From NCBI RefSeq assembly GCF_963675165.1, contig NC_087377.1, positions 10,464,632 to 10,528,631 of the forward strand: a stretch of DNA of 64,000 bases, read 5' to 3'. Numbering within the stretch: position 1 is the stretch's first letter; every line of letters starts with the position of its first letter. The notes beneath the pieces are model-generated. The model did no database searches and was not told the DNA's origin. It worked only from the letters and a program-made list of their open reading frames with translations. Origin of the DNA: Halichondria panicea (taxonomy: Eukaryota > Porifera > Demospongiae > Suberitida > Halichondriidae). This document shows positions 1-64,000 of this stretch, one piece after another. The translations under genes were made by a program, and so were the position numbers.

Positions 1-60
1 TTATGACGGATTTTTTATGAGAATAATAGGCACATTTTCAAGAATTAAAGAAGGCAAAAT
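1..60. mobile_element. Fragment of the ATTATTC-rich element family
   Basis: In reverse orientation it matches part of the complete element at 10381-11140 (TGTGCCTATTATTCTCATAA). The rest of 61-1088 lies downstream of R1. It contains a short hairpin element (about 770-865) and a fragment of the widespread repeat at 497-575, and no gene that I can support. Confidence 0.5.
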
Positions 61-769
61 AATTATTTATCAGCTAGGGCCTATAATCAGATTGTCCTGG
101 AGCTAGGAGATTCAATTACGAGAATGCCTTATGACGTGCAAGTATTATTATTTTATGCAATGCATACTACAAATCCCTTATTTTTATTAGCATATAAACG
201 ATTAACATTTCATGCAAGCTCTATGTGATAGCTATAATTATATCTAGGTCATGCGGCGGTAGTATGTGTATTTAGAAAATGCTTGTAGTAATACTGCAAT
301 CTGATAGGTCACTGAGAGGTCCATTATTTCACTTATGGACCTGAGGTCTTCTAAGTAGGTCTATTATACTGATTATGCCTACAGGCAAGATGATGTCAAG
401 ATTAACTTGTATGGAACATGGCAACATCACACAGTTTATGTTGAAGTCATAGTAACGATGATACAGTGCATCATTAAAAATTAAAGTTTTGCGTTCTGCA
501 GTGCCGCTTTGCAGCTACAATAGCTAGTGCTCTAGTGCAGAGCTAACTACTATGACAATAGCAACTTTTTATTTGCAATGCGTGATTCTCAAGAAACAGA
601 AACTGCCGGTGCCTTCATCAATGTGAGTTTTTTTATGTAGACTAGCCAGAGCAAAGCTTTAACGTTGCTTGAGGCTTGTAGAAACTCTTGGTTTCAGAGT
701 CTTCTTTGTGTTAATATAGCCTAGCTTGCTTAGCACTATTCTAAACCAGTTATAGGCCTCGTCAACGGT

Positions 770-865
770 CACTATGGAGTTTTGAGACCCTCGCCCTTAG
801 TAGCACCCTCGCTACGCTCGAGATGCTACAGCCTCGGGCCTTCAGGTCTCAAAACCCCATAGAGA
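770..865. repeat. Hairpin element near the end of R1
   Basis: TATGGAGTTTTGAGACC on one side is mirrored by GGTCTCAAAACCCCATA about 60 bases later. The core GCTACGCTCGAG is also partly palindromic. This is likely a small inverted-repeat transposon. Confidence 0.6.
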
Positions 866-1088
866 CCTTGGACTCAGTCTATAACTATTATATAGGCACA
901 CTCAGTCAGAATTTATATGGTAAATTGGTAAAACTGCACATGCAGGCTATCTCAACCATCAACACATCACACATTCATAATTATAAAGAACACCAGTAGT
1001 ATAAAATTATAGGAAAAATAAACAGTTGTAAACTTTGATAACTGTATAATTATACATGCATACACATTCGCAATGTCCCTGTTTTAAT

Positions 1089-4000
1089 TTATAGCTCTGT
1101 TGCTAGCTGTTTGGTTTGGGTGATCTCATCATACAGATGGGGAGAGACGTGAGGTTTGTCTCCTGCCGTCTCATATGCTTCTGAATCATTTCTTTTTAAC
1201 TGAGACACAACAGAAAACGTTTCATTGTGATTTTTAATGCTGTAGTTATAATTTACTTCCTCAGCGCTTTTTTTGGAACCTGTACATGTGTGTGCATGCA
1301 TGATTGTGATGTCATAATTATGTTGTATACTTAAATAACACGTACGATACATTATATGCATTGAATTAATTCAGTTGTGCAATGTTTCACATTGTAATTG
1401 CTGGCAACCATTATTAAAAGGCATAAATTAATGTCTACAGTGCAGTTTATGTACCGTATTACTAGAATTTTTGCTAGAGTATCAAACATTTGCAAACTTT
1501 GCGATGGTTGACCAATTCGCAACAATCAAAACATAAATTATTAGTACAAGTAAATGTACACACGATCCTTGCCAGAACGCAACAGTTAGATCGCAAAGGG
1601 TCAAATTTTCTGCTGATTTGGCTCATTTGCAAAGGTTTTTCACCAGTAAAATATTCTAGTAATACGATACACGAAAATTTGGGGGAGGGGGAAAGTTTGT
1701 GCAAATAGTATGTGTAAAAATCATTTGACTGGTTCGGCCTTTGTACATTGATCTCACTCTCATTGACCAGTGGTATATTCCACTTTCCCAGTAACCATCA
1801 AACAATACCATGCCACTGCATAGGGCCACAATGAACCCCTACTGCCATGCTTAGCACATTATAAGGTGATTTGACATAAAATGAATAGTTTGTAGTGACA
1901 TGCAACATTAAAATACCGAGGCCAGTGCCCAGACTCAGAATTGTCTACTGCAGTGGCTGATACCATTAGGCAGTCTCACAATAAACTGCATTAACCTTTA
2001 GAAGGAACGAAAATGGATGCAGACGCTGAACTAGGCCTATAGACCGAGGCCTAGACAAACTCTTTTCCAAGCTTTCCTGCATGAAGATAAAAATACTTAG
2101 ACCGAACCAATAGACCCCACCCTCTAAGTAAATATGGAGGCGGAGCTGGCTACTGCATGCGCATATATAGCTTTCAAAGGAGGAGCTGGAGCTGGGCGAG
2201 CTAGCAACAACAGGACAAGGCCAAGGAGTGATAAGACTCTTTGCACTTGTTGTACCTGGCTCAAAGCGTATGAAATGAGATCGTCTACAAGCAGCATAAA
2301 TAGTATCCCATGCACCTCCAAGCAAGTGCGTGCATCTGCACCTCGTTGACAAACGATGCAGGAGAAATGGAGAAGAGTGTATTCCTATATAATAGTATAC
2401 AACTGCAGATATACAACAGCATGGTGCGAGTACAGATTGAACAGCCATGCATGGGGGTGTTATTCCAACATATGCATCATGCAATTGAGTGGCCTGACAT
2501 TCGAGGAAATGTCCAAAAACCTGTTTGCTTCATTTTTTAGAATAACAGCTAAGAATTTATGTTTCCAAACTTTAACTTCAGCATCTGAAACATCTTCTAA
2601 CAAGAACTTATACTATGTTATTACCCAAAACAAGTTTCTTCATTGTCATAAAGTTATAATTGTGGTGTGAACTTGAACATTACAGGTTTATGAGAATTTA
2701 TTTACTGATTCAGTCCGTATCCTAGGTGATGTCCAGTAATTATTGACCGATTGCCTAGTAATTAATAACCTCAGCCTCGGGCTACGCCCTCGGTATTGGT
2801 TGTTTATAAACCATAATTAGTAGTCAACCCTTAGGTTAGGTTAATATGGGATATAAAACTCAGTACTGACCAATCAGATTGCTGGATTCTGAGCTAATAA
2901 ATAACGAAGAAAGTGCATGGTGCCCCATTTTTTTATAGATAAAGTCTCATTTATGTGTGGTTTGTATATGCACACTAGCACGTCCCATGTATAATTAAGT
3001 ACACGATAATAATTATTGTATGATGTACGGGTAAAATTATAACCTATCGTTCTGCATGCAAGCTTTGCATACCTCCATAGCGTCTTTTTCTCTTGTACAA
3101 CAGCAGTATCACCACCACGAAAACCACAAGCACCATGGTAACCACAATAACAGCTATCGTAACACCACCGATCAGTACAGGGATGTTTACACCACCTGCA
3201 TAGAAAGAAGATAAGTAACAGATACGTAACAAGTATCAATGCGATGGGGAAATGATCAGCAGTCATTCGTTGAAAACAAAATACAGTAAAGTCTTATATA
3301 AAATAAAGGACGTACTCCGAATTGACAATTAAAAGAGGATGCTGTTTGTTGGGACGTAAAAATTAAGAGTAAAAATTTTTTGGACGAGCGGAGGAAGTTA
3401 AAACGGTGCATTGAAAAGCAATGGAATGGTATACAAACCACAAACAGAGGTTCAAACAACAGTTGAATACCAGTATATAGAAAGAGTATCGAACTTACTA
3501 TACGAGTGCAGTAACACTGTTGTGCTAAACTGCACCAACTTGCGGAGTAGCGTCACAATGAGTCATATCGATCGCGTCATGCAGCTCATGCTATGTCATG
3601 TTACTTTCCATGCACACAGTGTTACTGTACTCATATAGTAAGTTCGACACTCATTATGTACTCATGGTAATACTGATCATGAATATATTCAAAGCACCTT
3701 GGAGCACATGCATGCAACAACGTTAGTTATTATGTGCTTATTGTAGGTACAAAAATGGAGTAAGTGTTGGATGTGCACATAATCAATATATATATTACCT
3801 GGATTCTCTGGGTCTGTCACTGAAGAGTTGAGGAGAGGGAATTGGTAATCGGTACCTACATGGTAATATGAACAAATGAGGTAAATAAAACAGATAGAAA
3901 AATGAAAGCACCACGGGTGCTGATGCCTCACTCAGTGGAGGCGTCAAATCTTACTAATGAAGCTAATGCACCATAGATAAAGCTAAATTAAATATACACA

Positions 4001-7000
4001 CAGGTATACAGTTGAATACATTTTACATTTTGCATGTGCTCTTGCATGGAATATCGTATTACTAGAATATTTTGCTGCTGAAAAACCTTTGCAAGTGAGC
4101 CAAATCAGCAGAAAATTTGACCCTTTGCTATCTAACTATTGCGTTCTGGCAAGGATTGTGTGAGTAGTAATAATTATAATTTAGGTTTTGCGGATTTTAT
4201 TTTTGCAAATTGATCAACCATCGCAAAGTTCGCAAATGTTTGATGCTCGCAAAACATTCTAGTAATACCGTAGTTGTGATGTTGGAGGTTTAAAGAACGA
4301 GTAGACTTTAGTATTAGTGCAACCAGTAGGTTAGTACAACCAGTAGGTTGTACATAGGATTGACAGTGCAGTTGTGTGTGCTTTCAATTATTGCACAAAT
4401 TTAGACAATACTCGCCTTTTATTGGCTCTATCCAAGTTCCATACTTATTGAGTTAAAAATCACATGACATATACGATTCGCATTTTTCATTGGCTCTATC
4501 CAAATTCTGATAGAGCACACGGAAAAATGCTGCAAGAGTCTCCACACCTAATCCCAGCTCTCCTTGATTTTGCCCCCGAGAGATTATAGGGTCTGGCCCC
4601 AACCCAGACTAAGCATCTTTGCAGTTCTTTCCTCACTGTTGCAGCTACTAATAGCTAGCATTCTAGTGCAGAGGTAACTACTAGGTAAAGCAGCAACACT
4701 GTATGGACAAGTTTTGCTACACACTATTCTGCATGGCATTCCAAGTAAGCAAAACTAGGTATAACTCAGAAATGAGGCATTACTTGCAATTCCATGCACA
4801 AACACACTATATACCACCTTGGGCACACCAAGGCATTCCATTATGACCACCTAATTACCTATGTTCTAACAGGGAAACGTGTAAGTAGAGTAAGTATAAA
4901 TCGAGGGACGGGAAACCGGCCAGGACCACTCCTGCTGCCTCTAAAAGCAGTAGCCCGGCCTATACTGTCTTATGCAGTGTAGCCCTATACTGTTGTATGG
5001 TACCTTGCATGCACAACAAATTAAAGAGCAACAAGTATATTGTAGCTATGAACTTTAATTGTACAATCAAGGGGAAGGCACTGATCAGAACTATAATGTT
5101 TATTTGCATTGGGACCTGAGCGCATGGTATTAATGCCTTAATATTGTGTTTAGCCTATCTCCCCAAAGATCATTAAGAGTGATTCTACTTATAATCTTAG
5201 ACCATTATAACTGCTACTTACTGAATGTGACGTTGGTTGATGTACTTCCAGCAATGTTACTGACTGTCACCACAATAGTATAGGAGTGGTTGAGCATAAG
5301 GATAGAGTTCACTTCTATTGTGAGGGGCTGGATGGTGTCACTGGTTGTGTAAGCTGTCTCTGATCCAAGTTTGAACTCGTCTCCAATGGTGGTATGTCCG
5401 TATAGCCACACTTGATATGACCCGGCTTGGTACGAGCAGACATTAGGCAACTGTAAATGCATGTGAGGAAATTCTAAATAGTAAAGATGGAGCATGGTTA
5501 TAAGCCATAATACTAGTCAACCAGTCAATAACTATAATAACGTAGCACGGTTTGAAAACATTAAGCAATGCATACAGGTGACACTTAATACGTACAGCTT
5601 TCCCGCATGGTTACAGTACCACAGGTAATTCGATATTAGGTATCACGTACGTACCTTGAACCTGATGGTATACATTGGACTGCCGTACTTTGTATAAGTG
5701 ACCTTGCATGTATTGCAATCCATCAGCTCAAATTGTGCAGGTGCTGCATTGCGCAATAATGTGAGTGCTTTATAGTCTTAGAAGTATATAGAGCATCTCA
5801 ATAAAGCAGAGTTAACTTTTACAGCAACTTCTGATTACTATTATATAGATGTACAAAATTAATATTGTTTTAACACTGTGCAAACTGAGAGCACGTGAAA
5901 AATCAATTAAAAGTCAGATACATCTCTAGGAGAGTGAACCTAAAGTGTTTGGAATGTTTCCTTCCTAGGTTGGCATGCCTATACACTTATAGTAATCAGT
6001 TTTTAATTGACTGCTAATCTAATTGGCTACTATAGCATACACTTTTCCGTCTATACAGTCTACTTGAAACATTCTAAGATCCATTGGTTATAGCTCTAGT
6101 GTTTTAGCTAGAAACAGTGCATGCCTATAATTATACTTATTATAAGTAGAGTTTACTCCTTATGCATATTCCTTTGATGTATGTATAATAAATTACACAG
6201 CTTCCATAGGCCTGTAAATTGATCTAATATAGATGTACATGTAATTATAACGCAGACAGGAAGGAGGTACACTGTGGTATAAACTTCAAGCCACTACTAA
6301 GGTACTTGTATTGAGCCGCAGGAAGTTGTGATTGTGTCTTGTGTGTACAATGAGAATTATTTCCCGACATATAGATGATTATGGGCGTCTTTATAGGTGA
6401 CAATCAATTAATGCTAATACGAGTTAACTTTAAATACGCTCTTATAATATTGCTGAAACCTCACAGCTGCATGCATGCACCTCACTCACGTATAGGGAAT
6501 CCCCCTGTGACTTGTCCTACTTGCCCCTCCCCGATGTCGCTACTAGCTGTCACGTTCACCACCAGCACATCACATCCTCCCACCCCACTCAGCGGGAAGC
6601 TCGTCTCGTTGCTATGCCAATAGAGTGTAGTACCTTCATTGGTGTTGGTGAGGGTGATGTTGTAGTGTGTGATGGAGTGGTTGGTCCAGGTGAAGGGCGG
6701 AGGCCAGCTCACGTGGAGGAGGGTGCTGTTGACAGCTGTTATCACCGGCTCAGGAGGGGAGGGGGGTCCTGTAAGAACCAATAATTATACATTCATTAAA
6801 TAATTCGAAGCGTTGTCTTTTAAAAACCAGTAAGCCGCCTTAGCAACACTTATCAACCGCTTTATTATTGATACTGGTAAGTTTAACTTATTCGCAAAAA
6901 CGTTGTGTCCCAGTATAAATGTATGGGCTCTGACATTTTAGTTGCCTTTTGTGGTAGGAATTAAGCCTGACAAATGAGCTCATGCCTCTCTGTGAGAAAA

Positions 7001-9133
7001 ATACTGCCGGCTGCACCTAAGCGCTCTACATTGATTCAGTTCTGTACCGCTAAAACCCTCAAAAAGTCCGAGTAACTAAAATCGATGCAGCACATAAATT
7101 ATATAGAAGACGTGCCTACTATAATATTATACAAAGCCAGTATAGAAAGTACCGCGGGTGCTGATGCCTCGGTGGAGATGCCAAAGCTATACATAACATA
7201 AAGCTATACCTATGTATACTAATATAGCTTTTATACACACATTATTTTATCATGATGCGTTAATTAATTCTGCTGCATGCAGGCAAAATCCAGAATCACA
7301 GGGAAACTCAAAGAGCGGGTAATGATTGTTGTTAAAAACGATGGATGCCAACAGTTCAAGTCTAAAAATTAATGGCTGCATCATGTCAGCAGAGCCTGCA
7401 GCTCTCTTCTCACTCTTGCAGCTATCAATAGCTAGCGTTCTAGTGCGGAGGATCTGTGTACTCTAGCTCACTCTTTGCAACTTTCAACTAAGTGGGTGTG
7501 GCTTAGAGCAGCCACGTCACAGGATACTTCTGAAGCTGAAGAGTAAGATATGACTTCATGCGCATTTATGCTACTATGTATGTCGATATAGTCATAACCA
7601 CACTGATTGGGCTTGACCTTTTTTTTGTGAAAATTTTGCCCCCCCCCTTTTTCTGGATCCGCCCCTGGGTCAAGTATACAATGTCAAAACATTGTCTGTA
7701 TAATTATGCCGTGGTGCGCATGCGCAAGCGAGGTGTACAGTAGTGTGTTGTGTGTGTCTGTCTGTGTGTCTGTGTATAGATTGCTATATACAGCTGCTCA
7801 AGAATCAATAAAGTGCAAGTATAAGAGTTTCTATAGGCTTCTAGTCGTGCTTTCAATTCATGAATTGCAAAATAATGCTTTGTTCTCGAATTATGCCTAC
7901 TTGCTATTGCAGCATTTTCATAACTTGTTCACCGAGTGTTGCTACTCTATACTTATTCGAGCGAATCTGCAGTGATCACTGGTCTTCTAGCAAGACAGGG
8001 GGGAGGGCACGTGCCTCTTGTGCCATGCACTGGATCCGCCACTGCTTGTTGTTTAATTAAACTTCATGGACAATGTATGCATGTTATTACTGATGTTAAA
8101 CTATAGCTATCCAATAGCTGCTTATTGTTCTTATCAATACAACTTGATCTACACTAGACTATAGTATTGCATTCAATAGCACAATAAGTCAGGATTTTTG
8201 ATACTCTATATATAGTCTCAATCTAACAATGGGATCTAAACTGAAGACTTGGCGGCCGGTGCATGTTGTGGCATAATTATGACCATTTTTAGTAAGAATG
8301 TCTTATTAACAGTTGTACATTATGCCGCACACAAAGCTCCATGGCGCGCCAACTCTGTGGTGCTGTGCTCAACGTGCATGGACAGTGTGTGGATCTGTTC
8401 ACATGCATGTGTGCATGTAGTTCGTGGGAATTAAATCAATCATGCATAATGCATGTATAATAATACCTGTATAATATTATATGACGCTTAAAACAGACTA
8501 ACCTAGAACTGTCAGACTTCCATGATAGCTGAATGCACTTGCAAGTCCATCATCAGCATGTCGTACAACAATAGTGTTATTCATATCCATTCTCGCCGGT
8601 ATTGTTAGAGAGTTTTCTGTATCATTCAAAACAATTCCCAATTGACGAATGTTAGCAGCGTCGCTGGGACTAGAAGAGGCGTAACGGGTGCCACTAGCCA
8701 AAACAACAATCCACGATAGTTCAATATAAGGAGATGTGTCGCTGAAGGTTGAATAGAAGGTAACATTCTCTCCAAGGACCACAGTGAAGTTTCCAGGGTG
8801 TGGTGTGAACGTGCCTTCCAAGTCTGCATGCACGTATACACAGCATCAGTACATGCATACATGCAGTATATAGATACAAGTTTGAGTGCAAGCGTTGCAA
8901 CGTATATTCATATTATAATTATTGCCAAAATTACATAGCTTTTCATTTTCAGTATAAAAAAATTATTAAAGTCACTGAAACATGATTTTTGCGGCATTTC
9001 AAATGGAAGTATTTGCTTCTTAGAAGCAACAATCATTAGACATACCAAACTGACTGAAACATGATGTAATGAACCCAAGAAGCAATAATATTATGACACC
9101 AGCTTTAGAAAGGGATACTGCAAACAACTTCAT
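1089..9133 (-). CDS. R1: Ig/FN3 single-pass receptor with short tyrosine-containing tail (458 aa, 8 coding exons)
   Basis: Coding exons in transcription order: 9133-9046, 8823-8503, 6768-6490, 5743-5655, 5450-5222, 3855-3799, 3195-3073, 1279-1089. All junctions are GT-AG, the phases join, and one ORF of 1377 nt results. Exon 1 is a signal peptide (MKLFAVS then a leucine-rich core). Exon 2 is an Ig-like domain with the core Trp (LSWIV) but no cysteine. Exon 3 is an FN3 domain (PPSPPEP, HVSWPPP, HYNITLTN). Exons 4-5 form a cysteine-containing second FN3-like domain. Exon 6 is a stalk. Exon 7 is a transmembrane helix followed by YKRKRR. Exon 8 is a 63-residue tail with Y431 (YETA) and Y445 (YDEI), possible SH2-binding sites. 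Many NxS/T sites lie in the ectodomain. A cell-surface recognition or signalling receptor is inferred; the ligand is unknown. Most exons are phase 1-1, which favours shuffling. Compare R2, which has a different tail. Confidence 0.8.
1455..1666. mobile_element. MITE with CGTATTACTAGAAT terminal repeats
   Basis: The 14-base ends are CGTATTACTAGAAT and ATTCTAGTAATACG. The interior is shared, in opposite orientation, with the element at 4055-4270, and in degraded form with 46080-46255 and 60385-60540. The copy lies in the last intron of R1. Small ORFs over it are incidental. Confidence 0.8.
4055..4270. mobile_element. MITE with CGTATTACTAGAAT terminal repeats, second copy
   Basis: It has the same ends as the element at 1455-1666 and an inverted interior. 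It lies between exons 5 and 6 of R1. Confidence 0.8.
7140..7990. mobile_element. Composite of the widespread CGCATGCGCA repeat family in an R1 intron
   Basis: 7140-7460 matches the left part of the full-length copy at 49660-50215 (GGGTGCTGATGCCTCGGTGG, then CTAGCGTTCTAGTGC). 7690-7990 is the right part in the reverse direction (GTGCGCATGCGCAAGCGAGG). Related pieces are at 497-575, 3890-3960, 4625-4785, 10110-10345, 18905-19085, 36840-37070, 58577-58800 and 63619-64000. Confidence 0.7.
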
Positions 9134-9658
9134 CTGAATAAAACCTGCAAAAAGATATGCCGAAACATTAATTTTTGCAGTGCATGAACTGTGGGGTAAT
9201 GGTAAGATGTTGGTTGCTGCATTAACGACCCACCATAGTTATAGACTATCTGTGAATGATAACACAAATTGCTTATAGATCCTGTACGTATAATACAGTT
9301 TTTAGTGCGTAAAACATGTTATGTTACGGCCTGTTATCAATTATGCATGCATATATAGAGGGTTGTTTGAACAACATGCAGGCATGAGTGACAGTTACTA
9401 TATAATTATAGGCACTGCAGACTAGTATTATAAGGTAACATATTATTACAGCATCCAGCTGAAATTAGATGCATGTATATAAGAGGGGGCCGGCCCAGGT
9501 TTTAACCTATATAGTTATAATTATATAGCAGCCCCATGCATGGCTTATATACGTTATATATTGCATATATATATAGGGCTAGTATGAAGGCAGGTATATA
9601 CTGATACCTATATTAATCATTCAGCCAGACGGCCAGTAACAATTGAAAAAGAACTTAC

Positions 9659-9725
9659 CTACAAAACAACACAGCTCATCAAAATTCTGAGAATTCAGGA
9701 CAGAAAACTAAGTTCTTTGTTGGAG
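9659..9725 (-). other. Probable 5' untranslated exon of R1
   Basis: On the minus strand a GTAAGT donor follows position 9659. The coding exon of R1 is preceded by a TTTTTGCAG acceptor about 14 bases before its ATG, so a leader intron is likely. The same block recurs at about 18715-18775 beside a decayed receptor copy. A similar donor lies at 38953 near R2. The 5' limit of the exon cannot be seen. Confidence 0.45.
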
Positions 9726-9744
9726 TGGCTTTTATTATAGATTA

Positions 9745-9785
9745 TATAGAATCTAGTCAACTCTTCAATAAATACTGCATGCACC
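9745..9785 (+). pseudogene. Leader relic of a lost family-A gene
   Basis: The stretch resembles the leader just before the ATG of the A genes: the motif GTCAACTCTTCAATAAA, then a piece ending ACTGCA. No A exon follows. A similar relic is at about 18783-18812. This suggests that R1 once had a divergent A partner whose body was deleted. Confidence 0.4.
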
Positions 9786-10380
9786 TGTCAAAAAATCAAC
9801 AGCTATTAAATTTCCCTCTATGGAATGTTAATGATTTTGCCATCCTAAAGCTATGAATAGATTTATTAGCTTGGTAATACTCCTAGATACTACTGCATGC
9901 AGTGAAGTTATCAGAAGGTTGACTGTAATACTGCCACCTTGCTTCCTTGCTTGCATTGATATTCACTTCAGTACACTAGATCTTTATTAAATTCACAAGC
10001 AAAGAGTCGATCACAAACACATATTATAATTATGCAGACAAGAAGTGTGACGTTAACGCCCTCTCGAAACGGGTACAGTGATTGATATATATTATGTGTC
10101 TGTTCTACCAATATAGCTAGCGTTCTAACTATAATTATAGTGCAGAGCTGACTACTATAATAAGTAGAGTATAGCAACACTCCATGAACAAGTTTTGCTA
10201 TGCACTCTTCTGAAAATACTGCATGGCATTCCAAGTTAATAATACAGAAGCTCTTTCTTGAGCAGCTGTAGCAGTCTATAGCTATACACAGACACACAAA
10301 CACACTACCATATACCTCGCTTGTGCATGCTGCGCACCTATGAATAATAACACTTACATATGTATGAACCACACAGTATA

Positions 10381-11140
10381 TAGGCCTGAGCTAATTATTC
10401 AATCTATTATTTAAATCTTTTATTCTCACTTTCCTTCCCTATTATTCAAGAAACTCTCACTAGGCCCTGATAATAAATTTTTCACTCATTGTTCTATTCT
10501 TAGAAAAATGTGCCTATTATTCTCATAAAAAATCCGATTATTCTCCAAAAAATGTGGCATAACAAAATTAAGACGTAGAAATAAACACAACACACAACTG
10601 ACTCAAGACATAATTAATATATCGTGTTATCTCGCTGAATTGAACTGATCCATAATTAGGTATTACTAAAAGGGCAGCTGATTCATGATTCACCTTCAGC
10701 CATTTTTTGCCATGAAAACATCGTTATGCAAGTAATGATCTTTACCAAAAATGGACATTGACGCCCAATTATTCTTTAGACACCTATTATGCTAAAATTA
10801 TTCCAAGCATAATTTTTCACGGCCTAACTCTCACCTATTATTCAAGTTTTTCAGTCTGTTTTTGACAATAATTTCTAACACATGGAAAAATTGGAATAAA
10901 CAGTATAAATTTGTCCTCTATATAGATCTCTTTCTTCCTACAGTGGATTGCAACCTTTCTCTTTCTTGTGAGATTTGATGTGCTTGAGGTAAGGCTTGAG
11001 GAGCTTTGAAGACTTCAAATTAAAAATTTTTAGATGATCTCCCTGTTTTTAGAGCCATTCTGAGCATGCGCAATAGTGTTTTGTGGTTAATTTTGCCTAT
11101 TATCCAAGATGCTGCCTATTATTCAATTAGCTCAGGCCTA
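10381..11140. mobile_element. 760 bp inverted-repeat element, TAGGCCTGAGCTAATT ends
   Basis: A perfect 16-base terminal inverted repeat bounds an AT-rich body that repeats CTATTATTC and has no ORF. The duplicated locus at 19090-19515 lacks it, so it inserted after or independently of that duplication. Confidence 0.8.
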
Positions 11141-11451
11141 CCACACAGGTAACATTTTCCCCCTATATTGTGCCATTGCAGCACGTAAGATGATGGATTG
11201 CGATACACGCCGCTAAAATCTCTCATAATTGTGGTTTGTAATGCGTGATGCTAGCTCGACATGATCAATTGTATACAGTGATACCATGCATCATATACAC
11301 CTGTTAATTAAAGAGCGATCTAGTACATATCACCATCTCAAAAGGGAATGGATAATATCGATTCACTTAACACTCAAACGTGATAAAAATACATGTATTA
11401 TAATTATACTGAGGGGCACTGATTTGCACATGTTTTGCATATAATTATACC

Positions 11452-13862
11452 TCTACGGCGTCGTCTTCTCTTACAGTCGCAGAGTTACCACGGACACAAC
11501 AAGCACCGTGGCGACCACAACAAAGACTAATACCACTAATCTGTACATGGGCATTCTCACTGCCTGTAAAGATTATGGTGATTTACCTACGTTTAACTAT
11601 CAATTATGGCTTGTTGTATACCTTACAAAATCATGCATATACAATTGGGATTGAAACACGTACAGCAGACAAGAATTTAAACTGTTGCAATATTATACAG
11701 TGATGAGCCATGAACTATAAATAAAGGACATCATTGTTTGGGAACAACCAATGACCAAATTATATAGACAGGATGTAGGTTTGTAGGGAAATGGGAAACA
11801 TGCAATTGGGACCTATTAATTTAACCTCCATTATAGAGGCTCTTTGTTTGGCTGGACTGTCCTTTGTACTGACGCCCAATTGTGTTAGCAATAATTGTAT
11901 GTTATATGCAAGTGTACAAACAGAGTTCAGTAACAGTTCATTCAAATTATTATCAGCTATGCTCTATATAGCTATTGGAGAGATTACAATGAGTCTATAC
12001 ATTTGGTATGAAACAGAGCATGTGAGGCAACGTCAGAATTACCTGTCATCAGTGGAATCCCTATATAAGCCTGTCACTGAGGAGGTGAGGACAAGGAATT
12101 GGTAATCTGTACCTATAGATACGGTATAGTAAACAACAATTCACATGAGGCCGGTAAAAAAATGACATGCATGGTAATTACGCCGGTATGTAGAGATCTA
12201 TATGGAGCCACCAAGGTTTCATGGCGACTGTGTATACCTGAAATATTAAAGTCCCAACAGGAAGGAGTTAAGCATATGGATAGTATAATTCTATGCACTG
12301 ACAACAGAAGAGACAGTAATGAGTATGAACCTCGTTATACATTCAAACAACGGGAACCCTTTAGCTATAATAACTAGAGCACTGAAGTGTAAACCCTCAG
12401 CGTTAATTTGAGGTTTAGTGAGTTTACAGCCTCGAGTCAAAGCCGTGTGTACATCTAGGTCAACGTGCAGGTTCAAGCATTTTAGCTTTTTAGATTTTGC
12501 TCGCTTTTATTCGACACCGAAGCTAACATATTCCTTGAAACAAACCTTAATTGATTGTTTACTGAATGTGAGTGACGTTGGTTGATGCACTGGTTGAGCA
12601 TATTAAAGGATAGACTCTACGTACCTCTATTGTGAGGGGCTAAGCCATCTCCAATCCGAGTTCAAACTCACCTCTATATATATAAGGTTAGTAGGTCTCA
12701 TGCACAGTTTGGTATGAGCAGACATTAAAATTAATGTGGAAATCCAAAAAAATAAATACAAATTAATTACAAAGTTTGTTATAAGCATTATAAGTGGTAA
12801 TATATAGGTGGTCTCCGTGATCGAGATGTGATACCATATAGTTTGACCAATAATCATTTAATAGACAATAATTACCTCCCAAGTAATATGAGCAATGCAG
12901 GTGGTATACAAGTGCCAAACTTTTTGGGTGAGAAATGAAACATTACCTCATACTGGTACTGTCACACAGATATAGCAATCGTAAATTATTGTTGGAATAA
13001 CGTACAAACCGCATAAGACACAAACAAGGAGGGAGAACAATGTGTAGTAATATTATATATTGCATGTGCAGCAGGATGTGCAACTCAATCAGTTTAACAT
13101 ACTCCTCTTTATAGGAGAAGTATAGACAATACTTTCCATTAATGTAAGCAGTTTCAAAATCACAAGTATAGCCCTCCAACAAACTCGAACAATGTCATCA
13201 CAAGTCCTGGATGCATGTATACATAATAATTATTATATTGACTGTATTTGGGCTCTTAATTGTCTGTATAGCATGTGTAATATTTCACAGGTGGGATGAT
13301 TGCTTGACTATATATAGCACTTTGCCGCTACTGAATTATTAGCTGTGACACAGCTAGTGTTGATAAATCATTTCCCTTACTCCTTTTTAGCTTTGTAAAT
13401 AGAAGACATTGTAGTGCTGAGACATGTGACTATTTTTATAATGGCAATTAAGATTAGGTAAACTGTGCTGTCCCTCGTTAACTGTATACAGTGGAATGTG
13501 TTCAAACAGGAAATGAACAAGGCTATACATTCAATGTCTGTATGATGCTTATTACATCATAAAATTATACAAGACTGTGTGATGCATACAAGACACCCAA
13601 TCAACTTAAAAGTTATCACGGTTTGCAAGCACATCTGCTGCATGTCGTTTAACAGTCAACATGCCCGGTGCATGATGGTGTTCATATATCCAATTCTCGT
13701 TTGCACTGTCAGATTGCATCATTCAAAACAATTCCCATGCAGTCTGCAAATTAGCCGGAGTATGAGTACGGGATAGTTTGATAATGTACCGCTGAAACTT
13801 AAATTTAGAAGATCGCATGCATGCATGCATTCTCAGTAACGTTTCCAGGGTGTGGTTTGATC
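11452..13862 (-). pseudogene. R-psi-a: decayed receptor copy, partner of A1
   Basis: Recognisable remnants on the minus strand, in receptor order: part of the Ig exon (about 13700-13860), an uncertain conserved block (about 13085-13185), part of the second FN3-like exon (about 12562-12720), the stalk exon (12112-12043, with extra bases that shift its phase) and the transmembrane exon (11563-11452). In the transmembrane exon the frame that matches R2 meets a TAA directly at the end of the helix. No signal-peptide, FN3 or tail exon was found. The copy stands head-to-head with A1. Confidence 0.7.
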
Positions 13863-14415
13863 ATCTTAACAGTATTGGATTAGTGCGCCCAGAGTCAAAT
13901 ACATACAGCATGGTATATATCATGTCGATAAGTTTCAGTGAGTCATAATTGTTTACTATAATTATAGTACCAAACTGAATGGCACATATAGAATGAGCAC
14001 AAAAATTAGATAATGTGACACCATGCAGTAAGAAGGTATATATATACTGTATATACCGTATACCAGGTTCTTGAAACCCATGCAGGATATAATAATACGG
14101 TATAATTTATGTGTTGAACTTCATCTCTGACAAAGAAAGTAAACACTGGTAAGATTTTGCAGTGCATCATGCATTGTGTGAAGTACGTAAGATATTGGAT
14201 GTTGCAATGAGCTTACATATATACAATGACAGCAATATAGTTAAATAATTATAGGGGCCTGCAAACAGATGGGATAGTTGGTATATAGACCATTTCAGGT
14301 ATAAGGGGGATGTTTGAATCCATACACACACATAAGGAAATAACACTTTTAAGGAAAACATCCTAATTAGATCTAGTTGCAGTTGGGGAATTTTGGAACT
14401 AGATCTATATACAGC

Positions 14416-14422
14416 TATAAAA
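14416..14422 (+). promoter_or_regulatory. TATA box of A1
   Basis: TATAAAA lies 107 bases before the A1 ATG. The same motif occurs 88-107 bases before all four A start codons, within a conserved leader rich in CAAGCAAGC and CAACTCTTCAA. Confidence 0.6.
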
Positions 14423-14522
14423 TTGGCAACCAGGCAGAAAAAAACAAACAGAAACAACACACAGCAAGCAAGCAAATAGTCAACTCTTCAATAAACAACA
14501 GTTTATCAGTAATACTGCAAAG

Positions 14523-16003
14523 ATGTCACAAATCAGTCAAGCTTTCTTCAGTGCACAAATGATCACTCTCCTACTGTGCACTTTCAATCTATTCACTACT
14601 ACAGGTGAGTTATAATAGTTTAACTATACTTGCAACTATACTAAAAATTATAGAGGACAGCCTTCGATCTGTGACACAAACATACAAGCATGCAGAGTTG
14701 TAACTGTGCTCACAGTTCTGTGCAACTGGTTTTAAATTAGCAGAACCGTAAAGCGAAACACCCTCTGTGAATTTTAAGCTACATGTCCGGCATGCAAGCA
14801 CGTGTATTAGACAATTTCTTTCGTTGTTAGTCAGTTATTAACGAAAGCATAATAATTATACATAATTATAGCTTCCTCAAAAGTCTCAGGTTAATTTTTT
14901 ACCTTGACTTGCATGACAGTGTAGCAATAATGCATGGAATTCATTCTGGCACTATTTTCTCTCTATCTATATAGCTGCTCCAATACAACTAGCCGTTGAC
15001 CCAGCCATCATCGAAACAGAATTGAACACATGGGCAAATTTCACTTGTACTCTCTCCTGCGAATTCAAAGACGACTTCAGGATTAGATGGTTTGCTGGAG
15101 ATACTACCCTCCGAGGCCGACTAATTCGACATGGCAACCCATCAAGAGTTATCGAAGAAGATGATACCTGTGAAACCCTCGGCACAGAAGGAAAATTCTG
15201 GCAAATACTGCGCATTCGAGTGGATTCGATAGACCTTAACAAGACCCCCGTACAGTGTATAGCCTCGCCTAAGACCAGGCAGAACACAGTCCACTTCAGC
15301 TCCTACTCTGTGCTGAAAGTAAATGGTGAGCCATCCTAATATATAAGACTATATATATTCATTTTCTTAACAACACAAATTTAGCCACTACTTAGTGTAT
15401 ACACACCATATTATAATTATAATAATTATATTATAATACTCATTATTCAACTGTTTAATATTATTATATGCGCTTTTGTCTATACAGCTCCAGTGCCGGA
15501 TGTTGAAAAGACTGTACCTGACTGCCATCAAACAGTACAAGGTGTGTAAATAGCATATAGACTAGACAAAACTGGATGCCTGCCCATGCACTAGTTAATG
15601 TATATATGCAATTGTGCATACGAAAAGGGACGATAGCTTTGTCTTATAAGGGTAAAGGTACACACTGTGTACTGTGTACAAAACCACGCAGGACGACAAA
15701 TTGTTTTATAACACCCCTTTAACAGCGGATAATACAACCTATGCACTCTCTTCCTATTGCGTGGGACTTTAATGCATGTATATGCCTATCAAAAATACAA
15801 TTGCACTTTTATTTGTATCTATAGGGACTGACTTATTTTAATTGGATTCATAGACCAATTCACTACCAACCACTTAATTATCCAACCACATGTTGTGCCT
15901 ATAGCCTGAATACCACTTGAGTACTCTTTAATTTTTCTTTACAGTCAATGATGAGTCTGTGACAACAACTCCTCAAGCACAAACTACAAAGTCATCAGAA
16001 TAA
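14523..16003 (+). CDS. A1: small secreted single-Ig protein (181 aa, 4 exons)
   Basis: Exons 14523-14604, 14975-15325, 15488-15541, 15945-16003. All introns are GT-AG and phase 1, and the 546-nt ORF is open. Exon 1 encodes a signal peptide beginning MSQISQA with a hydrophobic core (MITLLLC). Exon 2 encodes one Ig-like domain: FTC on strand B, IRWF on strand C, a DTC cysteine mid-domain and VQC on strand F. Exons 3-4 give a short Pro/Thr-rich tail with one cysteine (PDCHQ) and end TTKSSE. There is no transmembrane segment or GPI-type tail, so a secreted product is expected. It lies head-to-head with R-psi-a. A role as soluble ligand, decoy or recognition factor is inference. It carries CETLG where A2 and A4 carry CGIPG. 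Confidence 0.82.
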
Positions 16004-16126
16004 TCGGTCTAAAGCCTATAAGAGTCCCAGCAAGCCCCTTTTCCAATCTGAACATTTTTATCTTGATGCAGAAGCAATTATCACAGTGTCTATATAATCA
16101 TAATTATAGTGCACATAATTATTCAT

Positions 16127-16181
16127 ACAGTCCTTGTTGACTATAAAAGAATTGAGTTTTTCTGTTCAACCATGAATGAGT
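16127..16181 (+). promoter_or_regulatory. Conserved 3' flank element of A1
   Basis: A block around CAGTCC, TTGACTATAAA, GAATTGA and TGAATGAGTAT lies 120-180 bases after the stop. It is repeated after A2 (24351-24408), A3 (30418-30480) and A4 (40559-40618). Its conservation in all four copies, while the introns between exons differ, fits a 3' UTR or 3' processing region. No AATAAA is seen inside it. Confidence 0.4.
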
Positions 16182-16358
16182 ATGATCTTTTTATACAAGA
16201 CAATCATCTACATTATTATCTACATGCATATGAATAAGCATACATCTTATGTCTTACAATATCATGCAGGGTGTCAGAGCATACATCTTATGTATATGGT
16301 ACTTGTAGGCAGAGTGACCTACACATTACCTGAACATCAGGCTGAGAAAAAATATAGC

Positions 16359-16551
16359 ATGGCTTCGTTAATACAATTATTGTTTGGTTTTTGTAAAGGG
16401 GATGCGCAAACGCAGTCCCCCACACTAACAAAAATTGTGCACCCAAATTTCCCACGTTTGAGGAAATCGCAGGATGCAACTTGGCTGAGTGCAATGCACA
16501 AGTCTCCACCTGAGGGAACTGCCTTCTTGATCACAGTATCCCCTGTGCCAG
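16359..16551 (+). other. Possible plus-strand exon with GTAAGT donor, unknown product
   Basis: An ORF starting MASLIQLLFGF runs to a good donor (CCAG|GTAAGT). It sits between A1 and the next receptor relic. The copy at 24586-24779 has a TAA at codon 6 and an extra base near the end, so at least that copy is dead. No family is recognised. An antisense ORF also crosses the site. It may be the remnant of a captured exon. Confidence 0.25.
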
Positions 16552-16863
16552 GTAAGTTAACTAAGAGAAGTTGTAGCTCATGTTTTATAGGTCAGCTGAA
16601 ATCTCTCTCTTACTTGTGGTTTGTAATGCACGCTAGCACATCTCATGAATACTGTTAATTACCATTATTTTGTCATTATATTTATTGTGGATGCAGTGAT
16701 ACAGTATATACACCTCATTCTTAGCCGGTGTGTATGTGCATTCATGCAGTGGTTGATAGCTGTTAATTAGAGAGCAATCTAGTTCATATAATTATGTTAC
16801 TATCTCAGAAACGAGAGCAATTAATTGGATATTGGCTCACTTAACACTCAACATGTTTCCATG

Positions 16864-18775
16864 CAGGGCGTCTTCTTCTCCTACAGTAGCAGTATCACCA
16901 CGAACATCACAGGCACCATAGCAACCACAACGACAGCTATCGTAGTTCTACCAATCAGTTCTCACCGCCTGCAAATATTAGGGTGATTACCAAACATAAT
17001 AATTTATTATGTTAATGGATTGTTGTACCTAAAGTTCATACAAAATCATGCGATTGAAACACAACAGACAAGAAACTGTTGCAATACAGTGAATACATTG
17101 TTTGGGAACAACCAACGACCATATATAATATAAAGAGGATGTAGTTTTGCTGGGAGATAATTGGGATCTATTTAAAAGCTCCCATTACGTCCTTTATTTG
17201 GCTGGAATTAATGTCCTTCGTATGTGATTATAGAAAGCAATGTAATGGTATGCAAGTGTGCAAACAGAGTTCAGCTAACAGTTCATACATTTATGTCACG
17301 GTAATGTTCAAATTATTATCAGCTATATGCTAGCTATAGCTATTGGAGAGATTACATTAAGTCCGTACATTTGGTATGAAACAGAGCATGTGCAGGTATA
17401 ACGTCAGAATTGCCTGTCATCAGTGGACTCCCTAGAGGCCTGTCAACTGAGGGAGTGAAAACAGGGAATTGCCATGGTAATCCGTACCAATAATTATAGG
17501 TATGGTAGTATAAACAACAATTCAAATGAACAAAAGTAATTACATGTAAGTAATACGGACCGAACCACACAGGTTTCAGGGGAGTAATTATAGTGGCATA
17601 CAATCTGAAGAATCTTATTTGGGATGCCATTGCAGCCATTGCAGCTTTTTCAGAGTAGTGCATAGCAACATTTGTCTTATGCACCATTCTCTGTATGCAA
17701 ATGAAAAAGAGGATTCAAATGGTGCAGGTGCTTAATTAGGCGGAAAATATAAAGTAAAGGGACTGCACTTGCCTGTCGACAAAAAAATGAAGCAGGTATT
17801 AAAGTAAAGTACATACATACCAGATATATCAGTACAGTGTGGACATATAATACACATCCATTGCACTAGCTAATGATACTTTAATATGTTGCCATATATA
17901 GCTATAATAGATCAAGTGCTAGCTGAGGAAACGGGTTAAAGTCAGATTGCTTGGAAGAATAAAGCTATAAGAATGATAAAACGGCATGGTGAAGCAATAC
18001 TTTTCTGGCTACAGTCATACAAGAGAAATTGATGTATACCTATGCATGCACCGCACAGCTAGGTTTAAAATCTCAAAAACTGAGTACATATATAAAGTGA
18101 AACCTATCCATAGCGGTCACTCCATAGCGGTCACTCCATAGCGGTCACCCTATGGACAGACCAACCAGCAGTGGTGGTAATAAAGGGGTGGCCCTACTAA
18201 CAAAGGTAAAAGCACATGCTAAGGAGGTTTTAACTGGGCTGTGTTATAATTATAGAGGATAACCAAAATAGACAGCTAGTTTTTAATGTAGCGCCACGGC
18301 TATTGCTAATTGATACATGTATGGACGTAATGCTTTATCTTAAAAAGTATATATAAACTAAGCTCTCCACATCCAAAGGAAAGGGAAACTTGTAGACAGG
18401 AAACAAACTTCATACCACATACTATGGTATCAGGTTCAGGTCACTGCAAGGAGGTCACGGGAAGTTGTGGGTTGTGTCTAGAGTGTACAAAGAAGATGGC
18501 TTTCTTACTTCCTGAGACTGAGTGATTGTGGGTGATTGTATACAGTACAAAGTGATCAAAGGAACGCAAACACAACTGATGGGGCTTCATACTTTATTTG
18601 CACCATACTAATTACATATATAGGGCTAGAAGGCAGGTATATATACTGATATCTATATATAATAATTCAGACAGACGCCCAGTAACAATTGAAAAAGAAC
18701 TTACCTGCAAACAGCAGCTTGTCAAAATTCTGAGAATTCAGGACGGGGAACTAAGTTCTTTGTTGGAGTAGCTTT
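16864..18775 (-). pseudogene. R-psi-b: heavily deleted receptor copy without an A partner
   Basis: The transmembrane exon (about 16974-16864) has an in-frame TGA near its start and a TAG at the end of the helix. A stalk exon relic lies at about 17490-17405. Receptor intron sequence continues to about 18560. The leader exon with its GTAAGT donor (about 18775-18712) follows directly. The Ig, FN3 and signal exons are gone. A short A-leader remnant follows at about 18783-18812. Confidence 0.6.
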
Positions 18776-19852
18776 ACTATATTTTATCAACTCTTTAATA
18801 AACACTGCACCAGTCCTGCTTTTTCATGTCAAAAAATCAACAGAATGGCAAATTTCCCTCCATAGAATGTTAATAATTTTGCCATAAAGCTATGTCATAG
18901 CTTTATAGCCTATGAATAGCATTATTTTGCAAATCCATGAATTAAAATCCAAGACTATAAGAAGCCTATATAATCATTATACAGAAGCTCTTATACTTGC
19001 ACTTCTAATTGAGCAGCTGTAGCAGTCTATAGCTAGCTATACACAGACACACAAACACACTACCATAATTATACCTGACTTACGCATGAGCACTGTTCAC
19101 GCTCAATGCACCTTACTTTAAATTAGCACCTTACGTTATGTGTAATATTTACTACTACCTTAACCGTGATTTGATGTTGATATCACATAACAATCCTCAT
19201 TGTTAATGCTCCACTTCCTCCCTTTGTTGTTGTGCGAGCCTCTGGGGCCTCACTCCACGTATTTAATTACCTTTTTTGCCTCACTTTGCTTTAGCCTCAC
19301 TTTACCTGTATTGTCAGTTGACGTTTTGCTTCTCAATCTAAGAATTTGATTAAGCTACACTGTGAAGTCAATTTGTCTGTAACTATAGTTGTTTTTGCCT
19401 ATAATTATAGCCATGCATGCAGGAGCCTCTCAGCTAATTTGTCTAGCCTGTCTAGAATCCCTTTACACCAAGATAAGAGCTCAACACGCACCGAGGCAAA
19501 ATAACATACGTATAGACCACACAGGTTACTAACATAACATTTTCCCCTATTGTGCCATTGCAGCACGTAAGATGATGGATTGCGATACACGCCGCTAAAA
19601 TCTCTCATAATTGTGGTTTGTAATGCGTGATGCTAGCTCGACATGATCAGATCATTCTATTGTGGATACAGTGATACCATGCATCATATATATAATTATA
19701 CACCTGTTAATTAAAGAGCGATCTAGCACATATATCACCATCTCAAAAGGGAATGGATATTGATTCACTTAACTCTCAAACTTGATGAAAATACATGTAT
19801 TATACTGAGGGGGGCACTGATTGTTTTGCATCATGATAATTAATTATATCTC

Positions 19853-21700
19853 TACGGCGTCTTCTTCTCTTACAGTAGCAGAGTTGCCACGGACACAACA
19901 AGCACCATGCATGGCGACCACAACAAAGACTATCGTAAAAAACACCACTAATCTGTACATAGGTATTCTCACTGCCTGTAAAGATTATGGTGGTTTACCT
20001 AGTACGTTTAACTATCAATTATAGCTTGTTGTATATACCTTACAAAATCATGCATATATACAATTGGGATTGAAACACGTATATACAGCAGACAAGAATT
20101 TAAACTGTTGCAATATACAGAGATGAGCCATGAACTATAAATAAAGGACATCATTGTTTGGGAACAACCAATGACCAAAGTATATAGACAGGATGTAGGT
20201 TTGAGGGAAATGGGATTGGGACCTATTAATTTAACCTCCCATTATAGAGGCTCTTTATTTGGCTGGACTGTCCTTTGTACTGACGTTCAATTGTGTTACC
20301 AATAATTATATGTTATATGCAAGTGTGCAAACAGAGTTCAGTAACAGTTCATTCAAATTATTATCAGCTATGCTCTATAGCTATTGGAGAGATTACATCA
20401 TATACAATGAGTCTATACATTTGGTATGAAACAGAGCATGTGCGGCAATGTCAGAATTACCTGTCATCAGTGGAATCCCTATATAAGCCTGTCACTGAGG
20501 AGGTGAGGACAAGGAATTGGTAATTTGTACCTATAGATACGGTAGTAAACAACAATTCACATGAGGCCGGTAAACAAATGACATGCATGGTAATTACGTC
20601 GGTATGTATAGAGATCTATATGGACCCACCAAGGTTTCATGGAAGTTTTTATAGCGACTTACAATCTGAGGAATGTACACCTGAAATTAAAGTCCCAACA
20701 GGAAAGAGTTAAGCATATGGATAGTATAATTCTATGCACTGACAACAGAAGAGACAGTAACGAGTATGAACCTCGCTATACATTCAAACAACGGAACCCT
20801 TTTAGCTATAATAACTAGAGCACTGAAGTGTAAACCCTCAGCGTTAATTTGAGGTTTAGTGAGTTTACAGCCTCGAGTCAAAGCCGCGTGTACATTTAGG
20901 CCAACGTGCAGGTTCGAGCGTTTTAGCTTTTTAGATTTTGCTCGCTTTTATTTGACACCGAAGCTAACATAAGTATATGTTATAATATAATATTCCTCGA
21001 AACAAACCTTAATTGATTGTTTACTGAATGTGAGTGACGTTGGTTGATGCACTTGTTTAGCATATTAAAGGATAGACTCTACGTACCTCTATTGTGAGGG
21101 GCTAAGCCATCTCTCCGATCCGAGTTCAAACTCATGTCTATATATATAAGGTTAGTAGGTCTCATACACAGTTTGGTATGAGCAGACATTAAAATTAATG
21201 TGGAAATCCCAAAAAATAAATACAAATTACAAAGTTTGTTATAAGCATTATAAGTGGTATAGGTGGTCTCCGTGATCGAGATGTGATACCATAATAATAG
21301 TTTGACCAATAATCATTTAATAGACAATAATGACCTCCCAAGTAATATGAGCAATGCAGGTGGTATACAAGTGCCAAACTTTTGGGGTGAGAAATGAAAC
21401 ATTACCTCATACTAGTACTGTCCCACAGATATAATTAGACAATAGTAAATTATTGTTGAATAACATACAAACCGCATAAGACACAGAAACAAGGAGGGAG
21501 AACAATGTGTAATATTATTATATTGCATGTGCAGCAGGATCAGTTTAACATACTCCTCTTTATAGGAGAAGTATAGACAATACTTTCCATCAATTTAATT
21601 TATGTTAAGCAGTTTCAAAATCACAAGTGGCCCTCCAACAAATCTGAACAATATCATCACAAGTCCTGCATGCATGTATACATAATTATTATATTGACTG
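19853..21700 (-). pseudogene. R-psi-c: decayed receptor copy, partner of A2
   Basis: This is a close duplicate of R-psi-a about 8.3 kb away: transmembrane exon about 19975-19853 (frameshifted, with the TAA at the helix end retained in the ancestral frame), stalk about 20529-20462, second FN3-like exon remnant about 21188-21023, and the uncertain block about 21640-21545. The Ig remnant visible in R-psi-a is missing here. It stands head-to-head with A2. Confidence 0.65.
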
Positions 21701-22649
21701 TATTTGGGCTCTTGTCTGTATAGCATGTGTAAAACATTTCACGGGTGGGATGATTGCTTGACTATAGCACTTTGCCACTACTGAATGGTCTAAATTATTA
21801 GAGCTAGTGTTGAAAAATCATTCCCCTTACTCCTTTTTAGGTTTGTGGACATTGTAGTGCTGAGACATGTGACTATTTTTATAATGGCAATTAAGATTAG
21901 GTAAACTGTGTTGTCCCTCGTTAACTGTATACAGTGGAATGTTCAAACAGGAAATGAACAAGGCTATGCATTCAATGACTGTATGATGCTTATTACATCA
22001 TATACAAGACTGTGTGATGCATACAATGATCAACTTAACAGTATTGGATTAGTGCGTCCATCCAGAGTCAAATACATACAGCATGGTATATATCATACTG
22101 ATGTCGATAAGTTTCAGTGAGTCATAATTGTTTACTATAATTATAGTACCAAACTGAATGGCACATATAGAATGAGCACAAAAATTAGATAATGTGACAC
22201 CATGCAGTAAGAAGGTATATATACTAATAATAATATAATATAAGGTATACTGCATGGGAATTGTTTGAATGATATTATACTGTATATACCGTATACCAGG
22301 TTCTTGAAACCCATGCAGGATATAATAATACGGTATAATTTATGTGTTGAACTTCATCTCTGACAAAGAAAGTAAACACTGGTAACATTTTGCAGTGCAT
22401 CATGCATTGTGTGAAGTATGTAAGATATTGGATGTTGCAATGAGCTTACATATATACAATGACAGCAATATAGTTAAATAATTATAGGGGCCTGCAAACA
22501 GATGGGATAGTTGGTATATAGACCATTTCAGGTATAAGGGGGATGTTTGAATCCATACACACACATAAGGAAGTAACACTTTTAAGGAAACTGACATCCT
22601 AATTAGATCTAGTTGCAGTTGGGGAATTTTGGAACTAGGTCTATACAGC

Positions 22650-22656
22650 TATAAAA
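22650..22656 (+). promoter_or_regulatory. TATA box of A2
   Basis: TATAAAA lies 105 bases before the A2 ATG, in a leader almost identical to that of A1. Confidence 0.6.
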
Positions 22657-22754
22657 TAGGCAACCAGGCAGAAAAAAACAAACAGAAACAACATACAGCA
22701 AGCAAGCAAATAGTCAACTCTTCAATAAACAACAGTATCAGTAATACTGCAAAG

Positions 22755-24237
22755 ATGTCACAAATCAGTCAAGCTCTCTTCAGTGCACAAATGATCACTC
22801 TCCTACTGTGCAGTTTCAATCTATTCACTACTACAGGTGAGTTATACAGTTTAACTATACTTGCGACTATACTTAACATTTTAGAGGACAGCCTTCGATC
22901 TGTGACACAAACATGCATACAAGCATGCAGAGTTGTAACTGAGCTCACAGTTCTGTGCAACTGGTTTTAAATTAGCAGAACCGTAAAGCAAAACACCCTC
23001 TGTGAATTTAAAGCATGGAGGTTTAAGCTATATCATGTCCGGCATGCAAGTACGTGTATTAGACAATTTCTTTAGTTGTTAGTCAGTTATAATGAAAGCA
23101 TAATAATTATACATAATTATAGCTTCCTCAAAAGTCTCAGGTTAATTTTTTACCTTGACTTGCATGACAGTGTAGCAATAATGGACTGGCACTTTTCTCT
23201 CTATCTATAGCTGCTCCAATACAACTAGCCGTTGACCCAGCCATCATCGAAACAGAACTGAACACATGGGCAAATTTCACTTGTACTCTCTCCTGCGAAT
23301 TCAAAGACGACTTCAGGATTAGATGGTTTGCTGGAGATACTACCCTCCGAGGCCGACTAATTCGACATGGCAACCCATCAAGAGTTATCGAAGAAGATGA
23401 TACCTGTGGAATCCCCGGCACAGAAGGAAAATTCTGGCAAATACTACGCATACGAGTGGATTCGATAGACCTTAACAAGACCCCCGTACAGTGTATAGCC
23501 TCGCCTAAGACCAGGCAGAACACAGTCCACTTCAGCTCCTACTCTGTGCTGAAAGTAAATGGTGAGCCATCCTAATATATAAGACTATATATTCATTTTC
23601 TTAACAACACAAATTTAGCCACTACTTAGTGTATACACACCATATTATAATTATAATATATATATAATACTCATTATTCAAGTATTATATGCACTTTTGT
23701 CTATACAGCTCCAGTGCCGGATGTTGAAAAGACTGTACCTGACTGCCATCAAACAGTACAAGGTGTGTAAATAGCATATAGACTAGACAAAACTGGATGC
23801 CTACCCATACACTAGTTAATGCATATATGCAATCGTGTATACGAAAAGGGACGATAGCTTTGTCTTATAAGGGTAAAGGTACACACTGTGTACTGTGTAC
23901 AAAACCACGCAGGACGACAAATTGTTTTATAACACCCCTTTAACAGCGGATAATACAACCTATGCACTCTCTTCCTATTGCGTGGGACTTTAATGTATGT
24001 ATACGCAGTTATTAATGCAATCTATCAAAAATACAACCATGCACTTTTATTTGTATCTATAGGGACTGAATTATTTTAATTGGATTCATAGACCAATTCA
24101 TTACCAACCACTTAATTATCCAACCACATGTTGTGCCTATAGCCTGAATACCACTTGAGTACTCTTTTTTCTTTACAGTCAATGATGAGTCTGTGACAAC
24201 AACTCCTCAAGCCCAAACTACAAAGTCATCAGAATAA
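22755..24237 (+). CDS. A2: small secreted single-Ig protein (181 aa, 4 exons)
   Basis: Exons 22755-22836, 23211-23561, 23709-23762, 24179-24237. The total of 546 nt is open and all introns are phase 1 GT-AG. The layout equals A1: signal peptide, one Ig-like domain with the FTC...IRW...VQC pattern, and a short Thr-rich tail ending TTKSSE. It differs from A1 mainly at the mid-domain loop, CGIPG in place of CETLG, which it shares with A4. The flanks are near-identical to A1, so the pair arose by a recent duplication about 8.2 kb long. A secreted recognition protein is inferred. Confidence 0.82.
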
Positions 24238-25076
24238 TCGGTCTAAAGCCTATAAGAGTCCCAGCAAGCCCCTTCGAATCAGAACATTTTTATCTTCAAG
24301 CAATTATCACAGTGTCTATATAATCATAATTATAGTGCGCATAATTATTATACAGTCCTTGTTGACTATAAAAGAATTGAGTTTTTCTGTTCAACCATGA
24401 ATGAGTATGATCTTTTTATACAAGACAATCATCTACATAATTATCTACATGCATATGAATAAGCATACATCTTATATGTCTTACAATACCATGCAGGGTG
24501 TCAGAGCATACATCTTATGTATATGGTACTTGTAGGCAGAGTGACCTACACATTACCTGAAAATCAGGCTGAGAAAAAATATAGCATGGCTTCGTTAATA
24601 TAATTATTGTTTGGTTTTTGTAAAGGGGATGCGCAAACGCAGTCCCCCACACTAACAAAAATTGTGCACCCGAATTTCCCACGTTTGGGGAAATTGCAGG
24701 ATGCAACTTGGCTGAGTGCAATGCACAAGTCTCTACCTGAGGGAACTGCCTTCTTGATCATAGTATCCCCGTGTGCCAGGTAAGTTAACTAAGAAAAGTT
24801 GTAGCTCATGTTTTATAGGCCGCTGAAATCTCTCTCTTACTTGTGGTTTGTAATGCACGCGCTAGCACATCTCATGAATACTGTTAATTACCATTATTTT
24901 GTCATATATTTATTGTGGATGCAGTGATACAGTATATACACCTCATTCTTAGCCAGTGTGCATGTGCATTCGTGCAGTGGTTGATAGCTGTTAATTAAAG
25001 AGCAATCTAGTTCACATAATTATGTTACTATAATTATTGGCTCACTTAACACTCAACATGTTTTGCATACCTCCAT

Positions 25077-28000
25077 ATATAGCGTCTTCTTCTCTTACAG
25101 TAGCAGTGTCACCACGGACATCACAGGCACCAGCGTAACCACAACGACAGCTATCGTAGTTCTACCAATCAGCTCACCGCCTGCAAACATTAGGGTAATT
25201 AGTTTACCTATGTTAATGGCTTGTTGTACCTACGTATAATTGTAATAAGGTTCATATAAAATCATGCGATTGAAACACAGCAGACAAGAAACTGTTGCAA
25301 TGCAGTGAATTCATGAAGATCATTGTTTGGGAACAACCAAAGACCATATTACATTATAATTATAAAGAGGATGTAGTTTTGCTGGGAGACAATTGGGACT
25401 ATTTAAAAGCTCCAATTACATCCTAGCTTTATTTAGCTGGAATGTTCTATGTATGTGCAATTATGGAAAAGCAATGTAATGGTATAATTATATGCAAGTG
25501 TGCAAACAGAGTTCAGCTAACAGTTCATACATTTATGTCACTCAAATTATTATCAGCTATATGCTAGCTATAGCTGTTGGAGAGATTACATTAAGTCCAA
25601 TGCTGGTATGAAACAGAGCATGTGCAGGTAACGTCAGAATTACCTGTCACCAGTGGAATCCCTCTATAGGCCTGTCACTGCATGCATGAGGGAGTGAGGA
25701 CAAGGAATTGGTAATCCGTACCGATAGGTATGGTAGTAAACAACAATTCAAATGTAATTATATGGAAAAAAGATGTTACAGTAAGTAATACGAACCGAAC
25801 CACACAGGTTTCAGGGAAGTAATTATAGTGGTATAACATCTGAGGAATCTTATTTGGGATGCCATTGCAGCCAATGCAGCTTCTCTGTATGCAAATGAAA
25901 AAGAGGATTCAAAATAATGGTGCAGGTGCTTAGGCTGAAAATATAAACGGTATAAGGGTCGACAAAAAAATGAAGCAGGTATTGAAGCAAGGTACATACA
26001 TATACCAGGTATATCAGTACAGTGTGGACGTATAATACACATGCCATCCATTGCACTAATGATATTCTTAGATATGACACCATAATTAATACGTTGCATA
26101 GCTATGTAGATCAAGTGTTAGCTGAGGAAACAGGTAAAGTCATATTGCTCAGAAGAATGAAGCTATATATAAAGTGACTATTTAGAATGTCATTGACCGT
26201 TTCTTTTTCATTGCAATCTGTTTCTTAATTGGCTCACCATTATAGAACTGCATGGTGAAGCAATAACTTTCTGGCTACAGTCATACTTCACATTGAAAGA
26301 AATCTTCCACATCAGTCTTAAAATCAATAATTTAGCTCAATAGAAACAGTGCACGTCTACCTAACTGCGTACGAATAGTTTGTTAATTTAATTTGTACAT
26401 TCCTTTGAGAGAAACTGATGAATATTATGCATGCACAGCACAAGTTTAAAGTCTCAAAGGCATTGTACACAAAATTGATTATAACCATATATAGCGGTCA
26501 CTCCATAGCAGTCACCCTATAGACAGACCAAGGTAAAATCATGGGCTGTGTTATAGAGGATGACCAAAATGGACAGTTAGTTTTCAATGTAGCGCCACGG
26601 CTATTGCTAATTGATGCGCATGGAGGTATAATGCTTCTCTTAAAAAGTATATACACTAAACAAAACAAGCTCTCCACATCCAAGGAAAGGGAAACTCGCA
26701 GACAGGAAACAAACTTCATCCCACTGTACTGTGGTATCAGGTTCAGAAGCTTACATGCAGGAAGTTGTGGGGTTGTGTCTATAGTGTGTACAAAGAGGAT
26801 TATATGGCTTTCTTACTTCCTGAGACTGAGTGATTGTGGGTGATTGTGTACAATGCAGAGTGACCAAACACAACTGATGGGGCTTCAAGCTTATTTGCAC
26901 CTAGCATGTGCTGTAACTGTGCAGCATTATAATTACTGTTGTAACAATGAAAACATATAACTATGGTGCAATAAAATACGAATTTCAGCACACAATTCAT
27001 CAATTTATTACTAGCATTAAGGTCAGTACACTGTTTTACTGATACCAAGAGTTCATTAGGATGATAATGAACTCTTGCTGATACTGATATAGCTTTACTT
27101 CACTCACGTATAATATAAGAAAGCCTCCTGTGCATGACTTGTCCTACTTGCCCCTCCCCGATATCGCTACTAATCGCCACGTTCACCACCAGCACATCAT
27201 ATCCTCCCATCCCACTCAGTGGGAAGCTCGTCTCATTGCTATATATATACCAATATAGAGTGAAGTGCGGAGGCCAGCTCACGTGGAGGAGGGTGCTGTT
27301 GACAGCTGTTATCACAGGCTCAGGAGGGGAGGGGGGTCCTGTAGGAACAAAGACTGCATCAAATTGTAGCATATAAACTAGTCTACAGTCATTATAAAAC
27401 CACATTCACGATACTGTGCAGCAACGTAGTAGCTATAGTTGTTAATCTGTAGCATGCATGCACGACCATAAGAAATACTTCGAAGGTTAAAGCTCGTATT
27501 TATCAGCTAACATACGATCTGGCACACCATCATAATTGTAACGGTAGCTACATGCACTATTGCAGGGCTATATATATAATGTAGAGACAAATAATTATAG
27601 TGACATGAGTACAAAGTAACTGCTGGGAATGTTGTATACATGTATGGTATACCTGTTACAGACAAAATTTAATTTCTTATACGCTAATGTCATGCAGCTG
27701 TATGCCAGTTTGTGCTTGTGGCTAGGAATCATGGGAAACTACACATAATAATTCTGTATAACAAACTAAATAGAGCAACATAATTCTAGGCTCAAAAGAT
27801 AATTTAATTATATACAAGCTACGTTATTATAATTATTATATAGAAGTACATGTATCAAATAAATGAGGAAAAGAAATTAAAAAACGGAATTAACGGCATG
27901 CATGTTTGCTCATAATTATCTGTCTTTAAATTCTGTAAAATATGTACGCAGAACTTTTGTTGCAGGGCTTTATCCGATACTGTGATGCAGACGCTACACA

Positions 28001-28175
28001 TAAAATTATAACAAACCGCATAATTATACTTTACAATTAAGAGGGAGAAAAATGTGTTTATACAGCAGAATGTGGCCCCATGCAGCACTCACTCCACTCC
28101 TCTTTAGGGGAGGTATAGACAATGCTTTCTTTCGTTATGTAAGCAGTTTCAACATCACAAGTGGCCCTCCAGCAA
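25077..28175 (-). pseudogene. R-psi-d: decayed receptor copy, partner of A3
   Basis: The transmembrane exon (about 25187-25077) stays open through the helix and then meets TAA where R1 has TyrLys; its GTATGC donor survives. A stalk relic lies at about 25720-25640. The FN3 exon (about 27341-27114) keeps PPSPPEP and HVSWPP but has lost about 25 residues of the middle strands. A block at 28175-28090 reads as an open frame ending EEW plus a GTGAGT donor. The second FN3-like, Ig, signal and tail exons were not found. It lies head-to-head with A3. Confidence 0.65.
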
Positions 28176-28794
28176 ACCAATGCAAGCATTGAGTATTGAA
28201 CATTCTTATATATGTACGTAAAAATGGTATTGTGCACATGTCTGTAGCAAGGAGAATATTTCACAGTGCATGGGACGATTGCTTGCCTATAAAGCTTGCA
28301 TCTAATTATACAACATGCATGGTCTAATATTAGTTGAAAAAATCATTCCCCTACTCTTTTTAGGCTCAACTCTTCTAGGGGGAATGCTTGTGTAAATAGA
28401 AGACATAGCAGTGTTGACACAATTATGACCATTCCTATAATGGCAATAATTATTAGGGTAATATTAGGTAAACTGCATGTGCTGTCCCTCCCTCGCTAAC
28501 TGTATAGTGGAATGTATTCATGCAAACAAGAGGTTAACAATTAAGGCTCTGCATGCAACATCATGTAATGACTGTGTGACACTTACGTACCATGTAACAA
28601 TTGTATTTGTATGTATAATATGATGCTTACTATTATGGTATTCATAAACCCACACACAAGGAAGTACATCCTACACAGATAATTAATAATTATAGCACAC
28701 TAATTAGAAGTGAGGGGGATTTTGCTAGCTTGCAGCCTCATGTCATTGATCTTTGAGTGCTGAAGTATGCAACAATTTAGGTGGCTTTGTCTAG

Positions 28795-28801
28795 TATAAA
28801 A
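28795..28801 (+). promoter_or_regulatory. TATA box of A3
   Basis: TATAAAA lies 90 bases before the A3 ATG, within the leader shared by all A genes. Confidence 0.6.
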
Positions 28802-28884
28802 CAGGCAGCTACAAGAGCAAGAAAACAAACAGAAACAACTTATACAATACCTGCAAACAGCAAGCAAACTCTTCAACTACAAAG

Positions 28885-30298
28885 ATGTCACAAATCAGTC
28901 AAGCTCTCTTCAGTGCACAAATGATCACTCTCCTACTATGCAGTCTCAATCTATTCACTACTACAGGTGAGTTATAATAGTTTAACTATACTACTATGCA
29001 TGCAGGCTTGCACCTATACCAATTCATAACGCTATAGCTATAGGTCGCCAACAACTCGGCCTGGGGACGAGGCTACATGCATACATGCATGCAAAGTTGC
29101 CACTCACTGCATGAGTGAGCTCACAGCTGCTCTGCATGTGCAACTGATTAATCGTTTAGTATAGTTATTATGCAAACATTATTGGTTGTTCATTTGGACC
29201 TGCATGACAAGTGTATATACATGCAAACACTCACTATTCTTTCTAATTATGCAGCTGCTCCGATACAACTAGCCGTTAACCCACTCATCATCGAAACAGA
29301 ACTGAACACATGGGCAAATTTCACTTGTACCCTCTCCTGCGAATTCAAAGACGACTTTAGGATTAGATGGTTTGCTGGAGATACTACCCTCCGAGGCCGA
29401 CTAATTCGACATGGCAACCCATCAAAAATTATCGAAGAAGGTGACACCTGTGAATCCCTCGGCACAGAAGGGAAATTCTGGCAAATACTACGCATACGAG
29501 TGGATTCGATAGACCTTAACAAGACTCCCATACAGTGCACGGCCTCGCCTAAGACCAGCCAGAATACAGTCCACTTCAGCTCCTACTCTGTGCTGAAAGT
29601 AAAATTCAATGGTGAGCTAGCATACACTACTAATAAGCAAATAATATTATAGTATTCGCAAATGTCATGATAATAATATCAATATTATACTAACAACACA
29701 ATTGAAGAAAAATTAGACCCGCTACAAACTCGAGTGATGACCTAGTACACACTATAGTCATGGATCAACTTTACTCATATTTTTTCTACAGCTCCAGTAC
29801 CCGAGGTTAAAGAGACTGTACCTAACTGCCATCAAACAGTACAAGGTGTGTAATACAGTAATCCTATGCAAAGTATAGTATTATAGATCTACCCTACACA
29901 CTAGACAAACACAAATTAACACTGGGTGCCTTACTGTAATCACATACCTACGTACTAGTCAATCGCCTGTACATGAAAACGAAGGATATAGCTAATTTGT
30001 CTTGACACCCCGGCCCCTTAACACCAGATAATAATTATACAACACATGATCTCTCTTAATTCCTATTGTGTGGGACTTACACACAAGACACAACACTTTC
30101 ACTGACCTATAATTATGGACTGAATTATTCTAATATAACCCACTAAGTATCTAACCACTTTTTGTGGCCTATAGCACTTAACACCATGCACTTGAGGACT
30201 CAATAATTTTTTTCTCTACAGTTAATGATGAGTCGGTGACAGCAGCCCCTCAAGCCCAAACTACAAAGTCATCAGAACAAAGTGAAAAATCAAGCTAA
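28885..30298 (+). CDS. A3: small secreted single-Ig protein (189 aa, 4 exons)
   Basis: Exons 28885-28966, 29255-29611, 29792-29845, 30222-30298. The total of 570 nt is open. The architecture is that of A1 with two changes: the Ig exon carries two extra residues near its end (LKVKFNG), and the tail is longer, ending EQSEKSS, because the early stop of A1/A2 is absent. The mid-domain loop is CESLG. The introns are shorter than in A1/A2 and diverge more, so this is an older copy. It is tail-to-tail with R2 (650 bases between stops) and head-to-head with R-psi-d. Confidence 0.82.
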
Positions 30299-30948
30299 AG
30301 CGTAAGAGTCCCAGCAAGACCTCTCCAATCTGAACACTAATTATAATTATAGCTAAACAATAATTTTATTATGATCACTGTGTCTATATTATTATATATG
30401 TAGTGTGCATATACGTACACAGTCCTTTGCTGACTATAAACGAATTGAAGCTTCGATCTGTTCAACCGTGAATGAGTATAAATTATGTTTAACTACGGAC
30501 AAGAAAGGTCGAGTATAACAGGCTAAGAATTAGCACGAAATTTATTCAATGAAAGTTGAAGTGTCTCACGGTTTAAAGTATATAGTTTAAAGTATATAGA
30601 TGTAGTCTAAAATTGGGTGCATGCATGGGTATTACATTGATGCTTTTGCAATTGAGCACTGAAAAATGTGTATTCAACACTACAGTAAACGTGAACATTA
30701 TCATAAATGACCTACAGAGCAAAAATGAATCAACATAAACATCATGATTATGACTTAAAGAGATAGCTATATATATACAATGTAGAACTTATGTTAATGC
30801 GTAGCAGTTTTATGTGAAGATGTGAAGCTTGAATGTTTAAAAAGAAATGAAGTGACAAACAATTATTTAAAAACAGTTTCCACAAGGCTTAGTGTTAAAA
30901 ATGTTCATAGTGACATGCACTGACCCCTCCCTCAACCACGCCCCTCCC

Positions 30949-33900
30949 CTACTGCTCCCCATTCTCCATGAAGACCATGTAGTTGTCCTCGTTAAAACCC
31001 TGAGCCGTCTGAACAGCCAATCGGTTCACAGCCGCTATATTCTCCAACTCCTCTTTCTTGATACTCACTGACTTCATTGAAGTGTACTCTCCACTCCCAG
31101 TGGATCGATTATCCGAATCAGTCTTGTTCTTGTTGTTCGCGAGGAGCTGAAGATAAGCATTGTTGTCTTTTTCACTTTCGAAAACAATCTGGGGCACTTG
31201 AGTCCGCTCGGCATGATAATGGTGTTCCACTCTAGGTGGGGGTAGGGAGGGGAGGCCACGCGGAGGACAAGTGGGACTCGTATCGAGCTTAGTAAAAGTG
31301 TCGGTGTGATAACCATCAATGGCTTCATAGATACGGGTCTCTGCCTGTGTATACGGCCCCCCACGAAGAGGTCTGCTGCCGTCCTCCATGAATATCTTGG
31401 CCAGGGACAACTCAGCAGCTAGAGGGGGAAATTAAGGATAAGAATCTAACCAAAAATCACTTATTATTATGGTGATCTTTTCCAGGAGAGAATGAACTCA
31501 ATAATCAGTTATTTGTGTGAAGGTCCTTACCACACATTATTGACCTCCAATGAATGTGCTACACACTGGGATCAATAATTTATTATTCAAAGCCTTAATT
31601 TACACAATTGTGTGAATACAATTTATTTTGTATGCATACATGCATTAACATCAAGGTCAGGATGTCAGAGCATACAGACAGTAAGCAAAGTAACAACCTC
31701 AGCGCACTTCACCGTAGAGAGTGATCTAAATGTTAACTCAAAAGTGTTGCATATTGAACATCGGATCACCTAAGATTCTAACTTGATGACAATATATTAC
31801 TGGTTTATGCAGCATGCACATGTTTTGCATACCTCCACGGCGTTTCCTTCTCCTGTGCAACAGCAGAGTTACCACGGATACCACGAGTGCCATGGCAACC
31901 ACGATAATGGCTATCGTACTAATACCAACCAGCAAAGGGGTGCTCTCACCACCTGCAAGGAGTACACAACATATGTTTATGGCTTACTTATAGCGCGAAA
32001 TTTTCGAGGCACTTATATTTCGTGGAATGGCCTCTAAAAACGTTCCGTTGCACAATGTTTGTGGAATGACTGCTTACCGAAAGCCACGCCTTTAATTTTT
32101 GCAACTTATAGCAGATTAAAGAACAATTTTCGTGTAGGATTGCTAACCCACGAAATCCGCGAAAATTTTGCGCTATACGGTATATACTAATCATGACATG
32201 CACAGAATTTTGCGCTATACGGTATATATATACTAATCATGACATGCACAGCAGTAAAAAACGTTGGACAAATTTACTGGTAGCAGCAACATTAATTTTA
32301 AAAAGCATATTATTGTTTGTTGGGAGGTAAAAACAAAGATACTTTTAAATCGCCCTGTATTTGCACTATATCCTTTGACAATTATATAATTATATGGAAT
32401 GGCAGGCATGCAAGCAGCTAGTATATGCAAACATATATCAGCGACAGTCTGTATGTAACGGTAGCTATGCTTGCAGCTATACGGTATATACTATACAGTC
32501 AACGTTATATATTTGGCATAGTACAGAGTATGTGCAGAATTACCTGTTACCAGTGGGCCAGTTACTGAGGGGGTGAGGAGAGGGAATTGGTAGTCTGTAC
32601 CTATAGTTACGGTGGTAGTAAATAGATAAACAAACAAATTAAATGAAGTAAACAAATCAATTAACACTAATTTTGTGTTACGTTTGGACCAAAACAGGTT
32701 TGGAAGTAATGTACTTATAATTATACAAATAATTATTATTATAGTAAAACTTCTAATTGACACAAAACAATCTTTCTTTGGAACACAAATAAAGCGGAGA
32801 AAAAAACATAAGCCTCATGTAACTGCGTGGCGGCGCCTCATTTAGAGTGACAGCCATGCACGTTGAAAGTTGAAATTGCGGGATAGCTAGTTTTGATGGC
32901 TCCATTTGGCGCACAATAAGAACCATGCTGTTGCAATATGCGCTAAGATTAGAGTCGCAAGGTGCCTTAATTAGACTTTTTACGGTAGTGCAAACCCATA
33001 CAGAAGTGGCCTTTGTTGGGACTTATTTCAAGCACAAACAATTTAAGACCTGAGTTCCTGGCCTTTATACTTGGCAGTTAGCCTCTTTCGTAATTCATAG
33101 GTTACCAGTAAGTAGTATACATGATATACACTTCGAAACAAACCAGTACTATACATGCATAATAGTTTTATAAAGTAGACTACCATATAGCGGGTAATTT
33201 TCGGGGGGGTCAAAATATTTGTGTTTCAGCAATATTTAGCCATTTGTGGTTTTATTTTCGTGGTTGCTCCTTGCACTGCAGGTAAAGGTAGGCAAGGTCG
33301 CTTCATTCGTGGTAAAATATTCGTGGTACAGAGTTAAACCACGAAATTAACGGTATGTAAACATCAACTGATTGTAATTTTGACACAAACGGGCCCCCAT
33401 ATAAACATTGTGACAACCTAACTTACTGAATGTGACGTTGGTTGATGTATTTCCTGCAATGTTATTGACTGTCACCACAATAGTATAGGAGTGGTTGAGC
33501 ATAAGGATAGAATCCACTTCTATTGTGAGGGGCTGGACGGTGTCATTGGTCGTGTAAGCTGTCTTAGATCCAAGTTTAAACTCGTCTCCAATGGTGGTAG
33601 GTCCGTACAGCCATGCTTGATATGACCCGGTTTGGTACGAGCAGACATTAGGCAACTGCAAAACAAGGAAATTCCGAAACAGAAATGTAAAGATTGACCA
33701 TAATTATCTCGTAGATCAGTGCCAGTGCTTGTTAGTCAACGTCATAAAGATGTAATATAATTATAGCATAGGTGGTCCCTGTGATAATTTATAGATGTGA
33801 CACCATAGTTTGACCTATAAGAGATCATCAAACAGTGCATTACCTCCCATGTATAGCATTGTTTGAAAACAATAAGCAATGCAGGTGATATTTGCGTAAA

Positions 33901-36900
33901 ATTACGCAAGTGTAATTACGGTACGAGGGGTTACACCACAGGCAATTTGATTACGAACCTTAAATCTGATGGCATACATTGGACTGCCGTACTTTGTAAA
34001 AGTGACCTTGCATGTATCGCAATCCATCAGCTCAAATGGTGCAGGTGCTGTGTATTGGTCGGAAAGTAGGAAACAATAATGCATCCATGCAACAGTAAGA
34101 AAAAAAAATATTAGCAAACTAGTCTGTCAACAAAAATTAAGAATGAAGCAGATACAATGTGTATCTGTGGCTATAATTATTAGTTAGTCCTATATACAGT
34201 GTGTACAGTGAGAACGTATAATACACCATCGTTTTGTGATTATGATATTCACATTATAAGCATGCCTATAATTATAACAGAGTGTTGTAACTGAGGAATC
34301 ATCCTTTAAAAGTATGTCGAGCCTGCTCGGAAGAATGAAGCTAAGTGTTTGGAATGTTTCCTCTCTTATGCAATCTGTTTTCTTAATTGGCTCACTGCTC
34401 AAGTGGTGAAGCAATGATTGTACAGTTGAGCCTCGGTTATCAGAACCCGATAATTCAAATTCTTCGGATGACAAATTTAGCCAAATTTAATGAAACATTT
34501 ACTCGCACACACGTGATTGAAAACTTTGATTAGCAGCTAGAAGCAGCTAAACACTTCAGCTTAGCCTAACAGTAGTATAGCTTGCTACCTTGTTCCACTG
34601 CATTATTTCCAAGACTATAGGACATCTGCTTTTGGACGTGGTTCATTGAGAGTCATTTTGGTATCTGAGTATTTCAACCAGCCGGATGAGGTGGGGACAC
34701 CATGCAGGTGTTCGGATAATCGAGGCTTAACTGTACCACTATACTGTACTCAGTACTGGGATTGCTACCTACTAATGATATTCATAGATTGACACTAATT
34801 AAACATGCATAACTATTAGTAAAGCATGAGGAATCAGCCGTTAAAAGTAAGATACATCTCGAGCTCTTGCTCGAAAGAATGAAGTGGAATATGTTTCCTC
34901 GTTATGTAGTTCAAATTGCTTAATTGGCTCACTATAATGATAATTATCAATAAACAATTGACAGTATGGTCAGTGGTTTATAGCTCAATAGAACAATGCA
35001 TGGCTATAACTAACTGAGTGTGAAGAGTGTAAATGTGTCTCTTGCACATTCCTTTGAGAGAAATTTTGCACATGGGTATAAATGCATAGCTATAGGTTAA
35101 AAATCTGATAAATATTGTGATTTAATCTAAAACACGCAATAACTGAGCACGTATAGCGTATAGCGAAACCAGTTCATAAGGATCACTCTATAACTATAAT
35201 TATATGGACAGATCAACTAGCTAGGGGTGGCCTGTAAAAACGCATGCTAAGGATAGGCTATGCTAGTTATAAGGTGGACAGCTAGTTCGATACATGAACA
35301 TAATGCTATTAATAATTATGAAGATACCCCTGTAAAATGTTATACTTGAACTACTGTGTATTCTAATAATAATGCAGACAAAACCGGCTCTCCACAAAAG
35401 GAAAAGGAAACTCGCAGACAGGAAACAAACTGCATACCACTGTGGTATTAGGTTCAGGTCACTGCTAAGGTACTGTATGGAGCTCACAGGAAGTTGTGGG
35501 TTGTGTCTAGTATGTACAAAGAGGATGACTTTCTTACTTCCTGAGACTGAGTGATTGTGGGTGATTGTATACAATGCAGAGTGACCAAAGGAACGCAAAC
35601 ACAACTGATGGGGCTTCATGCTAGTTTTGTATGTATATAGGAACACCTATAGCTGTTGAATAGGAATCTTTCATGGAAAACATTATGGTGCATCGTACTA
35701 ATTTCAACACACAACTCTTTTCATCAAAGTAATTAGCACTAACGTCAGTACACTTTCACACTGTTTTAATACTGATAGCTATGTATACACCTCACTCACG
35801 TATAGGAAATCCCCCTGTGACTTGTCCTACTTGCCCCTCCCCGATATCGCTACTAGCTGTAACGTTCACCACCAGCACATCACATCCTCCGGCTCCACTC
35901 AGTGGGAAGCTCGTCTCATTGCTATGCCAATAGAGTGTAGTGTCTTCATTGGTGTTGGTGAGGGTGATGTTGTAGTGTGTGATGGAGTGGTTGGTCCAGG
36001 TGAAGGGCGGAGGCCAGCTCACGTGGAGGAGGGTGCTGTTGACAGCTGTTATCATTGGCTCAGGAGGGGAGGGGGGTCCTGTAAGAACAAAGACTATATC
36101 AAAATTGTATACCATGCATATAAACTAGTCTACAGTCATTTTTTAATAATTATTATGCTGCAGCTGTGTATGCCAGTTTGTGCTAGTGGCAAGGATTTGT
36201 GGTAATCTATAACCAACTAAAGCAAGAGCAACATAATTATTAAAAGTAGATGTATCAAAAATTAATAATCAACGAGGAAAAGATACTAAACACACCATAA
36301 TATAGAGACGGAATTATCGTGCTTTGCATGATTACTTGTCTTTGGAATTCCGCGAGAAATATGTATGCACAGTAAAACCCCAATTATCCGGACACCAAAG
36401 AAAAAGAGAAAAAATAGAGCCGGATATATATAATGGAGGGCTGGATAATTGAGGCTCTATACTGTAAAACTTTTGATGCGGGGCTTCACCTGATACTTTT
36501 TGATGCACATGCAGATACTACATTATTGCATAAACAAACCGCTAGACGGAAACGAGAGGGAGAACAATGTGGCATTGTGTTGTAACAGGATATGAAAAGC
36601 ACTCACTCCACTCCTCTTTAGGAAAGGTATAGACAAAACTTTCCTTGTCATTATGCAAGCAGTTTCAACATCACAAGTCTATTTATATAATACACAGTGT
36701 AAGTTAGAACATGGGCATGAGGTATCATGTGTTATAGTGTCCCTAATCCCGAGGGATGAGACACACTAGATACCGAATGCACATGTTCTAACTGATTTAG
36801 ATCTCAAACCTATTGGCTACTTGATGGAGTGCTGATATACTCTACTTAGTAGCTAGCTATTGGTAGCTGCAAGAGTGAAAAGAGAGCTGCAAGGATCTAT

Positions 36901-38131
36901 ATATACGTACTGTCTGAACTGCACTTCAGACTTGTACTTTTGGTATCACATCAATGGTCGATCATTTCCCACTCTTTTGGTTTCTCTGCTATATTACATT
37001 TAGCCAGCAAAAACGTAAAATTGCTCATATCCACCGAGGCATCAGCACTAGGCGCCCGTGGTGCTTTCAGTATAGCAACAATGTTGAAAATTATTCCCCT
37101 AACTACTTTTTAGGCTCAACTCTAAATGCTCTTGTATAAATAGAAGCCATTGTAATGCTGAGACAATAATTATGGCAAGATTAGGTAAACTGTGCTGTCC
37201 CTCGTTAACAGTGGAATGTACTTATTCAAAGGAAGTCATGCAACAGGCAGCATTGTGTAATGATTTTGTGTGATGGTGTATAGCGGGTAATTTTCGTGGG
37301 GTAAAATATTCGTTATTTTCGTGGGCAAGCTGACCTCCACGAAACTTTAACGTAGGCGTGGCTTACTGGACCGTATGAATGCAGTGCAGGCAACGAGACT
37401 TAACGAAAATTAATTTTTACTGTTGAACAAATTTTTACCCCACGAAAATTATCCACTATACGGTACTTAACATGCAACATCATCATTATAACGACGTTAT
37501 AATGATGCGATGCATGCATGATACTTACAAGACACAAACAATCACACACGCCACGCACTGACCTAGAACTTTCAGATTTCCATGATAGCTGAATGCACTA
37601 AATACATCCGTTGCATCTCGTACAACAATAGTGTTATTCATATCCATTCTTGCCGGTATTGTTAGAGAGTTTTCTGTATCATTCAAAACAATTCCCAATT
37701 GACGAATTTTATTAGCTTCGTTGGGATTAAAAGATTCGTAACGGGCACCACTAGCCAGAGTAACAATCCATGATAGAATAATATTAGAAGATGTGTCGCT
37801 GAAAGTTGAATAGAAGGTCACATTCTCTCCAAGGACCACAGTGAAGTTTCCAGGGTGTGATGTGAACGTGCCTTCCTCTGTATGTATAAACAAGCAAGTT
37901 AGGTCAGAAAACTAATTATTAAAGAAATGGTATTACTGCATGACAATATAGATCTCAGCGAGTTGATATGTTGGTATGACTTGTATAAACAAATTGTATA
38001 TAGCTGTCACAATCTATTGCTTTGTAAATTCTACTAAACATACCAAACTGATCACTAACACATGATGTAATGAGTCCGAGAAGCAGCGTGACACCAGTAA
38101 AAAGGGATACTGTAAACATGTCGGACTTCAT
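30949..38131 (-). CDS. R2: Ig/FN3 single-pass receptor with long tyrosine- and proline-rich tail (548 aa, 8 coding exons)
   Basis: Coding exons in transcription order: 38131-38044, 37877-37563, 36078-35800, 34047-33959, 33655-33427, 32600-32544, 31952-31833, 31418-30949. All are GT-AG with joining phases (1647 nt). Domains follow R1: signal peptide (MKSDMFTVS), cysteine-free Ig-like domain, FN3, second FN3-like domain split over two exons, stalk, transmembrane helix and a basic stop-transfer (HRRRKRR). The 156-residue tail is unrelated to that of R1. It has tyrosine motifs near residues 423 (YEAI), 481 (YLQL), 504 (YTSM) and 539 (YMVF), and a proline-rich SH3-type segment (LPSLPPPR). SH2/SH3-dependent signalling is inferred. 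The YxxI/L motifs are about 58 residues apart, too far for a classical ITAM. It is head-to-head with A4. Confidence 0.82.
31991..32182. mobile_element. MITE with TATAGCGCGAAATTTTCG-type ends in an R2 intron
   Basis: The ends ATAGCGCGAAATTTTCG and CGAAAATTTTGCGCTATA are inverted. Its right end plus flank (about 40 bases, to about 32250) is duplicated directly after it. Confidence 0.75.
33182..33356. mobile_element. MITE related to the TATAGCGGGTAATTTTCG family
   Basis: The left end ATAGCGGGTAATTTTCG is clear. The right end is weak (CACGAAATTAACGGTATG). It lies just after exon 5 of R2. Confidence 0.55.
34421..34735. mobile_element. Pogo/Tigger-like MITE
   Basis: The ends TACAGTTGAGCCTCGGTTAT and ATAATCGAGGCTTAACTGTA are inverted, with TA at both borders. 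It is 315 bp, non-coding, between exons 3 and 4 of R2. Such CAGT-ends with TA target sites are typical of the pogo/Tigger branch of Tc1/mariner. Confidence 0.8.
36370..36465. mobile_element. Short pogo-like MITE
   Basis: CAGTAAAACCCCAATTATCC and GGATAATTGAGGCTC...ACTG form an imperfect inverted pair 96 bp apart, in the R2 intron between exons 2 and 3. Confidence 0.6.
37277..37465. mobile_element. MITE with TATAGCGGGTAATTTTCGTG ends
   Basis: TATAGCGGGTAATTTTCGTG at the left is mirrored by CACGAAAATTATCCACTATA at the right. It is 189 bp, just downstream of the Ig exon of R2. Relatives lie at about 47520-47720 and 60552-60765. Confidence 0.85.
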
Positions 38132-38261
38132 CTCGATCTGAACCAAACCTGCAAAAAAAGTAAAAATATACACCGTTAGATAATGCAATGCGTATGTGTG
38201 GTTACTGCAATGACCATACATGAATAACGACAGCACTAATTGCTATTCAAAAAGACTGATA

Positions 38262-38780
38262 TACAGTGGAACCTCCATTAACGACCACCTCCGAAGAGCA
38301 AACACACGCTATAAAACGGCCAAGAGCTCAGGTCTGGATTGAAGCTACAATGACTTCAATGTAAAGCAACCTCCCAGGAGCGGCCACCTCTCTACTCCGT
38401 ATAAACGAGCAGCTTTAGCAATGGAAAATAACCTCCCAGAACGGAGAGCGCACACGCAAAATTAGCAGAAAATCATTGCTAAGATGGCATTATCGTGAAA
38501 GCCTATAGCTGTAGCTTGTCCGTACAGCCTTTTCAAAGCTTGTATTGAGCTAGAGAAGTTAGGAAAACTCCATGCAAGATTCATTTGCAGCAGCAATTGA
38601 CTCAGAGCATTATTATACGTGCATGTGGTTAGCAATCAAAACCTCTAAACAAAAACCACCTCAATATAACGGCCAAACGGCTGTTCCCCAATCGTGTCTG
38701 TTTTATATATGCATGCATGGAGGTTGTACTATAATATCATCTCTTTCTACTATCCATAGTTTTATGGAGTTCCACTGTAG
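38262..38780. mobile_element. 519 bp Tigger-like MITE in the R2 leader intron
   Basis: TACAGTGGAACCTCCATTA and ATGGAGTTCCACTGTA form the ends, with TA at the borders. The interior repeats the end motif (AACGACCACCTCC, AACGGCCAAACGG). It lies between R2 and A4. A similar short fragment is at about 18105-18180. Confidence 0.75.
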
Positions 38781-38913
38781 TTGGGAAAATACAGATAAAG
38801 AGGATGTTAGAACCACACATGCATGCAAATTACAATTAAGGAAGTAGATCTATAATTAGATTTTAATAAGTAGATCTAGATGGGGGTTTTTGAACTAGAT
38901 CTACAGCTAGCTA

Positions 38914-38920
38914 TATAAAA
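38914..38920 (+). promoter_or_regulatory. TATA box of A4
   Basis: TATATAAAA ends at 38920, 82 bases before the A4 ATG. The core position agrees with the other three A genes. Confidence 0.6.
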
Positions 38921-38953
38921 ACAGGCAGTTATAGGCAGACAGAAACAACTCAC

Positions 38954-39000
38954 CTGCAAACAGCAAGCAAGCAACCAACTCTTCAATATAACAGCTGCAA
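38954..39000 (-). other. Probable 5' untranslated exon of R2 overlapping the A4 leader
   Basis: On the minus strand CTGTTTGCAG is followed by a GTGAGT donor at 38953. The R2 coding exon is preceded by a TTTTTTGCAG acceptor at about 38150. If used, this exon lies antisense over the A4 leader, whose TATA box is at 38914 and ATG at 39002. The 5' limit is not visible. Confidence 0.4.
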
Positions 39001-39001
39001 G

Positions 39002-40463
39002 ATGTCACAAATCAGTCAAGCTCTCTTCAGTGCACAAATGATCACTCTCCTACTGTGCAGTTTCAATCTATTCACTACTACAGGTGAGTTATACAGTTTA
39101 ACTAGATGATACATGCATGCATGCAACTGAGCTTAAAGCTCTGTGCAACAGGTTTATAGTAAGAGAAAACTTCCTCTATGAAACAGAGCACGAAGGCTTC
39201 ACGCATGCAAGCACGTGCGTTATATTAAAGCCTATATCCATTTCTTCGTTCCTGTAAGTTAGTTAATAACGAAAGCAAATAGGCTTCTTGTTTACTTTGA
39301 CCTGACGTAACAATAATAATACATGGAACTCATTCTAATTATGCAGCTGCTCCGATACAACTAGTCGTTGACCCAGCCATCATCGAAACAGAATTAAACA
39401 CATGGGCAAATTTCACTTGTACTCTCTCTTGCGAATTCAAAGATGACTTCAGGATTAGATGGTTTGCTGGAGATACTACCCTCCGAGGCAGACTAATTCG
39501 ACATGGCAACCCATCAAGAGTTATCGAAGAAGATGACACCTGTGGAATCCCCGGCACAGAAGGGAAATTCTGGCAAATACTACGCATACGAGTGGATTCG
39601 ATAGACCTTAACAAGACCCCCGTACAGTGCACGGCCTCGCCTAAGACCAGTCAAAACACAGTCCACTTCAGCTCCTACTCTGTGCTGAAAGTAAATGGTG
39701 AGCTAACTATATTATAGTACACTACTGCACATGCACACAAAATTGATTATCATCTTCCAATTACACAGTTATTCCCATTAAGCTCATATTATTTTGAAGA
39801 ACGACAATACCGATTCAAAATAGTAGTGACCTAGTAGCACATCAGTGACATGCATTCGATAGCAAAACATTTCCTGTTTATGCAAATTGTTTATTGACAC
39901 CAATTGCTTGCACTTTGTCCACAGCTCCAGTACCGGAGGTTGAAACAACTGTACCTGTACCTGACTGCAAGCACACTACACAAGGTGTGTAAATACAGCA
40001 ATCCTATGACTAGACAAAATTGGATGCCTTAATGTAATTGCCTACCAAGTATAGTCACGTAGTCACCTGTGTTTGTTTGTGTACAGAAAGGTGTAACACA
40101 CTGTGCCGATAGTTTTGTCTTAACACTCCCACAACACCGGAAAATACAATCCCCTCTGTCCTATAAAATGATTTCCTATTGTGGGGGCCTGCATGTATTA
40201 ATTTATGGACCTATTATTAATACAAAATCAACAAGACAAAACCACTTTGTTTATCGAGATTCTAATTGGATTCATAGACCAATCATTATTCAACCACCCA
40301 CCACTTAATTATCCAACCACATTATGTACCTAGCACTTGAAGACCACTCGAGAACTATAAGTGAAAAAATTCTTTCTTCTTTACAGCCAATGATGAGTCC
40401 GTGACAGCAGCCCCTCAAGCCCAAACTACAAAGTCATCAGAACCAGGTGCAAAATCAGGCTAA
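39002..40463 (+). CDS. A4: small secreted single-Ig protein (189 aa, 4 exons)
   Basis: Exons 39002-39083, 39347-39697, 39925-39984, 40387-40463. The total of 570 nt is open with phase 1 GT-AG introns. The signal peptide and Ig-like domain match the other A genes. The mid-domain loop is CGIPG as in A2, while the long tail (ending EPGAKSG) resembles A3. Exon 3 has two extra codons (VPVPDC). This mosaic of A2-like and A3-like sites suggests gene conversion or recombination within the family. The divergent partner is R2, with about 870 bases between the two ATGs. The next gene downstream is Brambleberry-like, tail-to-tail. Confidence 0.82.
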
Positions 40464-41056
40464 AGCCTCAGACTCCTAGCCAGGCCCCCCCTCCAATCTG
40501 AACATTTTTTTAATTAGCAATTATCACAGTGTCTATAATTATAGTACGCATAAATATATACAGTCCTTTGTTGACTATAAAACATACATTGAAGCTTCTG
40601 TTCAACCGTGAATGAGTATTATTATTATCATTAAGACTATTATAGTGTAGACTTTCTATAATTAAGCATGAGAAAGTCGCAAGTATACATTTGACTAAGA
40701 ATTTCATAACACGCACACACCTTACGCAGGCATGGTAATTAACGCAGCAAGTTCACTGTCGTCAGTAGTGATGACAACTCTGCTCGGACTACTAATACAG
40801 AACCTCTGCTCAAATTTATAGCATTTTGTTTGTGGCACTACTTTATCGTGTATCGTTTTGTAGCTTGTTCACTGTGTTTATCACTTTTTACCCACATCCT
40901 TAGAGCAAATCATTTCTGCACAATCAATAAATTATTTGGCAGATCATTATCTATTCATCACTATAATTATTGCCAGCCAAAAATTTTCAACAATAAAATC
41001 ATCCTGTATTACAGAAAGTAGTAGCTAGCTAGGTATAGCAATACATGTACAATTAT

Positions 41057-41062
41057 TTTATT
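41057..41062 (-). terminator. Candidate poly(A) signal of the Brambleberry-like gene
   Basis: AATAAA on the minus strand, about 125 bases downstream of the stop at 41185. The stretch is AT-rich. This is the nearest canonical signal I could see. Confidence 0.4.
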
Positions 41063-41184
41063 AATGCCTTTAAAACTGCTAAAAATGCAACACAATGACA
41101 AGTGAATAATTATGTGCATGCAGAGTTTGATATCGCAGAACCTGTATGTACGTAGCAGTGAGGGGTGTGGCTGCCGGTGCATGG

Positions 41185-41270
41185 TCATTTGTTGGTCGCT
41201 GGTGTTTGTCTGGGAGTGCGGGAGCGGAGGTTGTAGCGACGAGGGGTATCCGCTGGAGAGGGAGCCTGTG

Positions 41271-41309
<39 letters not shown>

Positions 41310-44100
41310 TGGGGTTGTGTGTGTGTGTGCGCGCGTGCATGGTGTGTGTCTATGTGGTAGTGACACAATGTAAATTCAATACAGGAAGAGTGATAACTAT
41401 AATACTAGGATGTTTTGTGCTGTAATCATTATATTGCACGCATGAGGGAACTCTAAGGCCAGTTTCCAAATGAACAGTGTGTGTAAAGCACCCTTCAACA
41501 AAGCATAATGCCATCAACATATATGGGTCAAGCGTATGCATCTATAGCTATCCCCTTATGTCGCATATACCCATGGGTAACCTATAGCTACCACCATAAT
41601 TATGCCTATGGATGGGTCACCCAAGTAATACTGTGTAGCTAGCACCATAGTATACGTGGCATACCCGTGGGTTACCCAATGGTGTACGGCACACATATAG
41701 CCTTCTCACAGAGTACCTATAGCACCATAGTATACGTGGCATACCCGTGGGTCACCCAAAGGTGTACGGCACACATAGCCTTCTCCCAGAGTACCTATAG
41801 CACCATAGTATACGTGGCATACCCGTGGGTCACCCAATGGTGTACGGCACACATAGCCTTCTCCCAGAGTACCTATAGCACCGTAGTATACGTGGCATAC
41901 CCATGGGTCACCCAATGGTGTACGGCACACATAGCCTTCTCCCAGAGTACCTATAGCACCGTAGTATACGTGGCATACCCATGGGTCACCCAATAGTGCA
42001 CGGCGCGCATATAGCCTTCTCCCAGAGTACCTATAGCACCGTAGTATACGTGGTATACCCATGGGTCACCTAATGGTGTACGGCACACATAGCCTTCTCC
42101 CAGAGTACCTATAGCACCGTAGTATACGTGGCATACCCATGGGTCACCCAATGGTGTACGGCACACATAGCCTTCTCCCAGAGTACCTATAGCACCATAG
42201 TATAACGCCGCCCGATGTATAACGGGCGTGCACACAACCATATTGTCTCTTAACAATAGGTTCCACCATAATTGTTGTTTTTGGGATCATGTATCATTGC
42301 TTACGAGTGCTACATGTATATAGTATACCTGGCAACGCATGCATGTGGTGGATTCCTGTGTATAGGCTAACGCTATCGCAAGCTAATATCCAATTATTCC
42401 ATAAATGCCTGAAATTGAATATGTATACTCAACAGGTAGTTCCAATCAAAAACAATCATCGGACAACTATACTGATATCTTCCAATTGCCTGTCTGTATG
42501 TATACTGCTAAAATTCAATTATGTAGAATTAAAAAAGAGCCCCATTCAATCACAAACAATCAACATTGCAAAAAGTTAAGCTAATAAGTACACGATAGAG
42601 ACAGGCCGGGGGGAGGGGAGGGGGAGGGGAGGGGGACTCTGCGCTACAGTTTCAAATTACGTAGAACACTATATTATACATGTACAAGCACACAAAATTA
42701 GCGTGATGTAACCTTGCTTTGTCATAATATTATTATTCAACAGACTAGCAGTATTAATGGGGAATCTCTACAAAGGTGACGCTAAGTGAAGAGAGTGCAT
42801 GTAACGGAAGAAGTCCTCCATTAATGAATCAGTAGGTGAAAGATTCGAACTATTGATGGCTCTAGTTCACAACACATTACTGCTTCACTATAGTCTATAG
42901 TGCCCCAATCTCTTCGTACAAGCCAGATATACACATGCACATTAATTGTACGCAATGGGTTAGGAATCTCCCCTCTCATCAACTTAGGGTGAGAGGTGAG
43001 ATCAGCATGCATGCAATCTCTCAGATGTACGCACGTCATGTACAATCCAGATCACATTTTAACACAAATTAATAAAGGTGCATGTACGTACATATATGCA
43101 TTTAAAAGCCAGTGTGCATGACATCCGCATGCATGCATGCATTGTATGCTCAGAGCAAAATGCAAACACATACAGAGTAAGTAAACATAAACTCGTGCAG
43201 CATTCAGTGGGTTCTGATTACAGGGTGTACCAAAACATGGCCTTTATCAAAACTTCGATAATTACAACACAAAATTGGGATTGTAGGTGATTCTCGTCGA
43301 TTATAGCTGTGGCCTTTTTCAGAAGCATGTCACGACTCGTGACAGTTCATTTTAATCTCATTATTACGTACACTTGAGGTGATTCTTATTGAATAAACAC
43401 AATAATATTATGGTATAATAATATTATGTATGGCTTTTTGAATAGTACTGCACATTATTTTTATAATAAAGTAAGTGAATTTTCACCTGCAGTGTCCTTC
43501 GTCTCTGTACAGTGGGTGTGGTCATAGTGGGTGTGACCAGGAACTCGGAGCGACGAAAGCGCTCTCCTTCCAGAGTGGACTTGGAAGTGTTTAGCTTGTC
43601 TGTACGGATAAGAGAAAAACGTCCAATTAGAACATGTTAAATCATAGTACACATAATTAGCTACATGTACTCTACTACCTACATACATGCATGTACACAA
43701 CATTTTGCCTGTGGCAATCTTAGTTACTGAACAGCTGACAATAGCCCACAACATGGCAGGGCAAAGGTTTCCGTGGTTGGCTAGCCTGGAGTACCACAAG
43801 AAGGAAAGCAACTCTACACTGCTGCTAATAATGAATTCACAGTTCACACTGCAGCCATTATAGTGGGCTCACTGGTGAGGAAGGTAACCACCACCCACCT
43901 ACACCTGCTACACTGCAGCCATTATAGTGGGCTCACGGTGAGGAAGGTAACCACCACCCACCTACACTGTCTACAGTGGGGTAGATAAAGCAACCTGTCC
44001 AGCATGCACTTGAAAGGTTATCTGACCTCAATCTGTACTACATTGTATCTCAGTGGACAGTGGACAGTGGACACACAATGGTGCATGCATTACATGTATG

Positions 44101-44186
<86 letters not shown>

Positions 44187-47100
44187 GTGTGTGTGTTGCC
44201 ACTCTCACACCTTGTTACTACAAAGAAAACTGTTTGTTAAGGAGGAGAGTTACTTTTGTGCAAACCATTGTAATAAAGAGGTGGCCTGTAACAACATGCT
44301 ATGAAGACTTCGGGGTAGCAATTGGCCAGCTTATAGGATGATAGAAAAAGGAACAGTATAAGCAACCTTGAATCTGCTCTCACTGTTTAGAGCAATTATG
44401 AACAGATCCGAAAAAAGACAAATTAATTATACCAACTAGAATCAGTCACTGATAAGACAACAGAGCAGCTATTGAGCATTGTGGTACGTGGTGGATTAAG
44501 GCACTTGAAGGGTGTTCTATAAAGATAGTATCTATCACTTCCCCCCACACCCAAGGACACACGAGTATAGAGGAAGGCTACACTGTGTGTACTCACCACT
44601 AACCCAAACTGTCACTCAATTAGACACTCACCAGCTGGGACACAAAACACTGTCAGGAAGAGTTGCTTAATTATATCAGACAAACAATGTGGAGATAATT
44701 AGACTGACAGGTGGTGTTGTACATTCATATACAGAAAGGGTGAATCAATTATACTCAAACATTGATTCACAGGTTGGAAATACCTCTTAATTCAACAGTT
44801 GCAACTGGAACACACAAGACAGACAGACAAATTAACAGATCACACACACGTGCATGCACACACGCGTGTGCACACATTATTGTACACTTGCACACAGAGA
44901 CATAAAATTGTACACAACTGTACGTACATTGTAACGTATACATGTACCTGCGTACCTGATTTCATGGCTTTCTCTTCGGCCACTTCCTTCTCTGACTCCG
45001 CCCATTCTCGGTTGCCAGGGGAAACATTGCCAAGCCAGTTGTTGAGGACACGCCTACTAGACCCTCCGACTGCATTCTTGTTCTTGTTCTTAGCAGAAAC
45101 TGTGGAATAAGGAAGATTAGAGATGGAACGTTCATTGGGCCGTAACTACATGTACAGAGATCGATGAGGCATTGAATTAAAAGGCACTGGCCTGGAAATG
45201 TGCGAAATAAAGGAAGAGAAAGGCATTCAAAAGTTATTCGGATAATTTGCAAATGAATGTTAGGGAGGCCGGAGCAAATGTTTCCCCGATATGCCACAAA
45301 GCAAACAGCCAGTATAAAATTGTATTGATCCACGCATGTCAATTTATTCTCTTTGAAGTTGACTGAAGTTACGAACACACCAGTGCAGAGCACAGAGTAT
45401 AGAGTGGTGTTCAGTGCAGCTGAACCCTACTAGCCTTATGACCCCAGGCAACTTGTTTAATGGGACACGATCAAGCGTTTCATTTAAACTTCTGTACAAT
45501 GCATACACTCACGACCTACACATCACTATAGCAGCCTGTTCAGACTCGCCAAATTAATTATAGCTATCCTATAACTTTGTGAATAATGAATAAGGAGTTC
45601 TAGTTAAAAGTGTGGTAGTGACAAACACAGGTGCATTGTGAAAGTATCTCATATATCACCTACAAGGAGGAAACGTTGTACCTACACATTGACATATAAA
45701 AACATTTCCCAAGTGCTAATTAGCTCGGATTCCTGGAAAAGAGAGGGAAGTCACACAATATATCAACATAAGCACAACATGTCACTCTCATCTCTCATCT
45801 CTCAGTTAGTGTCTGGTTTTCATCACTTATAGTGCTTCTAACTTAACCACAGAGGCAGCTAGAGTTCGATTATTATCTTATTGCATGTCTGGTAGGTGTG
45901 GTAGCCCTCATCATTACTATACAGCATAGAGCTTCTAACTTACAGACTTTAAGCCACAAGAATCAGATCAAGTATACTGAGCTTCAACTTCCAGGGCTCA
46001 ATTGAACACAACAAAGTAGCTCCAAGTATGCTATGTATACATGTACCCAATGTAGATATTGGCGTTTATATTAAATTGCACGATGATTTGATCAATCTTT
46101 GTAAATGAGAGAAATCAGCAGATAATTATCGTTACAATAATGGTGATGTCATACAAGTATGGATAGGCCCATCTTTGCAACGACATTTTTCGAAGCCATT
46201 CGCACTAGCTCACAATCAATTATCACAAATGTTTGATGCTTGCAAAACACGGTAGTAAACACAGCAGCATAACACATTACAGCATTCATTACAGATGTGT
46301 ACAGGTGTCCCGTTACAAATTGCAAAAATTGACCAGAGCCAGTGTGAAACGTTATAAAACAGCAAGCGTTTCCATCGATCAAACACACAACTTGATTGGC
46401 CAGATCACGGAAGCGGACAGTGCAGATTTCGTAGGTATTAGTTATTGCATGAGCATGACGACTAATTACTACTGAGCTGGCCAATATCTGGCATATTGCA
46501 CAGTATATTTGCACATGGTTTCTTTGATCTTTTGCTCAAACATGCAACAATAGCAGACAATGAAACAAGGAAAAACCAGGCACCCGGAAATATCAATCCT
46601 CATTACATCAATCCTCATTACATAGTTGCTAAGTAAACACTCAACACTAATTTAATGCATGTTTTGGCATGCAAATATTACACTGCAAAACAACATAGTT
46701 AAGTCAACTCCATTTCACTCGTGTAACTAACACTACACACACACACACCATTCTTGCAGGGGGTTCCGGGTATCGATCCCAGCAGCACGACAATTAACAT
46801 TCTTACATGTATAATTATGATTGTCTATACGGTCTCAGGTAACGTGCACGTGCTTCTCACCACCGGGAGATTGGGAAAAGGCTATAATTACCATACTCTA
46901 GATATTTCATTATACTAACATTCCGTTCATTCCATCACTTACGAGAATTGAAATAGGACAATTGTTGTGAGATCGCAAAAGTTAGGTCACAAAGGGTCCA
47001 ATTATCTGCTGATTAGACTCCTTCAAAAACAGTTTAGTATACGGGTTGTTATTGCACGACATCATTGCCATGTTTCGTAATGGTCTACATATGTGGACAA

Positions 47101-50100
47101 AGCAGACTAAACAAAAATTATATAAGGGAATATTCCGCAAATCACTCCCTCACTGATATAAAACAACAGCCCACGGAGAAGAGTCAGAGGAGAGTCAGAG
47201 GGGACGTCTGCATGCTGACACCATCATCATGACAATGCATTCTGCATGTGTGGCCTATTAAGTATAGTACTGTTGTTCCTCCCACCCTCGGGGGATTGAC
47301 TAGGGAGAGCACTTGAGGTGAGTCGGCTATAATTATTGACAACACTCCCTAATTAATTAATTGACGTGAGGATTGCATCCAAATACGTATACATACTCCA
47401 CAAAGTTGCCAATTGCAACGAGTTTATGCAGTGAGATCTGAGCTCTCTTCCATATGCTGCTATACAAAATGTATTTACAAACGTAGTGCAATATGCAGCT
47501 GTAACTACTGCATACATGTAGCTTTATTTTCGAGGCACTAAATTTTTACGGTTTTACGGTTTAATTTGACCTTGAACCTGACAGTCATAAAGTTCTCAGT
47601 GTTCATTTTAGCATGCAGTAATGTATTGAACAGGTATAATGAACCTAGAAAATGTAGTGGCCTCGAAAATGTGGGTGTTGAAAGACCTCACAACTGTAGG
47701 GGTGTGGTCATTTGACCTCCATCCTAGGAATAAAATCTGCGAAATGTTCAGTTTCGGAGAAACACAATGTCATAAATATGTTTCAATTGGGGAGTTTGGA
47801 TACCCCACAAGAGAAAGAAAGTTAGTAAAATTAGCAGTAGATCCTGAATTAGGAAATCACAAATGACCTTTGGATGTTTGTTTGCACATAATGTCTAAGA
47901 TAGCTACAAACTTACAAAACAGGGAAAGTTTGGGAAATGTAAATAACAGCTTTTGAGATGGAGTTATTGATGTATGCGTGTCCGGGTAGCAAGCTACGTA
48001 CGTAAGAATTTCAACAGAGTGTTAATCAGCTCTAGTTACCATGGTGCACTTCTATGAATGACAGTTCAATATAAACAAGGAATCACACAGGATGAAAGAA
48101 AAGAAGCTTTAGGACTGACCCCTTCTTCCGTACATGTGCTATTAAAAAAAAACACGCTTCCTGTGACAAAGCCAGGAACACATTTTAAGCAGTGGGAAAA
48201 AACCATTACACATGTGCAAGACAAATAAGTGTATTTTAATCAGCCCACTGAAGCCATACACACCCGACTACACAATAATGTGAAATCCTTTTAACACCAG
48301 CCAATACAGTAAACAACACGAGTTTAGTGATATTCCCCGGCCATCAACTATAACACCATATCAAGGACAGCACGTGTATCTTTTTATTAAGTTGTGCTGC
48401 AAATATAGACAGTACAGGGGGAATTCCATAACAAGGGGAAAGCTCTACCTTCTAACATCAAAAATCTAATAAAAGCACTACAAATCTTGTACGCTAGCTA
48501 ACCACTAATTGTGTGACGCCATTGTTGCAATTTGATAGGCTTTGTACCGACTGTGTGTACAGTTTTACACATTAAGGCACTGTATTCAGTGTTCAGTATT
48601 CAGGTAGTTAACAAACCTTTGTAATCAATACCTACCATGGGCCCTCCAAAGCCTTCACTGCCATGAAGCATTATAGTACATGTAAGAAGACTAACTACAA
48701 AGCACACAGAAGCAGAAAAGTTCAGAGTGGGTAGCTTCTCAAGTGTTTTAAGTGTTTCAGGTTACAATCAAGAGTTCAAAAATGCAATCGGGGGACTCAC
48801 ATTTAAAAATTCAAAAAACATTTTTTTAACAGTATAAACTAGACTGCATTGACATATCTCACCTGGTGATCTCTTGAGGGGTGATCTGGTGTATGGTGAC
48901 TCACTCTCGAAGACGGGCAAAGTGTCATTGGATTGGTCGTTGTCAGAGTCGGCCGGGTTGACGGCAGTCGAGGCGAAGGACTGCTCACCAGGGGGTTCAA
49001 ATTCTGCGGGGAGACCTGCAACTGTGGGTGTGGGGGTACAGAGGTGAAAGGTGACACGCAATAGTAACATTCTGGCCAGACATTAATGAATTCCATCGTG
49101 CAATGAATATAAGGAGGGAAAATGGAATGCACAGGTGCACAATATGAATAATGCTATAAGGAATGTTTGTCAAGTGAGAGACCTACTGCTAGTAATGATT
49201 GACCGAATGCTGTCAACAAAATTATATGGGCACTTATGGTCTAGTAGACAGTAACATGTACAAAGCCTCAGTGGCTAGGGGGGGGAGGGGTAGTAGTACA
49301 AATGATTGTCCTGGTTGACAATACTAGAGAGGATGATGCTTGTATTAAAGGGGTTTTAGAGTTAGTGACAGATCACACAGGAAACAGTAGATTTTTAGAA
49401 TATACACTGTTTGAACACAAGACGCTACTAGTGGTGATTCAGTACCAGCACAGTATTATTGAGTACATGTGCACTAAGCACTATGAAGCTATACTATGAC
49501 ATCCATGTATGAAATCATGCATAGAGTTTCCTTGAAGCCGGGCCACACCCGAATCAGGCGATCAAGCATAACTAAAGTACATATCCCTATATTGATTCTT
49601 TCATGCAAGACTTAAAGTGGTTCGTGCTATTATTATAGTTACAATAATTGCAAGTAAAATGAAAGCACCGTGGGTGCTGATGCCTCGGTGGAGGTGCCAA
49701 AGCTACATAACATAAAGCTACTGCTAGCTTTTATACACACATTGATTAATGCATATTTTGCTGCATGCAGGCAGAATCCAGCAAAGATTGGGTAATGATC
49801 GACCATGATTGTTGTTAAAAACGATCGATGCCAAAGTTAAAGTCTAAAATTAATGGCTGCATCAGCAGAGCTTTGCAGCTCTCTTCTCACTCTTGCAGCT
49901 ACCAATTGCTAGCGTTCTAGTGCAGAGCTAACTAATAAATAGAGTAGCAACACTCGGTGAACAAGTTCTGAAAAGACTGCAATGGCATTCCAAGTAAGCA
50001 AAACTAAGCATAACTCGAGAACAAAGCATTATTTTGCAAATCCACAAATTAAAATCCAAGAAAACATGTCTAGAAGCCTATAGAAACTCTTACTTGCACT

Positions 50101-53100
50101 TACTCTATGCATTGATCCTTGCGCAGCTGTAACAGTCTACACAGACAGACACACACACACACACACAGACCGTATACATCACTTGCGCATGCGCACTGAG
50201 GCGGCATAACAACATCCATAGTTTATATGAAATCATGCATAGAGCTTCCTTGAAGCCGGGCCACACCCGAATCAGGCGATCAAGCATAACTAAAGTACAT
50301 ATCCCTATATTTGATCCCTTCGTGCAAGTGGTTCGTGCTATTATAGTTACAATAATTGGAACTAAGGAGATCAATGCCTGCATGCATGCAACTTGACTGG
50401 GAGGTCTTACATGTATAATAAAGATAATTGACAATTGTAGCGAGTGAATGGAAGAAACAAGGGGCTCAAACCCTCAAGCATTTACATGTTCTATGAGTTC
50501 TGAAAATCACATGCACATCCCCACCACACACCCATACGCCCACTCACTGTATTGCGATATCCGGTCGTTGGTGTACGGGGAACGGGGATGACCAATCGGA
50601 GGGGGCAAACCTGGGGATGGGTAAAGATCATCATAGCAACATTTCAAAAACAAGAACTAAAAAGAAATTTATTAGAGCAATCATCCTTTACCAGACTGTA
50701 GTAAATGCACCACACGCTGTGTACTAAACACACAACGTCAGGTGATGATGCAGCATCCCCTGGAAACGACCACATACGCGTATGGCTGTCTAATAAGGCT
50801 ACACTGGATTCTTATGATGATTTGAACGCTCCAGACAAAAGCATGGTCTGGACATTTAGGATCTGTATATATACAGTCAGGGTTTCATCTAGGACTAAAA
50901 GTTTGGGGGGGGAAGGTTTACGCACGCCACAAAATGTTTGATTACTCCCACATTTGTTGACCACACCCCCTATTACATAGTCTCGAATACCCGCCTCAAC
51001 CTAAAAGCTTGAGTCTGGTCAAACTCACATTGAGGTTTGGTTCAAGTGTGTCCAGGAATTTCTTGGACATTTAATTGACCACAAGTGGGTGTGAAACATG
51101 AATAAAATTATAGTCTACATGAATATCATTATAGCTAACCGCCACGGCATCATGGATTGTTACTAGTAGAAAGAATTAGCTCCAGACAGAAGGCTACGTA
51201 GGAAAATTCATGGAGAGAGTTGTAAGGATGTGATACTAGAACTCTCCAGACTAGCAACAGGACCTTTGGAACACCTTGTCGAAATTAACAGCCTAAATGC
51301 TCATTTATGTGAATGTGACCGTCGACCATGGTCTGTCTGATATAGCCCTCTGTGTATGTTGTGGCTTTGTCACTATGCTTGTGGGCGTGTAGCCCACTTG
51401 ACTTTGCTGACTGTGCAGAACAAAGTTCATATGTGAGTTTGACCAGACTCAAGCTTTTAGGTTGAGGCAGGTATTCGAGACTACCTATTACATGCTAGTG
51501 CATCACAGTAGATCTAGTTACATATAATTATGATAATGTCATTATTATACAAAAATTTTGGGGGGGGGAAGGTTCACCTCAGCCCCCCCCCCACTAGATG
51601 AAACCCTGACAGTACATATTGGGTTACAACAGTCGATTAAAATATTGCTACATGCAACTATAATTATTGCTAACTAGGTAGTGTCAACTGTTCACATACA
51701 TGTAAGTACATGTATAATACCTGGTATTGGTTCAAAGAGATATGGGCTGGCGGTTGATCCCCCTCCCCTCGCTATTGGAGTTGGTGCGTATACTTGCTGC
51801 TCCGCTCTCCTCTTGCTGAAACCACACCCATCAACGGTCACACTGGGTGTACACCCATCAGTAGCGTCAGTGGGGACGTCCCTGCTCGTTAACCCAGAGG
51901 GCTGGACATCAGCAGGTATCTGATATGGTTACAAAGAGGATGTGTGTATCAAATACAGTCCATACAGTAATCGCAAATTGCAGAGTATCAATGCTTGGAG
52001 CTTATCATTTTATTAAGACAGCAATAGTTAGATAGTGATGGCCGGTGGTGGCAACAGTTACATTGTAGGAATGAGCCGACAATTAATATATTCGTGCCTT
52101 TTATTATTGTTAGTAACAGGGCAGCAATGTATGTTACAAAAAAAAAAAAGCTGTTAAATCATTAACATGCATACATAAAGGTTTTGATTGTTGAAAACTA
52201 CTGTATGTGTCAATAGGTTATAAATAGATGGTATGTACCTCTTTCTCTTTGCTGCCTCCACGGGAACTGATGTGTCTATTGGGAGGGGGTGGTCCCCCCT
52301 GCATGTCCGGCTGGACCCCATGCATAGCAACCGAGCTGCTAGCTCTCTTTTGATTTAACGGAGACTTGATTCCGAGTCGTGCCATAATGAGGTCAGTGTT
52401 CTGATGGAGCTCCGTCAGTAGGAGGGTGTGGTCTCGATAAGATAGCCACTCCCACATATAGAGAATGATCCCAGCAAAGAATGCAATGTAGCGACAATAC
52501 CACAGGTAGCTGTGGAGGGTCTCCTGTAGAGAGAGAGAGGGAGACAAAGTAAAGGGGCAATGGGTAAGGGAAAGTACACAGTCACGCAGAACTACTGTAC
52601 TTAAAATGGATGCAGACACTTCAACTTGTGGCCCAATCTTATGACAGGATTGGGAAACAGACAGATACTGTGAAACCAAACTGAATGTCAAAGCCATCCG
52701 AAAGTACTGAAGACGCAGTGCAATGTATGTGACTATATGCCTGTGGTTCAATGTCAGTTTGAAGACAGTAATCCTCTGCACAAGATCTTATTTACTGTAC
52801 ATGTACATGAACAATGCACTCAGAAAGGAAATCGTGATGATGCAAGAGGTTTGCCACAAACCACGAGGGTGCATAATAACAATGCCTTTACATTCAATGT
52901 TGTAAGAGCTTAGCAATCCTCTGTACAAACATAGTACACTAAACATGACTGTGTATTTGGTGTAGGAATAACAACATACCATAGCCTCAGGTGGTGGTCT
53001 GCTCCCAGCCCCTCCCCCCAGTACAAGGTAACCAAACAACCTCCTCACGATCACCTCGACAACCAGCTCTCCAAACAGCAGCAGGTAGAGCTTGAACCGA

Positions 53101-53903
53101 CTGTAACCAAACCGAGGTAGAAACAGAATCACCAGCGAAGATACAACGAAAACTGCAAAAGTTTCATAGCCCACAAATTCAATCAGGAAGAGAGACATTA
53201 GATAACGGACACTCTCTATGGAGTCTTGCAGTGTGCCAAACATATCTGCCAATAGCAGCTTTTGTTTCTGTGCCATTTCGTTGACATCATCGAAATGACG
53301 ATCCATACTCCTCCTGGTGTCATCAAGTGATGAAGCTATTCGTCTGTCTTGGTCTATAATGGCTGCCTGATTGTCCAAGGCCTGGGTTTGTTTGACTTCC
53401 ATTTCACGGTGAAAGTCAAGAGATTCTTCGAGTTTCTTCACAGCTTCCTCTGAAGCTTCCGAAAGCTTAGAAACAGTTCTATCAGTGCGATCCTGCCAAA
53501 TCTCGTTTTGTAAAAAATAACAAATGTGACCAGTGTGTGTGAAAAATTCCGTGTATGCTTGAAACGCAACAGTGTCCATATCTCCTGTACACTCTCGGAT
53601 CGTCGTGGTGTCGCTGCAGTGATAGACTTGGCGTCCAGATTTCGCCAGATGACAATTAGCAAACGCCACGGCTAATCGACTTTGTTCCACATCAGTAATC
53701 TTCTTACATGTTGTGTTGAGTCTGGCCACAGCATCTTTCCAACACGAGCTGCTCACTGTCTTCTCTTGTAGTTCTTGGAACTTGTTCTCTCCCAAAGCTT
53801 TTCTCTGATCATCTGAACTAGAGTCTGGGGAGGTCGTGGCAAGGATGATTAGGGATAGCAGGATAGTTAGTGCAGAGATTGAGAGATGAGAGAGCAGCAT
53901 CAT
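41185..53903 (-). CDS. bmb: KAR5/GEX1/Brambleberry-family nuclear fusion protein (653 aa, 8 coding exons)
   Basis: Coding exons in transcription order: 53903-52980, 52523-52239, 51919-51721, 50610-50548, 49015-48863, 45099-44956, 43599-43487, 41265-41185. All are GT-AG with matching phases, 1962 nt including the stop. Exon 1 gives a signal peptide (MMLLSHLSIS), then the cysteine-rich domain typical of Kar5/GEX1/Brambleberry (CWKDAVARLNTTC, FANCHL, YHCSD, REC, HICYFLQ). A helical, coiled-coil-prone stretch follows, then two or three hydrophobic segments. Exon 2 adds another membrane helix (YIAFFAGIILYMW). Exons 3-7 are polar and Ser/Pro-rich. The last exon ends with RRYNLRSRTPR. Known members act at the nuclear envelope in karyogamy or pronuclear fusion; that role here is inferred from family. 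The last exon rests on phase, acceptor and motif rather than on homology I could test. Confidence 0.85.
41267..41335. repeat. (GT)n microsatellite abutting the last Brambleberry acceptor
   Basis: A GT run with a few interruptions on the plus strand. On the gene strand it is a CA run that ends exactly in the CACAG acceptor of the last exon. Confidence 0.9.
41640..42205. repeat. Minisatellite, about 7 copies of a 78-80 bp unit
   Basis: The marker TATACGTGGCATAC begins at 41651, 41731, 41809, 41887 and 41965, with variant or truncated copies at 42045, 42123 and 42201. Spacing is 80, 78, 78, 78, 80, 78, 78. Copies differ by few bases (ACCATAG against ACCGTAG, for example). It lies in the last intron of the Brambleberry-like gene. 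ORFs read through it on both strands because the unit length is often a multiple of three; I do not regard them as genes. Confidence 0.95.
42606..42636 (+). repeat. G-rich tract with quadruplex potential
   Basis: Runs of four to six G separated by single A (GGGGGGAGGGGAGGGGGAGG and on). It is isolated in an AT-rich intron of the Brambleberry-like gene and lies as C-rich sequence on the gene strand. Confidence 0.7.
43847..43970. repeat. Two-copy tandem repeat of about 62 bp
   Basis: The unit from CACTGCAGCCATTATAGTGG through CCACCCACCTACAC occurs twice in direct order, in a Brambleberry intron. Confidence 0.8.
44099..44196. repeat. (GT)n microsatellite
   Basis: Almost 100 bases of GT repeat with two GCG interruptions, in the intron between Brambleberry exons 6 and 7. 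Confidence 0.95.
47729..50045. repeat. Segmental duplication, copy 1 (copy 2 at 61728-64000)
   Basis: Near-identical sequence recurs about 14 kb further on, up to the window end, and includes Brambleberry exon 5 with its splice sites. A weaker related piece lies at 58080-58560. Within copy 2 the first part is itself tandemly repeated: 61258 onward and 61748 onward, about 490 bases apart. Confidence 0.85.
49660..50215. mobile_element. Full-length copy of the CGCATGCGCA repeat family
   Basis: It runs from GCACCGTGGGTGCTGATGCC to TGCGCATGCGCACTGAGGCG. Direct repeats of about 130 bases (49505-49635 and 50217-50345) flank it. It is non-coding and lies in a Brambleberry intron. It includes a CA run. 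Confidence 0.65.
50876..51610. mobile_element. 735 bp nested inverted-repeat element
   Basis: Outer ends GTCAGGGTTTCATCTAG and CTAGATGAAACCCTGAC are a perfect 17-base inverted repeat. Inside, arms of about 53 bases (50981-51034 and 51428-51483, core AACCTAAAAGCTTGAGTCTG) form a second inverted pair. It is in a Brambleberry intron. Confidence 0.85.
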
Positions 53904-53942
53904 GGTTTATAGGGTCAACATTGTTAAAATACTATGTACAAG

Positions 53943-54708
53943 CAGAGATACAAAAGAAAGGGGATTGGAAACGACCGCCCACGCCCTATGTAAAAGGACT
54001 GACATCCGGTGAAGCACTCCGTGTAATTATTGCGCTCGCAAATAATTACATGGAAAAGTTTTATATCCCTGGTTTCTAGCTCTCCTATCCACTAGAGATC
54101 ACTCAGGGCCTGGGAGATACTTGAGAGAAGTAAGCTTATACCACTGACAAGCTCTAAGTCCGTTGTCTTTACTCTGTTTCCAATTTTTTTGAGTTTAGCT
54201 TGAATTACTCTATGTCAACTTTTCTCTGTCCCTCCTGTGAAGTCAAAACAGCAAAGGACATTGCTTGACTTGGTTATTATGTATCTAAGTGCTACATAGA
54301 ATGGCTTCATGCTATAGATAAGCTGTACTGTTCATAAACGTTTGCAGTATAGTCCTTCAAACTGCTTTAGTATACTTTTAGACACGCCACGGGCCTGTCC
54401 CTCCTACGACTTCATAGTAAAGGCTATTTCTTCTTGCATAGCATTTATTTGTCTAGTAATAGTGGCTGCATGGCTTAGTCGACTTTTTAGAGCTAAATTC
54501 TCTTTACTTTTTAGAAAAATCAACATTAAAAATGATCAATTTCACTGTTTCTATGTACAGCACATTGTAGAGCAGTCAAGACTGGTAATGAGCATGCTGA
54601 CTATAAATATAATCCTTTGTAGTTTTAGCCACGCCCTATAACGCGGAATGCTTCACGCAAAAATTTCGTAAAAATTTCGTTTCCAATCCCCTTTCTTTTG
54701 TATCTCTG
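53943..54708. mobile_element. hAT-like non-autonomous element beside the Brambleberry start
   Basis: Near-perfect inverted ends of about 30 bases start CAGAGATACAAAAGAAAGGG. GTACAAGC flanks it on both sides (53936-53943 and 54709-54716), fitting a hAT-type 8 bp target duplication. The body holds no transposase ORF that I can recognise. It lies about 40 bases upstream of the Brambleberry ATG. Confidence 0.85.
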
Positions 54709-54721
54709 GTACAAGCTATAT

Positions 54722-54778
54722 AGTCTCGCGAGCAGACGTGGGAGGGAGGGAACTCTAGGACAAGTCTGCTCGCGAGAC
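54722..54778. repeat. Hairpin with GTCTCGCGAGCAGAC arms
   Basis: GTCTCGCGAGCAGAC and its reverse complement GTCTGCTCGCGAGAC lie 26 bases apart, directly after the hAT-like element. Confidence 0.8.
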
Positions 54779-54779
54779 C

Positions 54780-56726
54780 ACAAGCTAGAGATCACTAATC
54801 CTAGCTCTCTTGATTTTGCCCCCGAGCTATTAGTTCTGGCCCCCAGACTAAAAGATCACATGCCAATTTTGCACGGTCTTAAACTGGTAAAGGTTGTCAA
54901 TGATGAAAATGTTTCTTAACCACAATGTTTTGGTAGAGATCCCTTTGCTTCATGCTTATAACAGAGAATGGCTCATATTGGCATTGCACTGGTAGACAGA
55001 CCTCAACTATATATCTACCACATTAAAATGTTAGGATTGATCTGATTGCATGTAGATCTATACTAGATCTAGTGCTGCACGCTTGCATGCAAGGCTAATG
55101 CCAAGCAGTGATCTACCAATTTGTTTACCCAATACTGTTGTGTCTAATCAGTCAGTACACTATTCGATTCACTGACAAAACACACTCGCAGTTTAAGTAT
55201 ATATTCTTACCTAAACTTAATTCTTACCATGCTGCAGCAGCATTGCTCTCCCATTTTAGATCAAGTTTCACACTGACGTCTTGTTCAGAATGTAGTCAAT
55301 CCCCGGATATAAATTAAATATGGTAAAGAAATATACCATAAAGCATTCCACACCCTAAAAACCTGAGCAGTAAAACAAGCCTATGCAATAATGATATCCA
55401 AGGGCCTGTTTCAGGCCGTGGGGGGAATCAACATCAAACTTTGATTCCAGCGTGTAAAGGTCAAAGGTCTTGAGGTCACAGTTCAAATACATTGGCTGAG
55501 AACCTCGTGCTTATCCTGTGAAAGCCAATATGAGTAAATTGGGCCTGACGCTAAAGTAACAGTAGTACCCTTGCTACACTTGAATCCTCTAACAAATGTG
55601 TTACACCGCCAAAATAAGGGTGTTCACTGGCTGGCAAGGACAACATAATTATGGTGGGGCTCGCTATAGAGTACACCAGAAAAGCAGGGCTCCACTGCTT
55701 GGACGTGGATAAGCTTAGTACTGCATGGCTGAGTCATACGCACAAGCATGCTGTTCGTTTAATGTACACGTTTTCGAGAAAAATATATATACCCATTGAC
55801 AAAGTACCAATGCAACAAACATGGCACGCACTTGATAAAACTAAGGCACGTATATTCTGTTAGCACATACACAGGTTAGCCATTTGTTAGAACATTGGCA
55901 GACAAGTAAAATAAACATCCACTACTAACAGACGAGAACATGACTTTGCAACAAATGACTGCATTAAATTATAGATACACAACAGCTACTCCATGGGGCA
56001 GGTTCAATCCTAACGTCAGTCATACCTATACATGTAGCTTGTAGGCATTGCAAACTGTCACACGATAATCTGTTAATCTGCAGCAAAACCACAAGAATGA
56101 ATTTCTTATTAACAAAGAAGAGAGTTTTGTAAACTCACCATTGATTTACTTTGATAGGTGTTACGTATCATTCGAGTTGTTTGGTAAGAGAAGAGTTATG
56201 GTAGAAAGGTAAGAAGATGCCCTCCCTCAACATGTACGAACAAGCCAGCTCTACGACCATTTGGGAGGCCCCTGAGTATGTGAGAATAACAAACCATATT
56301 CAAACTGGATGTAAAATGACTTACTTAATCAAATTAATGGGTGGAAGTTAATTGTCTTAAATCAATTGGACATGGTCAATAAGCATTGATAGGCATCTAG
56401 CTGTATTGTGTGTGTGTGATAAAATTAATAAAGCTAGAATTTAAAAAGTGTCTGTGCACCCATCATACATCTTATTTCTCATGCTACTCATTGACAAATA
56501 GATCTTGTACCTACGTGTATAGTAGGCCTAAGTGTGAAATCCATGTAAAGTAGAAAACGGTGTAATAACATTAATAGCCTAATGAAAAACCATCTTGTAA
56601 CACAACCTCTAAGGCAAAACCATGCAACTAGATGTCTTAATTATACCCTGTATACCAATCGAACTCTATATGTTGGTAAGCAAAACTATACACATGCACA
56701 CAATTACTCATCAATTTTATTCCCCT
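54780..56726. other. No supported gene; intergenic
   Basis: Short ORFs are present but none shows a recognisable domain or coherent splice pattern. 54787-54850 shares a repeat with 4545-4615 (TTGATTTTGCCCCCGAG). Confidence 0.5.
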
Positions 56727-56834
56727 TCATGTTGTGCACCTTTTCCTCCAAACTGTTATGAGCAGTGCGATCATTATCACCATGACAACAAAGAGTATTC
56801 CTCTGACCGCAGTTATGATGACATTGGACATGCT
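56727..56834 (-). other. Possible last exon with a transmembrane helix
   Basis: After a TTTTTCTACAG acceptor the frame reads 35 residues: MSNVIITAVRG, a hydrophobic run, then VWRKRC and a TGA. It looks like a membrane anchor with stop-transfer, as in receptor exon 7, but no upstream exons could be linked to it. A second frame is also open, so chance is possible. Confidence 0.3.
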
Positions 56835-56931
56835 CTGTAGAAAAACATAATTATTATGCATATACAATCACAATTTTTAAATTAATGTGCGCATATAGGG
56901 AAGTTTCCAACATACAGTAGCTAGTCTCAGG

Positions 56932-57220
56932 TCCAGACTGCACCTTAGAAAAGAACGTCTAGTCATGCAAGTTCCTATGTGAAACTCGTGTAGAAGTCCA
57001 GGAATTTCTTGGACGGGTAACTAACCACACAGGACGTACACGCCCACGATCGGCCAAACTACAGAAATATAGGATCTGCCTAATCAATAATTATATTCAT
57101 GGCTGATCGTGGGCATGTACGTCCTGTGTGGTTAGTTACCCGTCCAAGAAATTCCTGGACTTCTACACGAGTTTCACGTAGGAACTTGACCAAACGTTCT
57201 TTTCTAAAGCACGGCCTGGA
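56932..57220. mobile_element. Foldback element with arms of about 120 bp
   Basis: The left arm (56932-57053) and right arm (57101-57220) are reverse complements, for example GGACGGGTAACTAACCACAC against GTGTGGTTAGTTACCCGTCC. The loop is about 47 bases. The motif CCAGGAATTTCTTGGAC also occurs inside the element at 50876-51610. Confidence 0.9.
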
Positions 57221-58026
57221 GAAACCTTAAAAGCAGCCATATACTGTGGACTATACGTATCTACTATTAGTGCTATAAACATGAGCACGAAAGCTAGATT
57301 ACTGGAGCAGCACATTCAAATTACTGACTTGATGAGAGAGTCTCTTGTATGGTTGATCTTCCAGGAGCAGTGCACTGATGACTGTATTTATAAATCAAGA
57401 TTTAATAGTTAGTTCCCCTTCTCAGGCTGCATGGCACATCCACTGCATTACTCGACTCAGAGTCTCAATTTTGCAGATTCTGGACGGAGGGTGGAAAACG
57501 GATTGGCTAGAAAGCATTTTCTTTAGGAGTTACAGAGAATTACCAAACACGCTTTCCCCTTCAGGTAATTAAAAATGGCTATGCTATTGGTTGGAGGTAA
57601 TTGATTAGTGGGGAAAAACCAATACACATGCATGTACGAATACTGTACGTACTAAACAATGTGTGAAATCAAAACAAAACAGTAAACAATTGAGAACACA
57701 AGAGGTCAAAGTTCGCCATCAATGATTGACTGCAAACTTTGACCTATGTTAAAATAAAATAAGCGTACCTATACTTGCTTTTTCGACTGCCCATAATAAT
57801 AATTATTGCAGTTGAAGCTTCTTTGATCCATGCAAGTGCAGCAATCTTGATTTTGTCTAAATTAATAATTATTGTTTAATTGCCCTTCTTTACCAGACGC
57901 CTTCAATTATATATACACCTTAATTATCAAGAAAGCACTTCTAGTTGTGCTGCAAGTATTGACTGTACAAGAGAACCCCCCCTTAGCCAATTACACAGAG
58001 GACCTAGTAAAATGGAAGATCTTTGC

Positions 58027-58084
58027 GATGTTAGACGGTATATATCTAATAATTATTATCGATATCGATATACCGTCTAACATC
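58027..58084. repeat. Perfect-stem hairpin
   Basis: GATGTTAGACGGTATAT is mirrored by ATATACCGTCTAACATC around an AT-rich loop holding GATATCGATATC. Confidence 0.8.
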
Positions 58085-58188
58085 ACACTTCAAAAGCACT
58101 ACAAATCTTGTAACTAAAGCTTGTGGTTTAGTGCCGATGTTGCAATTCTCTGTGATGACTCTGTTTACAGTTTTACATACTGAGGCAC

Positions 58189-58505
58189 CAGAGGAGGTTG
58201 GTCACGACTTAAACCGCGGTAAAACATGCTATGCTAACAGTGTTTGGCCTCGAATTCGCCTTCAACCTTCTTCAACCCGCTGAGTCAGCACTTTTATCAT
58301 TTATCTCATGTTATCTCTCTTATATTATATATGTTAGCATCGATCATCTGCTACTAATAATTATAGAGTGCTAAAATCGTTTGCAGTCTTTTGGCTTTAG
58401 CTAGGATAGCTACTTTTCATGCTTTTCTCTGTAGGTCTGCGTATATCTTTTCTTTTTTCTCCGTGCACGCACATTCCTCTATTGAAATGTGACCAACCTC
58501 CTCTG
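58189..58505. mobile_element. MITE with CAGAGGAGGTTGGTCAC ends and 9 bp target duplication
   Basis: The 17-base ends are perfectly inverted. CTGAGGCAC flanks both sides. The related sequence at 48571-48590 has the join without the insert, so an empty site is visible. A 9 bp duplication fits a Mutator-like element. Confidence 0.8.
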
Positions 58506-58920
58506 CTGAGGCACTGTATTCAGTATTCATTTAACACTGTATACCTATACCCAAAGCCTTACTGCGAATAACCACATTGCCATAATTATGCCTCGGTGCG
58601 CATGCGCAAGCGAGGTATACGGTAGTGTGTCTGTGTGTGTGTGTGTAGAGTGCTACAGCTGCTCAAGGATCAATGAAGTGCAAATATAGGCTTCTAGTAA
58701 TGTTTTCTTGGATTTTAATTCGTGGATTTGAAAAATAATGCTTCGTTCTCGAGTTATGCCTAGTTTTGCTTACTTGGAATGCCATTGCAGCCTGCAATGG
58801 TGGACTAGAATTACAGCAAAGGCAGCAAAGAAGCTTGGAGTCTTAGAAATAATGTATGGCTCCTGTGGAGCATGCTCTGGGGCTAGGATAAGTAAAGAAG
58901 CAACAATCACAAAATCATAA

Positions 58921-60240
58921 TTCTAGCTTTCTACTTTAGTGACCCTGTTCCATTGTTCCTGGTACGGGATCATTGCAGCTGTAAATACGTACGACCTACC
59001 TCGAATAAAGGCTGGGTGTATAGCTACTACATGTATATATCTAGCCAACATGTAAGTTCAAGCTCTTAGCTTTTATTCGACAACGAAGCTTTAACATCAA
59101 AATTTGCCACTATTAAAACTAATAACTTGGTGTGTAAAGGCTATCCATGCTGTAAACACAGCGCTATGGAATCCAGGTAAGCAGACTCATGTATCACAAA
59201 CAGACAAACTAGAGCACTAAAGTACAAACCCTCGGCTGGTGACATGATTATAAAGAAACCAGAGGAGTGATATAATGCAGTGCATGTAGTATGTATGGCT
59301 TAGCTGTCTAGCACAGCAACTCAGGAGCAATAGAAACTAAACTAGACTGGACGCATGCTGAAACATTTGAGTAGTGCATGGTACACATGCACTGTGGACT
59401 CTATGATCACAGTGAATAAGCTGGATCCAGAGTCAGCAAAAAAGCCTCCCGAGACAACAAACCAGTCACAATTCTAGCGTTCTACTTTAGTGACCCTGTT
59501 CCATTGTTCCTGGTACGGGATCATTGCAGCTGTAAATACGTACGACCTACCTCGAATAAAGGCTGGGTGTATAGCTACTACATGTATATATCTAGCCAAC
59601 ATGTAAGTTCAAGCTCTTAGCTTTTATTCGACAACGAAGCTTTAACATCAAAATTTGCCACTATTAAAACTAATAACTTGGTGTGTAAAGGCTATCCATG
59701 CTGTAAACACAGCGCTATGGAATCCAGGTAAGCAGACTCATGTATCACAAACAGACAAACTAGAGCACTAAAGTACAAACCCTCGGCTGGTGACATGATT
59801 ATAAAGAAACCAGAGGAGTGATATAATGCAGTGCATGTAGTATGTATGGCTTAGCTGTCTAGCACAGCAACTCAGGAGCAATAGAAACTAAACTAGACTG
59901 GACGCATGCTGAAACATTTGAGTAGTGCATGGTACACATGCACTGTGGACTCTATGATCACAGTGAATAAGCTGGATCCAGAGTCAGCAAAAAAGCCTCC
60001 CGAGACAACAAACCAGTCACAATTCTAGCGTTCTACTTTAGTGACCCTTTTCCATTGTTCCTGGTACGGGATCACTTTAGCTATAAATACGTAATAGGCC
60101 TCCCTCGAATAAAGGCCGGGTGTATATAGCTGCCAACGTGTAAGTTTAAGCTTCTTAGCTTTTATTCTACAACGAAGCTTTAACATCAAAATCTGCCAAT
60201 AATAAATTGTTGTGTGAAGGCTATCCATGCTGTAAACGCA
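58921..60240. repeat. 551 bp tandem duplication plus a diverged third partial copy
   Basis: Copy 1 is 58921-59471 and copy 2 is 59472-60022, nearly identical. A third, more diverged part starts at 60023. No gene is supported in the unit. Confidence 0.95.
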
Positions 60241-60551
60241 GCGCTATGAAATTCAGGTGAGTAGATTCATGTGTCACAAGCAAACCAACGGACTACTATA
60301 CCCGTGGCCGCCCGCGCGCGCCTCGGGTAACGACTACATGTACTATACCCGTGGCTGCCCATGCCCCTCGAGTAACAATGTTTTGCAAGCGTCAAGCATA
60401 ATTATGCGAATTTGCGAGTGCTGATAATGGCTTCGTGAAAATAAGACCGCAAAAACCATACTTGTATGACATCACAATTTTGCGATATCGCAGAAGTTAG
60501 GCCACAAAGCGTCAAATTTACAAACATAGTACAATATGCAGCTGTAACTAC

Positions 60552-60765
60552 CATATAGCTGGTTATTTTCGAGGCACTAAATGTTGGCGTTTTTCGCGGA
60601 TTGACTTTACAAACCTCGAAAATGTGGGCATGGTTTACTTCCGGGATTTAAACCTCTCTACTGTAGGGGGTGGTCCTTTGAACTTCTATCCTCGAAATGT
60701 TTAGTTTGACCAATCCGCGTAAATTTGGTGCCTCTATAATAACCATGCAACTATACATAAACCAG
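60552..60765. mobile_element. MITE with ACCATATAGCTGGTTATTTTC-type left end
   Basis: The left end GGTTATTTTCGAGGCAC is mirrored by GTGCCTCTATAATAACC. It belongs to the family at 37277-37465. The stretch 60765-61250 shows nothing else that I can name. Confidence 0.65.
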
Positions 60766-62851
60766 CTTCTATGTCAGCTCCACACACACGTTCATGAGTA
60801 CAACCATAAATTGAAGAGCTAGAGGGATTGGTAACAGAGTGGCGTATGTGATGCTTTTACATTGAATCTGCAACTATTCATGCACGTTACGCCCTATGAA
60901 TGAGGCTATTTTGCCGGGTAACTCCCTCAATGTGTTCCTCATCATCTTTTTCAGCAATTTATAACAAATTTACGAGAATGGAAACTCTAGACTAATTGTA
61001 CTGCACATAGTGTGGTTTTACTACATGTATGACATCATCGCTCACAATAGTTTACTCGGAAGAAAAATTAATGATTATTTTGAAGAGTGCATATAAAGAA
61101 CTAATATCATAAAGCTTTCAGAAAAGCTTTCAGAAAATCTAAAAATACATGTATACACGTTGAAGTTATGGCAATTAATTCGAATTACTAGCATAATGGT
61201 ATACAGGGCGAAATACACAACACATACACATGTACTGTAAGTTAACAATTTCAAAGACAAACAAAATGTCGTACATTCGTTTCAATCAGGGATTTTTGGA
61301 TACCCCATAAGAGAAAGCTAGTTAAGTTAGCTAGTGGACATTCTGTGACTATCCTAAATTGCAAATGACCTTTGTAGTTTGTTTGCACACAACCTTAAGA
61401 TAGGTACAAACTTGCAAAACAGGGAAAGTTTGAGAAATGCAAGTAATAGCTTTTGAGATGTATGTATGTCCGGGTACCATGCTCCGTACGTAAGAATTTC
61501 AACAGAGTGTTAATCAGCTCTAGTTACCATGGTGCACTTCTAGTAAATGACAGTTGTGGTAAACAAGAAGATGTTAGGATGGAATCACACAGGATGAAAG
61601 ACATTACAAGGAAACTTTAGGACTGACCCTCTCCCCTCTTCCATACATGTGTAATAAAACACGCTTCCTGTGACAAAGACAGGAACACATTCTTTGACCA
61701 ATGGGGAAAAACCATTACACATGTGCAATAAAATCTGTGAAATGTTCAGTTTCGGAGAAACAAAATGTCCTACATTTATTTCAATTGGGGAGTTTGGATA
61801 CCCCACAAGAGAAAGAAAGTTAGTCAAGTTAGCAGTGGATCCTGAATTAGGAAATCACAAATGACCTTTGGATGTTTGTTTGCACATAATGTCTAAGATA
61901 GCTACAAAACAGGGAAAGTTTGGGAAATGTAAATAACAGCTTTTGAGATGGAGTTATCGATGTATGCGTGTCCGGGTAGCAAGCTACGTACGTAAGAATT
62001 TCAACAGAGTGTTAATCAGCTCTAGTTACCATGGTGCACTTCTATGAATGACAGTTCAATATAAACAAGGAATCACACAGGATGAAAGACATTACAAAGA
62101 AACTTTAGGACTGACCCTCTCACCTCTTCCATACATGTGCTATTAAATTAAAAAACACGCTTCCTGTGACAAAGCCAGGAACACATTTTAAGCAGGGGGA
62201 AAAAACCATTACACATGTGCAATACACCAAATAAGTGTATTTTAATCAGCCCACTGAAGCCATACACACCCGACTACACACAATAATGTGAAATCCTTTT
62301 AACACCAGCCAATACAGTAAACAACACGGGTTTAGTGATATTCCCCGGCCATCAATTATAACACCATATGAAGGAAAGCATGCGTACCCTTTTATTAAGT
62401 TGTGCTGCAAATATAGACAGTACAGGGGGAATTCCATAACAAGGGGAAAGCTCTACATTCTAACATTAAAAATCTATTAAAAGCACTACAAATCTTGTAC
62501 GCTAACACTAATTGTGTGATGCCATTGTTGCAATTTGATAGGCTTTGTACCGACTGTGTGTACAGTTTTACACATTAAGGCACTGTATTCACAACTAGTT
62601 AACAAACCTTTGTAATCAATGCCTACCACAGCACCCAAAGCCTTCACTGCCGTGAAGCATTATAGTACATGTAAGAAGACTAACTACAAAGTACACAGAA
62701 GCAGAAAAGTTCAGAGTGGGTAGCTTCTCAAGTGTTTTAAGTGTTTCAGGTTACAATCAAGAGTTCAAAAATGCAATCGGGGGACTCACATTCAAAAATT
62801 CAAAAAACATTTTTTTAACAGTGTAAACTAGACTGCATTGACATATCTCAC

Positions 62852-63004
62852 CTGGTGATCTCTTGAGGGGTGACCTGGTGTATGGTGACTCACTCTCGAA
62901 GACGGGCAAGGTGTCATTGGATTGGTCGTTGTCAGAGTCGGCCGGGTTGGCGGCAGTCGAGGCGAAGGACTGCTCACCAGGGGGTTCAAATTCTGCGGGG
63001 AGAC
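62852..63004 (-). pseudogene. Duplicate of Brambleberry exon 5
   Basis: The 153-base exon is open, with AG acceptor and GTGAGA donor intact. It differs from the exon at 49015-48863 at one noted residue (TAANP for TAVNP). It lies about 9 kb upstream of the Brambleberry ATG on the same strand, so that gene cannot use it. No copies of exons 6-8 are seen downstream of it. It is either a stranded exon or part of a second gene beginning beyond 64000. Confidence 0.75.
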
Positions 63005-64000
63005 CTGCAACTGTGGGTGTGGGGGTACAGAGGTGAAAGGTGACACACAAGAGAAATGTTCTGGCCAGACGTTAATGCATTCCATCGTGCAATGAATATA
63101 AGGAGGGAAATGGAATGCACAGGTGCACAATATGAATAATGCTATAAGGAATGTTTGTCAAGTGAGAGACCTATTGCTAGTAATGATTGACCGAATGCTG
63201 TCAACAAAATTACATGGCCACTGATGGTCTAGTAGACAGTTACATGTCAAAGCGTCAGTGGCGGGGGGGGGGGTAGTAGTACAAATGATTGTCCTGATAG
63301 ACAATAGTAGAGAGGATGATGCTTTTACATGTATTAAGGGGGTTTTAGTGATAGTTCACACAGGAAACAGTAGATTTTAGAGTATACACTGTTTGAACAC
63401 AAGACACTACTAGTGGTGATTCAGTACCAGCACAGTATTATTGAGTACATGTGCTACGTACTATGAGGCTATACTATGACATCCATATATGAAATCATGC
63501 ATAGAGTTTCCTTGAAGCCGGGCCACACCCGAATCAGGCGATCAAACATAACTAAAGTACATATCCCTGTATTGATTCCTTCATGCAAGTGGTTCGTGCT
63601 ACTATAGTTACAATAATTGCAAGTAAAATGAAAGCACCGCGAGTGCTGATGCCTCGGTGGAGGTGCCAAAGCTACATAACATAAAGCTGCTAATAGCTTT
63701 TATATACACATTAATCATTAACTTTGCTGCATGCAGGCAGAATCCAGCAAAGAGTGGGTAATGATCGACCACGATTGTTGTTAAAAACGATCGATGCCAA
63801 AGTTAAAGTTTAAAATGAATGGCTGCATCAGCAGAGCTTTGCAGCTCTCTTCTCACTCTTGCAGCTACCAATTGCTAGCGTTCTAGTACAGAGCTAACTA
63901 CTAAGTAGAGTAGGAACATTCGGTGAACAAGTTCTGAAAAGGCTGCAATGGCATTCCAAGAAAGCAAAACTAGGCATAACTCGAGAACAAAGCATTATTT

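Follow-up and report, generated by a model that had tools for sequence, protein, structure and literature searches.

Does an array of receptor genes and genes for secreted immunoglobulin-like (Ig-like) proteins in the sponge Halichondria panicea form a recognition locus, and do the products of its two gene families act on each other? To our knowledge, the receptors with which sponges distinguish self from non-self are not settled. The discrimination itself is highly specific, according to the accessible part of PMC5450542. The window, that is the whole stretch of DNA that we analysed, comprises 64,000 nucleotides (C1:10464632-10528631) of a genome of 131.5 Mb in 39 contigs. The first-pass annotation of this DNA had described membrane receptor genes (R) alternating on opposite strands with genes for small secreted Ig proteins (A), and had proposed an immune or allorecognition locus with a ligand/receptor pairing of A and R. 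Positions below are those of the window unless a contig is named.

Structure of the locus

Using splice models and exon-by-exon blastn (E 1e-3 for the decayed copies), we recovered the same inventory: six R-family copies, of which two are intact and four decayed, and four intact A genes. In all six spliced models (R1, R6 and A1-A4) the introns are GT..AG and the exon phases agree. The outer limits, 1089 and 40463, are the stop codons of R1 and A4. The features are as follows.

1089..9133, minus strand: R1, intact receptor of 458 aa, modelled from splice sites and phases
9133-9046, 8823-8503 and 6768-6490, minus strand: R1 exons for the signal peptide (SP), the Ig-like domain and FN3
5743-5655 with 5450-5222, 3855-3799, 3195-3073 and 1279-1089, minus strand: R1 exons for the second FN3-type domain, the stalk, the transmembrane segment (TM) and the tail
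~11425-13860, minus strand: R2, decayed; Ig, second-FN3, stalk and TM remnants; faces A1
14523..16003, plus strand: A1, 181 aa, 4 exons; TATAAAA at 14416; corresponds to LOC135345542 isoform X1
16864-17732, minus strand: R3, decayed; stalk, TM and an 18-bp remnant of the second FN3-type domain; no A partner
19846-21054, minus strand: R4, decayed duplicate of R2; second-FN3, stalk and TM remnants; faces A2
22755..24237, plus strand: A2, 181 aa, 4 exons; TATAAAA at 22650
25056-27367, minus strand: R5, decayed; FN3 with an internal deletion, stalk and TM; faces A3
28885..30298, plus strand: A3, 189 aa, 4 exons; TATAAAA at 28795; corresponds to LOC135345671 isoform X3
30949..38131, minus strand: R6, intact receptor of 548 aa, modelled from splice sites and phases
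38131-38044, 37877-37563 and 36078-35800, minus strand: R6 exons for SP, the Ig-like domain and FN3
34047-33959 with 33655-33427, 32600-32544, 31952-31833 and 31418-30949, minus strand: R6 exons for the second FN3-type domain, stalk, TM and tail
39002..40463, plus strand: A4, 189 aa, 4 exons; TATAAAA at 38914; faces R6
9566..26167, no strand: tandem duplication; 11150-17969 is repeated in two pieces as 19535-26167 (88%)

R1 and R6 each consist of eight coding exons for a signal peptide, an Ig-like domain, two FN3-type domains, a stalk, a TM and a tail. The second FN3-type domain (FN3b) is split across two exons, and a comparison with LOC135345371 isoform X2, an annotated neighbouring gene, shows the same boundary. 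The FN3 exon of R1 matches the Pfam fn3 family (E 5.5e-7, 30.1 bits, cut-off 25), and the full R proteins score 23-24 bits, just below the same cut-off. R1 and R6 were absent from the protein-collection matches listed, R1 having been queried solely within a profile; A1, A3 and one receptor of the surrounding cluster are present in the same collection. Besides Halichondria, one FN3 protein was among the candidates listed in that search; a further entry, which might have been taken for a second assembly, is identical to an open reading frame of the window itself, and no conclusion is drawn from it. In the A genes, the exon for the signal peptide is followed by one for a single Ig-like domain, then by a short exon and by a last one that encodes a Ser/Thr-rich end; no TM was seen by eye in A1-A4. 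The spliced A1 and A3 proteins are identical, letter for letter, to annotated H. panicea proteins; two A genes are annotated with isoforms. In all four A genes the TATAAAA motif lies 88-107 bp 5' of the ATG. The receptors with tyrosine-bearing tails and the small, putatively secreted Ig-like A proteins both held up, and the array is a real and coherent locus of receptor and secreted-Ig genes.

Every A gene lies head-to-head with an R copy (A1-R2, A2-R4, A3-R5 and A4-R6), as had been described. The alternation on opposite strands is not strict: R3 adjoins R4, and R1 and R3 have no A gene. Only in A4/R6, whose start codons are 871 bp apart, are both genes intact. For R2, blastn at E 1e-3 gave no FN3, SP or tail. 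Both the duplication of the array and its partial decay proved real. The segment 18613-18906 matches 9566-9866 upstream of R1 (80%) and marks the duplication joint, by which R3 was apparently truncated. A single late tandem duplication probably gave rise to R3, R4 and A2; the earlier array, we infer, consisted of R1, R2-A1, R5-A3 and R6-A4. Since 11150-17969 recurs as 19535-26167, the four head-to-head pairs are not independent. The A genes face R copies by descent from one unit, with A4 alone facing a living R copy, which weakens, without refuting, the ligand/receptor inference; the head-to-head arrangement is thus weak evidence of a ligand and its receptor.

Ig-like domains and the surrounding receptor cluster

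The first domain of R has a tryptophan and no cysteine, and gives no Pfam match. In a search of the PDB, the Ig-like domain of R6 had 29 weak matches at E<=5, 28 of them to PD-1 and one to an antibody chain (best E 0.035). The R1 domain had 34 weak matches at E<=10, to PD-1 (28) and to FGF receptor (6). The AlphaFold model of the R domain (mean pLDDT 48.6) was too poor for a fold search. The first domain of R is likely an Ig domain. The A domain has a Cys-Trp-Cys pattern, and there is no Pfam match in A. A profile of A and A-like sequences gave 17 weak PDB matches (best E 0.11), and 9/17 were T-cell receptor or antibody chains. A1 alone gave eight: seven to mitochondrial ribosomal protein L37, with a best E of 0.012, and a single one to an antibody chain (E 0.58), so the Ig identity of A depends on the Cys-Trp-Cys pattern. 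Its AlphaFold model (mean pLDDT 35.9) was likewise too poor for a fold search. Judged by these weak matches only, both domains look like V-type Ig-like domains.

The array lies in a larger receptor cluster. When the R1 FN3 domain was searched against the genome (E 1e-3, 70 of 70 candidates scored), 14 places were found, with four rows in the window, and all are on C1 at 10.17-10.50 Mb. Both Ig and FN3 matches are present at 13 loci, R1 and R6 included. This count, for which R6's own domains were among the seeds, covers 10.16-10.36 Mb (200 kb), three small loci and the window, and mostly excludes ~10.363-10.464 Mb. Receptors of the LOC135345371 type on the same chromosome share with R the exon plan, the TM and a tyrosine/proline tail with YxxM, and their FN3 and second FN3-type domains are clearly related to those of R. 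However, their Ig domain has the usual cysteines, and that of R has none. A profile of the cluster Ig domains built without R did not match the R Ig domain above chance (E 3 and 10); therefore, it is only by position and phase that the R Ig exon is taken to be homologous to those of the cluster. LOC135345371 isoform X2 gave no PDB match.

Exon-by-exon divergence of R1 and R6

The main new result is the contrast in substitution rate between the exons of R1 and R6. Pooled Ks is 0.145 (95% bootstrap 0.097-0.204) for Ig, FN3 and FN3b and 0.674 (0.417-1.069) for SP, stalk and TM. This 4.6-fold contrast was reached by 0/20000 permutations of codon labels, and it comes from a single gene pair whose exons are small (28 codons in SP, 18 in the stalk and 39 in TM). 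By exon, Ks is 0.152 in Ig, 0.148 in FN3 and 0.135 in the second FN3, versus 0.590 in SP, 0.547 in the stalk and 0.794 in TM. Since the exons with low Ks are central and those with high Ks lie on both sides, a single breakpoint would not produce the pattern. The intron flanks (200 bp) of R1 and R6 are 38-57% identical in forced global alignment, and some identity persists just beyond the edges of the FN3 exon. The Ks pattern is most simply read as the result of R1 and R6 having exchanged ectodomain exons, with gene conversion as the putative cause; unequal synonymous constraint may be an alternative source of the contrast.

The homogenised exons do not evolve alike at the protein level. The Ig exon is 82% identical in amino acids and the FN3 exon 96% in nucleotides; Ka is 0.117 in Ig vs 0.014 in FN3, and 3/20000 permutations reached this difference. 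The Ig-like domain is thus the fastest-changing part of the ectodomain. Ka/Ks is below 1 in every R exon, and positive selection on the R Ig domain was rejected (Ka/Ks 0.77, not above 1). There is a hint, but no more, that the Ig changes are clustered (p 0.010 for the longest unchanged run and p 0.056 for the densest 12-residue window).

As controls, we compared Ks exon by exon in six other pairs from the cluster. In three of them (r10312/r10316, r10312/r10337 and r10316/r10341) Ks was low and roughly even, 0-0.16, across Ig, FN3, second FN3, TM and tail, SP and stalk being excluded; these are close copies of one another. Two pairs (r10312/r10321 and r10337/r10346) were saturated in every exon and are uninformative. 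The sixth pair, r10321/r10346, was uneven in the direction opposite to R1/R6: Ks was 0.605 in Ig, 0.407 in FN3, 0.068 in FN3b and 0.096 in the tail, TM being unmatched. It turned out that a 97% segmental duplication around this pair ends at the edge of the FN3 exon. We therefore rejected the pair as a mosaic that keeps its tail and swaps its ectodomain: a duplication breakpoint can mimic conversion, and it may be what we see here. The pair is also possibly a haplotypic duplication in the assembly. The decayed R5 was compared as well. Its FN3 is 89% identical to both R1 and R6, its TM exon 78% to R1 and 67% to R6, and its stalk exon 86% to R6 and 75% to R1. Since the stalk nearly matches the FN3 level, R5 gives weak support for homogenisation.

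Cytoplasmic tails

The tails of R1 and R6 did not match each other in genome searches. The R1 tail (63 residues) belongs to a recurrent type: it matches C1:11065570 (64%), C5:6943468 (61%) and two weaker places. With the C1:11065570 tail as a query, eight places were found, itself and R1 included, and two of the eight are weak. In both stretches examined, the R1-type tail is preceded by exons that, by eye, resemble Ig and FN3 exons, and the FN3-like exon of one of them (L046) matches seven places, both stretches included. The C1:11065570 tail carries YDEI-x10-YAEI with an ITAM-like spacing, the C5:6943468 tail has both motifs with a longer spacing, and the R1 tail retains YDEI alone. The R6 tail matched only itself in the genome. 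It carries YTSM, YLQL, YEAI and PxxP motifs, and YTMM with PxxP is also present in LOC135345371. YxxM binds the p85 subunit of PI3-kinase. In paired immune receptors, an ITIM in one member and an activating motif or adaptor in the other are a defining feature. A motif scan found no canonical ITIM or ITAM in the R1 or R6 tails. Therefore, we do not claim membership in the paired-receptor class for R1 and R6, and opposite signalling stays a conjecture.

Evolution of the A genes

The A Ig exons are 92-97% identical among themselves. Across the coding sequence, Ka/Ks of the A copies is 0.25-0.47, which indicates purifying selection. A genome search with the A1 Ig domain returned the four A genes and one weak relative only (E 0.03), so that the likeness of the four exceeds chance. 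The weak relative is an A-like gene at C1:10431-10433 kb, 33 kb left of the window. By eye its exons encode a signal peptide, an Ig domain and a Pro/Cys segment; its Ig is 25% identical to that of A, and no R match was found within its 3.3-kb locus. A1 and A2 are a young pair, in which Ks (0.032) and intron identity (95-97.5%) are mutually consistent. Ks is 0.161 for A1/A3, 0.152 for A1/A4 and 0.141 for A3/A4, with introns 49-69% identical in forced alignments, a discord between exons and introns like that of R1 and R6. The grouping of A1 with A2 is backed by 12 coding and 185 non-coding sites. Three exon sites (15173, 15176 and 15179) pair A1 with A3 and A2 with A4, over a background of three non-coding sites and two sites of the third grouping. 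These adjacent sites suggest a very small conversion tract.

Possible roles of the locus

How can these results be read together? The best supported reading is that R1 and R6 are analogues of paired receptors. It builds on what the DNA itself carries, namely the predicted architecture, the unlike tails, the homogenised exons and the decay of the other copies. R1 and R6 would both be intact receptors within a local cluster that has the Ig-FN3-FN3-TM architecture, and ectodomain exon exchange by gene conversion would hold their outer parts alike. This likeness would let them bind the same or overlapping ligands, and the short R1 tail and the long tyrosine/proline-rich R6 tail with YxxM would turn the binding into different readouts. 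In function, the two genes would thus parallel the paired immune receptors of vertebrates. The A proteins would be soluble factors that serve recognition or blocking in the same tissue response, and would not be one-to-one ligands of the R copy that each faces. Taken as a whole, with a shared ligand, signalling, an immune role and a role of A, we hold this reading tentatively, at somewhat under an even chance.

The vertebrate precedent is close in some respects. The definition of paired receptors includes opposite signalling and overlapping expression, and in Siglec-11/16 the ectodomain exons have been homogenised by gene conversion, one of the two having a nonfunctional allele (both from the accessible part of PMC5701461). 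In the portions of the literature available, Siglec-11/16, CD300A/C and CEACAM are, like R1/R6, neighbouring receptors of the Ig superfamily (IgSF) whose ectodomains are nearly identical and whose cytoplasmic parts differ. In contrast to them, R1 and R6 lack ITIM/ITAM, have FN3 domains and a cysteine-free Ig-like domain, and are sponge genes.

It is also conceivable, if rather unlikely, that these are ordinary developmental or adhesion receptors next to a secreted-Ig array, with the decay as duplication debris and the uneven Ks as patchy constraint or breakpoints. Purifying selection acting on A and on the FN3 domain of R, the missing ITIM/ITAM and the unevenness of r10321/r10346 near a duplication edge fit such a view, as does the fact that Pfam and the protein matches listed contained no homologue of known immune function. 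However, a 4.6-fold Ks contrast that is low mid-gene and high on both sides is not easily explained in this way, nor are unrelated tails on one ectodomain. The proposal that A is a secreted ligand or antagonist of R, co-regulated with it through a shared divergent promoter, is a guess, and on balance we consider it unlikely. It agrees with the head-to-head geometry of 4/4 A genes, the 871-bp distance between A4 and R6, and exon homogenisation in both the R and the A sets; in Botryllus, fuhc-sec, a secreted Ig protein, has been argued to act as the ligand, and receptors are encoded in the same locus (PMC12065747, in the part accessible). Our analysis brought this pairing no gain: three of the four A genes are intact though they face dead R copies, the intact R1 has no A gene, the geometry was apparently copied by duplication, and the distant A-like gene has no R match in its locus.

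An allorecognition locus, with allelic variants of R, A or both as the self-markers on which fusion or rejection depends, seems improbable. In its favour, a tandem array of IgSF genes and pseudogenes is reminiscent of the Hydractinia allorecognition complex (PMC11067881, accessible part), and the Ig-like domain is the most divergent part of the ectodomain. On the other hand, the A copies are very alike and Ka/Ks in R is below 1, and the words "immunoglobulin" and "receptor" are absent from the accessible text of the Amphimedon grafting paper (PMC5450542). It is likewise improbable that the locus is the working part of a sponge self/non-self system, with a cluster that swaps ectodomain and tail exons and so couples a single recognition surface to different signals, and with secreted A partners, the system being polymorphic among individuals. 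The first-pass interpretation is thus partly supported: homogenised ectodomain exons with divergent tails, a fast Ig-like domain and the surrounding receptor cluster speak for a recognition locus, and the ligand/receptor pairing drawn from geometry gains no support, as the head-to-head layout looks inherited through tandem duplication.

Two invertebrate systems resemble the locus in part. The Botryllus fuhc locus (fuhc-sec, fuhc-tm, fester and FcoR) likewise combines a secreted Ig protein with Ig receptors that have tyrosine motifs, as far as the accessible part of PMC12065747 describes it; fuhc-sec has ~550 residues and EGF domains and is highly polymorphic, whereas A has 181-189 aa and one Ig domain. 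Hydractinia Alr genes are likewise clustered single-pass IgSF receptors with many pseudogenes (PMC11067881, same part). In the sponge locus, by contrast, FN3 domains predominate and genes for secreted A proteins lie between the receptor genes, and no Alr protein was among the matches listed in the protein-collection searches. We found no published mention of this locus in the literature searched, which misses most subscription journals. If the paired-receptor-like reading is true, it would suggest that the arrangement of one surface with several signals, held in step by gene conversion, either has a second origin outside the vertebrates or is of great age. Among other sponge genes, NLRs and Ig-TIR genes are covered in PMC12909245 and a Geodia Ig-like receptor kinase is cited in PMC12018476, each in the part accessible. 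Putative cytokine receptors with Ig and FN3 domains have been reported for H. panicea itself, together with individual-specific expression of pattern recognition receptors, and the locus offers concrete candidate genes in a sponge already used in immunity work (PMC8242945, accessible part).

Receptor-like and possible Ig genes elsewhere in the genome

Using the short cytoplasmic tail at C1:11065570 (C1, NC_087377.1; C4, C5, C9 and C10, other contigs), which is like that of the intact window receptor R1, we searched the genome and found R1-type tails at seven places outside the window.

C1:10767375, R1-type tail
C1:10922275, R1-type tail
C1:11065567, R1-type tail, with an ITAM-like motif, YDEI-x10-YAEI
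C1:11182837, R1-type tail
C1:12471584, R1-type tail, weak match
C1:13345039, R1-type tail, weak match
C5:6943450, R1-type tail

Ig/FN3-looking exons were present in both places that were inspected (C1:11065567 and C5:6943450). With 150 of the 172 candidates scored, V-set matches occurred at 36 or more places genome-wide. It is possible that other tight groups of these matches, on C10, C4 and C9, are further Ig gene clusters.

C10:5074580-5160437, V-set group
C10:1635933-1729360, V-set group
C4:5660464-5720451, V-set group
C9:2464588-2475225, V-set group

The Ig-FN3 receptor cluster on C1 contains a segmental duplication of 97% identity that covers three receptor loci. The duplicated sequence stops at the third locus's FN3 exon, and in this third locus both the Ig and the FN3 exon show strong divergence.

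C1:10312247-10321889 and 10337222-10346927, duplicated segments (L041-L044)

A gene with a long run of FN3-type exons sits at the cluster's left edge (L024 and L027, C1:10.173-10.180 Mb). The intact receptors R1 and R6 were not found among the protein-collection matches listed; the same-species secreted Ig-like proteins A1 and A3 and one cluster receptor were recovered from this collection.

Repeats and an open frame in the window

47913-50034 and 61903-64000, duplicated stretch, copies about 14 kb apart, 95-99% identical within matching pieces
41640-42204, tandem array of a 78-bp unit
58915-59214 and 59466-59765, 300-bp direct repeat, 99% identical
52788-53906, minus strand, open frame of 372 aa

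The 372-aa frame gave no convincing match in Pfam. Judged by eye, it encodes a signal peptide together with membrane segments and a number of cysteines, and it is reminiscent of the KAR5/GEX1/Brambleberry nuclear fusion proteins.
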